DNA of 64,000 bases from IMG/VR virus record IMGVR_UViG_3300042905_002309, positions 1 to 64,000 of that record; one strand, 5' to 3'. The notes under the pieces are model-generated. The model made no database searches and was not told where the DNA came from. It saw only the letters and a program-made list of their open reading frames with translations. This document shows positions 1 through 64,000 of this stretch, one piece after another. Origin of the DNA: a virus. Position numbers and translations under genes: made by a program. Position 1 is the first letter of the stretch, and every line of letters begins with the position of its first letter.

Positions 1-378
1 TCTAAAATAATATGGGCCACCACTATAAGGTGGTACTTTATAATATCTATTAACTGAGTTTGACCACGCGTATGTTCCATTATAACTTCCTGAAGCTGCA
101 CCAGATACTAAAATGGAATTTGTACCTGTATGTGTAATGCCGAACATAATATTCGGAGTATAACTATTTGATTGTACCGCGCAATCAGCCAACGCCACGG
201 TAGCGGTTAAGGATGGGTTCAAATTCAGGTTTGATAAATTTGTACCGTTTCCTTTTAACACTCCATTAAATGTATTACTTCCTGTGTATATAGTATTGTG
301 CGGATCAGTTATAACTTGCCCAAAAGTTGAACACGCCAACCCAAAAATTGCTAAAATTGTTATTAATATTTTTCTCAT
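1..378 (-). CDS. Partial secreted or envelope-targeted protein (3' end outside window)
   Basis: An open frame reads on the minus strand from ATG at 378 to the window edge without a stop, so only the first 126 residues are seen. The ATG follows AAGGAGAAAT, a strong ribosome-binding site, and lies 8 nt after the stop of the fibre gene, so the two are probably one operon. The N terminus (MRKILITILAILGLACSTFG) is a signal peptide: two positive residues, a hydrophobic stretch, then small residues. A Cys at residue 16 is preceded by GLA, not a good lipobox, so signal peptidase I cleavage near STFG-Q is more likely. The rest is Gly/Asn/Ser/Thr-rich, like fibre-type beta structure. Export signals are unusual on phage tail genes. 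Function not recognised. Confidence 0.7.
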   Translation of the reverse strand, partial: MRKILITILAIFGLACSTFGQVITDPHNTIYTGSNTFNGVLKGNGTNLSNLNLNPSLTATVALADCAVQSNSYTPNIMFGITHTGTNSILVSGAASGSYNGTYAWSNSVNRYYKVPPYSGGPYYFR

Positions 379-386
379 ATTTCTCC

Positions 387-2792
387 TTAGTTGTATTTAT
401 AAAGTGGCATTGCAAAGGCTGAACCGTTTATTGTAATAGTTGCAAATAAGTTACTTGCGGTTAATGTTGTTACGTTTGAGTCAATTACACCAGTATATGT
501 TATACCACCTGTTGCTGATATATTACCCGTTACTGTTAAATCACCACTAATATCAACATTTTGCCCTAATCTTACACCATTTCCAGCACTTACTGTGAAT
601 TGATCTGTGTTTGTTGATGCTACTTGTGTATTATGAGAACTCCAAACATATGTTCTGTCATGTGATGCTATGGAATTATAACCTGCTGCATGTGAGTAGT
701 CTCCATTCGCTTGTGTTTGTATACCTTCGGCGTGTGAGTACAAACCAAATGCGTATGTACGAAGTCCTTCTGCGTGTGCTGCGGAATCCATAGCACTTGT
801 TTGTATACCTTCGGTGTGGGAGTGTTGACCGTATGCAAGACATGCTTCATTTTCAGAAAATGCATAAGATGTTGCTATAAATCTTCCATCAACATCCGAT
901 CCAATCTTTAAACCACTTTGTAAACTTAAAGAATTATTACCAATTCCTGAGATGCTAAATCCTCGCATGTCGATATTGCCAAACGCAGATATACTCGCAC
1001 CTGCTGTATATGGATATATATTATTTGCCGAAAAATTATTTGAAACTGTTAAATCACCACCAATTCTAGCTGTTCCATTTACATCAAGTTTAGCATTTGG
1101 GGTATCTGTTCCAATACCTACATTACCATTATATAAAGTTGTAATAATGTTAGAACCATCAGAAGCTCTCAAGTTATGTTGTGCTCCCGTTCCTACACCT
1201 TGAATTTGAGTTGCTCCGCCTGTTATTAAATAAATTCGATTGCTACCATCTGGTGTATACATCCAAGTATTATTGGGAAATTGAACATCTCCGTTTAGAT
1301 TTGTTGTTCCATTTACATCAAGTGAATAATATGGTGTAGATGTTCCTATACCTACATTACCATTACCTTTAACAACAAATCGGTCTATTGGTATAGTACC
1401 AGCAATATTTGTTGTTGCTATAACCACTTGTGATTCACCACCAGCAAAAGCGGTTTGATTTTCAAGTCTAATTTCTGATGAATACATCCCACCAGCATTA
1501 ATGTTTCCTGTTAATCCATTTGTTCTTGTAAAATTACTACCTAATGATAGATAATCTTTACCAGTATCAGCTCCATATTGATGCGTTACAAATCCTTTAG
1601 TATTACCTGTTACCATTGATATTGCACCATAACCAGCCAGTGATAATTGTGAATCTGGTGAAGTTGTCCCGATACCTACATTACCACCTGAAGTAATTGT
1701 CGTTCTTGGTAAATTATTTGTAGATATTTGCAATCCATTGCTTGGGCTACTAATCTTTGCACCACTTTGGAAACTCAGTGAATTATTACCAATTCCTGAA
1801 ATGCTATGCCCCTGCATATCAACATCACCAAATATATTAACAGGATTACCAAATATAGATGCAGTACCATCACCATAAACTCCAAACGCAGATTGGTGTC
1901 CTGAAACATAACTACCATTGGTTAATACTGCATAAGCATCTACACCAGACGCACAACTTATTTCAATGTCACCGTAGCCAGTAAATCCATCATTATTTTG
2001 TATAATGTGTATATATGGATAATCATCAGGATGTCCACTAGTGTTCGGTTTTAATAATAATCCACCATTATTTTGACTAGTTATTTTAGCACCACTTTGG
2101 AAACTCAGTGAATTATCACCAATTCCTGAAATGCTGTATCCTCGCATGTCGATATTACCATATGCTGAAATCGATGCTCCTGCTGTATATGGACTTACAC
2201 AATTCGTTGATAAACAATTACTTACTGTTACATTGGAGAAGTAATTATTAACACCTGTTAAATTATAAGTAATTGCATTTAAAGCACTTAGATTAACTGC
2301 TGTAAGATTTGTAACATATTCATTAGCAATATGTGCAATACCGCTTACAAATAAATCGTTCTGAGTTTGTAAATCACCTGCAATAGATACCCAACTATTT
2401 GAACTAATTGGTGCGTTGCTAATACTTAAATCATTAGAACCTGGTACTATAATAGGATGAATGTATATCCCAACGTCAGTACCTTCTACCTTAAATCCTG
2501 ATAATTCTTGAACTAATATATTAACCTGATTAATTGTTGCAGAAATTGCAGATAAATTACTTACTAAAAGTGTGTATGGATATGGAACAGTTACAATATT
2601 TCCAGAAAATGGTGAAATTGTGTTAGTGTCTATATCTCTTGCTGAAAGTGTTGAACCTGCTGATAAAACCATATCACCACGCCAAGGATTATCATAAGAA
2701 GCAATGGGATCATATCCAGCATCTGGTATTGTTGGGTCTTTATATGTTTGGTGCGAATATCTATGAAATTTATTATGAAATCTTGAACTCAT
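387..2792 (-). CDS. Tail fibre / adhesin with YadA-head (Hep/Hag) repeats
   Basis: This 801-residue protein is most likely a trimeric receptor-binding fibre. A near-repeat of the form SISGIGxNSLSxQSGxKI occurs three times (about residues 215-235, 325-345 and 610-630). Several GNVGIGTxTP-LDVNGT units lie between them, as in many phage fibres and bacterial trimeric autotransporters. Near residues 650-715 are SHTEGIQT, AHAEGLRT, SHAEGIQT and SHAAGYNS units, which match the YadA/Hep_Hag head repeat that forms a trimeric beta-roll. No intramolecular S74 chaperone is visible at the C terminus. The start has a GAAAGGATG ribosome-binding site, and a late promoter-like ACTAAATA lies about 75 nt upstream. 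Host-receptor specificity cannot be read from the sequence. Confidence 0.8.
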   Translation of the reverse strand: MSSRFHNKFHRYSHQTYKDPTIPDAGYDPIASYDNPWRGDMVLSAGSTLSARDIDTNTISPFSGNIVTVPYPYTLLVSNLSAISATINQVNILVQELSGFKVEGTDVGIYIHPIIVPGSNDLSISNAPISSNSWVSIAGDLQTQNDLFVSGIAHIANEYVTNLTAVNLSALNAITYNLTGVNNYFSNVTVSNCLSTNCVSPYTAGASISAYGNIDMRGYSISGIGDNSLSFQSGAKITSQNNGGLLLKPNTSGHPDDYPYIHIIQNNDGFTGYGDIEISCASGVDAYAVLTNGSYVSGHQSAFGVYGDGTASIFGNPVNIFGDVDMQGHSISGIGNNSLSFQSGAKISSPSNGLQISTNNLPRTTITSGGNVGIGTTSPDSQLSLAGYGAISMVTGNTKGFVTHQYGADTGKDYLSLGSNFTRTNGLTGNINAGGMYSSEIRLENQTAFAGGESQVVIATTNIAGTIPIDRFVVKGNGNVGIGTSTPYYSLDVNGTTNLNGDVQFPNNTWMYTPDGSNRIYLITGGATQIQGVGTGAQHNLRASDGSNIITTLYNGNVGIGTDTPNAKLDVNGTARIGGDLTVSNNFSANNIYPYTAGASISAFGNIDMRGFSISGIGNNSLSLQSGLKIGSDVDGRFIATSYAFSENEACLAYGQHSHTEGIQTSAMDSAAHAEGLRTYAFGLYSHAEGIQTQANGDYSHAAGYNSIASHDRTYVWSSHNTQVASTNTDQFTVSAGNGVRLGQNVDISGDLTVTGNISATGGITYTGVIDSNVTTLTASNLFATITINGSAFAMPLYKYN

Positions 2793-2866
2793 TTAAAACA
2801 TCCTTTCAAGCCTCTACTAATGTAGGAACGGCAACATACCGCTACTAATATTAAAGCTGTTTTAAA

Positions 2867-2874
2867 TATTTAGT
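2867..2874 (-). promoter_or_regulatory. T4-like late promoter for the fibre gene
   Basis: On the minus strand the sequence is ACTAAATA-TTTA, close to the T4 late consensus TATAAATA, about 75 nt upstream of the fibre ATG. Confidence 0.5.
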
Positions 2875-2882
2875 AATCTATC

Positions 2883-3668
2883 TCAAGTTTTAGCAATATA
2901 TTTCATACAATTGGCAATAGCCTGAATTTCCATATTCTTTCTAGCTACGTCTGTATAACTGGCAATATGTGGTGTTAAAACAGTATTTTTGAGTGTTTTT
3001 AATTTTCCTTCATATGGTTCTTGTGAAAAAACGTCTAAAATTGCTGTCATAGCGGGATTATCAACCAAAATGTCAAATAAAGCTTCTTCGTCTATTATAT
3101 CACCTCTCGATGTGTTGATTAAACATGCATCCTTTTTCATAAGGGATAATAAACGCTTGCCAATAAAATGATAATTACCTTTACACATCGGTATATGAAT
3201 TGTTATAATATCAGAAGTGTGTAATAACCATTCTTTCGTACTGTTAGATAAATCTGGTATAATATCATACACATTTATCTCACATCCAAATGGTAGTAAT
3301 AAATAGTGTACTTTTGAACCTATATTACCATTCCCAATAATACCAACAGTCAAAGACTTCAATTCTTTACCAATTTTCTTATTGTCCCAAGTAGATTCAT
3401 TAAATTTCCTAATGTGATTAAGAATTTGGAATACAACATATTCAGCAACGGCTTGAACTGGTGCATATGGTGTATTTTCTATCGCAATACCATGTTCTTT
3501 ACAGTAATCTTCGTCAATATTGTCAATTCCACTACCTCTTCGTGAAATAACCTTCAAATTTGGATATTGTGCTAATACTTCTGCATCATATTTCTCTATT
3601 CCAGCTAAAATTGCAAAGGTGAGATCATTTTTATGAGTTTCACCACCATGTTTATCTATTTTAATCAT
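2883..3668 (-). CDS. D-2-hydroxyacid dehydrogenase (PGDH-like)
   Basis: Member of the NAD-dependent D-isomer-specific 2-hydroxyacid dehydrogenase family, which interconverts 2-hydroxy and 2-keto acids. All key elements are present: the NAD-binding GNGNIG at residues 112-117, catalytic Arg in NTSRGD (R188), Glu in DVFSQEP (E217) and His in LTPHIAS (H234). At 261 residues it is shorter than the usual 310 or more, mainly because the first catalytic lobe is compact before PNLKVISRRGSGIDNID. It is monocistronic, followed on the same strand by the fibre gene, and has a host-type promoter just upstream (TTGTAT-N16-TATAAT). No clear Shine-Dalgarno sequence precedes the ATG. Substrate is unknown; a role in host metabolism or sugar/serine supply is inference. 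Confidence 0.85.
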   Translation of the reverse strand: MIKIDKHGGETHKNDLTFAILAGIEKYDAEVLAQYPNLKVISRRGSGIDNIDEDYCKEHGIAIENTPYAPVQAVAEYVVFQILNHIRKFNESTWDNKKIGKELKSLTVGIIGNGNIGSKVHYLLLPFGCEINVYDIIPDLSNSTKEWLLHTSDIITIHIPMCKGNYHFIGKRLLSLMKKDACLINTSRGDIIDEEALFDILVDNPAMTAILDVFSQEPYEGKLKTLKNTVLTPHIASYTDVARKNMEIQAIANCMKYIAKT

Positions 3669-3675
3669 GTTAATT

Positions 3676-3703
3676 ATTATATCAGAAAATCCTAAAAATA
3701 CAA
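3676..3703 (-). promoter_or_regulatory. Host-type (sigma70-like) promoter for the dehydrogenase
   Basis: Minus strand TTGTAT, 16 nt, TATAAT, with TGA just before the -10 box; the -10 box ends 7 nt before the ATG. It shares its layout with the other early-type promoters of this window. Confidence 0.6.
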
Positions 3704-3712
3704 CTATACTTT

Positions 3713-3720
3713 ACTAAATA
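3713..3720 (+). promoter_or_regulatory. Late promoter of the HNH cassette
   Basis: ACTAAATA on the plus strand. With T4-like spacing, transcription would begin about 6 nt later, at the first base of the structured leader RNA. Confidence 0.5.
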
Positions 3721-3724
3721 ATTA

Positions 3725-3790
3725 TAGCAGTAATCAAAGATGTTGAAGCATACTTTGAAACAAGTGGAGTGAATACTCGCTGTCCTGCTA
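3725..3790 (+). ncRNA. Three-way-junction leader RNA in front of HNH gene (copy 1)
   Basis: A 66-nt element folds by eye into a closing stem TAGCAG/CTGCTA, a hairpin CAAAG...CTTTG and a second hairpin with GAGT/ACTC near its tip. A second copy lies at 59696-59762, with the same conserved junction strings (AGCAGTAATCAAAG, TTTGAAAC, GTGGAGT, CTGTCCTGCTAC) but different stem sequences that still pair. It starts where the late promoter should initiate and ends about 15 nt before the ribosome-binding site of the HNH gene. It does not match a riboswitch or ribozyme I can name. Confidence 0.6.
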
Positions 3791-3815
3791 CAAAATTATT
3801 TATAAGGAGTGTATC

Positions 3816-4502
3816 ATGTATCAAGAAACAAAAGTTTGTTCCACCTGTTCTCAACCTAAAACATTAGACAGTTTTTCAAAAAAGAAATCAGCTAAAGACG
3901 GATTACACCCTATTTGTAAATCGTGTACTAAAAGTTACAAAAAACAATATTATATAACAAATTTAAAAACAATACAAGAAAAGCGAATAGTATATAATCA
4001 AGAAAACGTAGAAAAAAGAAAAGAACGAGATAATGAATACTATATAAAAAATCGTGATAAGCACATTGAAACTTCAAAACAATTTAGAAAAAATAATCCA
4101 AATTATATGAAACAATATCGAAAAGATAACGCCGAAAAAATAGCTATAGATAAAAAGGCATACAAAGCTAATAAACTTAAAACCGATATTAATTATAAAA
4201 TAACAGAATATTATAGAGCAAGGGTAAGATTAGCTTTAAAGAACAATCAAAAAACTGGCTCAACTCTCGATCTTATAGGATGTACAATAGAAGAACTTAA
4301 AAATTATATACAGCCATTATTTAAACTAAACATGTCTTGGGATAATTATGGTAAGAATGGTTGGCATATAGATCATATAATACCGTGTAGTTCATTTGAC
4401 TTATCCGACCCAGAACAACAGCGTAAATGTTTTCATTATACTAATTTACAACCGTTATGGTGGTATGAAAACTTAGAAAAGAGTGCTAAAATAATTAATT
4501 GA
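3816..4502 (+). CDS. HNH homing endonuclease (free-standing)
   Basis: A 228-residue site-specific endonuclease of the phage HNH type. The N terminus has two CxxC pairs (CSTCSQPK near residue 8 and CKSCTK near 34) that should bind zinc. The middle is a basic helical linker. The C-terminal HNH core contains WHIDHIIPCSSFDL (about 187-200), then CFHYTNLQPLWWYENLEKS. ATAAGGAGTGTATC gives a good ribosome-binding site. It points opposite to its neighbours and converges with the B12 radical SAM gene, its stop lying directly against that gene's stop. Two relatives lie at 26314-26970 and 59787-60392. Typical role: cutting alleles that lack the gene, driving its own spread. Confidence 0.88.
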   Translation: MYQETKVCSTCSQPKTLDSFSKKKSAKDGLHPICKSCTKSYKKQYYITNLKTIQEKRIVYNQENVEKRKERDNEYYIKNRDKHIETSKQFRKNNPNYMKQYRKDNAEKIAIDKKAYKANKLKTDINYKITEYYRARVRLALKNNQKTGSTLDLIGCTIEELKNYIQPLFKLNMSWDNYGKNGWHIDHIIPCSSFDLSDPEQQRKCFHYTNLQPLWWYENLEKSAKIIN

Positions 4503-6011
4503 TTATCGTAGATTATTCCAATACTCTACCATTAAATTTTTATATACCATATCATCTGTTTCAGCTAATTTGATTTCGTCCCAACGATCCTTATCAAATC
4601 TAACATACATAGGAAAGGTTCTCAATAGCCCCACAACGTCTTTTGGTGGTAGTTGTGGCATGTTGAGATAGATGGAGATGTGGAAGCCACCATAGGGCAT
4701 ATTCAAGTACTCATCTAAATTAAAATATCCCTTCTCTAAACAATACTTTTGTAAGTCTGTACCACCTGTAGGAACGTATGTAGAAATAACTTGATTAACG
4801 TCATTAGACCAATTTGTTATTTGTCTATTTAATTCTATGGTGTCAAATACCATTTCTCTAGTCTCATCTGGTAAACCTATGATATTATTTGTTGTAAATT
4901 TTATGCCATTTAATTTTAATATATTAGCAGATCGTAAAAATTGATCGTTGGTAAAGCGTTTATTTAATATATTCATTCTATATTCTTCATTACCAGATTC
5001 AAGACCAATTGAAATTCTACTACAACCCATTTCCTTTAAAATTGCTGTATTTTCTTCTGTAATATTTTCACTACGTGCCTCACACCAAAACGGTATATTG
5101 AATTGTTTGTAAAATTCTGCAAATTCCTTAACATGTTCATCAGATCGTGCAAAGAAGGTTTCAGAAGAGAAATAAATGAATTCTGGTTTATGTTTATTGA
5201 TCTGGTATGTCAATTCTTCTTTAATACGATCAATGTTCTTAACTCTGCCATATTTATGTCCACCCTCTTTGTAAATTCGTTTAAGTTGTGGTGCTGAACA
5301 ATATGTACAATTATATGGGCAACCTATATCGAACCAGAAGGGTAGAATCTTCAACATCTTTCCAAACATTGGTCTATAGTGGCGTTTAGGTTCAAATAGG
5401 TCAAAATCATCAAATGGAATGGTATTAATGTCGATTGGTGGACGCATGGGGTTTTTGTGTATATTATTTGGATATGTAGCATCTTTAACCCATAAATTTT
5501 TAATATTATAAACCTTGTTTCCTTGTTGTTTTTCTATAATCTGGCACAATTCGTAAAGAGCTTCATATCCCTCTCCAATACATATAGAATCTACATCAGG
5601 GTTAGCTATGGCGTGTTCAGGAAAAAATGTTGGATAAATACCACCCATTATAATATGTAATTCTGGATATCTATCATGAATATTCTCAATAAGACTTTCA
5701 GCAATCTTATGTGTGAAATCATTACAAGAAATAGCCAATACATCTGGTTTAAAATCCTCTAACTTATTCACAAAATCTTGATGCATGTCTGTGGTCTTAT
5801 ATCCTACATCAGCGTCAGAGAATTTAAATGGTTTGTTCTGACAGATTTCTACACGCATTTCATCAGCACTTTTTTCCATGATCTTATAAAAGGTTGTATC
5901 AAATAAATCAACTTCTACACCACGCTCTTTAAGATGAGCTGACATACTGGTAATGGCTGTAGGGATAACCATCATTAGAGGTAAGTTAGGATATAGGAAT
6001 AAGACTTTCAT
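4503..6011 (-). CDS. B12-binding radical SAM protein
   Basis: The N-terminal half resembles the cobalamin-binding domain of class B radical SAM enzymes (MKVLFLYPNLP start, then VLAISCND and IIMGGIYPTF strands). This is followed by the radical SAM signature CPYNCTYC with Cys at about 231, 235 and 238, which should hold a 4Fe-4S cluster. The SAM-binding segments SIGLESGNEE and NNIIGLPDE also fit. Such enzymes methylate or rearrange unactivated carbons (BchE/HpnR-like families). I start it at 6011 because ATGA overlaps the stop of the upstream gene and GGTGGACT precedes it; a longer in-frame start exists at 6026. Last gene of the five-gene coupled cassette. Substrate unknown; a modified sugar or the Cys-rich neighbour are possibilities. 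Confidence 0.85.
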   Translation of the reverse strand: MKVLFLYPNLPLMMVIPTAITSMSAHLKERGVEVDLFDTTFYKIMEKSADEMRVEICQNKPFKFSDADVGYKTTDMHQDFVNKLEDFKPDVLAISCNDFTHKIAESLIENIHDRYPELHIIMGGIYPTFFPEHAIANPDVDSICIGEGYEALYELCQIIEKQQGNKVYNIKNLWVKDATYPNNIHKNPMRPPIDINTIPFDDFDLFEPKRHYRPMFGKMLKILPFWFDIGCPYNCTYCSAPQLKRIYKEGGHKYGRVKNIDRIKEELTYQINKHKPEFIYFSSETFFARSDEHVKEFAEFYKQFNIPFWCEARSENITEENTAILKEMGCSRISIGLESGNEEYRMNILNKRFTNDQFLRSANILKLNGIKFTTNNIIGLPDETREMVFDTIELNRQITNWSNDVNQVISTYVPTGGTDLQKYCLEKGYFNLDEYLNMPYGGFHISIYLNMPQLPPKDVVGLLRTFPMYVRFDKDRWDEIKLAETDDMVYKNLMVEYWNNLR

Positions 6012-6538
6012 AGTCCACCTGAACAACTATCAACATATTCTACACGATCACATGGAGCATGACCAATAAGATATCTACTAGGTGAATCTTCGTGACCATC
6101 ATCATAATCAGCATCCCATCTTTGTTTTCCTGAAACTGAACCACATCTTTTACTAAACTCTTCGTCTGTTAATAATTTATCGGGATTTAATTCTTTATTA
6201 AATTCAAACTTCCATATAAATTTTGATTGATGTAAATCATTTTCTCTCATTGGTTTTATGTCCGTATCAGTAACATATCCTTCAAAATTATTATCACAAC
6301 ATGTATGAAATTTTCCAATAATTATAAATTTGCCATTTTCAATAGCCTTTTTACAATTTTCATATGTTTGATATTCAAGATTTCCTTCATTATAAATATC
6401 ATCACCATATTTCTTATAAAAATACTTGGTCAATTCAGCAACAGAGTTAATTGTTATTCCATTTTCTTCTAAATCAATACATACGTTGATATTAATTTTA
6501 GTTGATTTGTTACACGCTACTATATAATTACTGTTCAT
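6008..6538 (-). CDS. Cys-rich protein of unknown function next to radical SAM gene
   Basis: A 176-residue protein that I do not recognise. It has about ten Cys, several clustered (HTCCDNN near residue 102, RCGSVSGKQRW near 131, PCDRVEYVDSCSGGL at the very C terminus). The region SVSGKQRWDADYDDGHEDS is acidic and Gly-rich. Its ATG overlaps the stop of the GT8 gene (ATGA) and its stop overlaps the ATG of the B12 radical SAM gene, so it is tightly coupled to both. The Cys-rich tail next to a radical SAM enzyme invites the idea of a modified peptide substrate, but no known precursor family is evident. It could equally be a metal-binding partner. Confidence 0.7.
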   Translation of the reverse strand: MNSNYIVACNKSTKININVCIDLEENGITINSVAELTKYFYKKYGDDIYNEGNLEYQTYENCKKAIENGKFIIIGKFHTCCDNNFEGYVTDTDIKPMRENDLHQSKFIWKFEFNKELNPDKLLTDEEFSKRCGSVSGKQRWDADYDDGHEDSPSRYLIGHAPCDRVEYVDSCSGGL

Positions 6539-7353
6539 TTAGTTCCTTTCAATAATTCGTCTTGATACATATACCAAAGTTCTACATAATGTTTAGAGTG
6601 ATCATTTAAACAAGATTTGAATAATATATCATAAGTTGTGTTATTGTCAATTAGTTTCTTTAATTGATTAGGTTTCGGTCCACAAAAATGTATGATACTT
6701 GCATCACGATTAACACCAAAGAAACTATGCCAATTATTCTCTAATCCGATATCAGTTACCAATCCTTTAAAAAAGGTGTTATAGGCACCCTGAGTGGTTG
6801 TATCCCCTATGGCAAATGTGTAATCACTTTCAATATAAAACTTCTTGAAGTCTTCATGGTATTTTTTATATTCATGTATATTGAAAAGCATCACACCGTT
6901 GTTAAAGAAATCATCTTCTCTCGTGGCAACACCTAGTGGAGTTTTAACAAGAGGAAAAACAGGGTCTTTCAAAAACATTACATCACAATCACAATATAAC
7001 ACATATTCTTCATCTGGAAATAAATCGGGTATATCCATTCTCATACTTTCAGTGATAATGAATGTTTTATTGTAATATTCGGGATAATGTTTATACATAT
7101 CTTCGATGTATTTATTTTTGCATTGTATTTTATTAAAATCAAAGTGTTTTATCTGTTTGATAAATGATAACTCATGATAGATTATTGGTATGTCGTTATC
7201 TTCTAACCATCCTGTTGTTCGGTCTTGATAACCATCCCAAATTACAACAGGTTCAAGTGTTGTATTGACTTTTAAGGAGTTTATTGCAACCTTTAAAAGA
7301 TTGTGTGACGAATAGCTATTGTAATCGCTGTTAGTTGTGAATACTACTTTCAT
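6535..7353 (-). CDS. GT8-like glycosyltransferase
   Basis: A Leloir-type GT-A glycosyltransferase resembling family 8. Visible features are an N-terminal nucleotide-sugar fold (MKVVFTTNSDYN), the metal-binding DXD motif in YVLYCDCDVMF (Asp at about 122 and 124), the FNNGVMLFN acceptor-side strand, and HFCGPKPNQ near the C terminus, like the GT8 HxxGxxKP motif. I start it at 7353, the ATG that overlaps the upstream stop as ATGA; a longer frame to 7374 exists but would begin inside the upstream gene. Third gene of the coupled cassette. It probably adds a hexose to a host or virion glycan; donor and acceptor are unknown. Confidence 0.8.
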   Translation of the reverse strand: MKVVFTTNSDYNSYSSHNLLKVAINSLKVNTTLEPVVIWDGYQDRTTGWLEDNDIPIIYHELSFIKQIKHFDFNKIQCKNKYIEDMYKHYPEYYNKTFIITESMRMDIPDLFPDEEYVLYCDCDVMFLKDPVFPLVKTPLGVATREDDFFNNGVMLFNIHEYKKYHEDFKKFYIESDYTFAIGDTTTQGAYNTFFKGLVTDIGLENNWHSFFGVNRDASIIHFCGPKPNQLKKLIDNNTTYDILFKSCLNDHSKHYVELWYMYQDELLKGTK

Positions 7354-8051
7354 AATACATTCTTCAATTGCCAAGGTGAATCCAATTCCATTATACCGTA
7401 AGCTTGGACATAAGGCATAATCTTCTTACCTAGCCATGTGAACGGTGGTATGCCATTATTAGCTACAAGCACATCACGTTTCACTATCCAAAATCCGCCA
7501 TTAAAGAAATACGTATCTTCAAATGCATTCTTATCATTTAGGTCTACTTTATTCTCTTTAATAACATCTGGATCAATCCAATTTTTTAATGATCCATTAA
7601 CATCTTTATATGCTCTGAAAGGATTAAACATATTGAAACATGAGACAGACACACAAGAATCGAATGTAGGACGCTCCATTAAACTGTGTGTTGCTGAACT
7701 TAAAGATTGAGGTGTTGCCCCACCACGACAATTTCCTAATAATATTGTTAAATAATCAAGTTTTCCGTGAATTTTTTCAATAGCTTCCAATCCTTGTAAA
7801 ATAGCTTCATAGTGATGATTACCATCCTTTTTGTATTTAGAAGTATCTTCTTTAATAAATTGTTTAGGTGGCACAATTAGTTCATCATAATCATAGTCAG
7901 TAATTACATATACTTGATCATAAATTCCACTTAACCATGCGGCACGTAGATTATATTTATACAACTGGATGCCATCACTTGTTACTGCTAAATTCTTATG
8001 TGGGATACTTTTACTCTTAGCACTTATTGTTTGTAATGCACAATGTTTCAT
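7350..8051 (-). CDS. CMP-sugar synthetase-like cytidylyltransferase (NeuA/PseF-like)
   Basis: A 233-residue nucleotidyltransferase of the acylneuraminate cytidylyltransferase type. The N terminus QTISAKSKSIPHKNL corresponds to the family's P-loop-like IPARxGSKGIPxKN, TFDSCVSV matches the DSVxSV strand, and MELDSPWQLKNV near the end matches the EIDTxxDL motif. The usual Arg of the first motif is replaced (AKSKS), so activity needs testing. Such enzymes activate nonulosonic acids (sialic, pseudaminic, legionaminic) as CMP sugars. Both ends overlap neighbouring genes by ATGA. The neighbour at 8048 resembles transferases that use CMP-nonulosonates, which supports the assignment. Confidence 0.72.
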   Translation of the reverse strand: MKHCALQTISAKSKSIPHKNLAVTSDGIQLYKYNLRAAWLSGIYDQVYVITDYDYDELIVPPKQFIKEDTSKYKKDGNHHYEAILQGLEAIEKIHGKLDYLTILLGNCRGGATPQSLSSATHSLMERPTFDSCVSVSCFNMFNPFRAYKDVNGSLKNWIDPDVIKENKVDLNDKNAFEDTYFFNGGFWIVKRDVLVANNGIPPFTWLGKKIMPYVQAYGIMELDSPWQLKNVL

Positions 8052-8995
8052 AATTCCTTTTCAAGTGTCGATTTTCGAAACGTATCTAGTTTACTACCTT
8101 CTGTACAATTTACAATATCTAAATCCAACTGATAAATTTCGATCATATTTTTCAACAAATCAAATGATTCTAGCTGAATTGCGGTTAAAGTGTTTCTGTC
8201 ACAGGTATGGCAGATTCTATGTTTGGTGTTATATTCCTTGTTGTGGAAATAGTTATCAAACCAGAATGTTTTTGATGTATCAACAATATCATTATTCACT
8301 TCAAAATTAAAATCAAATCCTAATAATATGATCTTCTTATATCCCATCAAATAACCAATTAACGATGCAAAATAACCTGAGTTACCCCCAACATTCACAA
8401 AATTATCGAAACTTGTAGGTGGTATCCAACCCACATTAAATCTTGGCAACGCTATGTAATCCCCACTATCGATGGGAATACCTTCTATTAATTTATAAAA
8501 TCCTAAAGCGTTTAATTTTTTATATTCTTTCCATAAAGGATTTTCTAACACTTTGGACATCTTACGTATAATTTCTTCTTGGGTGTATTTTTCCGATAAC
8601 ATTTCTCTAAGGTAAATAAGCTCAGTCATTAAAGGGTATGTAAATTTTGTTGTATCAAATTTAACATCTGTTGGTTGAGTTGGTGTAATAAACTGAATTT
8701 TATCGTAAGTCTCTTTATCTGGCATGTTTTGAAATAAATCCGTAGAATATTGTCGATTGATTATACAAAAGAATTTATCACATTTTAGGTAATTATTTTT
8801 GATGAATCCTAAGACTTCGGTTTTATCCCAAAATTTATAGTCATAAGTAAGAAATCCAAAATATTTAGGAAACCAATTAAGTTCTTGGTATCTAATGAAG
8901 GCACCATTTAATCCAAATGTGTCGTAATTAGATAATGTATTTAAATCGATGTTTGCTAGGGATTTTCCATTACCTAAAATTATAAGTGTTTTCAT
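8048..8995 (-). CDS. GT42/Maf-like (DUF115-type) glycosyltransferase
   Basis: A 315-residue protein with the fold signature of DUF115/Maf and GT42 sialyltransferase-like enzymes. These are LIILGNGKSLANID at the N terminus (nucleotide-binding loop), VNVGGNSGYFASLIGYLMG then KKIILLGFDFNF in the second half, and a C-terminal NCTEGSKLDTF. Known members transfer CMP-activated nonulosonic acids to proteins or glycans. It is the first gene of the coupled cassette, with a host-type promoter (TTGACT-N16-TAAAGT) directly upstream and no obvious late promoter. The combination with the cytidylyltransferase suggests early modification of the host surface or of virion proteins. The exact family (GT42, GT29-like or Maf) is uncertain. 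Confidence 0.68.
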   Translation of the reverse strand: MKTLIILGNGKSLANIDLNTLSNYDTFGLNGAFIRYQELNWFPKYFGFLTYDYKFWDKTEVLGFIKNNYLKCDKFFCIINRQYSTDLFQNMPDKETYDKIQFITPTQPTDVKFDTTKFTYPLMTELIYLREMLSEKYTQEEIIRKMSKVLENPLWKEYKKLNALGFYKLIEGIPIDSGDYIALPRFNVGWIPPTSFDNFVNVGGNSGYFASLIGYLMGYKKIILLGFDFNFEVNNDIVDTSKTFWFDNYFHNKEYNTKHRICHTCDRNTLTAIQLESFDLLKNMIEIYQLDLDIVNCTEGSKLDTFRKSTLEKEL

Positions 8996-9002
8996 TCTTA
9001 TT

Positions 9003-9030
9003 ACTTTAGCATAATTTTGTCGGAAGTCAA
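9003..9030 (-). promoter_or_regulatory. Host-type promoter of the glycosylation cassette
   Basis: Minus strand TTGACT, 16 nt, TAAAGT, lying in the short gap between the virion gene ending at 9031 and the cassette start at 8995. Confidence 0.55.
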
Positions 9031-12000
9031 TTAAATGTGTTGTAAAATATTCAACATATTATTATGAAGTTGAGCGATACATCTATTAAGTACATCAGAT
9101 GTAACCAACTCATTTACGCCTACAAACATATTATCCTTTGAGGTTAAATACATTGATGCATATTCTTCTGGTGTGTAATTAGTTATGACAATTTCCGCTA
9201 TACCATTTCCATTGGTCACATATGATACACTACCCAATAAACATCTACGGAATAATTCGATATTATCCCAAAAACGTTTAAATGATATGTTACATACCCA
9301 ATCCTGTATGTATTCATTTTTATTCACTAATAAATCAGATATATCCCATTTTACATTATTAAATTCACTGAATAAACTGTTATTGACCACGTTTACATCA
9401 AAATATTGCAATATATTCTGTGTATTAGCGACATACAAGGAATTATTTTCATCGTGATATATTGAGTTAAAGTTGGCGTTAGCAATTTCACGACCAATGA
9501 TACCTGCATATTTTCCATTCTCTTGAATTTTGATAATACATGTAGGACAAGCAACATATAAGAATCCGCTGTTATACATATTCTGGATTTTTAGTGGTAC
9601 GTTATTATCAGGATTGGTATAACTATAGCTATTAATAAATACGCCTTCGTAAGTGTATTTATATACCTTGGTCTTAGTTAATACATGGATATCATTCTGT
9701 GTATCAAAAGCAATACTGATAATACCATCAGTTTCGGGGGTAGTTCCAGTTATTTCAGTTGGTAATAAAGTTTGTAACCAACTTCCAGTTCGTGTATACT
9801 TTTTAATCGCAATATTATTCGTGTCAACAATCCATACGTTATCCTGTAAATCAATAACCAAATCGTTAGGATTATTAAACTTCATCTTAGAGTTTTTGCC
9901 ACCAAGTCCACCCCATTCATACAAGAACTTAGAAATAACTACATCAGATTCCTTATAAGCATCAAATACCAATACTCGGTGTTTTGGTGCGTCTAATATG
10001 TAGATTCTGCCAGTAGAGTCTACATCAACAGCTTTTGCTTCGGCTATCGCATCATCAATAGTTTTATTCGTAATTTTATGTAGTAATGGTGGATTCAATC
10101 GCATATCAAATAATTCTACCTTATTTGTATCAGCCACGTATAAGATATTATTCTTAGCAACAACATCATTAATAGCTGATAATGTAGCATCACTTAATGA
10201 TGTTGTCAAGTCATGATAATTTGGATAATCAACAATATTCCAACCAAATTTAACATAATTATCGTCATTGTATGATCCTAACCAACCAATAAAATCAATA
10301 GGTGGTAAGCTATAGAATTTGGTCATGTTAATCATGTATTCCATATTGCTATTCATTCGGTTAATAGAATTATTGAAATTGTCAGCGACACCCCACTCAT
10401 TGATAGGAATTTTCACTTGTTCCAAAGTATATGGTAAGGTTAATTCTTCTGTACCAAAGACTCTAGTAATATTAGGATCATATTCTGGATATGTTGATAA
10501 AATTGTTATGGCATTATAAATGGTGTTGGTATAGGTCTGACCACCAGATAATTCACCCGTAATACCAAAATTGAATGTTCCTTCAATTGGATAAGCAGAT
10601 ATAAGAAAATCGCTGTAATCTGTTCTATGATAATAACTACTATTACCGTCAAAGAAACTAAATCCAGTTAATAAATTTGATGATAGCGTATTGTTGAAGA
10701 TGTAAATATCCTCACCAATGATGCCGTATCTATGTCGTGGTGTAAATGATAATACAGGAGCCACTATGTAATTAATATTAACACTTGTTATTTCAGTAGT
10801 CGAATTTGTACCCCAATCATTAGGCGCAAATGTGTTAGGAATTGATGTATCAGAATCTCTTTTTATAGTTAATACCAATGGAGTTGTTGTGCCATATTTC
10901 AATGTTCCCATTAAATCGTCTGTATAACCTACAACTAAATTTGTACTGAAATCATCATCAGTACCAGTAATCGTCCATTTCAATGTTGATAAGAACCATT
11001 GTGAGACTCCATAAGCTTCATACAACGGAGTACTTGCTGGAAAACTAACTGATTTAGTAGCAGTGATAGGATATGTAGTGGTGATAATAATGTTATCACT
11101 ATATGAATTAATTTGGAGTGTAGGTGTATCATATGCTAATAACTTCATATTCTGAAAATATATGCTGCTGTTATCAGTTTCTTTTGTATTCGGATATGAC
11201 ATCGTAACACCATTAATATCACTATTGAAGGTTTCTGGCATCAATGGTGGTAATTCATCATTATGTAAACGTAACTTGATAGGTAAACCTGATGTTGGTG
11301 TCGTTGTAGATGTTGTAATATTTATCGCAGGTTTATTAGTCATTGTGAAAATTAATGGACTATTATCAACATACCAATTGTACGTTGGTGCAGTTGTATC
11401 ACTTGCAGATAAATAGAATATTTCGGTATGATCAACATCATAGCTTGATACACCATTTGTAGCGGTTATAACTGATGATGTATTAATAACTTGAGTTGTA
11501 TTAGATGTAAATACATACTTAGGCCAAACAACAAAATCAGCACTTAAAAAGGATGTTACGAAATGAAGATTGATATCAGCTTCAAAATCATGTGATGATA
11601 ACCAGTTTGATGCAGACACACCAGTTCTGAATAATTTTATTGTTGATAGTGCAGCCGTTGCATTATTACAAACAATACTTGATGATTGTGCAGTAGTTGT
11701 TCTTCCGTCACCATATTCAATCAATCGAGTACCTGATACAATTGGATTATTACTAAACCAAGAATTATCATATGTGCTCAACACATAAGAAGTACTTTTC
11801 TCTCTGTACATATCTGTGATAGCTGAACTATTTTCATAATTTGTTCGTAAATTTAAATTGACACTTGGGAATGTATCGATAATAACATTTCTGTTGGCTG
11901 ATGCTGAATACACATAAGCTTCTGGATCGTTATAATTGTTAAATGAACTTGCTTGTAAATTAAATGTACAATTTCTGCCGTAATCATTGTAATCAAATGT

Positions 12001-13830
12001 TTCTGAGGTCAATTTAACTACCACGGTATCATAGGTGTAATTATTACCATTGTATGCACTACCATCGAGGTTATAAATATTTGAACCACCTGAAATAGAA
12101 TTTGTCATATTCCATTTTATCTTATTGGCAGGATGTAATGGAACATACGTACCATTTTTATCATTTAAAAGTTTTGCCGTTAATGATCTAACAAATGGTG
12201 CATTATCCAATGCCACTGCTGATAGATAAACTGCTGTCGGTGCAGAGTATACTTGGAATGTGTGTAATTGTGAAATATTCGTAGAATCTACAAAAGGATT
12301 ACCAGAATATGCAACTTGTAATGTATAGATTTGATCTGGATCATTTTTATACTTCAATTTTAAATAATCTAGTCCATAATAACTATTACTAGCTGAAATA
12401 TTTCCACCTACATCGTAGAAATTTACAGTAGATAATAATCCAACGTTTCCAGTTAAATTCGTTCCAACTGTACAACCATAATATTTTAAATTTGATAAAT
12501 CATTAGGAACAATACCAGAACATGCTGTAATATAAGTTCCATAACTATCGATACCACTCCAAATAATAGGATATAATAAATTGTTGTAGTGTAAAACTCC
12601 TGACTCACCTAATACTGCTCTTTGTACATTCACTATTTCTGAGGTTAAGTCTTGGGTAATTGTAGTAAAGCTAATATCTTCACTTACAATTGGATCATAA
12701 TTAAATGTATAAACATATGGTATTCTTTTATCTGGTGTACCTTCTGCTTCGGCAAAAAAGGAACTTACAGTATATGTTTGATGTGTTAAATTAGTAGATG
12801 TCAATTGTACATAATCGGCAGAAATTGACCAGCCTGATACAGTGGTATTTGATATATCAAAAAGATCACCTGTCTTTAAAAAACGTGCAGATAATTTCAA
12901 ATCGTTTGTGGTGCTGGATTCACCTCTCCAAGAAATAGCTCTACCTAATGTAAAATTAAAAGGCCATATAGTACTGATGCCTGTTAGAAATTGTGAAGTA
13001 GTATTGTGTTTATATTGTACCGCACTTAATTGTACGTTAGTATAATCATAGCGATTATCGATAGAGTGTATTGATGGTGGATAAAAAATAATACTTTCTG
13101 CCGTGATATTAGGTACATCAGTCCAGCATGATATAAGAAAGGCTTTAGTATCGTTTTTCAACACTTCAAGTTTCAATGAAGCATTGGTAATATAAGGTGC
13201 ATATACATTTAATGGAGTAGCATAGTTGGCACAATATTTTATGAAAACCGTAGATGTGTTAGATGCAAACGTCGAACTTGATACGTTGTGGAAATCTACC
13301 CATAAATTACCGTTGGTGTAATCGACTAATCCTGAGACATTAGTACCACTTGTAAGATCATTATCCATCCATAGACCAGATAAAATACCGCTAAGTGGTG
13401 ATCCTATTGTCATATTTGAGTAGTTATCTATTTGAACTCTTCTATTACCATAAAATGTTGGATTACCAGCTAAACCTGGTCCACCAACACCTGTAACGCC
13501 TGTCATATAAACCTGAAAACTGGTTTCATTACCATTTAAAAACGGAGTTATTGAGTCTACTTGTGGAGTTAATTTCAAAGTAAAAGTTTGACTTGGTGCT
13601 AAAGGTGTTACGATAGGATAATCACGATAGGTGTGTTGACTAGTAGTAAGAATTTGAACGGTTGAATCATATGCAATAACTTCTGTTACTGGATCGATAC
13701 TACATACCGTCCAAAAGAAATTCATACTAGAATTGGGAACAACATAATTAACACCACTAAGGATTTTAACCGTAGTAGTATAAATTACATCATTTTCGTT
13801 TACATCAAATTTTAACGCAGATGTTGCCAT
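9031..13830 (-). CDS. Giant virion protein with C-terminal NHL-type propeller
   Basis: About 1,599 residues. The first two thirds are Ser/Thr/Asn/Tyr-rich beta domains typical of tail or fibre proteins. Around residues 1230-1470 a repeated pattern appears (VDVDSTGRIYILDAPKHRVLVFDA, NDLVIDLQDNVWIVDTNN, ISIAFDTQNDIHVLTKT). This is the NHL/SMP-30-like six-bladed propeller signature, usually a carbohydrate- or protein-binding surface. The C-terminal 130 residues are different and Asn-rich. I start it at the ATG at 13830 with GGGAGTAAAT upstream, 2 nt after the previous stop, rather than the in-frame TTG at 13842. Part of the tail/baseplate operon. Precise T4 equivalent not recognised. Confidence 0.8.
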   Translation of the reverse strand: MATSALKFDVNENDVIYTTTVKILSGVNYVVPNSSMNFFWTVCSIDPVTEVIAYDSTVQILTTSQHTYRDYPIVTPLAPSQTFTLKLTPQVDSITPFLNGNETSFQVYMTGVTGVGGPGLAGNPTFYGNRRVQIDNYSNMTIGSPLSGILSGLWMDNDLTSGTNVSGLVDYTNGNLWVDFHNVSSSTFASNTSTVFIKYCANYATPLNVYAPYITNASLKLEVLKNDTKAFLISCWTDVPNITAESIIFYPPSIHSIDNRYDYTNVQLSAVQYKHNTTSQFLTGISTIWPFNFTLGRAISWRGESSTTNDLKLSARFLKTGDLFDISNTTVSGWSISADYVQLTSTNLTHQTYTVSSFFAEAEGTPDKRIPYVYTFNYDPIVSEDISFTTITQDLTSEIVNVQRAVLGESGVLHYNNLLYPIIWSGIDSYGTYITACSGIVPNDLSNLKYYGCTVGTNLTGNVGLLSTVNFYDVGGNISASNSYYGLDYLKLKYKNDPDQIYTLQVAYSGNPFVDSTNISQLHTFQVYSAPTAVYLSAVALDNAPFVRSLTAKLLNDKNGTYVPLHPANKIKWNMTNSISGGSNIYNLDGSAYNGNNYTYDTVVVKLTSETFDYNDYGRNCTFNLQASSFNNYNDPEAYVYSASANRNVIIDTFPSVNLNLRTNYENSSAITDMYREKSTSYVLSTYDNSWFSNNPIVSGTRLIEYGDGRTTTAQSSSIVCNNATAALSTIKLFRTGVSASNWLSSHDFEADINLHFVTSFLSADFVVWPKYVFTSNTTQVINTSSVITATNGVSSYDVDHTEIFYLSASDTTAPTYNWYVDNSPLIFTMTNKPAINITTSTTTPTSGLPIKLRLHNDELPPLMPETFNSDINGVTMSYPNTKETDNSSIYFQNMKLLAYDTPTLQINSYSDNIIITTTYPITATKSVSFPASTPLYEAYGVSQWFLSTLKWTITGTDDDFSTNLVVGYTDDLMGTLKYGTTTPLVLTIKRDSDTSIPNTFAPNDWGTNSTTEITSVNINYIVAPVLSFTPRHRYGIIGEDIYIFNNTLSSNLLTGFSFFDGNSSYYHRTDYSDFLISAYPIEGTFNFGITGELSGGQTYTNTIYNAITILSTYPEYDPNITRVFGTEELTLPYTLEQVKIPINEWGVADNFNNSINRMNSNMEYMINMTKFYSLPPIDFIGWLGSYNDDNYVKFGWNIVDYPNYHDLTTSLSDATLSAINDVVAKNNILYVADTNKVELFDMRLNPPLLHKITNKTIDDAIAEAKAVDVDSTGRIYILDAPKHRVLVFDAYKESDVVISKFLYEWGGLGGKNSKMKFNNPNDLVIDLQDNVWIVDTNNIAIKKYTRTGSWLQTLLPTEITGTTPETDGIISIAFDTQNDIHVLTKTKVYKYTYEGVFINSYSYTNPDNNVPLKIQNMYNSGFLYVACPTCIIKIQENGKYAGIIGREIANANFNSIYHDENNSLYVANTQNILQYFDVNVVNNSLFSEFNNVKWDISDLLVNKNEYIQDWVCNISFKRFWDNIELFRRCLLGSVSYVTNGNGIAEIVITNYTPEEYASMYLTSKDNMFVGVNELVTSDVLNRCIAQLHNNMLNILQHI

Positions 13831-13832
13831 AT

Positions 13833-16169
13833 TTACTCCCAAATAATCTTAAATAGTTCCGCATAACTAGGAACGATCTTTTTAAGGTTATCCTTTATTA
13901 TATTCTCAATCATTATTCTTGTGTTACTATCACTTATCTGTAACCCGTTGATACGTATATTGTAATATTGTGACTTTAAACCGGGTAACTTAAATTTAAA
14001 GAATCGGCTAATTTCTTCCAAATAATTCTGATTACCTGTCGCCATATTCCAGATCAACTCATGATAATCAAACTTATTCAAATAAATGTAACGTATATCT
14101 GAATTATTTAGTACAGTATTATAGATTCTCAAGTCATCTATTTTACCTTTAAAGTACATTTGGTTCAAATTCAACTCATAAGCCAATGTAGTAATCTTAC
14201 CGACATTTGTGCCAATTAATAGAGGATTTTCATATTCGTAATAAATTGTATTATCCGTAGAAAGACTCTTGGTATCTCTTAATAAAGCATCCATGTAGAA
14301 TTTAACTGTACCATCTTCAACAGTGAAGGTGAATAAGTGCCAATTGTTGTTAGCTACGGCACTACATGGAATATTGCAAGTTTTTCTAGTAATTTGATTT
14401 AAACTATCAATAAACGTTACTTCTGTCTGTATTTGTGGTGTTTTATTATACTTTAGGTAATTAAATTTACGATTCCAATCATATGATGTAAAATTATTCA
14501 ACATTGGATAGGTATCAAAAACAGAAATGTCAATAAATTTGATTAAATTGCCGTTTGAATCTGTTTTATAAATCTTTTGTTCGTTGGCATAAGTAAAATA
14601 CGTAAATGTCTGCCAAATATCATCAATATATTCAGATGTAAAGCTAATTGCTCTATCAGTAGGTGTCGAATTGTCACCAACTGTACCAGAGGTGTACGCA
14701 AATGTCGTAGAATCCATCTTTAAGAATGAATTTGTTCCGAAAAGTACCCAAATGTAATTATCTTTATCACATCCTATGCTATTTCCGGTAATAACAGCAG
14801 ATGTTCCTTTATATACGGTACTATCTTGTACCATCCATACTGAATTATCATTATCTACCAATATTTGTGTTCCGCTTGTGCATTGTATATTAGAATTTAG
14901 ATCAATTGTCATATTCTGAATCTGAAATCCTGTCGTAATAATTGTTTCAATGGTGCTTAATTTATTTGTGAAGATATCAAATGAGGATGCTGTATTAGTG
15001 TTGGTATCTGCTACCCATAATAATTCTGAACCTAAAGTAATTGTGTTGAGGTCAGTCGTTGTGTCAAAATCAATAGAAGCTATTAAATCACCATTATAAT
15101 CAATCTTGTAAACCTTTTTAGCAGCATTATCAGACACCCAAGTAAATAGATTTTCATCGATGGTTGTACATGTTGGATTAGAAGGCTGTGGAAGGTGCTT
15201 AGAATTGATCACATGACCTTCAACATTCATAATGATCATCTTACCTGTGTTGTCTAAAAATGTCATATTTGGGTTAAAGAATCCATTATTATACTTGACA
15301 TTCCATCCACCACGATGATCCTTACTTACAAGATTACTCCCTGCCATGTTAGACCAATCTTTAGCATAAGCCCAAAAGGAAGTTGAAATATTATTATCTA
15401 ATACAAAACTTGGATCATATAAGGTTTGTGCATACTGATCAATTCCATCTAAATTTAATGCTGTATCAGTCGGTCTTTCAGCTTTATTAACCCCATCATA
15501 AGTTACTGAATTTGAATCATAGTTAACTACTGTTGTAGTATTGGCAAAAATTGATTCATCTGTTGGTCTAGCACTCCAATTATCCAAATGTAATCTAAGA
15601 CCACTATTTGCTGTCAATAAGGATACAATAGTTTCATTCTGAACATTTCCTACATGAAAATATTTGTAATAAACACCAGCATCAAAAGTCATTTCAGAGT
15701 CAATATCCATTATTACGCCACTTAAAGGTGTACTTACGAACATTGCGGTATTTGGATCAATATAACCGGGATTATACCAACGATCCTTCCATACAGGGAC
15801 AACATTAGGGTCAACCATATTACCCGATAACCAAGAACAAAGCCAGATACCAGTTTGTTTACCAACAGGCATAGCATTACCCCAAATGCTGGAACTAGAA
15901 TAATCAGCCATCTTCTTCCAAATTTTATCTGATACAAATGGATAGTCACCACAAATTGCTCCATCATTTACTAAGGCTGAATCATTTAAATTGATACTTG
16001 GAGCCGTTATAGGGTAATGGAAAAATGTAAACTGATCAGTTGGAAAGATTTGACTAATAGTATCACCAACAAAACCTAAAATAGGATTCTCATATCCAGT
16101 ATCTTGATTTGATCCTGTATAAATTCTATCATATTCTCTAAATTTTACTGCACTTGCTGTTATAGACAT
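13833..16169 (-). CDS. Virion protein with LamG-like and propeller segments
   Basis: A 778-residue structural protein. Around residues 245-275 (DQYAQTLYDPSFVLDNN, ISTSFWAYAKDW) and 625-700 (FTVEDGTVKFYMDALL, FKGKIDDLRIYNTVL) are the two halves of a LamG/concanavalin-A-like jelly roll, a fold common in sugar-binding modules. Between them is an NHL-like propeller segment (VYKIDYNGDLIASID, LLWVADTNT, IWVLFGTNSFLKMD), so the propeller looks inserted into the jelly roll. The C terminus (about 715-778) is helical and charged, perhaps the attachment part. AAGGAATAAAC precedes the ATG. Probably a peripheral baseplate or fibre component that binds host glycans. Confidence 0.78.
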   Translation of the reverse strand: MSITASAVKFREYDRIYTGSNQDTGYENPILGFVGDTISQIFPTDQFTFFHYPITAPSINLNDSALVNDGAICGDYPFVSDKIWKKMADYSSSSIWGNAMPVGKQTGIWLCSWLSGNMVDPNVVPVWKDRWYNPGYIDPNTAMFVSTPLSGVIMDIDSEMTFDAGVYYKYFHVGNVQNETIVSLLTANSGLRLHLDNWSARPTDESIFANTTTVVNYDSNSVTYDGVNKAERPTDTALNLDGIDQYAQTLYDPSFVLDNNISTSFWAYAKDWSNMAGSNLVSKDHRGGWNVKYNNGFFNPNMTFLDNTGKMIIMNVEGHVINSKHLPQPSNPTCTTIDENLFTWVSDNAAKKVYKIDYNGDLIASIDFDTTTDLNTITLGSELLWVADTNTNTASSFDIFTNKLSTIETIITTGFQIQNMTIDLNSNIQCTSGTQILVDNDNSVWMVQDSTVYKGTSAVITGNSIGCDKDNYIWVLFGTNSFLKMDSTTFAYTSGTVGDNSTPTDRAISFTSEYIDDIWQTFTYFTYANEQKIYKTDSNGNLIKFIDISVFDTYPMLNNFTSYDWNRKFNYLKYNKTPQIQTEVTFIDSLNQITRKTCNIPCSAVANNNWHLFTFTVEDGTVKFYMDALLRDTKSLSTDNTIYYEYENPLLIGTNVGKITTLAYELNLNQMYFKGKIDDLRIYNTVLNNSDIRYIYLNKFDYHELIWNMATGNQNYLEEISRFFKFKLPGLKSQYYNIRINGLQISDSNTRIMIENIIKDNLKKIVPSYAELFKIIWE

Positions 16170-16171
16170 GT

Positions 16172-17134
16172 TTATTCCTTCTTAACACCATATGCGTATT
16201 CTGGTGTCATAACGTTCTTCAACCCTAATAAATTCAATTTCATCGTACCAGTTCTGTTGGTTCCAAGATCAATTTTAGTCTTGTATGGATATTCAACCAA
16301 ATAATTATTTGTAACATCACTGATAACTTCCTTAATATCAACTGTTTTGTTAAAGAATTTATTCAATAGTTCGTTGTAATATTTTACCCACTTAATCTTA
16401 CCATCAAATCCAATTGCAAACATATTCAAATCATTTGTTACAGTAAATTTATAATTGTTTTCATCTACATAATGGCTATCAACAATCATTCCGACTGATT
16501 TAATCACATTTGAAGCATCTCCGTCATAATAACTTAAAAATCTATCGATAGTACTTAAATTACTATCATAAGTCGCCCAATTATCCATCTTGAACAACGT
16601 TTTGATGATGAACGTATCAGAACTTCCATCAGCATAGAATACAAATTTCTGTATATTATCTGTATCTGGCGTTAACTTCTCTTGTAATGTGATATTGAAG
16701 ATATTGTTATCGGTTACAACAGTTGCATATAAATTATTCTGTGAAATCGTGAAGTTTCCTTCCGTTGTTCTGGTAATTCTGAAAAATTCACTTGCGCCAA
16801 TAGTATCAGAAATTGCATATAAAGTATTGTTTACATTTGATATGTACTTCCCATTAGATGCTTGTAATGCTGTATAAATAACCAAATTTGTTGGATCAAT
16901 ATAAACCGTATCATCTAAAATGTTTTCTATTGATACCGAAGATGTAATCGCAAAAAATGATTCATTCGTAAATCGTAAATCTTTTGTTCCGTTAAAAATA
17001 TTATGATGATAAAACGAATAACCGTTGTCGTAGTTGTACAATAATGGATTCAAGTTTATTTTATCATCATAAAGGTATGATGCTGATAAACTATAAACAT
17101 TTGCTGCACTAATTGATGTTGATGTAAAACTCAT
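16172..17134 (-). CDS. Virion protein with fascin/ricin-like beta-trefoil segment
   Basis: I begin this 320-residue protein at the ATG at 17134 (MSFTSTSIS), which has AAGGAAC upstream and lies 7 nt after the preceding stop; the longer upstream frame overlaps the neighbour and lacks these signals. Residues of the form LQASNGKYISNVNNTLYAIS followed by EFFRITRTTEGNFTI resemble the repeat unit of fascin-type beta-trefoils, which bind sugars or actin-like ligands. A GFDGKIKWVKYYNELL segment follows, and the C terminus is basic. It lies within the tail operon between the LamG and the FN3/PKD proteins. Probably a small adhesion or adaptor subunit. Confidence 0.65.
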   Translation of the reverse strand: MSFTSTSISAANVYSLSASYLYDDKINLNPLLYNYDNGYSFYHHNIFNGTKDLRFTNESFFAITSSVSIENILDDTVYIDPTNLVIYTALQASNGKYISNVNNTLYAISDTIGASEFFRITRTTEGNFTISQNNLYATVVTDNNIFNITLQEKLTPDTDNIQKFVFYADGSSDTFIIKTLFKMDNWATYDSNLSTIDRFLSYYDGDASNVIKSVGMIVDSHYVDENNYKFTVTNDLNMFAIGFDGKIKWVKYYNELLNKFFNKTVDIKEVISDVTNNYLVEYPYKTKIDLGTNRTGTMKLNLLGLKNVMTPEYAYGVKKE

Positions 17135-17141
17135 ATGTTCC

Positions 17142-20100
17142 TTATGTAGATGATAATAATAGGGTGTAATTATTTGTACTCTTAGTACCTTCAAAAACCA
17201 ATAAAACATCATTATCTCCCTGATACATTCTATTTTCAATAAGATGTACGTCACCATCAATATTTTGCATTGAAGGTAAGACAAGTGGGCCGATATCAAA
17301 ACTTGTCGTAGCAACACTATTGGTGTTACATGCATACGCTGATACATTTAAAGTGAAAATACCACCACCAACTGTGTTATGATAATTATGTGTCATTAAA
17401 AAGTTTCTAGGATCAGCTAAATTACTTAAATATGCACTTGTATTGTAATAGTCTGCGTAACTTGCTGATATTATTCTTGAAATTGTAATATGTTCAGTAC
17501 CATCACCAAAATCATATTCCATACGACAAATTGGGAACGATCCAGCAAATGTTGCAGAAGGATTTATGCTGACTGTCAATGGTGTACTAGATAATGGTGG
17601 TACTGTTACATCGATCTTACAAATAGGCATAATTTCTTTAACGTAAACTTGCATATTCTGTCTAAGTCCAGCACTACAATTGCTGACATATCCACTCTCA
17701 GCACTAACAATTGGTTGCAATGAAATATTATAAAACCCGGGCATAACAAATGTATGGATGCCAGTTGTCTTATATGATTCAGTAGTCCAAATAGGCCAAC
17801 CTGATGTTGGTGGATTAAAATATGTTGTATCGGTAGGTAATGGATTGACATAATAATCACTATAATTCCAAACTGATGCACTTAATGGTAATGATCGTCC
17901 ACTTATACTTCCATTGAATTGTATCTTTAAATATGGAGCATAACCAGAAATAAACTCATAATTTGTAGATATATTGTTGTTGTAAAAATGATTTGCACTA
18001 ACGATTGGGCTAAGTCCACCATCATCATTAAATAATGGCGTTACTGTCTCACCACTTAAAATGGTAAAAGTCAAAGCTGGACAAACTTCTAAAACATCAA
18101 TTTCTCTTGTTGCTGCAACTGTAAAGTTTTGATACATGTATGTTTCGTCTGTGACACCTGCTGATACATTCCACGAACTTGTTCCTGTATTACTTGCTGC
18201 AACCCAAAGTGTGGCATAATATTTACCGGGACCCATATACAAATGTTCAACCACGTTTTTACGTTCCGTTAAACAATCATCACTAATTGATGATAATGAT
18301 AAACTCGCTGTTAATGTTGCTGATGTAACATTAAGATACGTTGTTAACTGTGGAAGTGTAAATCCTAAATATGTAGGTTTATCTCCAAACGTCCAATGCC
18401 AAGCTGATATAGGCCATGAACCTGTAGTGGTTGTGTCATTAAATTGTGCCGAAAGTGGATCGTAACCCCAAACTACTCTGTTGGCATCTGTTTTTACTAA
18501 TCCATTATTACCGACAGGATATGCCGAAGCAGTTCCAACGTTCCAACTAGTTAGTGAATTTACTCTTATGGATGCTGTATCAAATGGTGTAATATTGAAA
18601 TTAGCTGTAGGCCATCTTTCAAAGACATTAACATCTACAGTATTACTTGATACTGATGTGATAATAGGATCACCTGAAAGTAAATAACAACTCTGATCAA
18701 AATTTAATGTACAGTATGGTATAAACTTGCCAATAGATTCAGCAGGGCCACCTGTCCATCTAGGTTGATATGGTTTACCATTTATTGATGGATCGTTGTA
18801 AGTATATACAATCGTGTTATCAACAGTGGTTGTTGATATCGTATTAGGTACAATGGTTCCTATATCAATGGTTTTATCTCTGTAATTAAATGTGTAACCG
18901 TTAGGTGAGAAGCTTCCACTTGTAATCATGGTAGCAGATAAGGTCGTTTTTAAGTTGTCATAACCAGATACCTTGGTAAACGTAGTATCGATTGAGGTCA
19001 AAGATTTCCAAAATGTTTTATCACACTTTGCTACATTATCATAAGTAGGATTGTTAACATTTAAAAGTACAACTGGATATATAACAGGTGGATGTATAAA
19101 ATCTGGCTCGGTTATAACATTTTGTGTTGCAAATAACATTGATGTTCCAATATTATCAGAATTGTATTCAGTGGTGTTACCAGCTATTCTTGGAAAACTA
19201 ATTTGACTACCAACACTAATATAATTTGGATAAACTCGTTTACCAGCACTAGCGTAATTTGTATTAGTATTGCACCAATTTGTGGCAGCAAAAGTTTGGT
19301 CGCCTAACGTACCTGATAATTTAACCCCATAAGACGAAAGATATTGTTGGGTTGGTCTAGCTGTTGCGCCTGATGCAAAGGTTAAATTTCTTGTTAAATA
19401 AAATTCGATATAAGGATTGTTTCCGTTGTTACCATAAGAATAATCTGTTGTTCTTCCTGATGATGTAGCAAAAGAACTTGGTAATGCTGGATATGTACAT
19501 AATCCACCACTTGAAAATGCGGTACTACTTTCAAGATTGTAAATCAATGTTAATGCGTTTAATGATGGTAATTCTTGTGTAACCCAAATATTGTTCTGTG
19601 TATCAACATTAATATGTACTGGATTAGTAACATTCCAATAGTCGGTAGATAAAGTTGGTGTAAGTGAGTTATAATACAAACCAGCAGTTCTATTACTTTC
19701 GTTAAATGTATTTGAACCATTCCAAGTCAATTTATGTACTTTATTTTCGATTTCATTAACTTGATAAATATTATAAGAATTACCACTTAAAATACCGAAA
19801 CTTGGATATGATGCGGCTAATCCCTTTTGACTATAAATAGGTATTGGATTATCTTTAGGTGTAGGAGTTCTTCTATCACCCATAAATGGTCTACCACCAG
19901 AGTCACCACCATTAGGTGAGGTTCCAACCCAACTAAGTGCTGTACGATATGGTTGTGATGAACTCGTAAATGGATAATAATGTATATTTGCTCCTGATAC
20001 GGTATACGGGAAAAGTTGTCCGTTAGTTGCACTATTATTTACATTAGTAGTAACACCATAAATATATCCAATATCTTGTAAAAAGTTTACATCTTCATAA

Positions 20101-21368
20101 TATGTGTTGGTAGTGGTTGTAGTGACATCGGGTTTATGTTTAGATGCTACGCATGTTGCATATCCTAATAATCCTGCATTAATAGCTGCTTGATGATTAT
20201 TATTCCATTGTGATGCATAACCACTATCAATATTGCCATCGGGAAAACATACACCTATCCAAGGACCGGGAACAGTTACTACACTAGTAGTCGTATAAGA
20301 ATATTTGTAATGAATTGGTGTATGTCCATTAACCCAAACCCCACCATCGGCACCATTTGTAATACCTAAAATATTTGGTAATGGTTTTTCTATGGTAGGA
20401 GTTATTGTGGTGCTACTACAACCAAAATTTGTTCTTGGATAATCTACTCTTGACGCTGAATCAATTCCTATTCTAGAAATATTGTCAAAATTATTGATTG
20501 TATAAGCATAATGATTATTATTTTCTTTGGCAATCACTAAACCATTATTATTAACCGTTGTAGGAACTGTTGTTGTAAATAAATTACTGATAACACCTGT
20601 CAATGCAGATATTTTATAAACTGTACTACTATTTCCAATGAAGATAGCATTACCTGTATCTGGATCAACTCTTAATGCTAAAATGTTTCCTATTGCTATA
20701 TCTTTATCGTAAACAACGGCACCCGTATCACCATTTAAACAGTAAATTTTATTATTACCAGATGCCCAAACATTTTTCATTCGATTTCTTGTGATATCGT
20801 ATGTGGTGTCAACAGCTATTCGATTTATTGAACCTAACGTGTTATTCAACCAAACTACATCGCCTTCATTATATAAAGTGTTATCATATACCTGAGTAAC
20901 AATTGAGCGACATTCAACTCCATCAGTATGTGCAGTGTATATAAAGGGTAAATCGTTAAATCCAACCGTAGAAGACTTTGCTTCGATTTTATAGTAGATT
21001 CTTCTTTTAGCGGTGTAAATTTCTTCTTTAACATCTTTACCATCAGTGTCAATCCATTTTGTACCGTCAAACAAAATGCCTTCATCAGCATGTACACTCA
21101 TATTGCCCCAATTGTCAGTATAAGTAAATGTCCCTTTATCGACTGTGGCAATCAATTTGTAATTACTTTGAAATTGGTTAGTTGTAGGGTTGTTATTTAC
21201 CCCACCATTTGCCGTTCCAGATATTTTGTTTTCGATATGGCGATAGATGTTGTATGATAATGCTGTATTATCATCAGTATATGTCCAATTAATGGTAAAG
21301 CCATTGGTTCTAGCCTGTTCCATGCTTGTGATTGACGTAAATATTGGTTTTCTATAGTTCCAGTTCAT
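17142..21368 (-). CDS. Giant virion protein with FN3, propeller and PKD domains
   Basis: A 1,408-residue tail protein. It opens with a fibronectin type III-like domain (FTSITSMEQARTNGFTINW, LSYNIYRHIE; residues about 8-60). A propeller-like region follows (VWASGNNKIYCLNGDTGAVV, ALRVDPDTGNAIFIGNS; about 200-265). The second half contains PKD-like units, seen as WHWTFGDKP and CRMEYDFGDGTEH (near 1030 and 1310). Such modules are extracellular, Ca-stabilised spacers or adhesins. A late promoter TATAAATA ends 10 nt before the ATG and no ribosome-binding site is visible, so the mRNA leader would be only a few bases. Likely a fibre or baseplate decoration protein. Confidence 0.8.
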   Translation of the reverse strand: MNWNYRKPIFTSITSMEQARTNGFTINWTYTDDNTALSYNIYRHIENKISGTANGGVNNNPTTNQFQSNYKLIATVDKGTFTYTDNWGNMSVHADEGILFDGTKWIDTDGKDVKEEIYTAKRRIYYKIEAKSSTVGFNDLPFIYTAHTDGVECRSIVTQVYDNTLYNEGDVVWLNNTLGSINRIAVDTTYDITRNRMKNVWASGNNKIYCLNGDTGAVVYDKDIAIGNILALRVDPDTGNAIFIGNSSTVYKISALTGVISNLFTTTVPTTVNNNGLVIAKENNNHYAYTINNFDNISRIGIDSASRVDYPRTNFGCSSTTITPTIEKPLPNILGITNGADGGVWVNGHTPIHYKYSYTTTSVVTVPGPWIGVCFPDGNIDSGYASQWNNNHQAAINAGLLGYATCVASKHKPDVTTTTTNTYYEDVNFLQDIGYIYGVTTNVNNSATNGQLFPYTVSGANIHYYPFTSSSQPYRTALSWVGTSPNGGDSGGRPFMGDRRTPTPKDNPIPIYSQKGLAASYPSFGILSGNSYNIYQVNEIENKVHKLTWNGSNTFNESNRTAGLYYNSLTPTLSTDYWNVTNPVHINVDTQNNIWVTQELPSLNALTLIYNLESSTAFSSGGLCTYPALPSSFATSSGRTTDYSYGNNGNNPYIEFYLTRNLTFASGATARPTQQYLSSYGVKLSGTLGDQTFAATNWCNTNTNYASAGKRVYPNYISVGSQISFPRIAGNTTEYNSDNIGTSMLFATQNVITEPDFIHPPVIYPVVLLNVNNPTYDNVAKCDKTFWKSLTSIDTTFTKVSGYDNLKTTLSATMITSGSFSPNGYTFNYRDKTIDIGTIVPNTISTTTVDNTIVYTYNDPSINGKPYQPRWTGGPAESIGKFIPYCTLNFDQSCYLLSGDPIITSVSSNTVDVNVFERWPTANFNITPFDTASIRVNSLTSWNVGTASAYPVGNNGLVKTDANRVVWGYDPLSAQFNDTTTTGSWPISAWHWTFGDKPTYLGFTLPQLTTYLNVTSATLTASLSLSSISDDCLTERKNVVEHLYMGPGKYYATLWVAASNTGTSSWNVSAGVTDETYMYQNFTVAATREIDVLEVCPALTFTILSGETVTPLFNDDGGLSPIVSANHFYNNNISTNYEFISGYAPYLKIQFNGSISGRSLPLSASVWNYSDYYVNPLPTDTTYFNPPTSGWPIWTTESYKTTGIHTFVMPGFYNISLQPIVSAESGYVSNCSAGLRQNMQVYVKEIMPICKIDVTVPPLSSTPLTVSINPSATFAGSFPICRMEYDFGDGTEHITISRIISASYADYYNTSAYLSNLADPRNFLMTHNYHNTVGGGIFTLNVSAYACNTNSVATTSFDIGPLVLPSMQNIDGDVHLIENRMYQGDNDVLLVFEGTKSTNNYTLLLSST

Positions 21369-21378
21369 ATGTTATAAT

Positions 21379-21386
21379 TATTTATA
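21379..21386 (-). promoter_or_regulatory. T4-like late promoter
   Basis: Perfect TATAAATA on the minus strand, 10 nt before the ATG of the FN3/PKD protein gene, followed by ATTATAAC. Confidence 0.7.
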
Positions 21387-21407
21387 CAAATAATCATATT
21401 TTCAACG

Positions 21408-24400
21408 CTATATGGTTGGTGTTATTACGGAAACTTTAGAAACTTCATAATCTTCTCCATTATTTTTAATGTAAAGATTGATCAATACAAATGAGGTATA
21501 GATATTACTCTTACCAATAAACGTCATTACATAGGTTTTTGTGTCTTTATTGTAAGTAAATACAGGTTCTTCTATACTATTTAATTGTAAAGCACTTAAT
21601 TGATTTGTGTCTACAGATTGTGTATTATAGATGTATTTCATTACATTGGAGTCAATATCATATGATCTAAGGGCTGGATATATACCAGAAACACTTGAAA
21701 CTAATGTAGCTACTGTAACAAGTTTTTCTCTATCGAAGAACCATGTTCCAGCAAATTTATCCTCATGGCCTGATGCACTCAAATTGATCAAATGAAGATT
21801 ATTGATGTCAAAGTCGATTACGTTTGTATTATAATCGAAATTAATCTTATTAAACACCAAATAAGTAGGTGTTTTCAACATAAGCGTATCATACCATAGA
21901 TCAATATCTTTTGGTGTGTAAATTTCACTTGATAAGATTGGATTACTAGTGACACGATAATTTGTGTAAAAATCTTGTAGTAATGCAGATGCAGGTAATA
22001 CCATATTTCGATTATTACGCACCCATAATTCACCAAGTGCTTGTTTCTTGTCATACATGGTATTAATACCACTTAAATCCTTCAATAAAGCATATTGATT
22101 GTCAAAAATATCAGTCTTCCATTGCCATACGGCTTTATAACCTGCAAATTGACTGTACCAACCATCAATGTTGTATTCTTTGGTGTAATTAGGTGGAAAG
22201 TCTGTGGTATTCTCCCAAGTGGAGTCGGTTACGCCTGTCCAAGGATCATACTTATCCTTTTGTTGATGAATTCCAATGTTGTTTGTCTTGGTGTTTTCAT
22301 ATTTCGTCTGATATGGAACGAATTGTTGGTAACTAGCAGGATTTATGATCATTCCAGCATTCTTCCATTCAGTAACGCTAGATTTCATCCATATTGCATC
22401 ACTATCAACGTTAGAAACAGGCTCCACCAACGAAGTTTGGCTTAAACCATAATCATTATTATAGATATCGATATTTTGGTAAATTGCAGAAGTTCCTCTA
22501 TCCAAACTAGTCATCATTAATGAAGTGTCTAATACATTGGTGTTATTCTTACTTAAAAATGTAGTAGTTCCTAACATTCTAGGAATGAAATAACCACCTG
22601 AATCCTCAGTACTATAAAGATTTTCAACATGTGGAACCGTTGCAATAGTTGGAAAGTGTCTATTAGTTAAATTTACATAAGGTAATTCTGCAAGGATATA
22701 GGTGCCACTAACAATATCAACAAATACACCACCAGTTGGGGGTAAACCTAATGAACTATTTGATAAGATTTCTGACCATGTAAAGGCAGAGTTTGCATAA
22801 TAATTTACAAATACTGGTAATTCATTTATTCTTGGTTGTAATACTAAAGGACTTGGATTATATGTCGCTGATACAATCATTTCTTTATTGATATTGTACA
22901 AATATGAACTCAATGTAGCTAATTTTGTTGTATCAATTAGTAAATCACACCATTCAGATGATGTAATATTTACATTAAATGTTATTGGTTGTGTCCAAAT
23001 AAGATTGTTCTGTGCTTTATATTCAACATACGAATCCATTTCAAATGTCATATCAGAAAGATCGGGTTGTGTGATTAATACGTAATCATCAACCACCTTT
23101 ATACCACCACCCCAAACATCGACACCTTTATGTTTTGTGGTCTTATTATTTTCGTCAGAGGCAATAGCCCAAAACGGACGAGCACCTGCTGAAATACCAT
23201 TGAAAATACTGTTTGTGTAATCCCAGCCAGATAAAGGGACATTGATTGACATGTTAATCGTATCGGCATAAATTGTGTTAATAGATAATGCACCACTTAC
23301 ACCATATGTTGCAAGTCTTGGAGCTATATAAAAATTTCCAATTTGATTGTGTGTTTCATTCGTTCCGCTTAATGGTTTACCAATAGCACTACTATACCAT
23401 TGTCCTGTAATATCGGCGTAAATCGTTAAGGTTTGGTCTGGTGTATTAGTATAGCTTAATACGTTTAAATTTGGGGTAGTAACAGACCAATAAACCGTAT
23501 CTAATTCGTAAGCTAATTTTGTAGGGCCATTGTTATATACTTCGTTAGGCCAACTTAGCTTTATTTGTGTGCCACTAGTCGCATAATTATAATTTAACCA
23601 GCGATTATTACTTGTGTTTAAAGCTGATGCGTTATAAGTAATAGTTTGCCCTAAATCTCCATTGCCTGTAATACAATACCAATTTGAGTCAATATGATCG
23701 TAAACAAAATATTCAGCAGGATTTAAAACCATATCAGAAACTTCATCCATTGATCCCCAATTTCCAGTGGAATCAGCAACAGCTTTAATCCACACGGCTT
23801 CACAATTCTCAACATAAGGAACCTTGATAATAAGATTTGGAACTGTATTATCTGTCAAATATGTATTACTGTGTCCAAGATCGTTTCTAAGATATTTGTA
23901 TTGCTGACCTTTAATGAACGTAAATTCACTTCCGTCACCAGTTACCCATTTACCACGACCCCAACCAACATCACTCTGAAATTCGTTTGTAGAATCTAAT
24001 TGGAACCACGCAAAATCTTTACTATTCTTGTAGTTTTTACCATCTGTTAAACCTACCCATGTAGTTTTATTGAAAGGTAATGGATATGATGAATCGGTGT
24101 AAATAATATCAGCCATTCCAGCATAATCATCAAAATTATTTCCTGCATGTCCTAATGGGGAATACTGGATAGCCTTACATTCACACTTCTGCCATTGATG
24201 ATAGTTGATATCTGCTTTATCATCAGCAGGATTCTCTTTAAATAGTGAGTGATGCTTTTCGTATCTATAAGGACAATCTGGTTGATGTTCTTTATGTTGA
24301 ATATTTACATTTGAAATAGTTGTTGTAGAGTCAGTCCAAATGAATATAACTTCTTGATTTGGTTGACAATTTAATGTCAATCCAGCTTGTTTAATACCTG

Positions 24401-26297
24401 TAGCATTGGCTGTGAAAGTCGTTCCGCTTACAGTATCACCCAACATACTAATTTCTCGACCACTTAAAAATGCACATTCAACTGGTGTTCCATTGCGTTT
24501 ATCAAGTTTATAGATAATATCACTATCAAATAAACCATATCCTGCTCTTGCACCTACAAAATCATTATTAATCGCTAAAGATGATAACGATACGGGTAAA
24601 CATTGTGAAGTAGGAACCTTATAGACGGTGGTAGCATCCTTGTCATAGCGTTCTACGGGCCAATTGATATAGTTCTGCCCTCTTACAATAGGAATGTCCG
24701 TGGTGTCCATTTTATACAACCATGCGTGTTTGATAGACTCTTGATAAATTGCATTTGGTGTAGCATCATGTACTTTATCTGCATTTGTAGTAACTCTTAC
24801 AGAAATTCTATCTGCTTGGTCATACATACTTCCTGCTGTAGCACCATTATCAATTAAATTTGTATCATGAATATCTATAGCACAAATACTTGAGGTGGTT
24901 GTGGTGTCATTCCAATATGTATTTCTTATTAATGTTTTGAGATTTTCATCTAAAAATTCATAATCTTTATTAAGATTGGTAAGTTGTCCACCTGTCCATG
25001 AAATATCTTCACCACTTATTCCATAACCAGCAAATGGGAATTTGAAAATATTTGCATCACCTGTAAACAATCCTGCACTCATAGTACTTACTTGTGTATT
25101 GATTGTATCATAACGTAACCAAGCACCAGAAACCGTATTACCACTACGAATAAAAATTTTATCCGCATTCAAATAATTAGATGAGCCAACAGCACCATTA
25201 ACAATCAAATTACTGTTGACCAATGGAATAGAATCAATGGTTGTTAACGTAGCTTCTTCGATATATTCACCAGAAGGCCAATAAAACCAATTATTACCCT
25301 GTATCAAATCTAAATCTAATGGGCGTGTCCAAGGAATGTAGTATCCACTTGCTGCAAAATATTGATTTTCACCAAGATATTTCTTAGTCAAGCTGACCTT
25401 ATAATATTCGTTCAAAATATAACTCTCTAAGTCAATGTATGCAGAAGTAGGTTGGAGATTATTTACCAAATTCTCCATAATAAAGTATAATGGGTTATCA
25501 GATGATACAGAATTAAATCCTGTTTTAAATACCCAATCATATGCTGATGTAGGCATATTCTGTGAACTATAATAACCAGTAGTTTCAGGTGAAAAACTAC
25601 TTAAATCAAAATAAAAATTTGAACTTTGTATTGGATTTTTATCGAAGTATGAAGTATCATCATAAAGTTCTTCAATTTTAATTTGAAATCCGTCATTTAC
25701 TGCACTCAAATCTGGAAAAGTTGCATATAGGGCTGGATCAGGTACATTCATTACATAATCACGTTTGGTGAAAGACTTTAAAAGATATTCATAGAATAAT
25801 CTTTCAAGTGCTTGTGTGGCACCTGTCATGTTGTATTTTAATTTAGCCTTTTTAAGTGCATCACGCTTATTAATAAGATATAACGCAATTTCTTTCAGTT
25901 TTTTAGCATAAACCGGAATAGCTTGTTCTACTTCGATAGTATTATTCCAATCAATATCAGTTAACCAATTGGTTTTATCCTCTTTGTCAATCAATAAAGT
26001 AAGATTTTGTAAAAATGCTATATAGTCTGCTTTAAGATCGGAAGCTACATTGGTTGGTGTATAACGTGTTGAATTCCAAGTCTTTAAATACAACTCATAT
26101 TGTTTGTATTCTTGACCTGAAATGATTCCTGTATTACGATTATACCATTGTTCATAAGTGTAAGGTTGATAGTAATCATTCGGGAGATTAGCCTTTTCAA
26201 CAGCATTAGACGCTAGTGAATCGAGATATTGCTGTTGGGTAACATTCTCAACGTTAGTTACGTCTTTCGTTTTTGTGTATTTGGCTAAAACATTCAT
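21408..26297 (-). CDS. Giant virion structural protein (1,629 aa)
   Basis: The largest protein in the window. Residues about 100-190 (DYIAFLQNLTLLIDKEDK, IPVYAKKLKEIALYL, KAKLKYNMTGATQALERL) form a helical block that I associate with large phage virion proteins. The rest is Asn/Ser/Thr/Tyr-rich beta sequence. A cluster of His and Cys near residue 680 (CPYRYEKHHSLF, QKCECKAIQYS) could bind metal. The start at 26297 is chosen because the ATG lies exactly 5 nt after a CTAAATA late promoter; no Shine-Dalgarno is present, so the transcript should be leaderless. Located next to the gp6/gp25 baseplate genes, which suggests a baseplate or tail-tip role. Confidence 0.8.
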   Translation of the reverse strand: MNVLAKYTKTKDVTNVENVTQQQYLDSLASNAVEKANLPNDYYQPYTYEQWYNRNTGIISGQEYKQYELYLKTWNSTRYTPTNVASDLKADYIAFLQNLTLLIDKEDKTNWLTDIDWNNTIEVEQAIPVYAKKLKEIALYLINKRDALKKAKLKYNMTGATQALERLFYEYLLKSFTKRDYVMNVPDPALYATFPDLSAVNDGFQIKIEELYDDTSYFDKNPIQSSNFYFDLSSFSPETTGYYSSQNMPTSAYDWVFKTGFNSVSSDNPLYFIMENLVNNLQPTSAYIDLESYILNEYYKVSLTKKYLGENQYFAASGYYIPWTRPLDLDLIQGNNWFYWPSGEYIEEATLTTIDSIPLVNSNLIVNGAVGSSNYLNADKIFIRSGNTVSGAWLRYDTINTQVSTMSAGLFTGDANIFKFPFAGYGISGEDISWTGGQLTNLNKDYEFLDENLKTLIRNTYWNDTTTTSSICAIDIHDTNLIDNGATAGSMYDQADRISVRVTTNADKVHDATPNAIYQESIKHAWLYKMDTTDIPIVRGQNYINWPVERYDKDATTVYKVPTSQCLPVSLSSLAINNDFVGARAGYGLFDSDIIYKLDKRNGTPVECAFLSGREISMLGDTVSGTTFTANATGIKQAGLTLNCQPNQEVIFIWTDSTTTISNVNIQHKEHQPDCPYRYEKHHSLFKENPADDKADINYHQWQKCECKAIQYSPLGHAGNNFDDYAGMADIIYTDSSYPLPFNKTTWVGLTDGKNYKNSKDFAWFQLDSTNEFQSDVGWGRGKWVTGDGSEFTFIKGQQYKYLRNDLGHSNTYLTDNTVPNLIIKVPYVENCEAVWIKAVADSTGNWGSMDEVSDMVLNPAEYFVYDHIDSNWYCITGNGDLGQTITYNASALNTSNNRWLNYNYATSGTQIKLSWPNEVYNNGPTKLAYELDTVYWSVTTPNLNVLSYTNTPDQTLTIYADITGQWYSSAIGKPLSGTNETHNQIGNFYIAPRLATYGVSGALSINTIYADTINMSINVPLSGWDYTNSIFNGISAGARPFWAIASDENNKTTKHKGVDVWGGGIKVVDDYVLITQPDLSDMTFEMDSYVEYKAQNNLIWTQPITFNVNITSSEWCDLLIDTTKLATLSSYLYNINKEMIVSATYNPSPLVLQPRINELPVFVNYYANSAFTWSEILSNSSLGLPPTGGVFVDIVSGTYILAELPYVNLTNRHFPTIATVPHVENLYSTEDSGGYFIPRMLGTTTFLSKNNTNVLDTSLMMTSLDRGTSAIYQNIDIYNNDYGLSQTSLVEPVSNVDSDAIWMKSSVTEWKNAGMIINPASYQQFVPYQTKYENTKTNNIGIHQQKDKYDPWTGVTDSTWENTTDFPPNYTKEYNIDGWYSQFAGYKAVWQWKTDIFDNQYALLKDLSGINTMYDKKQALGELWVRNNRNMVLPASALLQDFYTNYRVTSNPILSSEIYTPKDIDLWYDTLMLKTPTYLVFNKINFDYNTNVIDFDINNLHLINLSASGHEDKFAGTWFFDREKLVTVATLVSSVSGIYPALRSYDIDSNVMKYIYNTQSVDTNQLSALQLNSIEEPVFTYNKDTKTYVMTFIGKSNIYTSFVLINLYIKNNGEDYEVSKVSVITPTI

Positions 26298-26302
26298 ATA
26301 AG

Positions 26303-26309
26303 TATTTAG
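26303..26309 (-). promoter_or_regulatory. Late promoter directly abutting the ATG
   Basis: Minus strand CTAAATA-CTTAT-ATG. The predicted start of transcription coincides with the start codon. Confidence 0.6.
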
Positions 26310-26313
26310 CGCA

Positions 26314-26970
26314 TTAGATAACTTTACTACCCTTTTCTAAGTTTTCTTCTGCCCATAATGGTTGTAAATTAGTATAATGAAAACATTTTTTCTGTTGTTC
26401 TAAATCAGTTAGATCAAATGAAGCGCATGGTATTATATGGTCTACATGCCAACCATATAATCCATAATTTTCCCAAGACATACCATCTTTGAATTTTTGT
26501 TCTAGGTATAATTTTAATTCGGTTGAACAACATCCCAATAACTCTTGTGTTTTTTTACTTTTATTACCGTGAAGTGCATCCCAAACTCTTTTGCGATATC
26601 GCTCCATTATTTTAAATTCAACATCAATCTTTAAACGTTCCTTTTTTCGTATATAATTCTTCGTATTAATTATTTCTTTATTATTAGAGTGATAAATTTT
26701 ATTATTTATATTACATTGTTCTTTATTTTCTATGTAATATTGTTTATTGTATATCTGTATAATTTGTTTATTTTTATCATAATAATTAGTCCATTGATGT
26801 TTATTATTTTTATAAAAATCTCGTTTCTTTTCTAATATTTTTTCTCTATTATCAATGTGATACTGTTTATGACAAGCCTTACATTGCTGATGTAATCCAT
26901 CAGTAGTATTCTTATTTTTAGGAAAATTATCTAATTCCTTTTCCGTTTTACATTTTACGCATGTTTTCAT
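26314..26970 (-). CDS. HNH homing endonuclease inserted in the tail operon
   Basis: A 218-residue relative of the HNH proteins at 3816 and 59787. CVKCKTEKELDNFPKNK at the N terminus and CKACHKQYH form a zinc-binding pair; the HNH core is WHVDHIIPCASFDLTDLEQQKKCF, followed by NLQPLWAEENLEKGSK. It lies between two large virion genes in the same orientation, with only 8 nt to the upstream stop. Unlike its two relatives it has no structured leader: the ATG follows CTAAATA-ATTAT directly. The next virion gene has an almost identical promoter, as if the promoter had been duplicated around the insert. Expected role: homing into empty alleles of this locus. Confidence 0.88.
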   Translation of the reverse strand: MKTCVKCKTEKELDNFPKNKNTTDGLHQQCKACHKQYHIDNREKILEKKRDFYKNNKHQWTNYYDKNKQIIQIYNKQYYIENKEQCNINNKIYHSNNKEIINTKNYIRKKERLKIDVEFKIMERYRKRVWDALHGNKSKKTQELLGCCSTELKLYLEQKFKDGMSWENYGLYGWHVDHIIPCASFDLTDLEQQKKCFHYTNLQPLWAEENLEKGSKVI

Positions 26971-26975
26971 ATAAT

Positions 26976-26982
26976 TATTTAG
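26976..26982 (-). promoter_or_regulatory. Late promoter of the HNH gene, overlapping the upstream stop
   Basis: Minus strand CTAAATA followed by ATTAT-ATG; the TAA is also the stop codon of the virion gene at 26979. Confidence 0.55.
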
Positions 26983-29882
26983 AATCCTAATCCTTTATGT
27001 AAAATATAATTTATTTGTCGCTCTATTAATTGGTTGTCACCATACCACACATCTAAACCACTATTATGTTCGCTCATTGTAGTGTATATGGAAGACCAAT
27101 CTATTACGCCTTCGATTTGGATGTTACATGGTGTTGGGATATATTCATAATAACAGTAAAAACTTGGATCGTTTAATAAATAAGTTGATACATAATTGTA
27201 AAGATTACCGGATGTGTTAGGTACAATCTTTTCGTAATAATCTCTACCGTATTTATACTCTGCTAATACAGGAATACCTGCTGAAAGTATATAAGTATCA
27301 GAATCCAATGCATCTCCACGATTTGAATCATGTTTATGTCCACAATTGCTACAATATCCCCAACTACCTCTATAATTCTCGGCACATTTACAATGATCGC
27401 CCCATAAAATTTTATGATCAATACTTACAATATCCATCAAACGTTTTAACTCTGATGGTATCACAAAATTATAATCATCGATAGGAACATCAATAGATTG
27501 TGCAAGGGAATAAAGTTGGTTAATACCACAAACATCTACGTCTGCATTATTTGGTACAAAGTTTGCAATTCTTTCATAAAGTGCTCTACCCATACTCTTA
27601 GCAGATGTTTCTAATCCACCAATCATGGTTCCGATATAGTTTTCAAAAAGATTGTAATCTTCATGTAAGGAGTCATTCAATGCATAGTCTCTGATTTGTG
27701 TTGTCACATCCCAAGATTCATTGTATTTACGAAGATCATATCCAGTAAAACTATCAATATCAAATGGATCGCTTTCACCAGTGATATACATCTGTCTTGT
27801 TCTACCATATTTCTGTTGCCAGTTTAATCCTGTCCAGTCACCAAAAGCTTGTAATGATTTTTCATACGGATTAGCGATGTCATATTGACTAAAATCAGTT
27901 CCTACAATTTGATCAATTCTGTTTGTAGATAAACTATATTGACTTACTGTTGTAAAATTTCCACTTAATACAAAAACTTTTGATTCCATTGAATTAATAA
28001 CCCAAATACGATTGGATGCATCAGCAGCAATACCTTCTAGAGCATTGTAATTCAACTGTCCATTATACCAATCAGGATTAGCCGAAATACCTATAGTAGA
28101 TGTAGTAAGATTTCCTGTGGTTAAATTTAATCTATTAACTTTATTAAAATTACTTGTAAACCATAAATGATTATCATTATCAAGTGTTAAATATTCTGGA
28201 TGATATGCTGGAATACTACATAAGGGTGTTCCAATAGAATTGTATTTATTAACACATCCACCAGATGGTGAAGCATGATAGGTTAAAGTTATCCAAACAG
28301 AATTATCGGCATCTACAATTATATCCATAGGATTCGAACTAATAGGTAAAGAAATTGATGTCAATGGTGTTCCATTTGTATCATACTTATAAAGATAAGA
28401 AGATAAAGTGTTTCCATATGTTACCCATATGTTATCATTTATATCAGTCTGAACCATTGTTGGCTTATAATCAGGATCAATACCAAATCCGTTGATTGGT
28501 GATGTCTGGTTGCCACTAGGATTGATCGTAAGTAATAGATTACCTGTTATACCATCAAACTTTAAAACGCTGGTAGAATCAAATAATGTCACCCAAAGTT
28601 TATTTGTAGAGTCTAAACATATTCCAGCAGGTGTACATCCACCAGTTATACCATTTAATAAACTACTTGTATCACTTAAATCAATAGATGAAACTTGTAT
28701 CCCTCTTGAATTGAATTTATAAAGTTTATCCAATTCTGCATCAGAACACCAAATATTAAAACAAGGATCAACTGCTATACCATATATACCACCAAAACCA
28801 GAAAGACTCATAACGTTTGGTCGTGTTTCTAAATATTCTGTATTATATTGATTATTAGTTCCGTTGATATTAAATCCGTCCAACCAACTAGTAATATTAT
28901 TTACCATTGTTTGGTTGATATATGGATAATAAATTTTATGTAATAATGCACTATTAGGATTTGATATCCAGATATAAGGCGTTTCTTTATAAGAACTATA
29001 TAACACATTTGCTGCTGCTGTAATTGTTGTATTGAGCGTTACGGTATTTGACGTTACGATATTTCTTGAATATCCACCACGTTGATATCCTTTAGTATCA
29101 GTCTTTTGAAAATATGGACCAACTAAATCATCAATAGTTACCCAAGTTTGTGAAGATACTGGAATAGTGGTAATACCAGAGCTTATTACCCCCATTTCAA
29201 TACCTAACGCATTACTAGAAGGATAATCAAATAATGTTCCAATAGCATCAGTAGTACAACCAAATTCAGGATATTGGTCGTATACTAAATTAAAAACATT
29301 TGGGATATTTTGATTAACCCAATATGTACTATCACTCATGGAATCAATACCATTACGTGTTATCTTAATTTCCGCAGGTGTTCCACCATTGATATAATAA
29401 GGTATCGGACAAATCACTTTACTATTTGCATAAGATGGTACTGGTGAGTTACCGTCTTTAGATTCACTGTAAAGAGGTAAGCCTGATACTGATAAGGTGG
29501 CCCATAGAATAGCTGGTTCACCCATCTGACTACCAATATCATCGATATAATAATATTCAGCAAACCCTGTAACACCTATAAAATTAGTTCCGCTATAAAT
29601 CGGTGTATCCGTGGTTGTAATTTGAGTTATTACATTCTGATTAATATCTAAAAACTTCCAACTAGGAACCAAATGACTCCATTTACCTTGTTCTGGATAT
29701 GGTTTACTTTGACTATACTGTGTATATAAATCAATAGTGTGAACTCCATTATCAGACGCAGATAAAGTTAATTTGAATGGATACTGTTGAAGTGTTCCAA
29801 TCATACTTGGTGGTGGTATAACGGCATATGATATTGCATACGGTATAGTAGCTGATGTATCTAAATAAAAGGTGTTGTCCAT
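26979..29882 (-). CDS. Virion protein with NHL-type propeller and zinc-ribbon-like tail
   Basis: A 967-residue protein just downstream of gp6. An N-terminal beta region (about 1-330) is followed by a propeller. Its repeats read GIAVDPCFNIWCSDAELDKL, ICLDSTNKLWVTLFDSTS, TDINDNIWVTYGNT, IIVDADNSVWITL and GIAADASNRIWVINSMES (about 365-650), six or seven blades of the NHL type. The C-terminal part contains DHCKCAENY then YCSNCGHKHD (about 840-865), four Cys and nearby His spaced like a zinc ribbon, unusual in a tail protein. TTGGAAAAAT precedes the ATG. Its place after gp25 and gp6 suggests a wedge or peripheral baseplate protein (position of T4 gp7/gp8), but no sequence match is claimed. Confidence 0.78.
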   Translation of the reverse strand: MDNTFYLDTSATIPYAISYAVIPPPSMIGTLQQYPFKLTLSASDNGVHTIDLYTQYSQSKPYPEQGKWSHLVPSWKFLDINQNVITQITTTDTPIYSGTNFIGVTGFAEYYYIDDIGSQMGEPAILWATLSVSGLPLYSESKDGNSPVPSYANSKVICPIPYYINGGTPAEIKITRNGIDSMSDSTYWVNQNIPNVFNLVYDQYPEFGCTTDAIGTLFDYPSSNALGIEMGVISSGITTIPVSSQTWVTIDDLVGPYFQKTDTKGYQRGGYSRNIVTSNTVTLNTTITAAANVLYSSYKETPYIWISNPNSALLHKIYYPYINQTMVNNITSWLDGFNINGTNNQYNTEYLETRPNVMSLSGFGGIYGIAVDPCFNIWCSDAELDKLYKFNSRGIQVSSIDLSDTSSLLNGITGGCTPAGICLDSTNKLWVTLFDSTSVLKFDGITGNLLLTINPSGNQTSPINGFGIDPDYKPTMVQTDINDNIWVTYGNTLSSYLYKYDTNGTPLTSISLPISSNPMDIIVDADNSVWITLTYHASPSGGCVNKYNSIGTPLCSIPAYHPEYLTLDNDNHLWFTSNFNKVNRLNLTTGNLTTSTIGISANPDWYNGQLNYNALEGIAADASNRIWVINSMESKVFVLSGNFTTVSQYSLSTNRIDQIVGTDFSQYDIANPYEKSLQAFGDWTGLNWQQKYGRTRQMYITGESDPFDIDSFTGYDLRKYNESWDVTTQIRDYALNDSLHEDYNLFENYIGTMIGGLETSAKSMGRALYERIANFVPNNADVDVCGINQLYSLAQSIDVPIDDYNFVIPSELKRLMDIVSIDHKILWGDHCKCAENYRGSWGYCSNCGHKHDSNRGDALDSDTYILSAGIPVLAEYKYGRDYYEKIVPNTSGNLYNYVSTYLLNDPSFYCYYEYIPTPCNIQIEGVIDWSSIYTTMSEHNSGLDVWYGDNQLIERQINYILHKGLGF

Positions 29883-29894
29883 ATTTTTCCAATC

Positions 29895-31727
29895 TTAGTA
29901 TTCTACACTGTCATACTTAACTATAGTTGTTGATACGTTAATCTTATTTACAAAGCTTTCTTGATTATTTAAAAATGGGAATTGAAAATAATTTAATACT
30001 TGATTTTGTGAAATGAAATTAATATCGTTTGTATAGATAGGATTCCATGTCAACATTGATAATCCTTCATATCTTGCATTAGAATCTGTTCTTGCTGTAT
30101 AAAATGTCTCTACACCATCAACAGATAATATCGAATTAGATAAATTATCAATATCTACAACTTGTCCTAAACGAGAATTTGTCGATGTAAAATAATTATA
30201 GAAGATATTATAGATATCGGTCTTAATTGCCGATGCATCTCTACGACTATTGGGTTTTTTAATCACTAATAGTTGTGTATTATCTGTATCAGTTAACGCA
30301 GGTGTCACACCGCTATTGGCAATACCAATATCAAATGCCATATACACTGGATCGATTGTTATTGGCTCAGAAGTCAATACCTTCACATCCTGCATACTTC
30401 CTATAATTAACGATTTCAACGAAGGATTTAAATATGATAATGGATTTTTCGTATTAGTAATTACTTTAGGCACAATGAATAAGTATACATTATTAAAATT
30501 ACAAGAATCTGCAAATAGTACTTGGTTAAACAAAACTCTACTTACATTATTAGGATTTGTGATACCAAGATCATAAAAATACTTCAAATAACTTGATAAA
30601 TATGACCAATTGTTGACAACTTTAACATCATGAATCAAATTACTGTAATTGGTTCGAACATAATTTTCAAAATCAGATTCAGTCACAAGTCTATACTGTG
30701 AACGGAAATTAGCGGGTGAACGACTTCTAATATCTTCTACCCCTTCGGATTCAGCGTAATAAGTTGATGATGAATTATTATCAAAGCTTAAATTCGTTAT
30801 TTCATTTGGTGGTATAATGGTTATAGCTTCAATAATAATGTCATTTAAAATAGCATCAAATTGTTCGCTACTATAAACAACCATTTTACCAGCTTTAAGT
30901 GCATTCACACCAACTTCACCAGTTTTACCATCTGATTTTAAATAATATATAGCAACTTGATCACCAACATTCATCTTTTTGCCATTAATATCATTACCAA
31001 ATTTAATTTCATAATGCATTTTCTCGTTAAGACGAATTTCATACTTCTTATCAGTTGAATTTTCATTATAAAGATTGTTTGAACGATTCCATTCACTCCA
31101 TTTATTATCGATAATACTCTTAACATAAATGTTTATATTGAAATGATCAACAATGACATTATCACCTGGTAAAAGGTAAATGATTTCATTCTCGTCGCCA
31201 GTTGCCGTATAAATTGGATACTCAATAAAGCGTCCTTGATAAAATATCTTAGATGTTGACATATCACTCAAAAATTCTGATCCAGTAGTAGAGTGATAAA
31301 AACTGATATCCTCTTTAAATGAATAAGATATCGAACCCAATGTCATGTATGAATATCTAGGAATGGTATAAAGTGCTACAGGCATAGCGTTTGTAGCTGT
31401 GCAAGTGAAACTTAATACACTTGTTTGATAACCAATAGGGTTATATCCGATTAAAGTGGTTATTCTATTGATATTTTCGTACTTTTGTGATTCGCTAAAC
31501 AAAGCTTCTGTACCAGTTCTGTTATTATAATAAACCATTGTGTTGTAATGATATGCTACGATATCAATAAGTTGAGAAATGTTGCTACCTTCATATAATT
31601 GATCGGTAAATATCCCATTCTCTGTTAATCGTTGCTTCATAGCTGCCTTCATACCTAATGCATCGAAGGTTAAATAACCATCTTTAGGGAGTGGAAAATC
31701 GCCATTATTGTTTGTAATCGTTGCCAT
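29895..31727 (-). CDS. gp6: Baseplate wedge protein, gp6/J-like
   Basis: A 610-residue protein with the layout of T4 gp6 and phage baseplate J proteins. The stretch GVEDIRSRSPANFRSQYRLV followed by TESDFENYVRTNYS (about 330-365) is the typical core motif. An earlier VDIVAYHYNTMVYYNNR-like helix (about 50-67) and a later SRRDASAIKTDIYNIFYNYF helix also fit. gp6 forms the inner ring that joins the baseplate wedges. It is directly downstream of gp25, with 1 nt between the genes, and has AAGGAAC before its ATG, the usual gp25-gp6 arrangement in contractile tails. Confidence 0.88.
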   Translation of the reverse strand: MATITNNNGDFPLPKDGYLTFDALGMKAAMKQRLTENGIFTDQLYEGSNISQLIDIVAYHYNTMVYYNNRTGTEALFSESQKYENINRITTLIGYNPIGYQTSVLSFTCTATNAMPVALYTIPRYSYMTLGSISYSFKEDISFYHSTTGSEFLSDMSTSKIFYQGRFIEYPIYTATGDENEIIYLLPGDNVIVDHFNINIYVKSIIDNKWSEWNRSNNLYNENSTDKKYEIRLNEKMHYEIKFGNDINGKKMNVGDQVAIYYLKSDGKTGEVGVNALKAGKMVVYSSEQFDAILNDIIIEAITIIPPNEITNLSFDNNSSSTYYAESEGVEDIRSRSPANFRSQYRLVTESDFENYVRTNYSNLIHDVKVVNNWSYLSSYLKYFYDLGITNPNNVSRVLFNQVLFADSCNFNNVYLFIVPKVITNTKNPLSYLNPSLKSLIIGSMQDVKVLTSEPITIDPVYMAFDIGIANSGVTPALTDTDNTQLLVIKKPNSRRDASAIKTDIYNIFYNYFTSTNSRLGQVVDIDNLSNSILSVDGVETFYTARTDSNARYEGLSMLTWNPIYTNDINFISQNQVLNYFQFPFLNNQESFVNKINVSTTIVKYDSVEY

Positions 31728-31728
31728 A

Positions 31729-32226
31729 TTATGTGTTCCTTATCATTAAAATACCTTGACTTGTATATGTTCCTATGAGTTGAATACCTGTCTTCTTTAA
31801 TGCTGGTATCGTGATATAAACAGTCACATCATATTCATTTTCATCAGGTTTAGATTCAATTATAATCTGATCTACAGTAACTCGTGGTTCCCACTTGGTA
31901 ATCGCATTATCAATCTCTGTACCAATCATATTTCCTGTACTGGTGGTTACTGGCATACCAACATATCTTAATAAATTACACCCAAAAGTCGGTATTAAAA
32001 AGCGTTGTCCAGCACGAGTATTCAAAATATTACTTAAAGCATTTCTTATGGCATATTCATCATAATCAACCACAATATCTTTACCATTAATACTTTTATA
32101 TACGTTCTCGATACTGATACCTCGATTACTTTGCATGATATCGAAGTGCATATCAGTATATGTGTATCCTTTACTAGTACTTAACGATGTCTTCTTTGAC
32201 AATTCTGTTAATTTAATTGAAGCCAT
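31729..32226 (-). CDS. gp25: Baseplate wedge protein gp25
   Basis: A 165-residue protein of the GPW/gp25 family, the conserved sheath-initiating wedge component of contractile injection systems. The region AIRNALSNILNTRAGQRFLIP, then FGCNLLRYVG, then IDNAITKWEPRV (about 58-118) is the diagnostic core. The N-terminal 45 residues are extra compared with short family members. A late promoter-like GATAAATA lies about 20 nt upstream and AAAGGATT is the ribosome-binding site. First gene of the long tail operon read leftwards; it diverges from the plus-strand gene at 32313. Confidence 0.9.
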   Translation of the reverse strand: MASIKLTELSKKTSLSTSKGYTYTDMHFDIMQSNRGISIENVYKSINGKDIVVDYDEYAIRNALSNILNTRAGQRFLIPTFGCNLLRYVGMPVTTSTGNMIGTEIDNAITKWEPRVTVDQIIIESKPDENEYDVTVYITIPALKKTGIQLIGTYTSQGILMIRNT

Positions 32227-32244
32227 AACATAATCCTTTACAAA

Positions 32245-32252
32245 TATTTATC
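32245..32252 (-). promoter_or_regulatory. Late promoter of the gp25 operon
   Basis: Minus strand GATAAATA-TTTGT, about 20 nt before the gp25 ATG; back to back with the plus-strand late promoter at 32280. Confidence 0.6.
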
Positions 32253-32279
32253 GGATTAGTTGAAAATGTAAGCAAATTC

Positions 32280-32287
32280 TATAAATA
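32280..32287 (+). promoter_or_regulatory. T4-like late promoter
   Basis: Perfect TATAAATA followed by ATT, then AGGAG before the ATG at 32313. Confidence 0.7.
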
Positions 32288-32312
32288 ATTAAAAGCAATA
32301 GGAGAAATAAAT

Positions 32313-32882
32313 ATGTTTACAGATTTCAAATCAAAATTTAGTATGTTGTGTGAAGAGAACACTCTTCGTTATAAACAATCAGGTGTATTGTTTGGTGATT
32401 ATTGCATTATTCGACCTGATGCACTTAAATCAGACTTTATGAAAGGTAAGCCTTCTAATTTCGTAGATAAAATTAAATCTATGATGAATTCAGATAAGCC
32501 TCTCAAGATTAGTGTAGTTAAATCAGTACGTCCAGAGAGTTCTAATGATCTTGCTGCTGGTGCTGGTGAGGCTTCTACTGGTACTATGGTGGATGTTATC
32601 ACCTGTTTGACTCCTGCGACCTTTGTAGACCCTGTTACACTCCCTGTAGAGCTTATTGACGTAGTTATCCCTAATGATAACAATTGGAGTCCTGCTATGC
32701 CTGATAGTTGGAAACGTAAAGATGATTCACAAATTGAACCCATCCCTGTTACTGATGCTACAGGTGAGCTTGATCACCAAACTCAAGGTTCAAAACGTAA
32801 ATTGGCTACCAAAGATACAAAAGGTCTTGGTAAATCAGCCGTAGACGGTAAGAAATCAGCTAAAAAGGCTAAAGAGGACTAA
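32313..32882 (+). CDS. Putative late virion or head protein, unknown
   Basis: A 189-residue protein that I cannot assign. The first 100 residues look folded (LFGDYCIIRPDALKSDFM, ISVVKSVRPESS). The last 35 residues are Lys/Ala/Gly-rich and end in KKSAKKAKED, which could touch DNA or be disordered. A late promoter and a clear AGGAG ribosome-binding site make it a real late gene. It is followed 4 nt later by a second gene on the same strand. Codon use is more GC-rich at third positions (for example GCTGGTGCTGGT) than in its neighbours. A structural or internal head role is only inferred from late expression. Confidence 0.6.
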   Translation: MFTDFKSKFSMLCEENTLRYKQSGVLFGDYCIIRPDALKSDFMKGKPSNFVDKIKSMMNSDKPLKISVVKSVRPESSNDLAAGAGEASTGTMVDVITCLTPATFVDPVTLPVELIDVVIPNDNNWSPAMPDSWKRKDDSQIEPIPVTDATGELDHQTQGSKRKLATKDTKGLGKSAVDGKKSAKKAKED

Positions 32883-32886
32883 TAAA

Positions 32887-33486
32887 ATGCAATTTACATC
32901 ATTATCTAATAAAGAATCTGAAAAAATTTCTGATGCTTATGAACAAATCTTGAAAAAAGCTAAAGAAACACCAAAACCTGCTCCTAAAGACCCACCAAAA
33001 CCTATTAAAGAGGGTATCGATCCTCGTCAAGCTGATGGTGGCAAGGGAGATTATCTTAGAGACATGGCAAAAGATGATAAAGCTGATACAAGAAGAGAAA
33101 AAGCTTCTGCTATTCCTTTAGATCAACCTGCTGGTGTTGGTAGGGATCAAATTGCACGTATTGAAGCTGCAAGAGCCAAATTAAAGACATTAGCTGGTGC
33201 TTACAAAGAAGCAAAACAGACAAATGCGCCTAATTTGATCAGTTTACGTAGCGAAGTTGTTGATACCATTGCTGATGTGTTTGAAGATATCGCCCAAGAT
33301 GCTGTTAAACAGTTCGAAGGTGACAATCTTAAAACTACAAGAGGTAATTACGGTAAATACATGCAGTTCTTGTCTAATGAAAGCTTTAAGGGATTATATC
33401 TTCATGGTATTATCAAAGCCCTTAGAAAAGCTGGTGCTGGACAAGGGCTTAGTGACGCAACTCGTATTATAATGGGTAACTTCTAA
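32887..33486 (+). CDS. Putative late protein with charged, Pro-rich N-terminal region
   Basis: A 199-residue protein in an operon with the gene at 32313. The N terminus contains DAYEQILKKAKE, resembling the F-x-x-L-Y-E-Q-I-L-x-E motif of the capsid-targeting-like proteins of this phage but without the final Glu in the right place. A KPAPKDPPKPIKEG linker and charged residues follow. From about residue 90 on it is mostly helical (RIEAARAKLKTLAGAYKEA, SLRSEVVDTIADVFEDIA). It converges with the clamp-loader gene, leaving 1 nt between the stops. Function not recognised. Confidence 0.6.
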   Translation: MQFTSLSNKESEKISDAYEQILKKAKETPKPAPKDPPKPIKEGIDPRQADGGKGDYLRDMAKDDKADTRREKASAIPLDQPAGVGRDQIARIEAARAKLKTLAGAYKEAKQTNAPNLISLRSEVVDTIADVFEDIAQDAVKQFEGDNLKTTRGNYGKYMQFLSNESFKGLYLHGIIKALRKAGAGQGLSDATRIIMGNF

Positions 33487-33487
33487 G

Positions 33488-34441
33488 TTACTTATCTAAT
33501 ATTTGTTCAATCTTGATAACACAGGCAAAGAAGTTAATCTCTTTATCGAGTACTGTTGCATCTGCACACATCGAATCAGATATTACTAATAAAACTATCT
33601 TCTTCTTCGTCATAGGTAAGTCTGCATCAGCATAAAATAAATCAAAAAGCTGTCTCAATAAGGCTTGATAATTACTATTGAATGCTGTTTCCTTTGCAAT
33701 AACTGCTCCACGCATTTCAAAGATATCTTTCTTATTACGGATATAATCATAACAAGTCTTTGCCAATTGAGCAACTTCCTTGGTAAGATCGACTTCTGCG
33801 TAAATAAATTTACCAGTTATGGAAAATTTTTGAAGACTATTGATACCTGCACGTAAATCTGGATAACAATCATTGATTAATTTCTTAAAATTCTCTATTT
33901 GATCTTTATCAATTCTAATCTTTTCTTCGTGTAATATTTTAATAAGACGATTACTATATTCTGAACGACTAGGTTGAATATAAAATGTTCCTGCCGAACA
34001 ACGTGAACGAATGGCATCACTAATTTTATTAATATTGTTAGCAGTTAATACAAATCTTGCATATTTTGCATATTCCTCAATTGAATTACGTAAAGCATCT
34101 TGACCTGCTGTAGAAAACCCATCAAATTCGTCCAAAAAGACTACCTTAATACCACCATCAATACTTTTTGTTTGTATAAAATTAGTAATCTTACCACGAA
34201 CAGTTTCAATACCTGACTCGTCTGATGCATTAATATAAAGATATTGACAACCCAACAAATCATTTACAATGATATGACCTAATCGGGATTTCCCACCACC
34301 GGGTTCACCTACTAACAAAATATTAGGAATGTTTTTTGTTTTCTGTACATTTAAAAAATATTCTCGTACTTCTGGTGTAAGAATAATATCTTCAAATTTG
34401 TATGGTCTATATTTTACTTCCCAAAGAATATCAAAGTTCAT
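33488..34441 (-). CDS. gp44: Sliding-clamp loader ATPase subunit (gp44-like)
   Basis: AAA+ ATPase of the RFC small subunit/T4 gp44 type, which opens the sliding clamp on primer-template DNA. Motifs in order: WEVKYRPYKFEDIIL (RFC box II-like), Walker A GEPGGGKS at 45-52, Walker B VVFLDEFD near 100-107, sensor 1 TANN near 133-136, and the SRC arginine-finger motif IRSRC near 144-148. Length 317 fits gp44 (319). Its ATG overlaps the stop of the small upstream gene (ATGA), and it is the last gene of a short operon with small genes and an HNH protein. The partner (gp62-like) is not in this window. Confidence 0.93.
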   Translation of the reverse strand: MNFDILWEVKYRPYKFEDIILTPEVREYFLNVQKTKNIPNILLVGEPGGGKSRLGHIIVNDLLGCQYLYINASDESGIETVRGKITNFIQTKSIDGGIKVVFLDEFDGFSTAGQDALRNSIEEYAKYARFVLTANNINKISDAIRSRCSAGTFYIQPSRSEYSNRLIKILHEEKIRIDKDQIENFKKLINDCYPDLRAGINSLQKFSITGKFIYAEVDLTKEVAQLAKTCYDYIRNKKDIFEMRGAVIAKETAFNSNYQALLRQLFDLFYADADLPMTKKKIVLLVISDSMCADATVLDKEINFFACVIKIEQILDK

Positions 34442-34626
34442 TTATTTTTCTCCATAAAATTTTCTGCACGTAAATGTTGTAAGCGTTGATCAAGATCATA
34501 TATCACATACTTCTGAAAGTCAATGATTTTCTTTAATCTTTCTATTTCAAGTTTATCATTACATGACGCACACTCACATTTACGTGTAGGTTCATCTTTA
34601 TCTTCCCAACCATGAACGAAATCCAT
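34438..34626 (-). CDS. Small protein with CxCxxC motif
   Basis: A 62-residue protein. RKCECASCNDK near residue 15 gives three closely spaced Cys that may bind metal, followed by a helix (EIERLKKIIDFQKYVIYDLD) with coiled-coil character. Its stop overlaps the start of the clamp-loader gene, suggesting coupled translation. Function unknown. Confidence 0.6.
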   Translation of the reverse strand: MDFVHGWEDKDEPTRKCECASCNDKLEIERLKKIIDFQKYVIYDLDQRLQHLRAENFMEKNK

Positions 34627-34627
34627 A

Positions 34628-34936
34628 TTATTCTCCTTGGTATTCTAGAGAACCTTCATTGATAGTATTACCATCCATATTGTAAAAATGATGAAGAATC
34701 ATTTCACCGCTGTTAGCATTACCCACTAAACATGCCCAAAATCTGGTGTTATCATCTTTATCACCAACTTTACGTTGCTTATCAGTACTGAAATATGACT
34801 TACCATATTTCTTAATCCAATTTTCAACACGTTCAGGTGCAGAGAAAATTCCGATAACATGTACTGTATCATTGGGAATCAATTTCCCAAGTTTCTTCAT
34901 CTTACGACTCTCTAAAACAAAATATTCCTTTTTCAT
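34628..34936 (-). CDS. Small phage protein, unknown
   Basis: A protein of about 102 residues, started at the ATG at 34936 because AAAGGATT lies just upstream; a longer frame to 34969 would overlap the previous gene. It contains YFVLESRKMKKLGKLIPND and VIGIFSAPERVENWIKKYGK, a compact alpha/beta pattern. It lies between two small genes of the clamp-loader operon. No family recognised. Confidence 0.6.
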   Translation of the reverse strand: MKKEYFVLESRKMKKLGKLIPNDTVHVIGIFSAPERVENWIKKYGKSYFSTDKQRKVGDKDDNTRFWACLVGNANSGEMILHHFYNMDGNTINEGSLEYQGE

Positions 34937-34938
34937 AA

Positions 34939-35127
34939 TTAATCCTTTATAATTTCTGTTACAGACCAATGTAAAATAATAGTTATTAATCCGCTAATAA
35001 GAAAAGAACTAATAACTATTAAAACTGCGTATACTAACGCAAACATAAAACTAAGTGCTAGTGTTAATCCCGATAATAATAAAACTCCTAAAATTACTAA
35101 ATTAATATATGCAATTTTCTTTCTCAT
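34939..35127 (-). CDS. Small two-helix membrane protein
   Basis: A 62-residue protein starting at MRKKIAYINL with GAAAGGGTTTAAT upstream, which fits better than the longer frame to 35184. Two hydrophobic segments (INLVILGVLLLSGLTLALSF and FALVYAVLIVISSFLISGLI) should span the inner membrane. Adjacent to the HNH gene (1 nt between stop and start). Could be a superinfection or membrane-modulating protein; no family recognised. Confidence 0.6.
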   Translation of the reverse strand: MRKKIAYINLVILGVLLLSGLTLALSFMFALVYAVLIVISSFLISGLITIILHWSVTEIIKD

Positions 35128-35128
35128 A

Positions 35129-35704
35129 TTAAACCCTTTCAATAAAATGTCTCCACGACTGACAAGGATGATTCTGCCATACAACGGAAGTCAAAGGATT
35201 AATCCATCTTGGCTTACGTGGTTGTATAATCAACTTCATACCTGCTTCTTGTGGGGTTCTGTTAGCCTTCTTCTGATTACAACCCATACAAGCTGGAACA
35301 GTATTATCCCATGTACTCTTACCACCTCTAGAGCGTGGCATAACATGCTCGATCTGTAATTCCTTTTCAGTAAAAACTTTACCACAATATAAACACTTCA
35401 TCTTATATGTCTTGAATAAATTCTCTCTGCTATATTTAACCTCTCTGTCGGGTAATCTGTCATACTTTGTAAGTACAATGATTTCAGGAACAGCAATAGG
35501 ACATCTAACAGTCTTAATCTTAGCATAATCTTCTGCATTTGATATAGAGAAGTTAATCCAATCTTCATAAGCATATCCAACATAGTCTCTATCTAAAGCG
35601 TGTGCATGATCCTTATAAAGTAATGTAATACCTTTAGGCCAATCAACAACATGTGTTGGAGTATAAGCTTTATTTAACACTAAAATATTATGTTTACTTT
35701 TCAT
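35129..35704 (-). CDS. HNH nuclease (HNH_5-like)
   Basis: A 191-residue protein, different from the three homing-type HNH proteins of the window. LVLNKAYTPTHVVDWPKGI at the N terminus, then CLYCGKVFTEKELQIEHVMPRSRGGKSTWDNTVPACMGCN split over about residues 105-145, give the CxxC, H-N-H and CxxC pattern of the widespread HNH family in bacteria and T4-like phages. I start it at 35704 (MKSKHNIL), which overlaps the upstream gene by 11 nt; GGGATTTAAAG is a weak ribosome site. Lies in an early-type operon. May act on host DNA or in recombination or packaging. Confidence 0.85.
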   Translation of the reverse strand: MKSKHNILVLNKAYTPTHVVDWPKGITLLYKDHAHALDRDYVGYAYEDWINFSISNAEDYAKIKTVRCPIAVPEIIVLTKYDRLPDREVKYSRENLFKTYKMKCLYCGKVFTEKELQIEHVMPRSRGGKSTWDNTVPACMGCNQKKANRTPQEAGMKLIIQPRKPRWINPLTSVVWQNHPCQSWRHFIERV

Positions 35705-35939
35705 CTTTAAATCCAATCCCAATTTTATCTATTTTTTTATTAACTACTAAATCTTCTTCTCTTAATACCATTGTTTTAAATTCTGGCCCAAACCAATATA
35801 AAATTTCATATGTTACATTGAATTTATAAATGTTAATAGCATTTATTTTCCCATGCATAGGCACTTGCTTCGGATCACCGAAAGATACTAATGTACCTAT
35901 CGGTAACACTTTTCTTGTTTCCTCAGTTAGTTTCTTCAT
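35694..35939 (-). CDS. Small beta-rich protein, unknown
   Basis: An 81-residue protein (IGTLVSFGDPKQVPMHGKI, YEILYWFGPEFKT) that looks like a small SH3-like barrel. It is the first gene after a host-type promoter (TTGACA-N17-TATAGT) that lies mostly within the 3' end of the upstream radical SAM gene. Overlaps the HNH gene. Function unknown. Confidence 0.6.
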   Translation of the reverse strand: MKKLTEETRKVLPIGTLVSFGDPKQVPMHGKINAINIYKFNVTYEILYWFGPEFKTMVLREEDLVVNKKIDKIGIGFKDEK

Positions 35940-35950
35940 ATGTTGTAAAT

Positions 35951-35979
35951 ACTATATTATGCAATCTCAGTATTGTCAA
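35951..35979 (-). promoter_or_regulatory. Host-type promoter of the HNH/clamp-loader operon
   Basis: Minus strand TTGACA, 17 nt, TATAGT, ending 11 nt before the ATG at 35939; the -35 box is inside the radical SAM coding region. Confidence 0.6.
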
Positions 35980-37102
35980 CAACTGTCGTATAAGTATTAT
36001 CGAATTTATAATCTCCACTGAATACAGCATACACTGTCACAACTGGTGAATATGATGGTTTAGGTTTAAACGATTCTCTTGGCATAAATCCATAACGCAT
36101 CGCAAGACGTAAATCTTTATCTGGATATTGTTTTTTAGCAGGAAATCCATAAAGCATCATAATTGGTCGATCTTCTGCCTTTTCTGTCTTTTCTAGAACC
36201 TCAAACACACCTTTAACGGTATATTTTGGTTCATATGTCTTATTTTTACAATGATCTTTGCAACATTTACAACTACGGAAACGCTGTTCTAAAAACTTAT
36301 TTTCCCAAATTGCTTGTAATTGACTATAAGGAATATTACCCTGTACTAAATCGTTAATATTACTTACCCATGAACGCATACTCAAACATGGAACAACATC
36401 TCCATTTGAAAGAATACCGATAGACTTTACACCTGCACTACACGATCCATTATTCATATCATCTGCAAGAACAACTTTTACCTTCTGATCAATTGCAGTT
36501 TGAATTTTATCAAATAAATGCTTCAACGCTTCATCATTGTTATAAATGGCATCAGAACTTTCCATATCATTATACATGGTGTACTGAACCTGCCAGTTCA
36601 TATTATACGTACTAACAACAGTTCTAATTTTATCAAAAAGAAATACATTATTGATATTGAAATTAGTAATGACGGTCATTTTATCAACTAATGGTAATCG
36701 ATTACCAAATGTTGCAAAGAATTGATCAATTTCCACTTGTTCGTTAAGTGATACACCAACCCAATCATAAGATTCTAATATTTTAATCTTATCATCAAAA
36801 ATCATCGGGGAAAGTTGTTTAAAACTCTTAGGATTGAAAAGGATTTTAACCTGTACACCCTTATCTTTCAATACTTTTACCAAACGTTGGTGTGTAGCTA
36901 ATGGTACTAATAGTGGATCACCACCACTAACATCGATAGCCGTAGGTGGAAACTCTGCAATGGCATCAACAATTCGATCAATAGTATTGGTATCAATTTC
37001 AGTATCCCATTGGTCTTTTGATCCACAATATTTACAGCCATTGTTACACTTACCTGTAATTTCGTAAATAATCTCTTCTAATTTAATTGCTGGTTTATTC
37101 AT
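35957..37102 (-). CDS. Radical SAM protein with SPASM-like C-terminal Cys cluster
   Basis: A 381-residue radical SAM enzyme. CNNGCKYC has Cys at 19, 23 and 26 for the SAM cluster, followed by AIDVSGGDPLL, the GGE-like motif. The C-terminal part has GSCSAGVKSIGILSNGDVVPC and CKCCKDHC, which fits a SPASM/twitch auxiliary cluster. SPASM enzymes often modify peptides or act as dehydrogenases, and here the substrate is not evident. It overlaps the upstream small gene (ATGA) and is third in an operon with a HAD phosphatase and an MPYIKQ-type small protein. The C-terminal 80 residues (KKQYPDKDLRLAMRYGFMPR) are an extra domain I cannot place. Confidence 0.82.
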   Translation of the reverse strand: MNKPAIKLEEIIYEITGKCNNGCKYCGSKDQWDTEIDTNTIDRIVDAIAEFPPTAIDVSGGDPLLVPLATHQRLVKVLKDKGVQVKILFNPKSFKQLSPMIFDDKIKILESYDWVGVSLNEQVEIDQFFATFGNRLPLVDKMTVITNFNINNVFLFDKIRTVVSTYNMNWQVQYTMYNDMESSDAIYNNDEALKHLFDKIQTAIDQKVKVVLADDMNNGSCSAGVKSIGILSNGDVVPCLSMRSWVSNINDLVQGNIPYSQLQAIWENKFLEQRFRSCKCCKDHCKNKTYEPKYTVKGVFEVLEKTEKAEDRPIMMLYGFPAKKQYPDKDLRLAMRYGFMPRESFKPKPSYSPVVTVYAVFSGDYKFDNTYTTVVDNTEIA

Positions 37103-37350
37103 ACATCTCCATTCGTTAAGTTTGCATCATCTTCACGTTTATCCAAAAATCTTCTACGATATTCATCACCACAATGAATTGCTGCATATACAGTATCATG
37201 TAGATTCGAATAGTTAAAATCTCTTGTTGTCATGTATTCTTTCATAAGATAAAAGATACAATATTCCAATTCACCTTTAGTGGTAAATGGTGGAAGTTCA
37301 CTTAAAACTTCATTAAATTTAACTCTATCACCTTGTTTAATATAGGGCAT
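37099..37350 (-). CDS. MPYIKQ-type small conserved protein (DUF6899-like)
   Basis: An 83-residue protein beginning MPYIKQGDRVKF and ending in NLTNGDV, with KGELEYCIFYLMKEYM and EYRRRFLDKREDDA between. I recognise this as the small family that in other phages and bacteria starts MPYIxxxxR and ends with a YRR...NGDVY motif. Function unknown. Its stop overlaps the radical SAM start (ATGA), and the HAD gene is 1 nt upstream. Confidence 0.7.
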   Translation of the reverse strand: MPYIKQGDRVKFNEVLSELPPFTTKGELEYCIFYLMKEYMTTRDFNYSNLHDTVYAAIHCGDEYRRRFLDKREDDANLTNGDV

Positions 37351-37351
37351 A

Positions 37352-37744
37352 CTAATCCCTCTTCCTTTTATTTTGGATTACATCAACCGCATTCAACTTT
37401 AAAAAGTATTCAATACTTCCGGGACTTTTATCATCAACATAGATATTAGCATAAATTTTACGGTTTGCAAAGATATGTCCATTTTCTTTGAGCATTTTTA
37501 CCACATATTCAGAGTGTGATGGAGCATTATCATTAACCGCATCAAATGTTAGCCCATTTTCATTACATCTGTCGATAGCTTCTTGTAATGTTCCTGCCTC
37601 ACGACAAGTCCATAAGATAATTTCTGCACCTTCCGATTTGAATTCTTTTACTTTTTCAAATACAGGAATTACAGGATTACCTAAATTGGGGTAACTATCT
37701 GTGAATAATGTACCATCATAATCAACTGCTACTATATATTTCAT
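37352..37744 (-). CDS. HAD-superfamily phosphatase (BT0820-like)
   Basis: A 130-residue HAD hydrolase. AVDYDGTLFTD holds the nucleophile Asp8 and Asp10; IILWTCREAG is motif II (Thr with following Cys-Arg), and IYVDDKSPGSIEYF holds the metal-binding Asp pair of motif IV. Small cap-less members of this group are phosphatases of small molecules. A host-type promoter (TTGTAT-N16-TATAGT) ends 7 nt before the ATG. First gene of the HAD / MPYIKQ / radical SAM operon, diverging from the late GP88 gene. Confidence 0.85.
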   Translation of the reverse strand: MKYIVAVDYDGTLFTDSYPNLGNPVIPVFEKVKEFKSEGAEIILWTCREAGTLQEAIDRCNENGLTFDAVNDNAPSHSEYVVKMLKENGHIFANRKIYANIYVDDKSPGSIEYFLKLNAVDVIQNKRKRD

Positions 37745-37751
37745 GCTTACT

Positions 37752-37779
37752 ACTATATCAAAATATTAAAAAAATACAA
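37752..37779 (-). promoter_or_regulatory. Host-type promoter of the HAD/radical SAM operon
   Basis: Minus strand TTGTAT, 16 nt, TATAGT, with TGA before the -10 box. Confidence 0.6.
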
Positions 37780-37799
37780 GTAGTATTTGCACTTTTTTA

Positions 37800-37807
37800 C
37801 ATAAATA
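37800..37807 (+). promoter_or_regulatory. Late promoter of the GP88 gene
   Basis: CATAAATA-GTT on the plus strand, 18 nt before the chosen ATG, followed by TGGAG. Confidence 0.6.
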
Positions 37808-37825
37808 GTTAAAATGGAGCATACT

Positions 37826-39796
37826 ATGGACTTTAAAACACTTTACAATGAAATATTAACCGAAGGTAAAACCGAACTAGAGAAAATTAAGGAAGAAATA
37901 GCTAAAATTAGTGTAAAATATGGTGAAAAAGCTGCTACTGCCTTGGAAAATTTGTTAGAAGTAGTACAGGCTCATTCAACTGCATTAAAAAGCTTCCAAA
38001 AAAAGACACCAAAACCAACTTTATCTAAAAAAATAGATATAAATAACCCTAAAAATAATAAAGAACGTGAAAAAATTAGTGAGTATAAGACAGCCCTTGT
38101 AGCATATAAAGCTGGATACGAAGATTTACAACACACAAAATTAAATGCTTTAGTTCCAATTTTAGATTCGGTTAAAGCAATTAATGTTCCTGAAAAAGAT
38201 CCGTGTGGATTAGAGTATACCCAAGGGAATTCAAAAGTTGGTGATGATACCATAATCATAAACATGGGACCAGCAACCGTATGTGACTCTGCTAAAGCAG
38301 GTAAATGTGATTTATACTTTTTGGGATTCTGCTATGCTCAAAATAACGAATCTACTCATAAACTCGCTATTGTTAAACGTTTTAGAGAAAAATTACAATG
38401 GAAATTCGGAAATCCTACCACTATAGCTACACAAATTTCAGATGTAATTTTAAAATTAAGAAAACGTGGTGATAAGATTAAATATGTACGTTTTAATGAG
38501 TCTGGTGATTTCGCAACACCTAATGATGCAACACCTAATGATGTCTCTAAATTTGAACAGGTTGTAGAAGAAACAAATAAATTATTAGGGAGTGATCCTG
38601 TTATATTCTACACCTATACACATAGAAGTGATTTATTCGAAACATATAAACCAAAATCTAAAGAACTTATTATTCAAGGATCAGGTAAATTTGGTGAAAC
38701 TGGTAAAGAAAAACCATTTTTTGTTCATAATTGTTTCATGGGTATTGATTATGGTATCGTTGTTAATTTATTAGAGAATGGTAAATTAAATGATTCAGAC
38801 GAATTAAAAACTGCACTAGGTTTACCGCTTGATAAACCTATTAAAAATGTTGTTTATTGTCCCGGTAATTGTTTTGGATGTCTATTATGCAAAACTAAAA
38901 AGGAAGGTGTTGATAATGGCAGGTTAATTTTAGTTATGAATCATGGTATGGGTGCGGAATTAACTAATGCTGTAAAAGATGTTACAAAACAACTTAGAGA
39001 TTTATTCAAACAAAATGCCAATCAGATTTTAAAATTAAATGCTAGTAATATTCCAGACGCTTTAAAAAAGGCTATTTTCTCCACTCAATATTTTCATGAG
39101 AATAGTGTCGTAGAAAAACTTCTTCTTTATACAATGCCTCGTTATAATAATAAAACTAAAGTAACTAAACCACCACTAGTTGATATTGATAGTATATATC
39201 CCTTCATTATGGATATGCGTGAGTCTTTTAAGAAAGAAGTAAAGGCAAATCCTAAATCACAAATTCTTAAAGCAACTAGAAGATTTTTAGACCTTCAAAC
39301 TGGTAAAGCTAGTGACGAAGCTCTATTACAATTTATTGATAAAACTCGACAGAAAATTAAAAGGGGTGAAGTTATTACTGATGTACCAGAAACAAGTGGT
39401 CCCACGGATGTTCCAACGGTTGCAGTGAATAGTAGTTATAAATTAAATGGTAATTTATTAACCGAAGGTAAAAAATTCGATATATCAAAAGTTTCATCAG
39501 TTAATTTGGCTAATATGGCTTTAGATGGTAGTCTTGCTAAATTTAATGGATTCAAAACTGAAAATGATTTATATCCAGACGGAAATCCTGATAAAGAAGT
39601 AGAAGAAACACCTCAACCTGCACCTGTTCAAGCTCCTACAGCTACCGCAATGCCTACTACTCCTGCTACACCTGCACCAACGGCTCCAACAGCCCCTACA
39701 ACAGGTGAAGTTGTAGCAGACAGTCTACGTGTTCAAAAGAATATGCGTAAGATTCTAGGAGAAAAGAAGTGTATTATTTTGAAGAACCGTCTTTAA
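37826..39796 (+). CDS. GP88-domain protein with N-terminal capsid-targeting-like sequence
   Basis: I start this 656-residue protein at 37826 (TGGAG 5 nt upstream; an in-frame ATG at 37814 lacks a site). The first residues MDFKTLYNEILTEGK match the F-x-x-L-x-x-x-I-L-x-E motif shared with 45899 and 51126. The cleavage consensus of T4 head protease is L/I-x-E, so cleavage after Glu13 is expected. The central part is a GP88-like domain: CDSAKAGKCDLYFLGFCYAQ, KYVRFNESGDF, VIFYTYTHRSD, then CPGNCFGCLLC, in the family order. A second LTEG (NGNLLTEGKK, near residue 545) precedes a Pro/Thr/Ala-rich tail. GP88 function is unknown; the Cys pattern suggests a metal or Fe-S site. Probably a packaged head protein. 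Confidence 0.78.
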   Translation: MDFKTLYNEILTEGKTELEKIKEEIAKISVKYGEKAATALENLLEVVQAHSTALKSFQKKTPKPTLSKKIDINNPKNNKEREKISEYKTALVAYKAGYEDLQHTKLNALVPILDSVKAINVPEKDPCGLEYTQGNSKVGDDTIIINMGPATVCDSAKAGKCDLYFLGFCYAQNNESTHKLAIVKRFREKLQWKFGNPTTIATQISDVILKLRKRGDKIKYVRFNESGDFATPNDATPNDVSKFEQVVEETNKLLGSDPVIFYTYTHRSDLFETYKPKSKELIIQGSGKFGETGKEKPFFVHNCFMGIDYGIVVNLLENGKLNDSDELKTALGLPLDKPIKNVVYCPGNCFGCLLCKTKKEGVDNGRLILVMNHGMGAELTNAVKDVTKQLRDLFKQNANQILKLNASNIPDALKKAIFSTQYFHENSVVEKLLLYTMPRYNNKTKVTKPPLVDIDSIYPFIMDMRESFKKEVKANPKSQILKATRRFLDLQTGKASDEALLQFIDKTRQKIKRGEVITDVPETSGPTDVPTVAVNSSYKLNGNLLTEGKKFDISKVSSVNLANMALDGSLAKFNGFKTENDLYPDGNPDKEVEETPQPAPVQAPTATAMPTTPATPAPTAPTAPTTGEVVADSLRVQKNMRKILGEKKCIILKNRL

Positions 39797-39993
39797 AACA
39801 GATTTCCACCAAAAATATCATTAAAAATACTACTATCAACCTTTGGTTCGGGTTTTCTGGCTTCTAAACCCTTATCAAAGGCTAATTTTAAAGCCTTCTT
39901 AAAGCCTTTCTTAGTCATTGTAATGGTTTCAGAATCGTTTCTGAGATTCACGTTCTTATTTTCTATAATAATCCATAATGTTTCAAAGTTCAT
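39793..39993 (-). CDS. Small protein, unknown, with own host-type promoter
   Basis: A 66-residue protein (TKKGFKKALKLAFDKGLEAR helix; C terminus SSIFNDIFGGNLF). It is preceded by a good host-type promoter (TTGACT-N16-TATATT) whose -10 box ends 6 nt before the ATG, so it is a real gene with a minimal leader. It converges with the GP88 gene, overlapping by 4 nt. Function unknown. Confidence 0.6.
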   Translation of the reverse strand: MNFETLWIIIENKNVNLRNDSETITMTKKGFKKALKLAFDKGLEARKPEPKVDSSIFNDIFGGNLF

Positions 39994-39999
39994 GTGAAT

Positions 40000-40027
40000 A
40001 ATATATCACTATTTTTGGAAAAGTCAA
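40000..40027 (-). promoter_or_regulatory. Host-type promoter
   Basis: Minus strand TTGACT, 16 nt, TATATT, directly in front of the 66-aa gene; the -35 box overlaps the T-run of the terminator of tRNA array 1. Confidence 0.65.
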
Positions 40028-40057
40028 CAAAAAACCCCAAACCTTTCGGAATGGGGT
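40026..40057 (-). terminator. Rho-independent terminator of tRNA array 1
   Basis: Minus strand hairpin ACCCCA..CCGAAAGG..TGGGGT with a GAAA loop followed by a T-run, about 30 nt after the last tRNA of the array. Confidence 0.8.
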
Positions 40058-40085
40058 AAAACGACGAATATAGATTGTTTCTAAA

Positions 40086-40160
40086 TGGTGCGGTATGGGA
40101 AATTCGAATTCCCAACAAAACATTGGCAATGTCTTATGTTACCATTACACTAATACCGCA
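40086..40160 (-). tRNA. tRNA-Gly(GCC)
   Basis: Acceptor TGCGGTA/TACCGCA, anticodon loop TTGCCAA, encoded CCA. The 3' end of the endonuclease gene at 40134 overlaps the first 27 nt of this tRNA. Confidence 0.85.
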
Positions 40161-41045
40161 TAAAAGTTTCTTTATCTGTTCAAAATATTTTAAACCATAC
40201 TGTTCATTAAAATTACCATCTTTAGATACATCAATGGTTATTAATTGTATATTGTTTTTAAGACATAATTCAGATTTAATTTTGTCTTTTTTTATATTAT
40301 TAATTAATCGCTTCTCACCATATATTGGTTTATAATGGATGATGCCGTTAAATTCAATTCCTAATTTATAATCAGGAAAATATAAATCTAGTTCATATGG
40401 ATTTATTATTTTTCTACTATTAAAAAGACATTTGGGTTTTAATGTTGTTAATATTTTATCTTTCAAATATTTCTCTAATTTAGATGTTGACGCATGTTTT
40501 ATATGATGTTGTAAATTATATTTATTTCTGCATGTCATATTACAAAATTGATTTGTTGTTTCCTTTTTGTAAGATTTACGTGTAAATTCTTTATTACAAT
40601 AAGTACAAATTAGTTGTTTTTCGTATACTTTAGTTCGATATTTAGTTCGATATTTACTTGCACACGATTTACTACAACATATTGCATCCTTTTCTCCACT
40701 ATGAAATGATATTTTACATTGTGGACATATTTTATTTGGTAGTTTATTTGCATTAAATTTACCAGAACACGTATGATTACAAAAATGATTATTAGATTTA
40801 ATAAAATCTTTATAAATTAATATTATATCGCAGCCACATTGTTTACATTTAGTGGATATACGATTTTGTTTAAACTTTGCTCTACATGTATTTGAGCAAC
40901 AGTCTAATTTTCTCCCACCAGACAAACAAGATAACACTTCATTTTTTGGTTTATAATAAATGTTATTACATTGTTTACATTTAAGTGGTATAGGATCACG
41001 ACTCTTATAATTTTTTAATTCTTCTATTGTTATTTGTATGTTCAT
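40134..41045 (-). CDS. PD-(D/E)XK (EDxHD/Vsr-like) homing endonuclease with zinc-ribbon repeats
   Basis: A 303-residue free-standing endonuclease inserted in the tRNA array. The first 185 residues carry five Cys-rich treble-clef-like units (CKQCNNIYY..CCSNTCRAK, CKQCGCDII..CNHTCSGK, CPQCKISFH..CCSKSCASK, CTYCNKEF..CNMTCRNK). The C-terminal catalytic part reads YELDLYFPDYKLGIEFNGIIHY, then KKDKIKSELCLKNNIQLITID, the pattern of Vsr-like/EDxHD nucleases (D-x-n, E-F-x-G, then D/K and C). The ATG follows CTAAATA-GTTAT directly, so the late mRNA should be leaderless. Its 3' end runs into tRNA-Gly(GCC). Likely homes into the tRNA region. Confidence 0.78.
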   Translation of the reverse strand: MNIQITIEELKNYKSRDPIPLKCKQCNNIYYKPKNEVLSCLSGGRKLDCCSNTCRAKFKQNRISTKCKQCGCDIILIYKDFIKSNNHFCNHTCSGKFNANKLPNKICPQCKISFHSGEKDAICCSKSCASKYRTKYRTKVYEKQLICTYCNKEFTRKSYKKETTNQFCNMTCRNKYNLQHHIKHASTSKLEKYLKDKILTTLKPKCLFNSRKIINPYELDLYFPDYKLGIEFNGIIHYKPIYGEKRLINNIKKDKIKSELCLKNNIQLITIDVSKDGNFNEQYGLKYFEQIKKLLCGISVMVT

Positions 41046-41050
41046 ATAAC

Positions 41051-41057
41051 TATTTAG
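41051..41057 (-). promoter_or_regulatory. Late promoter of the tRNA-array endonuclease
   Basis: Minus strand CTAAATA-GTTAT-ATG; identical layout to the promoters at 26976 and 62366. Confidence 0.6.
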
Positions 41058-41062
41058 TGAAA

Positions 41063-41141
41063 TGGAGCATCAGGCGGGTAACTCTCCCGCTTATATTATC
41101 CACATTGGAAGTGTGGTGCCTCAATTTTAGGCTACTGATGC
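41063..41141 (-). tRNA. tRNA-Gly(TCC)
   Basis: Acceptor GCATCAG/CTGATGC, anticodon loop CTTCCAA, encoded CCA. T-loop AGAGTTA departs from the TTCRANN consensus. Confidence 0.7.
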
Positions 41142-41147
41142 ATGAAT

Positions 41148-41224
41148 TGGAGCAGTAAGTCAGACTTCCACTGACTAAATGTGAGGTTGCAACTCACCGC
41201 TTCGTGTGTTTTAGCTTTTACTGC
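41148..41224 (-). tRNA. tRNA-Cys(GCA)
   Basis: Acceptor GCAGTAA/TTACTGC, anticodon stem-loop GTGAG-TTGCAAC-CTCAC, encoded CCA. T-loop TGGAAGT is non-canonical. Confidence 0.75.
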
Positions 41225-41231
41225 ATAAATA

Positions 41232-41306
41232 TGGCGAGTCAAATCGGCTATGCTCCGATATCAAAAGCGCAATAAGCTTCCGTTTTAATGTTTAAACTAT
41301 TGACTC
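41232..41306 (-). tRNA. tRNA with predicted anticodon ATT (identity uncertain)
   Basis: Acceptor GAGTCAA/TTGACTC and all arms form; anticodon loop TTATTGC would give ATT (Asn codons), an unusual anticodon. T-loop AGCATAG is non-canonical, so this may be decayed or shifted in function. Confidence 0.5.
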
Positions 41307-41312
41307 ATAAAA

Positions 41313-41398
41313 TGGCGGGGATGACGGGACTTAAACCCGCATTGCTTTTCAGCGTCACCGTGACAGGGTGATATGTCTATCAATTCCACCACATCCCC
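41313..41398 (-). tRNA. tRNA-Asp(GTC)-like with long variable arm
   Basis: Acceptor GGGGATG/CATCCCC, anticodon stem-loop TCACC-CTGTCAC-GGTGA, encoded CCA. The variable region forms GCT-GAAA-AGC, a class II-like arm not expected for Asp. Confidence 0.65.
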
Positions 41399-41404
41399 AA
41401 AAAA

Positions 41405-41480
41405 TGGTACTCGATCACAGAATCGAACTGTGATTTTCTGCATGTAAAACAGAAGTACTAGGCCGTTGTACGAATCGAGC
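41405..41480 (-). tRNA. tRNA-Val(TAC)
   Basis: Acceptor GCTCGAT/ATCGAGT, anticodon loop TTTACAT, T-loop TTCGATT, encoded CCA. Confidence 0.75.
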
Positions 41481-41745
41481 ATTAAATGGTCGAGAAAAGA
41501 CTCCGCTTTAAGAGGATTTCACTATTGTTCTGTTGGTTCTCCCTTCACTCACGGTGATGGAGCCAACATCTATCTCTCTTCTTAGTCTACCTGCACCTGA
41601 ACTGGTGCTGTTCCTTTAGCCAACTGGATTTCACTGTTGTTCTCTACGTGGAGCCATATATCCCGCTATAGTCGGGGTATGGACATGTATATGATCTATC
41701 AGTTGTGTTAACTATTTTCATGCAATTCTCTAGGGTTTAATCATT
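41481..41745. other. Unresolved structured region in tRNA array 1
   Basis: No tRNA or gene resolves here by eye. It ends at its left side in a CCA-like tgg (minus-strand ...CTCGACCA) and holds strong hairpins: TGTTGGCTCC paired with GGGAGAACCAACA, GCACC/GGTGC, and CCATACCCCG paired with CGGGATATATGG (T-arm-like 7-nt loop ACTATAG). The string GGATTTCACT-TTGTTCT occurs twice. Possibly decayed or highly divergent tRNAs, or an ncRNA. Confidence 0.45.
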
Positions 41746-41982
41746 ATGGAGAACTGCACTAAAATACGTTCAAAGCTAATTAAACTATCTCTCGAAATTG
41801 GTAACGGATCAAATAATGGTCGTAAATTTCAGGCTTGTTATGATCGTGGTATAGCACTTTGTATTATTGATTCATCTAAACAAAAGTATGTAAAGGAATC
41901 TAATAGTATCAAATTTCTTGATATCATAACTAACATAATAAACGAAAGTAGCGGGTCAATGAGTCGAACATTGAATGTATAG
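41746..41982 (+). CDS. Possible small protein (78 aa), doubtful
   Basis: An open frame with plausible composition (SKLIKLSLEIGNGSNNGRKF, SIKFLDIITNIINESSG) on the strand opposite to the tRNAs. No late or host-type promoter and no good ribosome site are visible (AGGG is 12 nt away). Its 3' end overlaps a tRNA-like sequence on the other strand, as the endonuclease gene at 40134 does. It may be a decayed mobile gene or chance. Confidence 0.3.
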   Translation: MENCTKIRSKLIKLSLEIGNGSNNGRKFQACYDRGIALCIIDSSKQKYVKESNSIKFLDIITNIINESSGSMSRTLNV

Positions 41983-42021
41983 GTTATGAGCCTCACCAGA
42001 AAACCCTTTCTAGCTACCCGC
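41950..42021 (-). tRNA. tRNA-Met(CAT)-like, degenerate
   Basis: GCGGGT/ACCCGC acceptor (6 bp), T-arm CAATG-TTCGACT-CATTG and loop CTCATAA are clear. The anticodon stem has two mismatches and no CCA is encoded, unlike the neighbours. Confidence 0.5.
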
Positions 42022-42033
42022 AAATTCTAAAAT

Positions 42034-42108
42034 TGGTGCCGATAGAGGGAATCGAACCCACGCAAATCTGCTTATGAAACAGACACTCAGCCATTGAGTG
42101 ATATCGGC
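42034..42108 (-). tRNA. tRNA-Met/Ile2(CAT)
   Basis: Acceptor GCCGATA/TATCGGC, anticodon stem-loop TCTGT-TTCATAA-GCAGA, T-loop TTCGATT, encoded CCA. CAT may read Met or, if C34 is modified, Ile (ATA). Confidence 0.8.
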
Positions 42109-42273
42109 GTAAAATAATACCAAGTGTCCTGAACCTCTAGACGACTGATGAACTTTCATTCACCAAGATGGATTCGAACCATCGTTTCTCAGTTGATTAA
42201 ACGCAAGTGGTCTACTATTAACCTACAATAGTTTGATCTATCGTTGGAAGTTGCATCCAAACTACTTGCTAAA
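42109..42273 (-). other. Spacer with isolated T-arm (decayed tRNA?)
   Basis: A perfect T-arm GATGG-TTCGAAT-CCATC (minus strand, 42177-42193) has no matching acceptor on either side. A hairpin ACTATT/AATAGT with a 7-nt loop and a GCAAGT/ACTTGC pair lie to the right. No complete cloverleaf found. Confidence 0.4.
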
Positions 42274-42347
42274 TGGTGGGAACAGAGAATTTCGAAATCT
42301 CATTGCTAGGGTTTCACTCTAGAGTACTGCCTTTGTACGACATTCCC
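42274..42347 (-). tRNA. tRNA-Phe(GAA)
   Basis: Acceptor GGGAATG/TGTTCCC, anticodon loop GTGAAAC, T-arm GAGAT-TTCGAAA-TTCTC, encoded CCA; the last anticodon-stem pair is A-C. Confidence 0.75.
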
Positions 42348-42548
42348 AAAAATCTATAGGTATCGTGTCCTAAAACGCTTACATTTACATGACTTTAAGT
42401 GTCATAATCAACTATCGCTGAAAATCTTCGAAATTCCGCTATAGTTGATTTGGAAATTGGTGTAGTCTCTCCTTACTGCCACTATTGACATGATCAGTGT
42501 ACGGCTGGATGTCATTTCGGGTTAGTTACCGTATCCATTTCTGGAAAT
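42348..42548. other. Structured spacer
   Basis: No gene. Holds a 9-bp stem ATCAACTAT/ATAGTTGAT (42407-42449), the hairpin ATGAC/GTCAT, and the string TATCGTGTC...ACGCTT, which recurs in the spacer at 53581-53600 of array 2. Confidence 0.4.
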
Positions 42549-42624
42549 TGGTGGAGCAGATGGGAGTTGAACCCACATTATGCCACATTGCAGGTGTGGT
42601 GCATGGCCTTTATGCTACTGCCCC
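42549..42624 (-). tRNA. tRNA-Ala(TGC)
   Basis: Acceptor GGGGCAG/CTGCTCC, anticodon stem-loop CCACA-CCTGCAA-TGTGG, encoded CCA. Position 33 is C instead of the invariant T. Confidence 0.75.
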
Positions 42625-42706
42625 ATAAAATATGTGCTGGATTTCACGAATGTTCCACCTACCACTCCACTGATCAGGTGGTTGTAAGGTGTCTATCAGC
42701 GTAACA

Positions 42707-42761
42707 GACTAGTATGTTTTTTTCTTAATAATAGAATTTTTTTGTTTGCTGGAACTAGTCT
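42707..42761 (-). repeat. tRNA-array structured element, copy D (short form)
   Basis: Outer stem AGACTAGT/ACTAGTCT encloses a T-rich stretch that ends in TTTGTTTGCTGGA directly before the right stem arm. It matches the right ends of copies A-C at 53736, 53840 and 54145. Confidence 0.5.
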
Positions 42762-42767
42762 AAATTG

Positions 42768-43067
42768 TTAAATGTCCGAAGCTTCTCTTGTGCGTCTATA
42801 ATCTTGGCTTCTTACATTGTTTTCTTCACTGGTTTGAAAATGGCTCGATACTGTTTCAACCTTCCATCCATTATCATCACCAATTCTTAAATACTTTCCT
42901 AAGATTGCATACTTTGCAGGTATGTAAGCTACTTGTGTAGCATTTTTCTTAGAGAGTGTGCATTGTTTGTAATCATTCTTCATGATTTGTCTTCTGATTG
43001 TTGTAGTGTCACTATCTTCATAGGGACTTCTTAAAACATTGTCAGGTGTACTTGGATAAACTTTCAT
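42768..43067 (-). CDS. Small protein inside tRNA array 1, unknown
   Basis: A 99-residue protein between tRNAs Ala and Glu. It starts MKVYPSTPDNVLRSPYED, has a central AKYAILGKYLRIGDDNGWKV beta segment, and a charged C terminus rich in Arg/Glu/Ser. GAAAGAAAG precedes the ATG. It is the only convincing minus-strand protein gene between tRNAs apart from the endonuclease. It reads like a small DNA- or RNA-binding protein but no family is recognised. Confidence 0.6.
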   Translation of the reverse strand: MKVYPSTPDNVLRSPYEDSDTTTIRRQIMKNDYKQCTLSKKNATQVAYIPAKYAILGKYLRIGDDNGWKVETVSSHFQTSEENNVRSQDYRRTREASDI

Positions 43068-43093
43068 AATTACTTTCTTTCTTTGTTAAAAAA

Positions 43094-43168
43094 TGGCACC
43101 CGATAGGGGTTTCGATCCCCTTTCTAGAGTTTGAAGGACTCCTATCCTAGCCAGTAGACGAATCGGGT
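43094..43168 (-). tRNA. tRNA-Glu(TTC)
   Basis: Acceptor ACCCGAT/ATCGGGT, D-arm of Glu type (TTCGTCTACTGGCTAGGAT), anticodon loop CCTTCAA with C at position 33, encoded CCA. Confidence 0.8.
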
Positions 43169-43177
43169 GTGTTAAAA

Positions 43178-43252
43178 TGGCACCTCATGAGGGTATCGAT
43201 CCCTCTCCTACAGATTGAGAATCTATCGACCTAGCCACTAGTCCAATGAGGT
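43178..43252 (-). tRNA. tRNA-Glu(CTC)
   Basis: Acceptor ACCTCAT/ATGAGGT, anticodon stem-loop ATAGA-TTCTCAA-TCTGT, T-loop ATCGATA, encoded CCA. Body similar to the Glu(TTC) gene next to it. Confidence 0.75.
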
Positions 43253-43259
43253 ATTAAAG

Positions 43260-43348
43260 TGGTGCATCTGACAAGAGTTGAACTTGTATTTGCCTAACGG
43301 CCTTTTGGGTTCGTAGCCCAACGTGCTAATCCATTACACTACAGATGC
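43260..43348 (-). tRNA. tRNA-Arg(ACG) with long variable arm
   Basis: Acceptor GCATCTG/CAGATGC, anticodon TTGGG-CTACGAA-CCCAA, encoded CCA. The variable region contains GCC-GTTA-GGC, a class II-like arm unusual for Arg. Confidence 0.78.
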
Positions 43349-43355
43349 ATAAAAA

Positions 43356-43431
43356 TGGTGCAGACACTAGGATTTTAACCTAGAACAAGAGGATAGGAAC
43401 CTCACATGATGTACACTTTCACCATGTCTGC
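43356..43431 (-). tRNA. tRNA-Arg(CCT)
   Basis: Acceptor GCAGACA/TGTCTGC, anticodon TGAGG-TTCCTAT-CCTCT, T-arm CTAGG-TTAAAAT-CCTAG, encoded CCA. Confidence 0.8.
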
Positions 43432-43437
43432 ATGAAA

Positions 43438-43513
43438 TGGCGCAGATACCAAGATTCGAACTTGGAATTAAAGGGTAGAAACCTATCGTGATAGTCCGTT
43501 TCACTATACCTGC
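43438..43513 (-). tRNA. tRNA-Arg(TCT)
   Basis: Acceptor GCAGGTA/TATCTGC, anticodon loop TTTCTAC, T-arm CCAAG-TTCGAAT-CTTGG, encoded CCA. Confidence 0.8.
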
Positions 43514-43521
43514 ATTAAAAT

Positions 43522-43597
43522 TGGAGCCAACAGTGACAATCGAAGTCACAGCCTTCACATTACCAATGTGATGTTCCGCCACTTGAACTATGTTGGC
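43522..43597 (-). tRNA. tRNA-Thr(GGT)
   Basis: Acceptor GCCAACA/TGTTGGC, anticodon TCACA-TTGGTAA-TGTGA, T-arm GTGAC-TTCGATT-GTCAC, encoded CCA. Confidence 0.85.
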
Positions 43598-43602
43598 AAA
43601 AA

Positions 43603-43679
43603 TGGTCGGTCTGGTGGAAGTCGAATCCACATTATACTGGTTAAGAGCCAGTTCTATATGCCTTTCTAGTCACAGACCG
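43603..43679 (-). tRNA. tRNA-Lys(CTT)
   Basis: Acceptor CGGTCTG/CAGACCG, anticodon ACTGG-CTCTTAA-CCAGT, T-arm GTGGA-TTCGACT-TCCAC, encoded CCA. Confidence 0.85.
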
Positions 43680-43684
43680 ATAAA

Positions 43685-43759
43685 TGGTGCTCCTATTGGG
43701 TATCGAACCCACTTCCCAAGGGTAAAAGCCTCGTGTTAATCCACTACAACTCTAGGAGC
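43685..43759 (-). tRNA. tRNA-Lys(TTT)
   Basis: Acceptor GCTCCTA/TAGGAGC, anticodon CGAGG-CTTTTAC-CCTTG, T-loop TTCGATA, encoded CCA. Confidence 0.85.
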
Positions 43760-43769
43760 GTAAAAAAAT

Positions 43770-43849
43770 TGGTGCGCCGAGTGAGAATTGAACTCACCTC
43801 GATCAATGTATAAGATTGAGCTAAATGCTACCAGCTTAGTTTTCGGCGC
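43770..43849 (-). tRNA. tRNA-Ile(TAT)
   Basis: Acceptor GCGCCGA/TCGGCGC, anticodon TCAAT-CTTATAC-ATTGA, T-arm GTGAG-TTCAATT-CTCAC, encoded CCA. Confidence 0.85.
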
Positions 43850-43853
43850 AAAA

Positions 43854-43931
43854 TGGTCAGCTAGGTCAGACTTGAACTGACAATATTCCTGTATCCAAAA
43901 CAGGTCGCCTACCAATTGGCATCACTAGCTG
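43854..43931 (-). tRNA. tRNA-Pro(TGG)
   Basis: Acceptor CAGCTAG/CTAGCTG, anticodon CCTGT-TTTGGAT-ACAGG, T-arm GTCAG-TTCAAGT-CTGAC, encoded CCA. Confidence 0.85.
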
Positions 43932-43964
43932 ATTAAAATTATTTGTGGTCTATCCCCACCGTCA

Positions 43965-44046
43965 AATCAATGCTGGTTCACTTTAATCCTGTTGACCAGT
44001 AAATTCACCTATCACATCAGGGTTCGTAGGTGAAGATGTATTGATT
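43965..44046 (-). ncRNA. Structured spacer element with paired ends
   Basis: A 7-bp outer stem AATCAAT/ATTGATT encloses two hairpins (CTGGT/ACCAG and TTCACCTA/TAGGTGAA). The next tRNA begins 4 nt after it. It is tRNA-sized with an acceptor-like closing stem, but no cloverleaf or T-loop is present. Comparable paired-end spacers lie at 42407-42449 and 52445-52601. Confidence 0.45.
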
Positions 44047-44050
44047 AAAT

Positions 44051-44127
44051 TGGTCGGAGTAACAGGGATCGAACCTGCATGACTTATGGGCCCAGGCCAT
44101 ACGCTTCGCCAATTAAGCTATACTCCG
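44051..44127 (-). tRNA. tRNA-Pro (anticodon TGG by position)
   Basis: Acceptor CGGAGTA/TACTCCG, anticodon stem-loop TATGG-CCTGGGC-CCATA, T-loop TTCGATC, encoded CCA. With 5 bp in the stem the anticodon is TGG with C33; a GGG reading would need a shifted loop. Confidence 0.65.
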
Positions 44128-44133
44128 ATAAAA

Positions 44134-44210
44134 TGGTCGGCTATGGTGGTAACGATCCACCCTTCTCTGTGTATCAGACAGAAGTAATCAAACCTATATA
44201 CTAATAGCCG
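44134..44210 (-). tRNA. tRNA-Ile(GAT)
   Basis: Acceptor CGGCTAT/ATAGCCG, anticodon TCTGT-CTGATAC-ACAGA, encoded CCA. Confidence 0.8.
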
Positions 44211-44216
44211 ATAAAA

Positions 44217-44309
44217 TGGTGGCAATAGTAGGAATCGAACCTACCGTGTTTACCCGAAGGGAACAGATTTACAGTCTGCTACGACACAACCAATAGTCGT
44301 CTTACTGCC
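44217..44309 (-). tRNA. tRNA-Tyr(GTA)
   Basis: Acceptor GGCAGTA/TATTGCC, anticodon loop CTGTAAA, long variable arm with CCC-TTC-GGG as usual for bacterial Tyr, encoded CCA. First tRNA of array 1 in transcription order. Confidence 0.9.
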
Positions 44310-44677
44310 ATAAAAGGTTTTACTATGAATTCCTAGAAGTTTCCTTCATTAAAAAAGTCATTGGGATTAGAACGCTTCCAATCAGCGGTTGAATTCTCGA
44401 CTCTAACTGTGATTCAACAGACCTTATCTATTGAATAACATTCAACTTCTCACCGAATGAGGTTGAACTTAATCAACCCCTCTTCTACGAGATTTACTAA
44501 GGTTCCCCAACGCATCAGGGAATCCTTTAAACAATCTATATTCAGTTTTCAAATATCTTCACAACATCTTTTAGCGTTGTAGGCACTTTCGCACCATTTA
44601 TTAACAGCCCCATCGTCGCTGTTAACCTTGGATACCGTTCTTGTATCCTAACCGTTATAATATCAAGTCTATAAACG
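44310..44677 (-). ncRNA. Multi-hairpin non-coding region upstream of tRNA array 1
   Basis: No open frame of note in about 370 nt. At least six hairpins are visible: ATTGG/CCAAT, GTTGAAT/ATTCAAC, TTCAAC/GTTGAA, TTCCC/GGGAA, AACAGC/GCTGTT and GGATAC/GTATCC. It lies between a terminator (44678) and tRNA-Tyr. It also carries ATATTCAGTTTTCAAA (44538-44553), which recurs at 54541-54556 before array 2. May be a long structured phage RNA; the GOLLD and ROOL families also occur beside phage tRNAs, but similarity was not tested. Confidence 0.5.
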
Positions 44678-44704
44678 AAAAAACCCACCGTTTTACTGGT
44701 GGGT
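44678..44704 (-). terminator. Rho-independent terminator after the 34-aa peptide gene
   Basis: Minus strand ACCCACC...GGTGGGT hairpin followed by T5-6. It ends the mRNA of the peptide gene just before the structured region and tRNA array 1. Confidence 0.8.
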
Positions 44705-44725
44705 GTGTGATCCTAATGATCCTAT

Positions 44726-44830
44726 TTAACACCCACTACAACCTGCATCAAAGCGTTCTATCGCCTTGGGCATCGGTTTCACAGTTCCTCTATAAATTTC
44801 ACAAACTCTATTCATAACTTCTCTCTTCAT
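44726..44830 (-). CDS. 34-aa late peptide ending in GCSGC
   Basis: A tiny gene (MKREVMNRVCEIYRG..., last residues RFDAGCSGC) with one Cys in the helix-like N-terminal part and two in the C-terminal CSGC. It has its own late promoter (TATAAATA-GTTA-ATG, so the start codon lies where transcription should begin) and its own terminator 22 nt after the stop. This makes it a stand-alone, probably highly expressed late unit. The CxxC-like end may bind metal or be oxidised or modified. No family is recognised, and it is too short to judge by composition alone. Confidence 0.6.
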   Translation of the reverse strand: MKREVMNRVCEIYRGTVKPMPKAIERFDAGCSGC

Positions 44831-44834
44831 TAAC

Positions 44835-44842
44835 TATTTATA
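44835..44842 (-). promoter_or_regulatory. T4-like late promoter of the 34-aa peptide
   Basis: Perfect TATAA ATA on the minus strand, 4 nt before the ATG. Confidence 0.7.
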
Positions 44843-44869
44843 ACAATCATATCACTTTTCTACAGAAAA

Positions 44870-45004
44870 TCAAGAAATATTTTCAACTTTCTTTTTACAT
44901 ACGGAATTCACTGCATATCTTATACAATTTCCGCACACTCTTCTGCCCTTGTTCCTTAGTAATTTTCTCTTACATCTAGAACAATGTACGTATCTCGTCT
45001 TCAT
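44870..45004 (-). CDS. 44-aa zinc-ribbon protein
   Basis: A short basic protein: MKTRYVHCSRCKRKLL, then RRVCGNCIRYAV and SVCKKKVENIS. Two CxxC pairs (residues 8/11 and 24/27) with a fifth Cys near the end form a small zinc ribbon with many Lys/Arg, so nucleic-acid binding is likely. A weak host-type promoter (TTGACT with -10-like TAAGTT) lies upstream. Located after the 45059 gene on the same strand. Function unknown. Confidence 0.65.
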   Translation of the reverse strand: MKTRYVHCSRCKRKLLRNKGRRVCGNCIRYAVNSVCKKKVENIS

Positions 45005-45011
45005 TGTTAAT

Positions 45012-45040
45012 AACTTATCATGACACTCACTGGAAGTCAA
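45012..45040 (-). promoter_or_regulatory. Possible host-type promoter (weak -10)
   Basis: Minus strand TTGACT, 17 nt, TAAGTT (or ATAAGT with 16 nt) in front of the 44-aa zinc-ribbon gene. Confidence 0.35.
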
Positions 45041-45058
45041 TAGGTATTTTGAAAATTG

Positions 45059-45496
45059 TTAAATAGATTTCTTTCGTTTGGGTGTTTTAGGTTCTTGTAC
45101 GGGTTTTTTATAATATACACCATGTATCATGATTAATCTATTTCGTATTGGACTTTTAGGATCGTTTGCCCATTTAAATAAATCTTCGATGCTGTATTTG
45201 TCGATAGGATATCCTTTTGAACACCAAGCATACAATGGTTCAATGATATCCAATGCTGTACCATCTTCATGAACTCTTTTAATCTCACCATTATGTATTC
45301 TTTCGACAACTTTTACACAATTTTCAAAAAACGCTAAATGTATGTCATAATAATCATCTACATGTTCTGGATCAAATAAACCCCGTTCTCCTGTAGCATT
45401 CCTTTTACTTGGTGGATTCTTTTTAAGATAATCTACAATATATTTCAAAGTATGTAAAACTGTTGTATACATCGTTGTTTCTTCTAATGTATTCAT
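45059..45496 (-). CDS. Hypothetical protein (145 aa)
   Basis: Mostly helical protein (YTTVLHTLKYIVDYLKKNPP, DIHLAFFENCVKVVERIHNG) with a Lys-rich C terminus (TPKRKKSI). Its ATG overlaps the stop of the upstream zincin-like gene (ATGA). Last gene of a run of coupled genes. Not recognised. Confidence 0.65.
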   Translation of the reverse strand: MNTLEETTMYTTVLHTLKYIVDYLKKNPPSKRNATGERGLFDPEHVDDYYDIHLAFFENCVKVVERIHNGEIKRVHEDGTALDIIEPLYAWCSKGYPIDKYSIEDLFKWANDPKSPIRNRLIMIHGVYYKKPVQEPKTPKRKKSI

Positions 45497-45909
45497 ATAT
45501 TACTCCCTACATTCGTCTTTAGTTGTCCTGTATACGCAGGATCAAGCTTGTGACGTTGGGCTGTCTCTCGTTCTACAGCTTTATCATGTGCATCATTGTA
45601 ATCCATCTTTGGATCAGCCTTCATTAATGATCTTTCATATACTTCGTGTTGAAAATTAAACCACATTTCCTTACGATCTTCCATCTCTTCTACCCAAATC
45701 TCGTCTTTAGGTACGTAGTCATAAACATATCCGTGTCCCCCTTCGACAAAATCAACATTAATATTTGAACGAACAAAATCACCATTTACAATGTATACGT
45801 TTACACCTTTAGCAATCTTGCTGTAGTTTGGCGAAAAGTGTTTCCAAGCTTGTTTTCCCGCTACCTTGGCATAATCTTTGAAATTCTTGAATGTGTGTTT
45901 AGTTTCCAT
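45493..45909 (-). CDS. Small zincin-like conserved protein
   Basis: A 138-residue protein with the order NVYIVNGDFVRSNINVDFVE, GGHGYVYDYVPKDEIWVEEM, then FQHEVYERSLM and YNDAHDKAVERE. I recognise this order from a conserved phage/archaeal/bacterial family whose HE-xx-ER helix resembles the metal site of minimal zinc peptidases. Whether it is catalytic is unknown. Overlaps the upstream metalloprotease gene by 11 nt, so two zincin-like proteins are encoded back to back. Confidence 0.65.
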   Translation of the reverse strand: METKHTFKNFKDYAKVAGKQAWKHFSPNYSKIAKGVNVYIVNGDFVRSNINVDFVEGGHGYVYDYVPKDEIWVEEMEDRKEMWFNFQHEVYERSLMKADPKMDYNDAHDKAVERETAQRHKLDPAYTGQLKTNVGSNI

Positions 45910-46996
45910 TTGGCTCCGGTGTCTTTTGTTTTAAAATATCAGCAGTAAGGCTTCTTACAAGAGATTTAATTCTATTGATATCATCTGATGCATCTACATT
46001 GACAAACGCTGTATAAATTTTACTCAATATCTTTCGATATAATGGCTCATTCTTCTTGAAATTATCAAGATACTTATACATCCACTCCAATGTACCACGT
46101 TGTTTGCTATTATGGTATAAGAATCTATCACGATTAACAACCTGACTATAAAAGTCTTTCTTTGTCATATCTGAATGATAGGTGTAATACATATATTGTA
46201 ATCTACGAATAAAACTAACTAAATTTGTGTAATATTCGATTGGTCGCTTAACATGTTCAACTCTTCGTGTACCTTCTGTCTCTTGTGCGATTAATTTTGG
46301 TTTTCTTCCTAATGATGGTATTTTCATTAGGACTTTAGAAATAGCTTCTTCGGCTGATTTAGCAGATATTACGATAAGTTTGTTATTATATGCAAATGAT
46401 TGTCCATCCTTTTGCATTTCTGGTGTAGTTATTGTCCATTTCTTCAATTTATCAATCTTATAACCACGCATAGTGACATCAGTAGGTAACATCTTTCTTG
46501 ATGGAGTACCACCAATATGCTTTTCATACTCTTTAATTGACATATCTGGTAATAAACCCTTTTTAATCTTATAAGTCACTATCAAATACTGAATATAATG
46601 TAATAATTCATGTTCAGTTACATGTAATAGAAGTTCTGTTAAATTACTGTTTAAACTGATAGTAATATAACCTACACCATCTTTGATATTCTTTCCAAGG
46701 TCTTTATTTTCAGGATTAGTTTTAGTGAAAAAACTATCTTCATATTTATTGTTATTAATTAAGATGATATGAGGGTTTATTTCGTTCAAAAAAGCCCAAT
46801 TAGTGCCACTGAAATCAATAGCAAAATCTTTATTAGGAAAGGATTTACCTGAAAGCCGTTTAATACCTTCCCCTCGCACTTTCTTATAAGAGGCTATGAT
46901 TTGATCTTCAATATCCTTAAAAACATGCTTTGCGAGTGATATTGTCTCTAGTAGTATAGTCTCATCTAGTTTTGTAAAAATATTAAACTTAATCAT
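45899..46996 (-). CDS. HExxH zinc metalloprotease-like protein with capsid-targeting-like N terminus
   Basis: A 365-residue protein starting at 46996, where the ATG lies 5 nt after a perfect TATAAATA late promoter (leaderless; the frame to 47023 is ignored). HELLH at about 129-133, in HVTEHELLHYIQYL, is the zinc-binding helix of gluzincin/metzincin-type peptidases. The N terminus FNIFTKLDETILLE fits the shared F-x-x-L-x-x-x-I-L-x-E motif, with predicted head-protease cleavage after Glu17. The rest is basic and helical (Lys/Arg-rich, RKPKLIAQETEG). I infer a protease packaged in the head and delivered with the DNA, but neither packaging nor activity is shown. Confidence 0.7.
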   Translation of the reverse strand: MIKFNIFTKLDETILLETISLAKHVFKDIEDQIIASYKKVRGEGIKRLSGKSFPNKDFAIDFSGTNWAFLNEINPHIILINNNKYEDSFFTKTNPENKDLGKNIKDGVGYITISLNSNLTELLLHVTEHELLHYIQYLIVTYKIKKGLLPDMSIKEYEKHIGGTPSRKMLPTDVTMRGYKIDKLKKWTITTPEMQKDGQSFAYNNKLIVISAKSAEEAISKVLMKIPSLGRKPKLIAQETEGTRRVEHVKRPIEYYTNLVSFIRRLQYMYYTYHSDMTKKDFYSQVVNRDRFLYHNSKQRGTLEWMYKYLDNFKKNEPLYRKILSKIYTAFVNVDASDDINRIKSLVRSLTADILKQKTPEPNGN

Positions 46997-47001
46997 GTAA
47001 C

Positions 47002-47009
47002 TATTTATA
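47002..47009 (-). promoter_or_regulatory. T4-like late promoter of the metalloprotease gene
   Basis: Perfect TATAAATA on the minus strand, 5 nt (GTTAC) before the ATG; it overlaps the 3' end of the upstream gene. Confidence 0.7.
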
Positions 47010-47292
47010 CACAATTCGGACAAATATAAGACATTTTTTTACCATGAAAAATCCAACCTACCCTAGCAGCTTCTTTCCAAGTGGTTTCTCGCTTACACCC
47101 CCCACAAAGAATCATGAAATTAGACGATAAAACCTCATCATAAACCAAATTTATAATGTTTTTATCCACTTTAGGTTTTGTAAGAAGTTTCTTGGATGTT
47201 TTCTTACAAGGTTTTGTCTGAAATTGTGCTTCTTTTTCAGACAAAACCTCAGAGTTAATTAAATTCAAAAGACTGTTTAAAGAGTCATTCAT
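47005..47292 (-). CDS. Small protein with C-terminal zinc ribbon
   Basis: A 95-residue protein. The C terminus has CGGCKRETTWKEAARVGW and YICPNCV, a CxxC/CxxC zinc ribbon. The N terminus SLLNLINSEVLSEKE loosely recalls the capsid-targeting-like motif but with one extra residue, so I do not count it. The middle is Lys-rich. Its ATG follows the previous stop by 1 nt. The late promoter of the metalloprotease gene overlaps its end. Confidence 0.6.
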   Translation of the reverse strand: MNDSLNSLLNLINSEVLSEKEAQFQTKPCKKTSKKLLTKPKVDKNIINLVYDEVLSSNFMILCGGCKRETTWKEAARVGWIFHGKKMSYICPNCV

Positions 47293-47293
47293 T

Positions 47294-47785
47294 TTAATCG
47301 TGTTCTACTTTACATTCCAAGGTTTTCTTAATCTCAAATAAGTAATACATACAGATACTCTTTAAAAGATCAGGAACATCACAGATAGAGTTATGCATAG
47401 ATGAATCGCCAGTTAAGATGATATCTCCGTTATAAAATTTAGTTTGAATACGATAATACTGATTCAAAATATCTGTCACAAGTTCTGCATCAGGTTGGAC
47501 ATACTGATATCCACCAAGTCCACTATCTTCTTTTAATGCTTCCAATCTAGCGATTAATGTGGTAAGTTGTTCTGTCTCGCGTCTAAAATGTTTACCCATT
47601 AATTCGTTTCCCATAATATCTTTACGTCTATCGGTAAAGCGTTCAATCAAACTTTCTGGTTCAAAATAATCATACTGAAATTCTTGTGCAATTGACTCAC
47701 AAAAATCCATTATATTCACATCGTGAATACGTACAATATAACTTGCACTTGAACTGTTACTTACAAAACCGTTTCTTAATTTCAT
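47294..47785 (-). CDS. SNSSS-motif protein 1
   Basis: A 163-residue protein that begins MKLRNGFVSNSSSASYIV. This N-terminal motif (FVSNSSS-x-S-aromatic) occurs at the start of many otherwise unrelated phage and bacterial proteins and has no settled function. The following part is helical and acidic (ERFTDRRKDIMGNELMGKHF, LTTLIARLEALKED). I start it at 47785, where ATGA overlaps the upstream stop. Together with the next gene it forms a tandem pair sharing only the N-terminal motif. Confidence 0.65.
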   Translation of the reverse strand: MKLRNGFVSNSSSASYIVRIHDVNIMDFCESIAQEFQYDYFEPESLIERFTDRRKDIMGNELMGKHFRRETEQLTTLIARLEALKEDSGLGGYQYVQPDAELVTDILNQYYRIQTKFYNGDIILTGDSSMHNSICDVPDLLKSICMYYLFEIKKTLECKVEHD

Positions 47786-48030
47786 GATCTCTCCCAATTT
47801 ACTATATCTTCTTCGACTCCAATGTTCACTAAAAATTCACGCATATCAAAATTATCCATAGAAGTATAACCTTCTACTGTGTGTGTTGTAACAGTAATAG
47901 TCCAAGGATTGTCATTAGTATGATCTGAATGATTCACAATATCAACTAATTGTTTAGCTGTAATCTTTATTAAAGGGATTACAAAGCTACTTGAGCTACT
48001 ATTACTTACAAATCCAATTCTTATTTTCAT
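47782..48030 (-). CDS. SNSSS-motif protein 2
   Basis: An 82-residue protein starting MKIRIGFVSNSSSSSFVIPL, almost identical to the start of the downstream gene over 17 residues and then unrelated (ITAKQLVDIVNHSDHTND, VTTHTVEGYTSMDNFDMREF). The ATG at 48030 is 1 nt after the previous stop; a longer frame to 48168 overlaps the previous gene and lacks the motif at its start. Function unknown. Confidence 0.65.
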   Translation of the reverse strand: MKIRIGFVSNSSSSSFVIPLIKITAKQLVDIVNHSDHTNDNPWTITVTTHTVEGYTSMDNFDMREFLVNIGVEEDIVNWERS

Positions 48031-48031
48031 A

Positions 48032-48226
48032 TTATCTCCAAATTCTCCTATAACCATCAACGGGAAACATCTGTCTAAAAATTCTTTTTGGTGCAGTTTC
48101 AATATCTCTATGATAAAGCATTGAGAATATACAGAATTTACCAATAAAATACTTATATACAACGCCACTTAAAGGATACATGAAGATTGCGGGTACATAC
48201 CAAACCTTTTCTCGTGTTCTTTTCAT
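48032..48226 (-). CDS. Small hydrophobic protein
   Basis: A 64-residue protein with a hydrophobic segment (VWYVPAIFMYPLSGVVYKYF) flanked by basic residues, probably membrane-associated. Coupled to the epimerase gene upstream by an ATGA overlap. Not recognised. Confidence 0.55.
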   Translation of the reverse strand: MKRTREKVWYVPAIFMYPLSGVVYKYFIGKFCIFSMLYHRDIETAPKRIFRQMFPVDGYRRIWR

Positions 48227-49011
48227 GTTTGACTCCTTATTAATTCTATAATATTTGGTGGTGTATAATATTTTTTGAGTTTACTTAAATCCATAATACT
48301 ATTTACCAAATGTAATCCTTGTTGTCTACGTATTTCTTCAATACTGATAATCTCTTTCTTCATTCCCATCAATAATCCGATTTCATGCATACTGACATAA
48401 CCATCACATGCCACATTATAGGCTCCTGTGCATTCATTATCAATCAAAATCTTAATCGCTTTTGTTAATATTGTAACATTGGTTACACTGTCCTTTTCGT
48501 CACACAACTTATCAAAGCGTTTTATTTTGTTTAGTAAATTGTTTTCACGAGCACTAAAATCAAAAAATAATCTTGGTCGTATAATCAAATCTCTGTCAAA
48601 ATCACAACCCTTTTCGCCATGCCATTTTGTTAAGGTGTAATTACAATGTGCGGAAAGAAAATCTGTCTCCTTTTGTGGTGTATCGTTTCTGTCGTATAAG
48701 CAACCAGTTGAAATCTGTACAAATTTCTTATTACCACCATTGCACCATTGACTTAAAACCTGTGGAATAACAGCATTACTAAAAAATGCCTCATTATAAT
48801 TCTCTTCACAATATCTAGTATTACTCTTCGCAATACAATTTATTACCACATCAAATTTATCTAATTTTCTTGCCATATAAAACGGAAATTCTAATGAATC
48901 GTTTATTTGGATTTGTGATAAATTGAACCTTTCCTTATCAAGAACCGTATAATGAAGTTTTTCGAACTCATGTCCTAAATACCCCGAACCTAATACTACA
49001 ACTTTATTCAT
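48223..49011 (-). CDS. NAD-dependent epimerase/reductase (RmlD-like SDR)
   Basis: A 262-residue extended short-chain dehydrogenase. MNKVVVLGSGYLGHEF is the NAD-binding Gly motif, VVINCIAKSNTRYCEENY the second strand region, FVQISTGCLYD the Ser/Thr strand, and NYTLTKWHGEK the catalytic YxxxK. Closest in style to dTDP-4-dehydrorhamnose reductase. It acts on a nucleotide sugar, so it may feed the same host or virion glycan pathway as the cassette at 4.5-9 kb. Start at 49011 is supported by GGAGAAGTAAGT; the frame to 49059 overlaps the upstream gene. Confidence 0.8.
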   Translation of the reverse strand: MNKVVVLGSGYLGHEFEKLHYTVLDKERFNLSQIQINDSLEFPFYMARKLDKFDVVINCIAKSNTRYCEENYNEAFFSNAVIPQVLSQWCNGGNKKFVQISTGCLYDRNDTPQKETDFLSAHCNYTLTKWHGEKGCDFDRDLIIRPRLFFDFSARENNLLNKIKRFDKLCDEKDSVTNVTILTKAIKILIDNECTGAYNVACDGYVSMHEIGLLMGMKKEIISIEEIRRQQGLHLVNSIMDLSKLKKYYTPPNIIELIRSQT

Positions 49012-49013
49012 AC

Positions 49014-49205
49014 TTACTTCTCCATATGTATCGTTTTTCGACAAAGAATTTCCTGACAAAACATTTTTACTGCATCAGGTGCTTTATTAAACTCATCTAC
49101 AGCCTCATCATATAACCATTTTGTTAAGTATTGTACCTGTGATCCATTTTTATAGACCACTACATAAGATTTAGATTCAATAAATTCTTCTACTTTTTGT
49201 TTCAT
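49014..49205 (-). CDS. Small protein, unknown
   Basis: A 63-residue protein (SYVVVYKNGSQVQYLTKWLY, then KMFCQEILCRKTIHMEK). Start overlaps the stop of the SLOG gene (ATGA), and the stop is 2 nt before the epimerase start. Not recognised. Confidence 0.6.
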   Translation of the reverse strand: MKQKVEEFIESKSYVVVYKNGSQVQYLTKWLYDEAVDEFNKAPDAVKMFCQEILCRKTIHMEK

Positions 49206-49555
49206 ACTGTTATAATCTCCTTACCACCTTTAATACCTTTACGTATAGTGTCCTCAGTTCCCCCTGTACGATCATCTGATACTACAGCCAATATCACATC
49301 AGCATCATCAGCTATTAACCCATTACGTTGGAAACCAGCACTCTTTCCATACTTTCGCCAATCAGCGTAATGTATTCTGATAGGAATGTCAAGATGTTTT
49401 GCAATAATTTCAGCAAATCTATCTCCACCTTGTGGACATCCTCCGCTACACAAAGAGTCTCCCCTGCGATAAATCTCTAAGAATTTATTCAAACAACGTT
49501 TGAAATCTTCTGGTGAGTTTTTACGTCTAGAACCGATTATGCCGATTACTTTCAA
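49202..49555 (-). CDS. SLOG-family (YspA-like) Rossmann protein
   Basis: A 117-residue protein: GIIGSRRKNSPEDF at the N terminus, SLCSGGCPQGGDRFAEIIAK, IHYADWRKYGKSAGFQRNG, then DVILAVVSDDRTGGTEDTI. This is the order of the SLOG/DUF2493-like fold, which binds nucleotides or ADP-ribose derivatives. Related proteins occur in signalling and phage-defence contexts. Overlaps both neighbours by ATGA. Role could be nucleotide sensing or counter-defence; untested. Confidence 0.78.
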   Translation of the reverse strand: MKVIGIIGSRRKNSPEDFKRCLNKFLEIYRRGDSLCSGGCPQGGDRFAEIIAKHLDIPIRIHYADWRKYGKSAGFQRNGLIADDADVILAVVSDDRTGGTEDTIRKGIKGGKEIITV

Positions 49556-49845
49556 TCATACTCCTTAATAGAAACACCGGGAGATTCCATTCCAGTAAAT
49601 CGTGTATCACCTTCTGGTATACATACGGGACAAGCTTCGTCATGTGCATAATCTGGACAAATACAAACTGGTGGACGTTTATTCCAAACTTCAATAGCTT
49701 GTTCATCTGTAGTAAACCATACACCCGCACCCAAAGAACCACCACATTGTTTCTCGTCTATACAACTTACAAACTTCTCACCAAAACCACCAGTGAAGAC
49801 TTGTGCTTCACCACCACAAAACGGACAAGGAAAAATTTTATTCAT
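49552..49845 (-). CDS. Lar-like zinc-ribbon protein
   Basis: A 97-residue protein. CPFCGGEAQVF, then FVSCIDEKQC, then DEQAIEVWNKRP is the pattern of the Lar restriction-alleviation-like family (CPFCGG ... WNxR). The C-terminal CICPDYAHDEACPVC adds a second Cys cluster. Lar of Rac prophage modulates type I restriction, but most relatives are uncharacterised. First gene after a host-type promoter (TTGACA-N16-TATGAT), consistent with early expression. Confidence 0.72.
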   Translation of the reverse strand: MNKIFPCPFCGGEAQVFTGGFGEKFVSCIDEKQCGGSLGAGVWFTTDEQAIEVWNKRPPVCICPDYAHDEACPVCIPEGDTRFTGMESPGVSIKEYD

Positions 49846-49851
49846 GTAAAT

Positions 49852-49879
49852 ATCATACCAGATTTATTAGGATTGTCAA
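49852..49879 (-). promoter_or_regulatory. Host-type promoter of the Lar/SLOG/epimerase operon
   Basis: Minus strand TTGACA, 16 nt, TATGAT, ending 6 nt before the ATG; the -35 box overlaps the 3' end of the aminomutase gene. Confidence 0.65.
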
Positions 49880-51009
49880 CCATTATAATAATCAGTTAAC
49901 TCACCCTTATAATTCTCAATAACAACATTCACACCTTCTACACTTTTAATGTAGTTGTAAATAATAGGTATCTTTCCACCACCAGCGGGTAAGTCTACAA
50001 CTAATTGAGGTATAGCATATCCACTAATATTACCTCTAATGCTTTTAAAAATCTCAATACCCTTCTCAATAGTTGTTCTAAAATGACCTGAACCAGTTAC
50101 CTTATCACAAATGTATGTATAATAAGGCTTTACACGTATTTTTAATAACCCTGTGAATAATTTTTTAAGGGTTTCACTATCATCATTAACATCTTTCAAT
50201 AATACTGTCTGACTTCCTAAAGGTATACCTGCATCAGCCAATCTATTACAAGCTTCTTGGGTTTCTGGTGTCAATTCACTAGGATGTGTGAAATGTAGAC
50301 TCATAAACAATGGATGATATTGTTTTAACATGTCAGTTAATTCTTTTGTAATACGTTGAGGTAATACAGCAGGAATTTTTGTACCAATTCGAATCATTTC
50401 AACATGAGGAATTTTACGTAAATTTGAAAGTATCCATTCTAAGGTTTCTGTTGGTAAAGTTAAAGGATCACCACCAGAAATTAACACATCTCGTATCTCT
50501 TTATGTTCTTCGATGTATTTAAGTGACTTCATCCATTGTTCTTTAGTATATGTTTTATCTTTACCAACCATACGTGATCGTGTACAATACCTACAAATGG
50601 TGCTACAATAGTCTGTAACGAGAAATAATACTCTATCTGGATATCTGTGTACCAAACCATCTACAGGGCTTTGGTTGATCTCATGAAGTGGATCATCTTG
50701 TTCACATTGTGAGATGATATGTTCCTCATCGGAAGGCATTACTGTTTTTCTTAGCTTATCACCCAATATGGATGCATAATAAGGAGTAATACCCATAGGA
50801 AATTTGTAATTATTATCAGTAGTATCGATAATTCGGTTTCTTAATTGCCATCTCCAATCATTCCATTCAACATAAGGTACACTTGGATAGTTTTGCTCCA
50901 TAAACCCATGTGTTATTGGGCCTATGGGCATACTACTCGGAGGCTTATCTGATTCTTCGGAACAACACTCAACAGCTTCAACCACATCGACGATTTTTTC
51001 ATTTTGCAT
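49876..51009 (-). CDS. kamA: L-lysine 2,3-aminomutase-like radical SAM enzyme
   Basis: A 377-residue PLP-dependent radical SAM enzyme. CSTICRYCTRSR gives Cys at 135, 139 and 142; LISGGDPLTLP is the SAM-binding GGD/E motif; YAIPQLVVDLPAGGGKIP contains the PLP Lys (about 346) in the family's GGGK loop. Length and order fit KamA (about 400). KamA makes beta-lysine; the close relative EpmB acts on a lysine used to modify elongation factor P. It is monocistronic, with a late-type CCTAAATA and an AAGGGAAG element upstream. A lysine aminomutase is a surprising phage gene. Substrate (free lysine or a modified residue or base) is not decided. Confidence 0.88.
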   Translation of the reverse strand: MQNEKIVDVVEAVECCSEESDKPPSSMPIGPITHGFMEQNYPSVPYVEWNDWRWQLRNRIIDTTDNNYKFPMGITPYYASILGDKLRKTVMPSDEEHIISQCEQDDPLHEINQSPVDGLVHRYPDRVLFLVTDYCSTICRYCTRSRMVGKDKTYTKEQWMKSLKYIEEHKEIRDVLISGGDPLTLPTETLEWILSNLRKIPHVEMIRIGTKIPAVLPQRITKELTDMLKQYHPLFMSLHFTHPSELTPETQEACNRLADAGIPLGSQTVLLKDVNDDSETLKKLFTGLLKIRVKPYYTYICDKVTGSGHFRTTIEKGIEIFKSIRGNISGYAIPQLVVDLPAGGGKIPIIYNYIKSVEGVNVVIENYKGELTDYYNG

Positions 51010-51038
51010 ATATATAATATTTTTACTTCCCTTAAATG

Positions 51039-51046
51039 TATTTAGG
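51039..51046 (-). promoter_or_regulatory. Possible late promoter of the aminomutase gene
   Basis: Minus strand CCTAAATA-CATTT, about 30 nt before the ATG. Confidence 0.45.
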
Positions 51047-51083
51047 TATATTAACCTAAAATTCTTGAACTTTTTTAATGTAT

Positions 51084-51120
51084 CATAAATAGATGAAAAT
51101 TACAAGGTATTTGATAAATA
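51084..51120 (+). promoter_or_regulatory. Two late promoter motifs in front of the 348-aa gene
   Basis: CATAAATA (51084-51091) and GATAAATA (51113-51120). The second is followed by CTTAT-ATG, the same spacing as the leaderless genes. Confidence 0.55.
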
Positions 51121-51125
51121 CTTAT

Positions 51126-52172
51126 ATGAATATTTTTCGTACTCTATATGAACAGATACTTTTTGAAGCACTTTGGGACTCTGATGCAGTAAATACCGGA
51201 GATTCCCCATTCTTAGGGAATGTGTATCGTGTTTATGAGTTGGAATACAAGCTTCAAGCCCTAAAACGCTCACAATTAGGTATATCTAATCCTAAAAGAT
51301 TGGAAAATATCACTAGACAAGTACAATTAGAACTTGGTTCTGCTGGTATGGCACTTAAACAAATTTTATTGAATACTTTTGCGCTTTGGTTACAACAACA
51401 TGCTTTAACTAAACCTCAAATTTGGGCAGAAGGACGTTATAATACATTTACGGAATCTGGTGACGATGATCCAAATACAATGATGGAAGGTATTGTTGGT
51501 GAATATAGTAGATATGCTACTGGTGGTAAAGTTGATAGATATGGTGTACGTGCGATGTTATCTGTTGACCAATTCTTTCCAATAATCGATAAAAATTTAA
51601 AAAATCTTCCATACACTAAATCCGTTCTTGATTCTGTTTATAAAATTTACATGCAAGAAGAATATGATAATGATCCAGAAGGTACTATGGAACGTTGGGG
51701 GATATCTACACCAGAAGAAGCTGATCAACATATTGAAACATCTACTTTAGATCAAGATGGACTTGAAGGTATGGTATATGACATGGAATCTTTAATGGGG
51801 ATTATAGAACAACATGGAGAGTTATCAAAATTCTTCATTGAACTTTATGCGAAACTTGTTTTCCCTGTTTGGTTTGCACATTGGAAGGCTCAAGGTATCG
51901 TGGAAACTCGTAAACGTGTTCAAAATGTTTATAATAATCTTAAAAAAGCTTCTCCAAAGGATTTGGGTAATCTAGTTGCATGGCTTAGTGCAGCTTTAAA
52001 TACTGCTCATCAATCTGGTTCAATGTTAGATTTTGTTCCAGAAGATGATAACTTCTCTGTAAACATTGATGGCGCAGAAGATACCTATTATGCAAAAGAT
52101 TTATTAGATGCTGTAACAGATGGTAAATTCAATGACCAATGGGATAAAGAATTAGCCGAAGCTGGTGTGTAA
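51126..52172 (+). CDS. Putative packaged head protein with capsid-targeting-like N terminus
   Basis: I start this 348-residue protein at 51126 because the ATG sits 5 nt after GATAAATA; an in-frame ATG at 51093 is possible. MNIFRTLYEQILFEALW matches F-x-x-L-x-x-x-I-L-x-E, with predicted cleavage after Glu14. The remainder is helical and acidic (YELEYKLQALKRSQLGISNP, GMVYDMESLMGIIEQHGELS, NLVAWLSAALNTAHQSG); no catalytic motif is recognised. It stands alone on the plus strand between the aminomutase gene and tRNA array 2. Late expression and the shared N terminus suggest an internal head protein like T4 IPI-III or Alt in concept, not in sequence. Confidence 0.68.
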   Translation: MNIFRTLYEQILFEALWDSDAVNTGDSPFLGNVYRVYELEYKLQALKRSQLGISNPKRLENITRQVQLELGSAGMALKQILLNTFALWLQQHALTKPQIWAEGRYNTFTESGDDDPNTMMEGIVGEYSRYATGGKVDRYGVRAMLSVDQFFPIIDKNLKNLPYTKSVLDSVYKIYMQEEYDNDPEGTMERWGISTPEEADQHIETSTLDQDGLEGMVYDMESLMGIIEQHGELSKFFIELYAKLVFPVWFAHWKAQGIVETRKRVQNVYNNLKKASPKDLGNLVAWLSAALNTAHQSGSMLDFVPEDDNFSVNIDGAEDTYYAKDLLDAVTDGKFNDQWDKELAEAGV

Positions 52173-52358
52173 AATACTGAATATTTGAAAAGTGTTTAGT
52201 TATTCGATCATTGCTTTCTGAGATAGGATTCGAACCTACATTTTGTTTCCGCACCCAATGACAGGCGGCATGTGTTAATCCACACACAGCAGAGTTACCC
52301 GTAGTGTAAACGGGAGTTACCGCAGGGTAAGCCAGTTCCCCCACTCATTAACTAAAAT
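52173..52358. other. Spacer with inverted-repeat arm and isolated T-arm
   Basis: Contains ACTGAATATTTGAAAAGT (52176-52193), an exact inverted copy of 54532-54549. It also holds a T-arm GTAGG-TTCGAAT-CCTAT (minus strand, 52223-52239) with no matching acceptor, and the hairpin CCGC/GCGG. Probably a decayed tRNA at the end of array 2. Confidence 0.45.
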
Positions 52359-52434
52359 TGGTGCGCCTAGAGGGACTTGAACCCCCAAAACTCAGCTTCT
52401 TAGACTGATATGTATGCCATTCCATCATAAGCGC
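52359..52434 (-). tRNA. tRNA-Leu(AAG), short variable loop
   Basis: Acceptor GCGCTTA/TAGGCGC, anticodon TCAGT-CTAAGAA-GCTGA, T-loop TTCAAGT, encoded CCA. Variable loop about 5 nt, not the long arm expected for Leu. Confidence 0.75.
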
Positions 52435-52603
52435 ATAAAACGAATTCTAAAATAATATGGAGTCTGCACCACCACTAAGACCAAGTTAGTCTATTTTCGG
52501 TGTACTATTCGCAACCTTTTGTGAACCGTGTCGTCAATGTTCTTCAACATCCCGTAGTACGTTTCTTCCACGCTTAAATAACTTCGCTAACTATTTTAGA
52601 AAT
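52435..52603 (-). other. Structured spacer with 10-bp closing stem
   Basis: TTCTAAAATA (52445) pairs with TATTTTAGAA (to 52601). Inside are AGAC/GTCT, GTACTA/TAGTAC and ATGTT-CTTC-AACAT hairpins. No gene or tRNA. Confidence 0.45.
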
Positions 52604-52679
52604 TGGTGCTAGTGGTGGGACTTGAACCCACAAACAACAGATTTTAAGTCTGCCCGATAAGCCGTTCTCGTACACTAGC
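52604..52679 (-). tRNA. tRNA-Leu(TAA), short variable loop
   Basis: Acceptor GCTAGTG/CACTAGC, anticodon GCAGA-CTTAAAA-TCTGT, T-arm GTGGG-TTCAAGT-CCCAC, encoded CCA; variable loop TGTTT. Confidence 0.8.
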
Positions 52680-52685
52680 GTAAAT

Positions 52686-52761
52686 TGGTGCATCTGGTGG
52701 GATTCGAACCCACAAAACCTAGATTCTAAGTCTAGTACATAAGCCGTTCTGTTACAGATGC
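52686..52761 (-). tRNA. tRNA-Leu(TAG), short variable loop
   Basis: Acceptor GCATCTG/CAGATGC, anticodon CTAGA-CTTAGAA-TCTAG, T-arm GTGGG-TTCGAAT-CCCAC, encoded CCA; short variable loop. Confidence 0.82.
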
Positions 52762-52767
52762 GTTAAA

Positions 52768-52843
52768 TGGTGCAAGTGAAGGGATTCGAACCCTTAAACA
52801 ACAGTTTTTGAAACTGCCCGATAAGCCTTTCTCGTACACTTGC
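52768..52843 (-). tRNA. tRNA-Leu(CAA), short variable loop
   Basis: Acceptor GCAAGTG/CACTTGC, anticodon GCAGT-TTCAAAA-ACTGT, T-arm AAGGG-TTCGAAT-CCCTT, encoded CCA. Body nearly the same as Leu(TAA), so recent duplication is likely. Confidence 0.82.
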
Positions 52844-52850
52844 ATAAAAT

Positions 52851-52927
52851 TGGTTCCCCCATCATGATTCGAACATGATCTAAGATGGTCAAAGCATCTT
52901 GTGCATAAGCCATTACACTATAGGGGA
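52851..52927 (-). tRNA. tRNA-Gln(TTG)
   Basis: Acceptor TCCCCTA/TGGGGGA, anticodon AGATG-CTTTGAC-CATCT, T-arm TCATG-TTCGAAT-CATGA, encoded CCA. Confidence 0.85.
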
Positions 52928-52937
52928 ATGTTAAAAT

Positions 52938-53011
52938 TGGTTGTCCTACCTTGAATCGAACAAGGTTAAATAGATTCAGAGTCTACTGTACAGCCATTAT
53001 ACCATATGACA
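52938..53011 (-). tRNA. tRNA-Gln(CTG)
   Basis: Acceptor TGTCATA/TAGGACA (one mismatch), anticodon GTAGA-CTCTGAA-TCTAT, T-arm CCTTG-TTCGATT-CAAGG, encoded CCA. Confidence 0.8.
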
Positions 53012-53019
53012 GATAAAAT

Positions 53020-53093
53020 TGGAGCCTGTTAAGGGAATTAAACCCTTACCCACTGATTACGAAACAGTGATACTATCGTTGTACTAAACAGGC
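53020..53093 (-). tRNA. tRNA-Thr(CGT)
   Basis: Acceptor GCCTGTT/AACAGGC, anticodon loop TTCGTAA with a T-T at the stem end, T-loop TTTAATT, encoded CCA. Confidence 0.7.
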
Positions 53094-53101
53094 AATTAAA
53101 A

Positions 53102-53195
53102 TGGAGCCAACGGTGGGATTTGAACCCACATCATCACTTTTACATGACTTAACCCGATTACAAATCGGGGCCATAGCCGTTCTGGACACGTTGGC
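53102..53195 (-). tRNA. tRNA-Thr(TGT) with long variable arm
   Basis: Acceptor GCCAACG/CGTTGGC, anticodon CCCGA-TTTGTAA-TCGGG, T-arm GTGGG-TTCAAAT-CCCAC, encoded CCA. Variable region about 23 nt with GTCAT/GTGAT stem, unusual for Thr. Confidence 0.8.
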
Positions 53196-53202
53196 AAGTA
53201 AA

Positions 53203-53278
53203 TGGAGCACCCGACAGGCATCAAACCTGCAACCTTGTCCTTACAAAAGACTTGCTCTATCAATTGAGCTACAGGTGC
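53203..53278 (-). tRNA. tRNA-Thr(TGT), second
   Basis: Acceptor GCACCTG/CGGGTGC, D-arm AGCTCAATTGATAGAGC, anticodon loop TTTGTAA, T-loop TTTGATG, encoded CCA; outer anticodon pair A-A. Confidence 0.7.
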
Positions 53279-53284
53279 GAAAAT

Positions 53285-53358
53285 TGGCAGGAACACAGGG
53301 ATTCGCACCCTGACCAAAAGTTTTGGAGACTATTGTGCAACTTTAACACTTTGTTCCT
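53285..53358 (-). tRNA. tRNA-Trp(CCA)
   Basis: Acceptor AGGAACA/TGTTCCT, anticodon loop CTCCAAA, T-arm CAGGG-TGCGAAT-CCCTG, encoded CCA. Confidence 0.82.
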
Positions 53359-53365
53359 ATAAAAT

Positions 53366-53459
53366 TGGAGGAAGGTGGGAGAATTGAACTCCCGCCACCT
53401 TTTAAGGGGTGGAACAATTTAGCAAATTGTCTCGACAAACCGACATTCGACTACCTTCC
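53366..53459 (-). tRNA. tRNA-Ser(GCT)
   Basis: Acceptor GGAAGGT/ACCTTCC, anticodon ACAAT-TTGCTAA-ATTGT, long variable arm CCACC/GGTGG as usual for Ser, encoded CCA. Confidence 0.88.
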
Positions 53460-53464
53460 AAAAT

Positions 53465-53562
53465 TGGCTGACTCGGCTCGACTTGAACGAGCACACACAT
53501 CCCGTTAAGAATGTCATGGATGGTTTAACAGACCATTGCCTTACCATTAGGCCAACGAGTCA
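53465..53562 (-). tRNA. tRNA-Asn(GTT) with long variable arm
   Basis: Acceptor TGACTCG/CGAGTCA, anticodon ATGGT-CTGTTAA-ACCAT, T-arm GCTCG-TTCAAGT-CGAGC, encoded CCA. Variable region about 27 nt with a 6-bp stem ACATTC/GGATGT; Asn normally has a 5-nt loop. Confidence 0.82.
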
Positions 53563-53638
53563 AACTTAAATTGTTTCTTGATATCGTGTCAAGGACGCTT
53601 GATTTGCACAAGGGGTTACGTTTACCCAATATTCAAAA
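53563..53638 (-). other. Structured spacer
   Basis: No gene. Hairpins CTTG/CAAG and GGGT-TACGTTT-ACCC; shares TATCGTGTC...ACGCTT with the spacer at 42348-42548 of array 1. Confidence 0.4.
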
Positions 53639-53725
53639 TGGCTCCAGAGGTAGGACTTGAACCTACACGCCCATTACAGGCATCAGATTAACAGTCTGAC
53701 ATGGCTACAATTACATCACTCTGGA
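53639..53725 (-). tRNA. tRNA-Asn(GTT), second, with long variable arm
   Basis: Acceptor TCCAGAG/CTCTGGA, anticodon TCAGA-CTGTTAA-TCTGA, T-arm GTAGG-TTCAAGT-CCTAC, encoded CCA; variable region with GCC/GGC stem. Confidence 0.8.
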
Positions 53726-53735
53726 AACGAAAAAC

Positions 53736-53829
53736 AAGTTGGCTTTCTACTTTTTATTTAGCGTCTAAAAATCGAAAAAGACTGATTATGGACTCTCGCC
53801 CACGTTTTATTGTTTGCTGTAACCAACTT
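53736..53829 (-). repeat. tRNA-array structured element, copy A
   Basis: Plus-strand order: outer arm AAGTTGG, then CTTTCTACTTTTTA, a hairpin GTCT/AGAC around AAAAATCGAAAA, and at the right TTATTGTTTGCTGTA followed by CCAACTT. The outer arms pair. Shared with copies B, C and D. Confidence 0.6.
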
Positions 53830-53839
53830 AAAATAAAAC

Positions 53840-53947
53840 AGATTGTGTTTTCTACTTTTTAGAGAACGTCGAAACTCCCATCTTTTTGATTTATGTGATC
53901 GTCTGGTGGATCACTAACGTATTGTTGTTTTTTGCTGTACACAATCT
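53840..53947 (-). repeat. tRNA-array structured element, copy B
   Basis: Outer stem AGATTGTG/CACAATCT, then TTTTCTACTTTTTA, hairpin GAG/CTC around AACGTCGAAA, hairpin GTGATC/GATCAC, and TTTTTTGCTGTA before the right arm. Confidence 0.6.
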
Positions 53948-53951
53948 AAAA

Positions 53952-54029
53952 TGGCTAACCCTGCTGGACTCGCACCAGCAAAAATTGACTAACGTTAATT
54001 GTCAACTTTCGGCTACTAGCTAAAGGTTA
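53952..54029 (-). tRNA. tRNA, anticodon not resolved
   Basis: Acceptor TAACCTT/AGGGTTA, T-arm GCTGG-TGCGAGT-CCAGC, encoded CCA. The anticodon arm TTGAC/GTCAA has an 11-nt loop AATTAACGTTA, so the isotype cannot be read; it may be decayed. Confidence 0.5.
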
Positions 54030-54036
54030 ATGAAAA

Positions 54037-54133
54037 TGGAGGAAGCGGTGGGATTCCAACCCACGGAGGATAGTTTGAGCTACCCCCTTCCGTTTTCAAG
54101 ACGGACGCAATAAAGACGCTCTGCCACGCTTCC
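54037..54133 (-). tRNA. tRNA-Ser(TGA)
   Basis: Acceptor GGAAGCG/CGCTTCC, anticodon loop CTTGAAA, long variable arm (GGGGGTAGC..) as usual for Ser, encoded CCA. Confidence 0.88.
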
Positions 54134-54144
54134 ATAAAATAAAC

Positions 54145-54309
54145 AGGTTGATTTTCCTACTTTTTACACAGAAAATCGAAACTGTCACAAGTTTTACATC
54201 AGTAGATCACGATGTCAGGTTTTTATTTATGTGTCGCCTAGATAAAGACACTATGCCCGAAGGCATTTATTTACTATTTAGTTTATTGTTTGTTTGCTGC
54301 AATCAACCT
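54145..54309 (-). repeat. tRNA-array structured element, copy C (long form)
   Basis: Outer stem AGGTTGAT/ATCAACCT, then TTTCCTACTTTTTA, hairpin ACAG/CTGT around AAAATCGAAA, extra hairpins (ACATC/GATGT, GTGTC/GACAC, ATGCC-CGAA-GGCAT), and TTTATTGTTTGTTTGCTGCA before the right arm. Confidence 0.6.
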
Positions 54310-54314
54310 AAAAT

Positions 54315-54390
54315 TGGGGCGATATACGAGACTTAAACTCGCTCTAAAACATTCACAGTGTTTCGTGCTAATCATTACACTAATATCGCC
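54315..54390 (-). tRNA. tRNA-His(GTG)
   Basis: Eight-bp acceptor GGCGATAT/ATATCGCC, which gives the G(-1):C73 pair typical of His; anticodon AAACA-CTGTGAA-TGTTT; encoded CCA. Confidence 0.85.
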
Positions 54391-54627
54391 ATTGTGGGAC
54401 TTCATACCACGTTTGGGCCAAGCTAGAGGCTTATAGTGTGGGTTTGTCGTCCCTAAAATCTTTATAACTTGCCAGATATGGCGCATTAATGGCTATTATG
54501 GCACATTAATCGTCGTATTTGGCGCATTACTACTTTTCAAATATTCAGTTTTCAAAAATCGTGTTGTGCTTTCGCAATCAACTTCTAATACTTTATCACA
54601 ACTTCAAAAAATGTCAACCCATAAAAC
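54391..54627 (-). other. Non-coding region upstream of tRNA array 2
   Basis: No gene. Contains a GGGAC/GTCCC-closed fold (54397-54452). Three direct copies of TGGCRCATTAAT lie at 54479, 54499 and 54520. The inverted-repeat arm is at 54532-54549, and ATATTCAGTTTTCAAA at 54541-54556 is shared with 44538-44553. Confidence 0.5.
54479..54531 (-). repeat. Three direct repeats TGGCRCATTAAT
   Basis: Units at 54479-54490, 54499-54510 and 54520-54531 (last unit ends ACT), spaced 20 and 21 nt. On the minus strand each ends GCCA, like a tRNA 3' end. Confidence 0.6.
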
Positions 54628-54660
54628 AAAAAACCCTAATCTTTTTTTAAGATCAGGGTT
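54628..54660 (-). terminator. Rho-independent terminator upstream of tRNA array 2
   Basis: Minus strand AACCCTGATCTT/AAGATTAGGGTT hairpin followed by a T6 run; separates the small-gene operon from array 2. Confidence 0.78.
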
Positions 54661-54787
54661 ATAGTTGACAATATAATACCTGACCTTATCTCTTATGTAA
54701 GAGATTAGACCATGTTGTACTATTTTGCAATGACGTTTTCATATTGTTATAATTATTTAGTATATCCATTCAACTTTTCAATAAAAT

Positions 54788-55096
54788 TTATGAGAAATAT
54801 TTAGTTACATCAAATTCTTTTAATGTTTTTGGTGGAACACCAGCTTGTTCCAACTTTAAAACTACACTTTTAGCTTGTTTAATATACGGTTTAACATTAT
54901 GAGAAAGTCGTTGTAAAATTTCAATTTTATTTTTAACATCATTTTCGATATTATCAATATTCTTTAAAACTGTTGTACCATCACTACCTAACATTTGATT
55001 ACCATCTAACCATGTTGTCAAGAAATATCTATATGTGCCAGTAATCTCTTCACAAATTAAACCCATTTTTTCGTAATCTTTATCATCAAATCTCAT
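54788..55096 (-). CDS. Small helical protein, unknown
   Basis: A 102-residue mostly helical protein (LKNIDNIENDVKNKIEILQR, KPYIKQAKSVVLKLEQAGVP). A late promoter-like ACTAAATA lies 24 nt upstream and GGAATTAGGTGAT precedes the ATG. Together with the next gene it looks like a pair of small late coiled-coil proteins. Not recognised. Confidence 0.65.
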   Translation of the reverse strand: MRFDDKDYEKMGLICEEITGTYRYFLTTWLDGNQMLGSDGTTVLKNIDNIENDVKNKIEILQRLSHNVKPYIKQAKSVVLKLEQAGVPPKTLKEFDVTKYFS

Positions 55097-55119
55097 AATA
55101 TCACCTAATTCCTTTTAAG

Positions 55120-55127
55120 TATTTAGT
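55120..55127 (-). promoter_or_regulatory. Late promoter
   Basis: Minus strand ACTAAATA-CTTA, 23 nt before the ATG at 55096. Confidence 0.55.
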
Positions 55128-55131
55128 TGCA

Positions 55132-55437
55132 TTAAATCTCAATCTTGTTCAATTCACCAATCTTATTATTAAGATCGATTAAAGTCAACTTAATTGTTTT
55201 TGATTTAGGTGCATCGACATTAACGCCTAAAACATATAAAATCTTTCTAATCACACCCATAATAGCGTTACATGCATCGATAGTTTTACCGATATCTTCT
55301 GCATATTTGTTCTTACTGGCATCCAATTGTTCTCTAGTGTTTTTCAATACAATAACACTAGTACCCAACACATCGTAAATTTGCACAAGAGCATTCTTAA
55401 TATTCCCCAACTTAAACATAGTTTTAAACCAATTCAT
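55132..55437 (-). CDS. Small helical protein, unknown
   Basis: A 101-residue protein (LGNIKNALVQIYDVLGTSVI, IDACNAIMGVIRKILYVLGV, KLTLIDLNNKIGELNKIEI). Amphipathic helices with a repeated VLG pattern suggest membrane contact or oligomerisation. A late promoter-like GATAAATA and AAGGAT lie upstream. Not recognised. Confidence 0.65.
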   Translation of the reverse strand: MNWFKTMFKLGNIKNALVQIYDVLGTSVIVLKNTREQLDASKNKYAEDIGKTIDACNAIMGVIRKILYVLGVNVDAPKSKTIKLTLIDLNNKIGELNKIEI

Positions 55438-55460
55438 AATTTTATCCTTCTTTCTTATAA

Positions 55461-55739
55461 TTATTTATCACGTTTCTTGATATTTACAAGATAATCTTCT
55501 TCGGAAACATTAAAAAGGTCAGATTCAGAGATAGACCATCTGTAATTCTGTTCATTATGTATTACACCTCTGGTATCGGTATAAACACCAGCAGGTAAGC
55601 GATATGGGCTATCTCCCGATGTTAGTGGTATGTTGGTGTAGTCGGGTTTAGGTTGGGTCGTACAACCCGATATATTTAACATCATGATTAAACCAATACC
55701 AACCCAAATTGTTGCCAATACATGTTGAATATATTTCAT
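55461..55739 (-). CDS. Small lipoprotein (possible outer-membrane spanin-like)
   Basis: A 92-residue protein. The start MKYIQHVLATIWVGIGLIMM leads to LNISGC-TTQPK, a good lipobox (I-S-G-C), so the mature protein should be lipid-anchored. The rest is Pro/Tyr/Asp-rich (PLTSGDSPYRLPAGVYTDT) with an acidic end. Lysis o-spanins and superinfection-exclusion lipoproteins have this build, but no i-spanin pair is evident. I start it at 55739 with GGAGAGGTTAAT upstream; the frame to 55787 overlaps the previous gene. Confidence 0.65.
   Translation of the reverse strand: MKYIQHVLATIWVGIGLIMMLNISGCTTQPKPDYTNIPLTSGDSPYRLPAGVYTDTRGVIHNEQNYRWSISESDLFNVSEEDYLVNIKKRDK
55462..55469 (-). promoter_or_regulatory. 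Late promoter overlapping the lipoprotein stop codon
   Basis: Minus strand GATAAATA-ATTAT; the TAA of the lipoprotein gene is part of it. Confidence 0.5.
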
Positions 55740-55740
55740 A

Positions 55741-56367
55741 TTAACCTCTCCAAGTTTTATCAAATGGATCACCCCAATTATTACCAAGTTCTGGTGAATT
55801 TGCTACCATTGTTCCTAATTCCTTCTCTACATATTTAGCAATACAAGATACTTCATCACATTGTGGGAAAGTCTCTTGAACATTTGCCTTTACATATACA
55901 CGAATGATATATGTATATTTAGCACAATGTTCACATTTAGGAGGTTCTATTCCAAAGACATTTACTTCTGGTTTAATTTCACCTAATCCACCACGATATG
56001 GTAACTCATAAAAGAAAATTACACTACTATCAGCAAAATGTGTTACTAATTTATCCATACTATCGAATGAATAATCTTTTGTGTTATATGTCTCATTATT
56101 CATTTTGATAATAGGACCAAATCCTTCACCTACAATAAATATAGTTTTATCAGGATATTTTTCCTTCATTGCTTCTACTAACATATCTTTTGTTACAAGT
56201 TTAGTATATGTTTTATGTGTTACCTTCCATGATAATATTTCATTATCTCGTTTAAGCGAATTAATTTGTTGATATAAATCTTCGATCTGGTATAATAATT
56301 GATTCTCTCTATTATTAAGAGGTGGATTGAATTGTTCCTTAATTAATGCTGTTGTTAGTTCTTTCAT
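55741..56367 (-). CDS. Hypothetical protein with coiled coil and Cys cluster
   Basis: A 208-residue protein. Residues 20-45 form a coiled coil (LLYQIEDLYQQINSLKRDNE). The middle is alpha/beta, and the C-terminal third has PPKCEHCAKYTYII, then FPQCDEVSC, four Cys that may bind zinc. 1 nt upstream of the lipoprotein start. Not recognised. Confidence 0.65.
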   Translation of the reverse strand: MKELTTALIKEQFNPPLNNRENQLLYQIEDLYQQINSLKRDNEILSWKVTHKTYTKLVTKDMLVEAMKEKYPDKTIFIVGEGFGPIIKMNNETYNTKDYSFDSMDKLVTHFADSSVIFFYELPYRGGLGEIKPEVNVFGIEPPKCEHCAKYTYIIRVYVKANVQETFPQCDEVSCIAKYVEKELGTMVANSPELGNNWGDPFDKTWRG

Positions 56368-56368
56368 T

Positions 56369-56773
56369 TTATTCCTTCTTTCTTATTTTACTAAATTCTT
56401 CTTGTGGCTCGATTAATAATACTTTTTCACATTTATCTGAATCTTTATTTATATCACCAATAAATCCCCATTTTTTCATTAGATATGTTTTGTGAAATTC
56501 TGCATAACGTTTTTTGATTTCCGCAATACGTTCTTCTCTAAAATTTCCAAAATAGTATTTCTCTTCGGATTCAAGTATAACTGCTGTTTTTAATCTGTTG
56601 ATATTTTCTTCTTCTGATTCTGGTGTCTTAGTATAATCTAAAACATGTCTCCATTTTTCAACAAGTTGTGATGCTCTTTCAAAATCACACTGGTTTGAAC
56701 ATGTACGAAGTATACTGAGTTCTGTACAATCTTTACCACACCATTCACAATAATCTTGTTTATAATCGTTCAT
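56369..56773 (-). CDS. Zinc-finger protein carrying a copy of the capsid propeptide domain
   Basis: A 134-residue protein. CEWCGKDC and CSNQC (residues 9-29) form a Cys cluster. Residues 31-75 (ERASQLVEKWRHVLDY, then RLKTAVILESEEKYYF) align with residues 10-54 of the major capsid protein of this window (SRATQLLEKWKPVLDY, then RLSTAVLLENQEKYLTE). In the T4 family that capsid region is the propeptide removed by the head protease; the LTE site is lost here. The C-terminal part is basic and helical. It sits in the small-gene operon, 1 gene from the lipoprotein. It may bind scaffold or capsid precursor; function not known. Confidence 0.78.
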   Translation of the reverse strand: MNDYKQDYCEWCGKDCTELSILRTCSNQCDFERASQLVEKWRHVLDYTKTPESEEENINRLKTAVILESEEKYYFGNFREERIAEIKKRYAEFHKTYLMKKWGFIGDINKDSDKCEKVLLIEPQEEFSKIRKKE

Positions 56774-56982
56774 AATACTTCATTTGTAATATCGATATAC
56801 TCACCACGTTTATATGACTCATGCATTTCAATTATTTCTTTGGCAGTTTGTTGTGCGTTTGGTGAACTTGACAAATTTCGTGTAAACCCAAAACCAATGA
56901 TACCATCAGTTTTAAATATTTTTTGAAGTCGTGCTATATAATCAACTTCCGACATTTCTAAATTTACATAGGTTTGTTTCAT
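56770..56982 (-). CDS. Small protein, unknown
   Basis: A 70-residue protein (EVDYIARLQKIFKTDGIIGF, TAKEIIEMHESYKRGEYI). Overlaps both neighbours by ATGA. Not recognised. Confidence 0.6.
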   Translation of the reverse strand: MKQTYVNLEMSEVDYIARLQKIFKTDGIIGFGFTRNLSSSPNAQQTAKEIIEMHESYKRGEYIDITNEVL

Positions 56983-57230
56983 AATTTATTTCCTGTATAT
57001 GGATCAATTGGATCATCTTCAAATAATTCAGGATGTTCTTTTCTAAGATTTCCCATATCTTCTAAATAATCATTACCTATTTTCTCCCAATCTTTACCTA
57101 TTTTTGCCCAATCACTAGTTTCATTTAATACTAAATCTTTAAGAGATTCTTCGCATTTTAATATTTCTACTTCAATAAAATCTGCGATTGGCTTATCTTT
57201 TAATTGTTCGCTGATAATAATTTCGTTCAT
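56979..57230 (-). CDS. Small acidic protein, unknown
   Basis: An 83-residue acidic, Trp-containing protein (IEVEILKCEESLKDLVLNE, KDWEKIGNDYLEDMGNLR, DDPIDPYTGNKL). Overlaps the next gene by ATGA. Not recognised. Confidence 0.6.
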   Translation of the reverse strand: MNEIIISEQLKDKPIADFIEVEILKCEESLKDLVLNETSDWAKIGKDWEKIGNDYLEDMGNLRKEHPELFEDDPIDPYTGNKL

Positions 57231-57232
57231 AA

Positions 57233-57460
57233 TTAACCTTTCAAATGACTATATTTCTTACGCTTCTCACGGATTCGTTGAATCGTTTCAAAGTCGCCTG
57301 TCTGAATAGCAATCTTCAAATCATTGTCTTCTTTGATTCTATCCAATTCATCTTGCCGTTTCTTAGCTTCGGCTAAGTCTTCGGCAGTTGTCTCTTTCTT
57401 CTGTAAGATGAAATTAACAATTCGAACGATCAATTCAATTATTGCTGTTATTAGTTTCAT
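57233..57460 (-). CDS. Small membrane-anchored protein with charged tail
   Basis: A 75-residue protein from MKLITAIIELIVRIVNFILQ, a single hydrophobic helix, followed by a charged coiled coil (EDLAEAKKRQDELDRIKEDN) and a Lys/Arg end. The layout (one N-terminal anchor, long charged tail) is like i-spanins and some holin-associated proteins. Overlaps the upstream gene by 26 nt; start chosen for the hydrophobic helix and AAGCAGAAGAAAA upstream. Assignment as lysis gene is a guess. Confidence 0.55.
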   Translation of the reverse strand: MKLITAIIELIVRIVNFILQKKETTAEDLAEAKKRQDELDRIKEDNDLKIAIQTGDFETIQRIREKRKKYSHLKG

Positions 57461-57731
57461 TTTTCTTCTGCTTGGCCTCAATCTTCATCAATCCTTCATG
57501 AACAAATGCCACAAATGCCTTATGATGATCTTGAAGTGCTATTAATTTATTACCTACATTCATATTCATTTCACTTAATCTCGCAACTTGTCCATATAAG
57601 TTAGCAATCTTGATACTCTTAGCATCCTCTTCACTAATTTCAAGAGATTTCTCTGTAAGAAGTTTTTCAAACTCTACAATATCTAATAAATCTTGTGTCT
57701 TATTAAAAAGATTCTCTTCAAATAAGTTCAT
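57435..57731 (-). CDS. Small helical protein, unknown
   Basis: A 98-residue helical protein (LDIVEFEKLLTEKSLEISEE, IANLYGQVARLSEMNMNVGN) ending in an Asn-rich tail. Overlaps the upstream gene by 14 nt. Not recognised. Confidence 0.6.
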   Translation of the reverse strand: MNLFEENLFNKTQDLLDIVEFEKLLTEKSLEISEEDAKSIKIANLYGQVARLSEMNMNVGNKLIALQDHHKAFVAFVHEGLMKIEAKQKKNETNNSNN

Positions 57732-57942
57732 TTAACTCTTTCTCCCTAGTCTTTGAAGACATCATAATCGTTTTACCAATAGTCGGATGTGTTCGAACCA
57801 AATCACGAATAGCTTTTTGCATTACATATTCAAGATGGTCAAACACATCTGCTGAGACTCTTGTGAATTTCTTCGTTCTAGTGTCTTCTGCAACACTTAG
57901 AACGAATTTCTTACAAGCTGATCTATTGATGAGTGATGCCAT
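57718..57942 (-). CDS. Small protein with histone-fold-like pattern
   Basis: A 74-residue protein: KKFVLSVAEDTRTKKFTRVS, then DVFDHLEYVMQKAIRDLVRT, then HPTIGKTIMMS. The run of helix, RVS loop, long central helix, and GKTI loop recalls small histone-fold and related DNA-binding proteins, and similar small proteins occur in other phages. DNA binding is inferred only. Its ATG overlaps the upstream stop (TAATG). Confidence 0.55.
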   Translation of the reverse strand: MASLINRSACKKFVLSVAEDTRTKKFTRVSADVFDHLEYVMQKAIRDLVRTHPTIGKTIMMSSKTREKELNELI

Positions 57943-58109
57943 TAGCGTTTCTCATTTAAAAGGACTTGGACACTTTGCATATAAGGTTCGTCTTGGATTA
58001 CTTCCTTGATTTGACGTTCCTTCTGTACTGCATTAGACTGTAACCAGCCCACCAAATTGCCTTCTTCAACGATCCACGTTCTTCCACCTGCCATAATTGT
58101 TATTTGCAT
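57942..58109 (-). CDS. 55-aa protein, unknown
   Basis: A short gene (MQITIMAGGRTWIVEEGNLV, then VQKERQIKEVIQDEPYMQSV). It fills the gap between two coupled genes: 1 nt after the stop of 58111 and overlapping the start of 57718 by one base, so it is part of the translational chain. Not recognised. Confidence 0.6.
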   Translation of the reverse strand: MQITIMAGGRTWIVEEGNLVGWLQSNAVQKERQIKEVIQDEPYMQSVQVLLNEKR

Positions 58110-58110
58110 A

Positions 58111-58338
58111 TTATTTCAAACTCCCTGCTTCTTTAATTACTTGACTAACTTCATCTGAAATAGGTTTCTTAGTTTTAACATCCTTCTCAACACGTACACG
58201 TTTCTTCATGTCACGACTTGAGCGTAAAGGCTTACGAGGCACAGGTGAACTATTCTCGAAAGTTCTACCACCACACTGAGGACACTTATCCTTCAACTTA
58301 CACACTTCTGATCCATAACCACAACTTTCACACCACAT
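58111..58338 (-). CDS. Small zinc-ribbon protein
   Basis: A 75-residue protein: WCESCGYGSEVCKLKDKCPQ and CGG give a CxxC/CxxC ribbon in the first 25 residues; the rest is basic (VPRKPLRSSRDMKKRVRVEK). Likely nucleic-acid or protein binding. Not recognised further. Confidence 0.65.
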   Translation of the reverse strand: MWCESCGYGSEVCKLKDKCPQCGGRTFENSSPVPRKPLRSSRDMKKRVRVEKDVKTKKPISDEVSQVIKEAGSLK

Positions 58339-58339
58339 A

Positions 58340-58681
58340 TTATGTTTCCTTTCGCATTTTTAGTATCTTCTGTTTATTAATTTCGTCCAAAACTCTTTGA
58401 TCATAAATAGTCGTAGCAGCTTTTGTTCGCAACATTGCAAACTTCTTGCCAAAAGAATTCACAATAAAGGTTCCAGCTTTAATTTTTACTTCCTTACCCT
58501 TCTGAACTTCATCTACATTCTCAGAAAGGAACTCTAATGTTAAGTCTTTCTTATCAAACTTAATAACCTTGAGCTTCAATCCGTTTACTTCAACGATTTC
58601 ATCAGGCTGAATCAAACAAAATCCTCTAGAATCTTGTTGTTCTTGATTCTCACGCACTTTAATTACATCTTGTTCTTGCAT
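58340..58681 (-). CDS. Small beta-rich protein, unknown
   Basis: A 113-residue protein (FCLIQPDEIVEVNGLKLKVI, LTLEFLSENVDEVQKGKEVK) with a helical C terminus (TIYDQRVLDEINKQKILKMR). Beta-barrel-like in its middle. 1 nt from both neighbours. Not recognised. Confidence 0.6.
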   Translation of the reverse strand: MQEQDVIKVRENQEQQDSRGFCLIQPDEIVEVNGLKLKVIKFDKKDLTLEFLSENVDEVQKGKEVKIKAGTFIVNSFGKKFAMLRTKAATTIYDQRVLDEINKQKILKMRKET

Positions 58682-58682
58682 A

Positions 58683-58988
58683 TTATTTTACCTTTGGTTT
58701 TCTTCCACGCTTTTTAGGAGCTTCCTCAACTTCATTAGATAATAGTTTATCACCCTTTACTGATTTGTCAAGTTTTTTAGCAGCCTTAATAAACTTTTTA
58801 GCTTCTTTAGGGTCTTGAAGATTATTACAAATCTCTCCTAACATATGTACTATCGCATAATTGGTTAAAGCCTTTTCATCTGTAGCAATTTTCTCCAATG
58901 CATACGCACATAATGTCTTTGTCTCTTCATCTGTCAAGTCCATATCATATTCTACCATATCCACAATTCGTTCATTAGTCAAATTCAT
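58683..58988 (-). CDS. Small protein with AT-hook-like tail
   Basis: A 101-residue protein started at 58988 because GAGGAA lies at the right distance; an ATG at 59000 is too close to its own site. Helical body (IVDMVEYDMDLTDEETKTLC, AKKFIKAAKKLDKS) and a C terminus KKRGRKPKVK, whose RGRKP matches an AT-hook core for minor-groove binding. First gene of the 55-59 kb operon, with a host-type promoter upstream. Confidence 0.65.
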   Translation of the reverse strand: MNLTNERIVDMVEYDMDLTDEETKTLCAYALEKIATDEKALTNYAIVHMLGEICNNLQDPKEAKKFIKAAKKLDKSVKGDKLLSNEVEEAPKKRGRKPKVK

Positions 58989-59012
58989 ACCGTTCCTCAT
59001 CTTTCTATTAAG

Positions 59013-59040
59013 AATATAACAAACTTTTAAGTTAAATCAA
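59013..59040 (-). promoter_or_regulatory. Host-type promoter of the small-gene operon
   Basis: Minus strand TTGATT, 16 nt, TATATT, about 24 nt before the ATG at 58988. Confidence 0.65.
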
Positions 59041-59069
59041 GTATAAATCTTGCAAAAACGAGAAATGGT

Positions 59070-59077
59070 TATAAATA
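59070..59077 (+). promoter_or_regulatory. T4-like late promoter
   Basis: Perfect TATAAATA-CTT, ending 9 nt before the ATG at 59087; no ribosome-binding site between. Confidence 0.7.
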
Positions 59078-59086
59078 CTTGTATAT

Positions 59087-59692
59087 ATGAGTGTTATAGA
59101 AACAAATTCGTTGATTGAAGAGTTGAAAAATCTTAATTCTGATTTAAGTGGTGGATTAAAAGATATGAAACGTACTACTATCGATCTAAATAGTAAGTTT
59201 AATAATTCTATTTCAACTATAACACCAATTATAACATCAACCACACCAACAACTAGTTCTATACCTATCTTACCACCAAAACAACCATTAAATATGGATG
59301 GATTAAGTGATTTCGTGTTATCTAAAACAGAAGAATTGGTAATTAATGGATTAGATACTGTTAAAGACCTTCAGCAGACCGTAGGATTAACTATGGACGG
59401 AAAGGTTATCGCCGCCTTTGCAAACGTTATTGCCGCCACTAACACGGCTCTAGCCACTTTAAATGCCATAAATATTGAGCGTAGTAAACAAAAAGCAGCT
59501 AAAGAATTAAAAGAGATGGATATTGCTGCTAAAAAAGCTATTGGACCTGCAAATAATACTAAAAATGTCGTTAATCTCATCGCAAATAGAGAGGTCATAC
59601 TTAAAATGTTAGAGGAAACATCAAATACACCTATAAAAGGGGAAATAATTGATTTGACCTCCGATGATTATAGCGTTCAAAACACTAAATAG
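59087..59692 (+). CDS. Possible small terminase subunit (gp16-like)
   Basis: A 201-residue late protein. The N terminus is helical, followed by a Thr/Pro-rich linker (TSTTPTTSSIPILPPKQP). The core TEELVINGLDTVKDLQQTV, then AAFANVIAATNTALATLNAI and KQKAAKELKEMDIAA, is a helical pair like the central oligomerisation domain of T4-type small terminases. The tail (KGEIIDLTSDDY) is acidic. Length and architecture fit gp16 (164-200), but identity is low by eye and the large terminase is not next to it, so this is tentative. Its TAG stop overlaps the late promoter of the next HNH cassette. Confidence 0.4.
   Translation: MSVIETNSLIEELKNLNSDLSGGLKDMKRTTIDLNSKFNNSISTITPIITSTTPTTSSIPILPPKQPLNMDGLSDFVLSKTEELVINGLDTVKDLQQTVGLTMDGKVIAAFANVIAATNTALATLNAINIERSKQKAAKELKEMDIAAKKAIGPANNTKNVVNLIANREVILKMLEETSNTPIKGEIIDLTSDDYSVQNTK
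59684..59691 (+). promoter_or_regulatory. Late promoter of the second HNH cassette
   Basis: ACTAAATA, overlapping the TAG stop of the previous gene, then GTTAT and the start of the leader RNA. Confidence 0.5.
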
Positions 59693-59695
59693 TTA

Positions 59696-59762
59696 TAGCA
59701 GTAATCAAAGAAGGTATGAACTTCTTTGAAACAGGTGGAGTAATCTACCTACTGTCCTGCTA
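59696..59762 (+). ncRNA. Three-way-junction leader RNA in front of HNH gene (copy 2)
   Basis: Closing stem TAGCAG/CTGCTA, hairpin CAAAGAAG/CTTCTTTG (8 bp) and hairpin AGGTGGA-GTAA-TCTACCT (7 bp with one G-T). Compared with copy 1 at 3725, the junction strings are kept while hairpin stems differ and still pair. Confidence 0.65.
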
Positions 59763-59786
59763 CAGAAGTATTTAAGGAGTAATATC

Positions 59787-60392
59787 ATGAATCAAGTAGA
59801 ATCTACAAAGAAATGTTCAAAATGTCAAAACATTAAACCTTTATCAGAGTTTAGTAAAAATAAGTCACATCATGACGGATATAATAATTACTGTAAATGT
59901 TGTCGTAAACAATATTCTATAGAAAATCGTAATCAAAGACAAAAACATGATAAAAAGTATCAAAATTCGCACTCAATCTCATATAAACAATATCAAAAAC
60001 AATACGGTAAATTATGGCGTGAGATAAATAAAAATAAAAGAACAACACAAGCTAATTTTAGATATAACTCTGATATTAAATTTAAACTTTTACAGATTTT
60101 ACGTAGTCGTATAAATTATGCAATACATAAAAATTCTAAAAATGAACATTCGATTGATTTATTAATGTGTACTGTTAATGAATGGAAAAGGCATCTTGAA
60201 GTGCAATTTGTTAATGGTATGTCTTGGGAAAATTATGGTAATAAAGAAAATCAGTGGTCAGTAGATCACATAATACCATGTAATTTCTTCAATCTAAGTG
60301 ATCCGGTAGAACAATATATGTGTTTTAGATATGAAAATACTAGACCTTTATGGCATATTGATAATTTACGTAAATCTAATAAAATAATTTAA
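59787..60392 (+). CDS. HNH homing endonuclease (free-standing), third copy
   Basis: A 201-residue relative of 3816 and 26314. N-terminal zinc pairs (CSKCQNIKPLSEF and CKCCRKQY), basic linker, then WSVDHIIPCNFFNLSDPVEQ with CFRYENTRPLWHIDNLRKS. Preceded by a late promoter, the three-way-junction leader and TTAAGGAGTAATATC. It follows the putative terminase gene immediately and converges with the methyltransferase gene (overlap 4 nt). Confidence 0.88.
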   Translation: MNQVESTKKCSKCQNIKPLSEFSKNKSHHDGYNNYCKCCRKQYSIENRNQRQKHDKKYQNSHSISYKQYQKQYGKLWREINKNKRTTQANFRYNSDIKFKLLQILRSRINYAIHKNSKNEHSIDLLMCTVNEWKRHLEVQFVNGMSWENYGNKENQWSVDHIIPCNFFNLSDPVEQYMCFRYENTRPLWHIDNLRKSNKII

Positions 60393-61528
60393 ATAGAACC
60401 CTTTTTCCATACCCACATAGGTTCGGCAAAGATACCTTCCTTGTCAGCATTGGTATTTGGTCGTTTAGCCATTCTTAAACCTAATGCACCTTGATATTCT
60501 GAACCTTTAAGTGTGTTAATATAATCGTTCATTGGATCACAAATATGATTAATCGTATGATTTGAGTACACATCTGATATATTGATTATCATATGTCCAC
60601 CTTCTTTTAAATTAACCCAAAAACATCGTATAGATTCAAATAAAAATCCTGCTAACCAATCATCAAGCTTCTTAAATTTCTTAAAAGATTGATCCGCATC
60701 TTGTGTATATCTCTCTATATTGAAATAGGGACACGACGTAAATATTAAGTCTACTTTTTCACCTAATGTTACATCTTCCGCACACCAAGGCAACATTTTA
60801 GCACTCTTATCTTTACATATAGAATTATACATCGTAATCTGGTCATTATATCCAGCAATTAGATTTTTATTTGGATCGATTCCTATATATTCTTTAGCAG
60901 ATGATGCATAAAATCCTGTTAATCTATCACCCCATCCTGATGAAAAATCCAATACAACGCCATTTGGTGCATATCTATTATAAATATATTTAGCTACAGA
61001 TGGTTTAAATTGTGATGCAATATATTTACGCATACCTATAGCTTGTTTAAATGTGCTCATAGTAATACTACCCGTAATCAATCCACTCCAAAAGTAATTC
61101 ATTAATGTAAGCATAAATTTATCATTATTCCATACTCTAATTGGTGATGGTGAATTAATGGAGTCACACGCTAACCTGTTATCCATGTGATAATAGTTAG
61201 AAGCTTGAAGTCCTGCATTGCTACCGTTTAGATATATAAAATTATTAATGTCTTCATACTCCAAAGGCCATTTATAGTCATATCGTGTATGCCAATATTC
61301 ATAATTTTCTATCTTTACACTATCCTCTACAATTAAATTATTGAAATCCTTAATAACTTGGTCAACTGTGGGTTTACTAAATGGTAATGGTATATTATAA
61401 ATACGAATAGCTTTTAACATTTCTAATTTAATTTGATCTTTTGTGTATGTCGTATTGAGAGCATTCCAATATTCATTAGATATATTAAATTCTCCGTCTT
61501 TTATAAAGTTGATATAATTTAATTCCAT
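60389..61528 (-). CDS. DNA methyltransferase-like protein
   Basis: A 379-residue SAM-dependent methyltransferase started at 61528 (MELNYINF). GVVLDFSSGWGDRLTGFYAS (about 215-234) is motif I, EYIGIDPN motif II, and DLIFTSCPYFNIERY contains the catalytic motif IV in the form SCPY instead of the usual (D/N/S)PPY. The layout with a long N-terminal helical part fits phage-borne N6-adenine or N4-cytosine methyltransferases. A host-type promoter (TTGCTT-N16-TATAGT) implies early expression, perhaps protecting DNA from restriction. Target sequence unknown. Confidence 0.78.
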   Translation of the reverse strand: MELNYINFIKDGEFNISNEYWNALNTTYTKDQIKLEMLKAIRIYNIPLPFSKPTVDQVIKDFNNLIVEDSVKIENYEYWHTRYDYKWPLEYEDINNFIYLNGSNAGLQASNYYHMDNRLACDSINSPSPIRVWNNDKFMLTLMNYFWSGLITGSITMSTFKQAIGMRKYIASQFKPSVAKYIYNRYAPNGVVLDFSSGWGDRLTGFYASSAKEYIGIDPNKNLIAGYNDQITMYNSICKDKSAKMLPWCAEDVTLGEKVDLIFTSCPYFNIERYTQDADQSFKKFKKLDDWLAGFLFESIRCFWVNLKEGGHMIINISDVYSNHTINHICDPMNDYINTLKGSEYQGALGLRMAKRPNTNADKEGIFAEPMWVWKKGSI

Positions 61529-61535
61529 GTATATG

Positions 61536-61563
61536 ACTATATCATATATGGTACACAAAGCAA
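61536..61563 (-). promoter_or_regulatory. Host-type promoter of the methyltransferase gene
   Basis: Minus strand TTGCTT, 16 nt, TATAGT, with TGA before the -10 box. Confidence 0.6.
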
Positions 61564-61565
61564 CA

Positions 61566-62360
61566 TTATTCTACATGGTATCTATAATAATATAATCCTA
61601 CTTTATATTTTAAGATTTCTTTATTTTTCTGACAACATTTAACTATATTGGATGTATATGAATTATTTTCCGTTGCTGTATCTTTAATGGTGTCATATAT
61701 TTTAATAACATTTAGTGTTATTGGACAGATTTTATCTATTTTTCTTCTGTTAACTGATGGTTTACCAAAATTAAAATTACCACACCCGCTATTCTTCTCT
61801 GATAAAAATATTAGATACTCGTTAGTAAAGGTTGGTGCCAACGTGCCATTTTTAATCTTTGTTGCTATTCTTTTTAATGTAGCTTCTTTAGTTTTTGGTA
61901 TACCTTTTAAAGCTTGTGATATTTTATTTTTATGTTCTTCTGACATTTTTCCGTTTTTATCTCTACGTTTTGTTGCTAAATAACACTTCATTTTTGTTTC
62001 GTCAGTATGTTTTTTATTTAAATTTATATTTCTTAATTTTTCTTTTGTAGTCTCATTATGTAATCTAGGTGCTATTGGCATATCTACATTATATCCCAAA
62101 TTACGATCAAAACTATTATAATAATTACACCAAAAGGTTTCTCGTTCTTTTAATTGCTCAAATTTACATTCTTCTATAATATCAAATTTAAAATTTTCTA
62201 CCCCATGTTTCGTTATAGAACTTTGTATATATGTAGGATATTTTTTAGGATATTTTTTATGTTCTTTCCATCTACGTAAAATATTATTAGATGAACCTAT
62301 ATAAATCTTATTATTAAGAATGTTTATTATTTTATAAATACCTGTAATTTTTGTTTTCAT
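61566..62360 (-). CDS. GIY-YIG homing endonuclease with NUMOD modules
   Basis: A 264-residue enzyme of the I-TevI/Seg type. GIYKIINILNNKIYIGSS (7-24) is the GIY-YIG catalytic start, NILRRWKEHKK holds the catalytic Arg, and FDIIEECKFEQLKERETFW the catalytic Glu region. MSEEHKNKISQALKG is a NUMOD3 DNA-binding unit, and the C-terminal LNVIKIYDTIKDTATE with SNIVKCC is a NUMOD1-like helix-turn-helix. The start at 62360 lies 5 nt after a perfect TATAAATA, so translation should begin at the first base of the late mRNA. Located downstream of the capsid gene and its tandem terminators. Confidence 0.9.
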   Translation of the reverse strand: MKTKITGIYKIINILNNKIYIGSSNNILRRWKEHKKYPKKYPTYIQSSITKHGVENFKFDIIEECKFEQLKERETFWCNYYNSFDRNLGYNVDMPIAPRLHNETTKEKLRNINLNKKHTDETKMKCYLATKRRDKNGKMSEEHKNKISQALKGIPKTKEATLKRIATKIKNGTLAPTFTNEYLIFLSEKNSGCGNFNFGKPSVNRRKIDKICPITLNVIKIYDTIKDTATENNSYTSNIVKCCQKNKEILKYKVGLYYYRYHVE

Positions 62361-62365
62361 ATAAC

Positions 62366-62373
62366 TATTTATA
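62366..62373 (-). promoter_or_regulatory. T4-like late promoter of the GIY-YIG gene
   Basis: Perfect TATAAATA on the minus strand, then GTTAT-ATG. Confidence 0.7.
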
Positions 62374-62405
62374 ATGTAATGTTCTAAAGTAAAGTAAAAA
62401 AGTAT

Positions 62406-62436
62406 AAAAAAAGAAGAGGTTATTTCTAACCTCTTC
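62406..62436 (-). terminator. Rho-independent terminator 2 of the capsid gene
   Basis: Minus strand 10-bp hairpin GAAGAGGTTA/TAACCTCTTC with 4-nt loop followed by T7. Confidence 0.85.
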
Positions 62437-62442
62437 GTAAAG

Positions 62443-62466
62443 AAAAGGGTTACTTTCATAACCCCT
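62443..62466 (-). terminator. Rho-independent terminator 1 of the capsid gene
   Basis: Minus strand hairpin GGGTTA/TAACCC with flanking AAGG/CCTT and a short TTTTC run, directly after the capsid stop; with the next hairpin it makes a tandem terminator. Confidence 0.65.
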
Positions 62467-62480
62467 TGATCTACAATGAT

Positions 62481-63944
62481 TTACATGTAGACGTGTGCGG
62501 CCCCGGGCACAAAGGCTTCACCAAGACCCTTGACTATCAACAAGTGATAGAACATAGAGCTTCCGAAGATATGATCTACAACACCATAACGTGTAAGCAA
62601 ACCAACTCTTGGTGCAAAGTCATTAGGTCCAATTGTGCGTTGAATCATAACCGGGATGTAAGGACAGTATACCAAACCAGTGTCATAATAATCAGCACCC
62701 TTGTATCCAAGCAATGCGTATTCTACGATAGCGGTACGTTGACCCTGTTGGTACTGGGCTTCTGTACGTGTATCTCTGTAGATATTAAAACGACCACCGA
62801 CTGAACCAACCTTGGCAATACCCGTAGGCTGTGTATTGACAGTTCCATTCACTTGCATGAACTTGAACTCAGGAAGGTTTTCCAAGATTGAACACACTCT
62901 TGGTGTTGCAATAATGAAGTTAGCAGGACCACGACGATTGTTGATAGCAATACGGTTTGCTTCAATAATGATACGGGCATACAAGTCACGATTACGTTCA
63001 CCGATCCAACGGGCATCAGCAGAACCAGCGTACCAGAATGAATAACCCTTACCCTTGTTTGTAGGTCCACCAGCGGTTAAGCAGATTTGAACCATACGCA
63101 TAATCATTTCACGGTCAATTTCAGCCTGAATTTCATAACTCATTGCATTGGTCATTTCTGAGTCAATGTCAATACCGTTCATGTTCTTCAAGTCTTGTTC
63201 CAACTCAACGCTCCACTTTGCAGCTAAACGTCTTGTACCAGCTTCAACGCTTGTCTTCTCCATACTGATAGTCATCTGAGGAATCTTACCAGACATTTCG
63301 AATTGAGCAAGAAGGGCTGCTACACCAGAGTCAACTCCATTGTATGCAGGATCAAATACTCCAGCTAAACCAACTAAGCTGTTTGAGCTTACGCCAGTAT
63401 GCATAGTATTAAGATTATTCCAACCAACTTCGGTCTGACCTGAAAGTACTGTATTACTAGTACCTGTCCAAGTATTACCACCAACGCCATTAGCTGTCCA
63501 ACCAGAAGGATCACGACCATCACTATTACCCGTATATCCACCAAGACTGTTATCATCATAGCGGTAACGAAGTGCGAAAGCCAAACCAACGGGTCCACTC
63601 ATAGGCTGAACACCGACGATTTCATTAGTAATCAATTCAGGGAAAGTACGACGAATCATGGGAATTAATACTTTAGGTAAACGTGCGTCACCTGGAGCAT
63701 AATTGTCACCAGAATAAGGAGTACCCATATTTCCACCGCTACCAAATACTCCACCTTGTCCAGCGAAGCTATTTTCGGTCAAATACTTTTCTTGGTTTTC
63801 CAAAAGTACGGCTGTACTTAAACGCTTGTGAGAATCTTCCAAAGCAGGAACCTTATCGGAGCTATAGTCCAAAACGGGTTTCCACTTTTCGAGCAATTGT
63901 GTTGCTCTACTGCGATCTACATATCCACTTGCTTGTGTTATCAT
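62481..63944 (-). CDS. gp23: Major capsid protein (gp23-like)
   Basis: A 487-residue protein with clear gp23 features. The N-terminal propeptide (RATQLLEKWKPVLDY, then TAVLLENQEKYLTE) is followed by the T4 head-protease cleavage pattern L-T-E after residue 57. The HK97-fold part begins PKVLIPMIRRTFPELITNEI, VGVQPMSGPVGLAFALRYRY. It also has typical later parts (LAAKWSVELEQDLKNMNGID and NFIIATPRVCSILENLPEFK). AAAGGAAATAAAAA is the ribosome site; the promoter lies beyond the window end. Two terminators follow the gene, as expected for the most abundant late mRNA. Confidence 0.95.
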   Translation of the reverse strand: MITQASGYVDRSRATQLLEKWKPVLDYSSDKVPALEDSHKRLSTAVLLENQEKYLTENSFAGQGGVFGSGGNMGTPYSGDNYAPGDARLPKVLIPMIRRTFPELITNEIVGVQPMSGPVGLAFALRYRYDDNSLGGYTGNSDGRDPSGWTANGVGGNTWTGTSNTVLSGQTEVGWNNLNTMHTGVSSNSLVGLAGVFDPAYNGVDSGVAALLAQFEMSGKIPQMTISMEKTSVEAGTRRLAAKWSVELEQDLKNMNGIDIDSEMTNAMSYEIQAEIDREMIMRMVQICLTAGGPTNKGKGYSFWYAGSADARWIGERNRDLYARIIIEANRIAINNRRGPANFIIATPRVCSILENLPEFKFMQVNGTVNTQPTGIAKVGSVGGRFNIYRDTRTEAQYQQGQRTAIVEYALLGYKGADYYDTGLVYCPYIPVMIQRTIGPNDFAPRVGLLTRYGVVDHIFGSSMFYHLLIVKGLGEAFVPGAAHVYM

Positions 63945-64000
63945 TTTTTATTTCCTTTTTCTATTTCTAAATGTCCAAACCATTGAACATTAAATTGTTT
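63945..64000 (-). other. Upstream region of the capsid gene (cut by window end)
   Basis: 56 nt only; holds the ribosome-binding site AAAGGAAA. No promoter motif or upstream gene can be seen. Confidence 0.5.

Follow-up and report, generated by a model that had tools for sequence, protein, structure and literature searches.

The proteins encoded at 37826 (+), 46996 (−) and 51126 (+) of the window, the 64-kb stretch of DNA analyzed here and part of the 248-kb record of a T4-like phage, share an 11-residue motif at their N-termini. We consider it likely that this motif is the capsid-targeting sequence (CTS) of T4 in an extended version and that it feeds an open set of cargo proteins that includes enzymes. 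The assignment of the three proteins to head cargo is supported; that they are packaged, cut and injected is inferred, no virion data being available for this uncultured phage or for any phage with the 11-residue form. It is likewise an inference that the 11-residue form works like the 7-residue form of T4.

Three N-terminal leaders and the proteins behind them

A sequence-only reading of the window had drawn attention to three genes whose products begin with F-x-x-L-x-x-x-I-L-x-E and had likened this start to the sequence that sorts internal proteins into the T4 head. The relevant features are as follows.

37800..37807, + strand: CATAAATA, late-promoter-like, 18 nt upstream of the 37826 start (sequence)
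37826..37864, + strand: leader MDFKTLYNEILTE, CTS-like, predicted cut after E13 (translation; matrix rank 2 of 347)
37826..39796, + strand: putative cargo protein, 656 aa, GP88 domain at residues 148-273 (PF17338)
45899..46996, − strand: putative cargo protein, 365 aa, HELLH at residues 129-133 (metallopeptidase-like motif only)
46946..46996, − strand: leader MIKFNIFTKLDETILLE, CTS-like, possible cuts after E12 and E17 (translation; matrix rank 3 of 347)
47002..47009, − strand: late promoter TATAAATA, 5 nt upstream of the 46996 ATG (sequence)
51113..51120, + strand: GATAAATA, late-promoter-like, 5 nt upstream of the 51126 ATG
51126..51167, + strand: leader MNIFRTLYEQILFE, CTS-like, predicted cut after E14 (translation; matrix rank 1 of 347)
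51126..52172, + strand: putative cargo protein, 348 aa, probably helical, no family (low-confidence model)

The three N-termini are as had been claimed, and no other ORF of the window has the strict motif near its N-terminus. (ORFs within tRNA arrays were considered spurious and excluded; the window alone contains 36 tRNA genes.) Also borne out was the presence of TATAAATA-like promoters at all three genes. The leaders are 13, 14 and 17 residues long. Each gene has an in-frame alternative start upstream (ATG at 37814, TTG at 47023 and ATG at 51093), and because in-frame ATGs exist upstream, automatic choice of the first ATG misses two of the three leaders; the downstream starts are favored by promoter spacing or by a GGAG.

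Beyond residue 18 the three proteins show no significant similarity to one another (best E 0.1), in agreement with the view that their bodies are unrelated. The GP88 domain attributed to the 37826 protein was recovered (PF17338, E 1.7e-7) in a match that does not include the leader. The protease proposed at 46996 is represented by its HELLH motif but has no support from Pfam, and the protein is without a Pfam, PDB or phage homologue. For the 51126 protein, said to be helical, helix was indeed predicted, but only weakly (pLDDT 43); AlphaFold models, built without an alignment, were poor (pLDDT 40 and 43). No homologue of any of the three bodies, that of the 37826 protein included, was found in INPHARED or in 12 related records, nor was a credible one found in the PDB. 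A blastp search of the genes of the record against G001-G004 and T4 left the three bodies without a match, and neither Pfam nor PHROGs matched the proteins to IP or Alt, although distant homology is not excluded in either case. Their only homologues are identical copies in two IMG/VR contigs.

Comparison with T4 and the leader set of the record

In T4 IPIII, aromatic or hydrophobic residues at positions 4 and 7 serve targeting, and I8 and E10 serve cutting (PMC9026906). The 46996 leader has F4 and F7, matching the targeting pair of IPIII; the pair of the 51126 leader is F4/L7, and that of the 37826 leader is F3/L6, one position earlier than in IPIII. All three contain the [I/L]xE cleavage motif, as LTE, LLE and LFE. 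What sets them apart from T4 is the distance from targeting pair to cut site, which is 11 residues as compared to 7, and thus four extra residues; the T4 spacing is not kept. Other features are shared: the gp21-cut proteins IPI, IPII, IPIII and Alt of T4 likewise carry an N-terminal leader of 10-19 residues with an aromatic/hydrophobic pair three residues apart and an [I/L]xE cut site, portable across unrelated bodies, and T4 likewise has an S77 protease and a gp22-type scaffold in one genome. The present record encodes an S77 prohead protease (PF03420, E 5.7e-21) and a T4_CASP scaffold that contains ILTE, as well as a capsid protein whose propeptide, as the earlier reading had stated, holds an LTE (slash, cut site):

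62481..63944, − strand: gp23 homologue, major capsid protein (MCP) (PF07068, E 4.6e-89)
63774..63944, − strand: MCP propeptide, residues 1-57, ending YLTE/NSFAGQGGVFG, a site that the leaders resemble

The E of YLTE is residue 57; that the cut falls there is an inference based on 80 relatives and on gp23 of T4. In relatives, the MCP sequence that follows the cut is copied directly after the E of the leader. As a separate observation, six genomes each have one non-capsid protein that copies the mature N-arm of the phage's own capsid protein, and two of these proteins appear in virion proteomes.

The record also contains leaders of the T4 type, namely MKTFKQFILE/S, MKTFKQFMLE/S (on a GNAT protein) and MKTFSEFINE/S, which agree with the T4 CTS, MKTYQEFIAE, at residues 4, 7, 8 and 10. 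(As a control, T4 IPI has MKTFKEF, and IPII and IPIII have MKTYQEFIAE/A.) The 7-residue spacing of T4 (YxxFIxE) is found in genes 140852, 141432 and 146220. Long-type leaders occur elsewhere in the record as MKFDQLYKIMVNE/A, MNLFEQMYKDVLLNE/S and MNTFNKLYNSLTE/A, the last of these on a CCA-adding enzyme. The count of three leaders was too low: about 17 leader-like N-termini, curated by eye, are present in the whole record, compared to four carriers in T4, and the putative cargo includes enzymes (CCA-adding polymerase, GNAT), unlike that of T4. The N-terminus at 32313 (MFTDFKSKFSMLCEE) was excluded from the set as too loose. In related phages, leaders of the same kind are attached to bodies that are entirely different.

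When the genes were scored with an 11-mer matrix built from leaders of four other, related phages and without any sequence from the present record, the three N-termini came first to third of 347 (about 5e-5 per matrix window for each). A degenerate form of the motif has four N-terminal matches, as compared to 0.64 expected from internal positions. Early genes occupy two blocks (171 of the 347 genes). None of the 17 leader genes lies in them (Fisher p 1e-5, for the eye-curated set), nor do any of the nine top matrix hits (p 0.0035). An equal frequency of the motif on early proteins would have counted against the earlier proposal, and it was not observed. The late-promoter core TAAATA is found upstream of 12 of the 17 leader genes, 42 of 159 other late-side genes and 12 of 171 early-block genes. 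Late expression was judged from promoter boxes 5-18 nt upstream and from position outside the early blocks; expression itself was not measured. In three of five records, a loose leader pattern was more frequent than in any of 500 N-terminal shuffles (23 against a shuffle mean of 6.8 and maximum of 15; 23 against 5.9 and 14; 16 against 5.7 and 13), and its enrichment was not significant in the remaining two (G002 and G004). The hydrophobic moments of the leaders were not above those of shuffles, and an amphipathic helix is therefore not shown.

Leader-bearing proteins of cyanophage particles

Virion proteomes have been published for isolated cyanophages. In the T4-like phage S-CREM2, all four proteins with a T4-type leader (a SAM hydrolase, an APH-like kinase, a cytidylyltransferase and gp136) are in the particle, compared to 52 of 219 (p=0.0029), and the association holds among proteins not listed as structural (p 0.00035). 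This is the predicted link between leader and particle, and it supports the packaging of the three window proteins indirectly. The S-CREM2 authors caution that detection by mass spectrometry in CsCl-purified particles can include contaminants. The virion NMNAT of S-SCSM1 begins with MKSFLQFLKE/A, and its homologues begin with MKSFSQFLTE (P-SSM2), MKLFNQFFKE (S-CRM01) and MKRFLQFLSE (DSL-LC02). The virion enzymes of these cyanomyoviruses, S-CREM2 and S-SCSM1, begin with MK-x-F-x-x-F-L-x-E, and the Cas9-like nuclease of the S-CREM2 virion has RFASFMAE/A at residues 18-25. ORF30 of S-SCSM1 has a leader but bears no virion-protein label. Only the 7-residue form is seen in these enzymes, unlike the 11-residue form of the window; the 11-residue pattern has no match in S-CREM2, and the virion test covers the 7-residue form only. 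The available parts of the S-CREM2 and S-SCSM1 papers do not mention the leader.

Packaging signals are known from other phages. The N-terminal 30 residues of P1 DarB send a reporter into the head, but the authors found no common sequence consensus among Dar proteins (PMC9024508), unlike the present leaders. SPN3US and phiKZ have N-terminal head propeptides that are similarly cut after Glu by a gp21-related prohead protease, but these are mostly far longer (>100 residues), and the SPN3US cut motif is AxE (PMC5694885).

Alternatives and a possible route into the next host

In an AT-rich phage, a short hydrophobic N-terminus with an E at its end is nothing unusual, and three look-alikes could have been picked by chance. 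The loose pattern does have a background of some six to seven per genome, and its lack of significant enrichment in two records fits such a view, but the ranking by a matrix blind to this record largely refutes it. The excess of N-terminal matches, their absence from early blocks and the association of S-CREM2 leaders with particle proteins also speak against chance, which we regard as very unlikely. It is hardly credible that the leader serves as an address or interaction motif directed elsewhere than to the head, such as to a membrane or tail assembly site: the 11-residue form has no direct packaging assay, and VASP_tetra gives a sub-threshold match to residues 2-25 of the 37826 protein (E 0.0067), but sites of the form [IL]xE with a small or polar residue behind them are the kind that T4 gp21 cleaves, and small relatives run straight from the leader's E into a copy of the post-cut arm of the MCP.

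A different possibility keeps the leader in the head but not the injection. The leader could bind the scaffold or the protease and mark parts of the prohead core that are consumed in assembly, like T4 gp22, gp67 and gp68. IPIII itself helps head assembly (PMC9026906). The best-scoring internal copy of the motif, FDKLYASVLNE, lies at residue 89 of an acidic protein (record positions 145254-146126); given this copy and the ILTE of the scaffold, some of the carriers may belong to the core and be cut at several places. We nevertheless hold this explanation to be unlikely, since the carriers include several with an enzyme domain (GNAT; CCA-adding polymerase plus HD) or with GP88, and leader-bearing enzymes remain in purified S-CREM2 particles.

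Under the preferred reading, that of an extended T4-type targeting sequence, the three proteins, along with about a dozen that are encoded in other parts of the record, would be made late in infection with an N-terminal leader of 10-17 residues. Binding to the scaffold core of the prohead as it grows would rest on an aromatic residue at position 3-4 together with a hydrophobic one three positions on, the part played by Y4 and F7 in T4 IPIII. The S77 prohead protease would then cut after [I/L/V]-L-x-E, freeing mature cargo inside the capsid, and this cargo would pass into the next host along with the DNA. Such a leader would be portable, with unrelated bodies in one phage and other bodies in its relatives.

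More tentatively, and as a possibility we would not put at even chances, the clade may combine an open cargo system with one protein per phage that copies the N-arm of the MCP. Any gene would enter the head by gaining a leader of 10-17 residues, the cargo set would be almost completely replaced between relatives, and enzymes (for example, the CCA-adding enzyme of this phage, which has 36 tRNA genes in the window alone) would arrive before any phage gene is expressed. The arm-copying protein, in which the copy often comes directly after a leader, would plausibly serve, rich in lysine, as a lining or anchor and take up the sites on the capsid to which the arm binds.

If the assignment of the leaders is true, the genome alone would suffice to predict, by a short N-terminal sequence, the proteins that a T4-like phage injects together with its DNA, and many unknown late genes would become candidates for first-minute host-takeover or counter-defence factors. 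It would offer a possible explanation of why enzymes have been reported time and again from cyanophage particles, and T4-type heads would have a second, longer leader design for the loading of proteins.

Leaders at the N-termini of late genes

Three genes of the window had been read from the sequence alone as encoding a common 11-residue leader, F-x-x-L-x-x-x-I-L-x-E:

37826, plus strand: GP88-domain protein
46996, minus strand: HELLH protein
51126, plus strand: predicted helical protein

That observation was confirmed, with coordinates exact to the single base, and the late promoters claimed for the genes are present as a TAAATA core 5–18 nt upstream of each. In-frame alternative starts lie upstream in all three; the downstream start is favored at 46996 and 51126 because of 5-nt promoter spacing and at 37826 because of a GGAG. 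An 11-mer matrix was built solely from ten leaders of four related phage records (G001–G004, found through relatives of the major capsid protein [MCP] with 61–67% identity) and then run on this record, where the three genes took ranks 1–3 among 347, scoring at ~5e-5 per scored window (background, 56,007 internal windows). The training leaders were picked by N-terminal pattern, so that N-terminal position was pre-set in the relatives but the ranking in this record was not. A looser leader pattern beat 500 of 500 N-terminus shuffles in three of five records.

When all N-termini of the record (248,016 bases, the window being its first 64 kb) were read, a list made by eye came to ~17 leader-like starts, including the three in the window.

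Leader-like starts beyond the window (slash, predicted cut after E)
84.5–92.7 kb: MATKFEKYFSKTLINE/A, MKFDQLYKIMVNE/A, MSKFDTLIEQFKMLLE/A, MRKFDRAIEQKMKIYE/A, MKFLDIFKAHLNE/V, plus a longer one
140.8–154 kb: MKTFKQFILE/S; MKTFKQFMLE/S (GNAT body); MKTDMRQNEFYKNYKEVIEE/D (SLT-like body, match below the Pfam cut-off); MKTFSEFINE/S (body with a weak match to nucleotidyltransferases); MNLFEQMYKDVLLNE/S; further starts
231 kb (231272–232732): MNTFNKLYNSLTE/A (CCA-adding polymerase with HD domain)

None of the ~17 lies within the two early blocks (93–119.8 and 154.2–225 kb; 171 of 347 genes; boundaries drawn by us from gene content), with p 1e-5; the nine genes that the matrix scored highest also all lie outside these blocks (p 0.0035). 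Of the 17 leader genes, 12 have TAAATA no more than 40 nt away, versus 42/159 other late-side genes (p 4e-4). Record-wide, the commonest distance from TAAATA to ATG is exactly 5 nt, seen in 14 genes (46996(-), 51126(+), 40134(-), 21408(-) and 26314(-) in the window and about nine more), which suggests that late mRNAs are leaderless or nearly so.

The CCA-adding enzyme with its leader shares the record with the window's 36 tRNA genes, whose two arrays (40086–44309 and 52359–54389(-)) are interleaved with the three putative cargo genes. Internal copies of the leader motif occur at residue 89 of the product of 145254–146126(+) (FDKLYASVLNE/E) and near residue 430 of that of 146220–147863(+) (SFKHFMFLE/DA); judged by sequence, both proteins look as though they may be cut at several places. 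Another shared N-terminal tag, like MKIRNGFVSNSSSSSF and of unknown use, joins small proteins with differing bodies, encoded in the early region (219213–221415(+)) and once in the window (47294–47797(-)).

Virion proteins of cyanophages

The published virion list of the T4-like cyanophage S-CREM2 holds 52 of 219 proteins (PMC10665884 Table 3). The short T4-type leader pattern matched four coding sequences, all on that list (p 0.0029; with proteins listed as structural excluded, 4/4 versus 28/195, p 0.00035): a SAM hydrolase (MKDFDSFLEE), an APH-like kinase (MKRFDAFLTE), a cytidylyltransferase (MKNFSSFLTE) and gp136 (MQTFSMFFSE). Near forms occur on the virion proteins gp13 (MKDLHSFLTE) and a Cas9-like nuclease (RFASFMAE/A at residues 18–25). 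The pattern takes its positions from T4 and was finalized after the S-CREM2 N-termini had been seen; a broader version gave 5/7 in the virion list (p 0.009), and our initial loose pattern, taken by itself, did not reach significance (4/9, p 0.14). The S-CREM2 authors were unable to rule out contamination for these enzymes (PMC10665884); the leader common to them argues that they are genuine cargo.

Applied unaltered to cyanophage S-SCSM1, the pattern found two proteins: an NMNAT (MKSFLQFLKE/A), detected in the virion, and ORF30 (MKTFKQFMSE/S), which has no virion label. The leader is retained on homologous NMNATs of P-SSM2, S-CRM01 and DSL-LC02 and is absent from those of Bellamy and S-CAM9 as annotated.

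A copy of the capsid arm

After its cut, the MCP of this clade begins approximately xNxAGxGGVFG...YAxGDARLPKxLIPMIRRTFPELIT (80 sequences). When each genome's own arm was aligned to all its proteins, one non-capsid protein stood out in this record (G000; score 116), G001 (84), G003 (67), G004 (84), S-SCSM1 (83) and S-CREM2 (95), with runners-up at 39–58. None stood out among T4 proteins, and that of G002 is recognizable by eye yet does not exceed low-complexity proteins.

Arm-copy proteins
91596–92693, minus strand: this record (sequence stretch L003:8596–9693)
L114, L135, L106 (sequence stretches) and G001:69823–70065: relatives
gp160 of S-CREM2 and ORF97 of S-SCSM1: match the cyanophage arm; virion proteins

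In four relatives a leader stands immediately before the copy (for example, MSNFFQLLIEQVLE/NMNTAGAGGVFG...KKKVKKKKTPIIRRTFPETIW), and a lysine-rich stretch is frequent. PHROGs groups these proteins under "major head protein" (phrog_696); a full-text literature search found no paper on such an arm copy.

Head machinery, T4 and the turnover of bodies

The record's MCP is a gp23 homologue (PF07068, E 4.6e-89; ~34% identity to cyanophage gp23), and its gene is adjoined, just beyond the window, by genes for a scaffold (T4_CASP, E 5.6e-6, just short of the curated cut-off) and an S77 prohead protease (E 5.7e-21). The capsid-targeting sequence that T4 IPIII requires is its N-terminal decapeptide, MKTYQEFIAE, in which positions 4 and 7 serve targeting, and 8 and 10 cutting (PMC9026906). 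The record's short leaders agree at all four positions. The 11-residue leaders retain an F/L pair three apart (residues 3–4 and 6–7) and the [IL]xE site, but with four extra residues in between; that they form an amphipathic helix was not shown.

Matches in G001–G004 or T4 were found for 94 of the 347 genes, including the scaffold and protease (35–44% identity to counterparts in relatives), and for none of the three reported bodies. Equivalent leaders in G001–G004 sit on different bodies, such as MKPFKQFLTE on an NMNAT-like protein of G003 (assigned solely by a GxFxPxHxGH motif). T-even internal proteins likewise have conserved leaders and diverse bodies (PMC3012670), the same pattern as in this clade. 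That the three reported proteins are packaged, cut and injected is inferred; the proposed reading of the leaders as marks of head cargo is supported, in the form of an extended version of an established device that serves a broader range of cargo.
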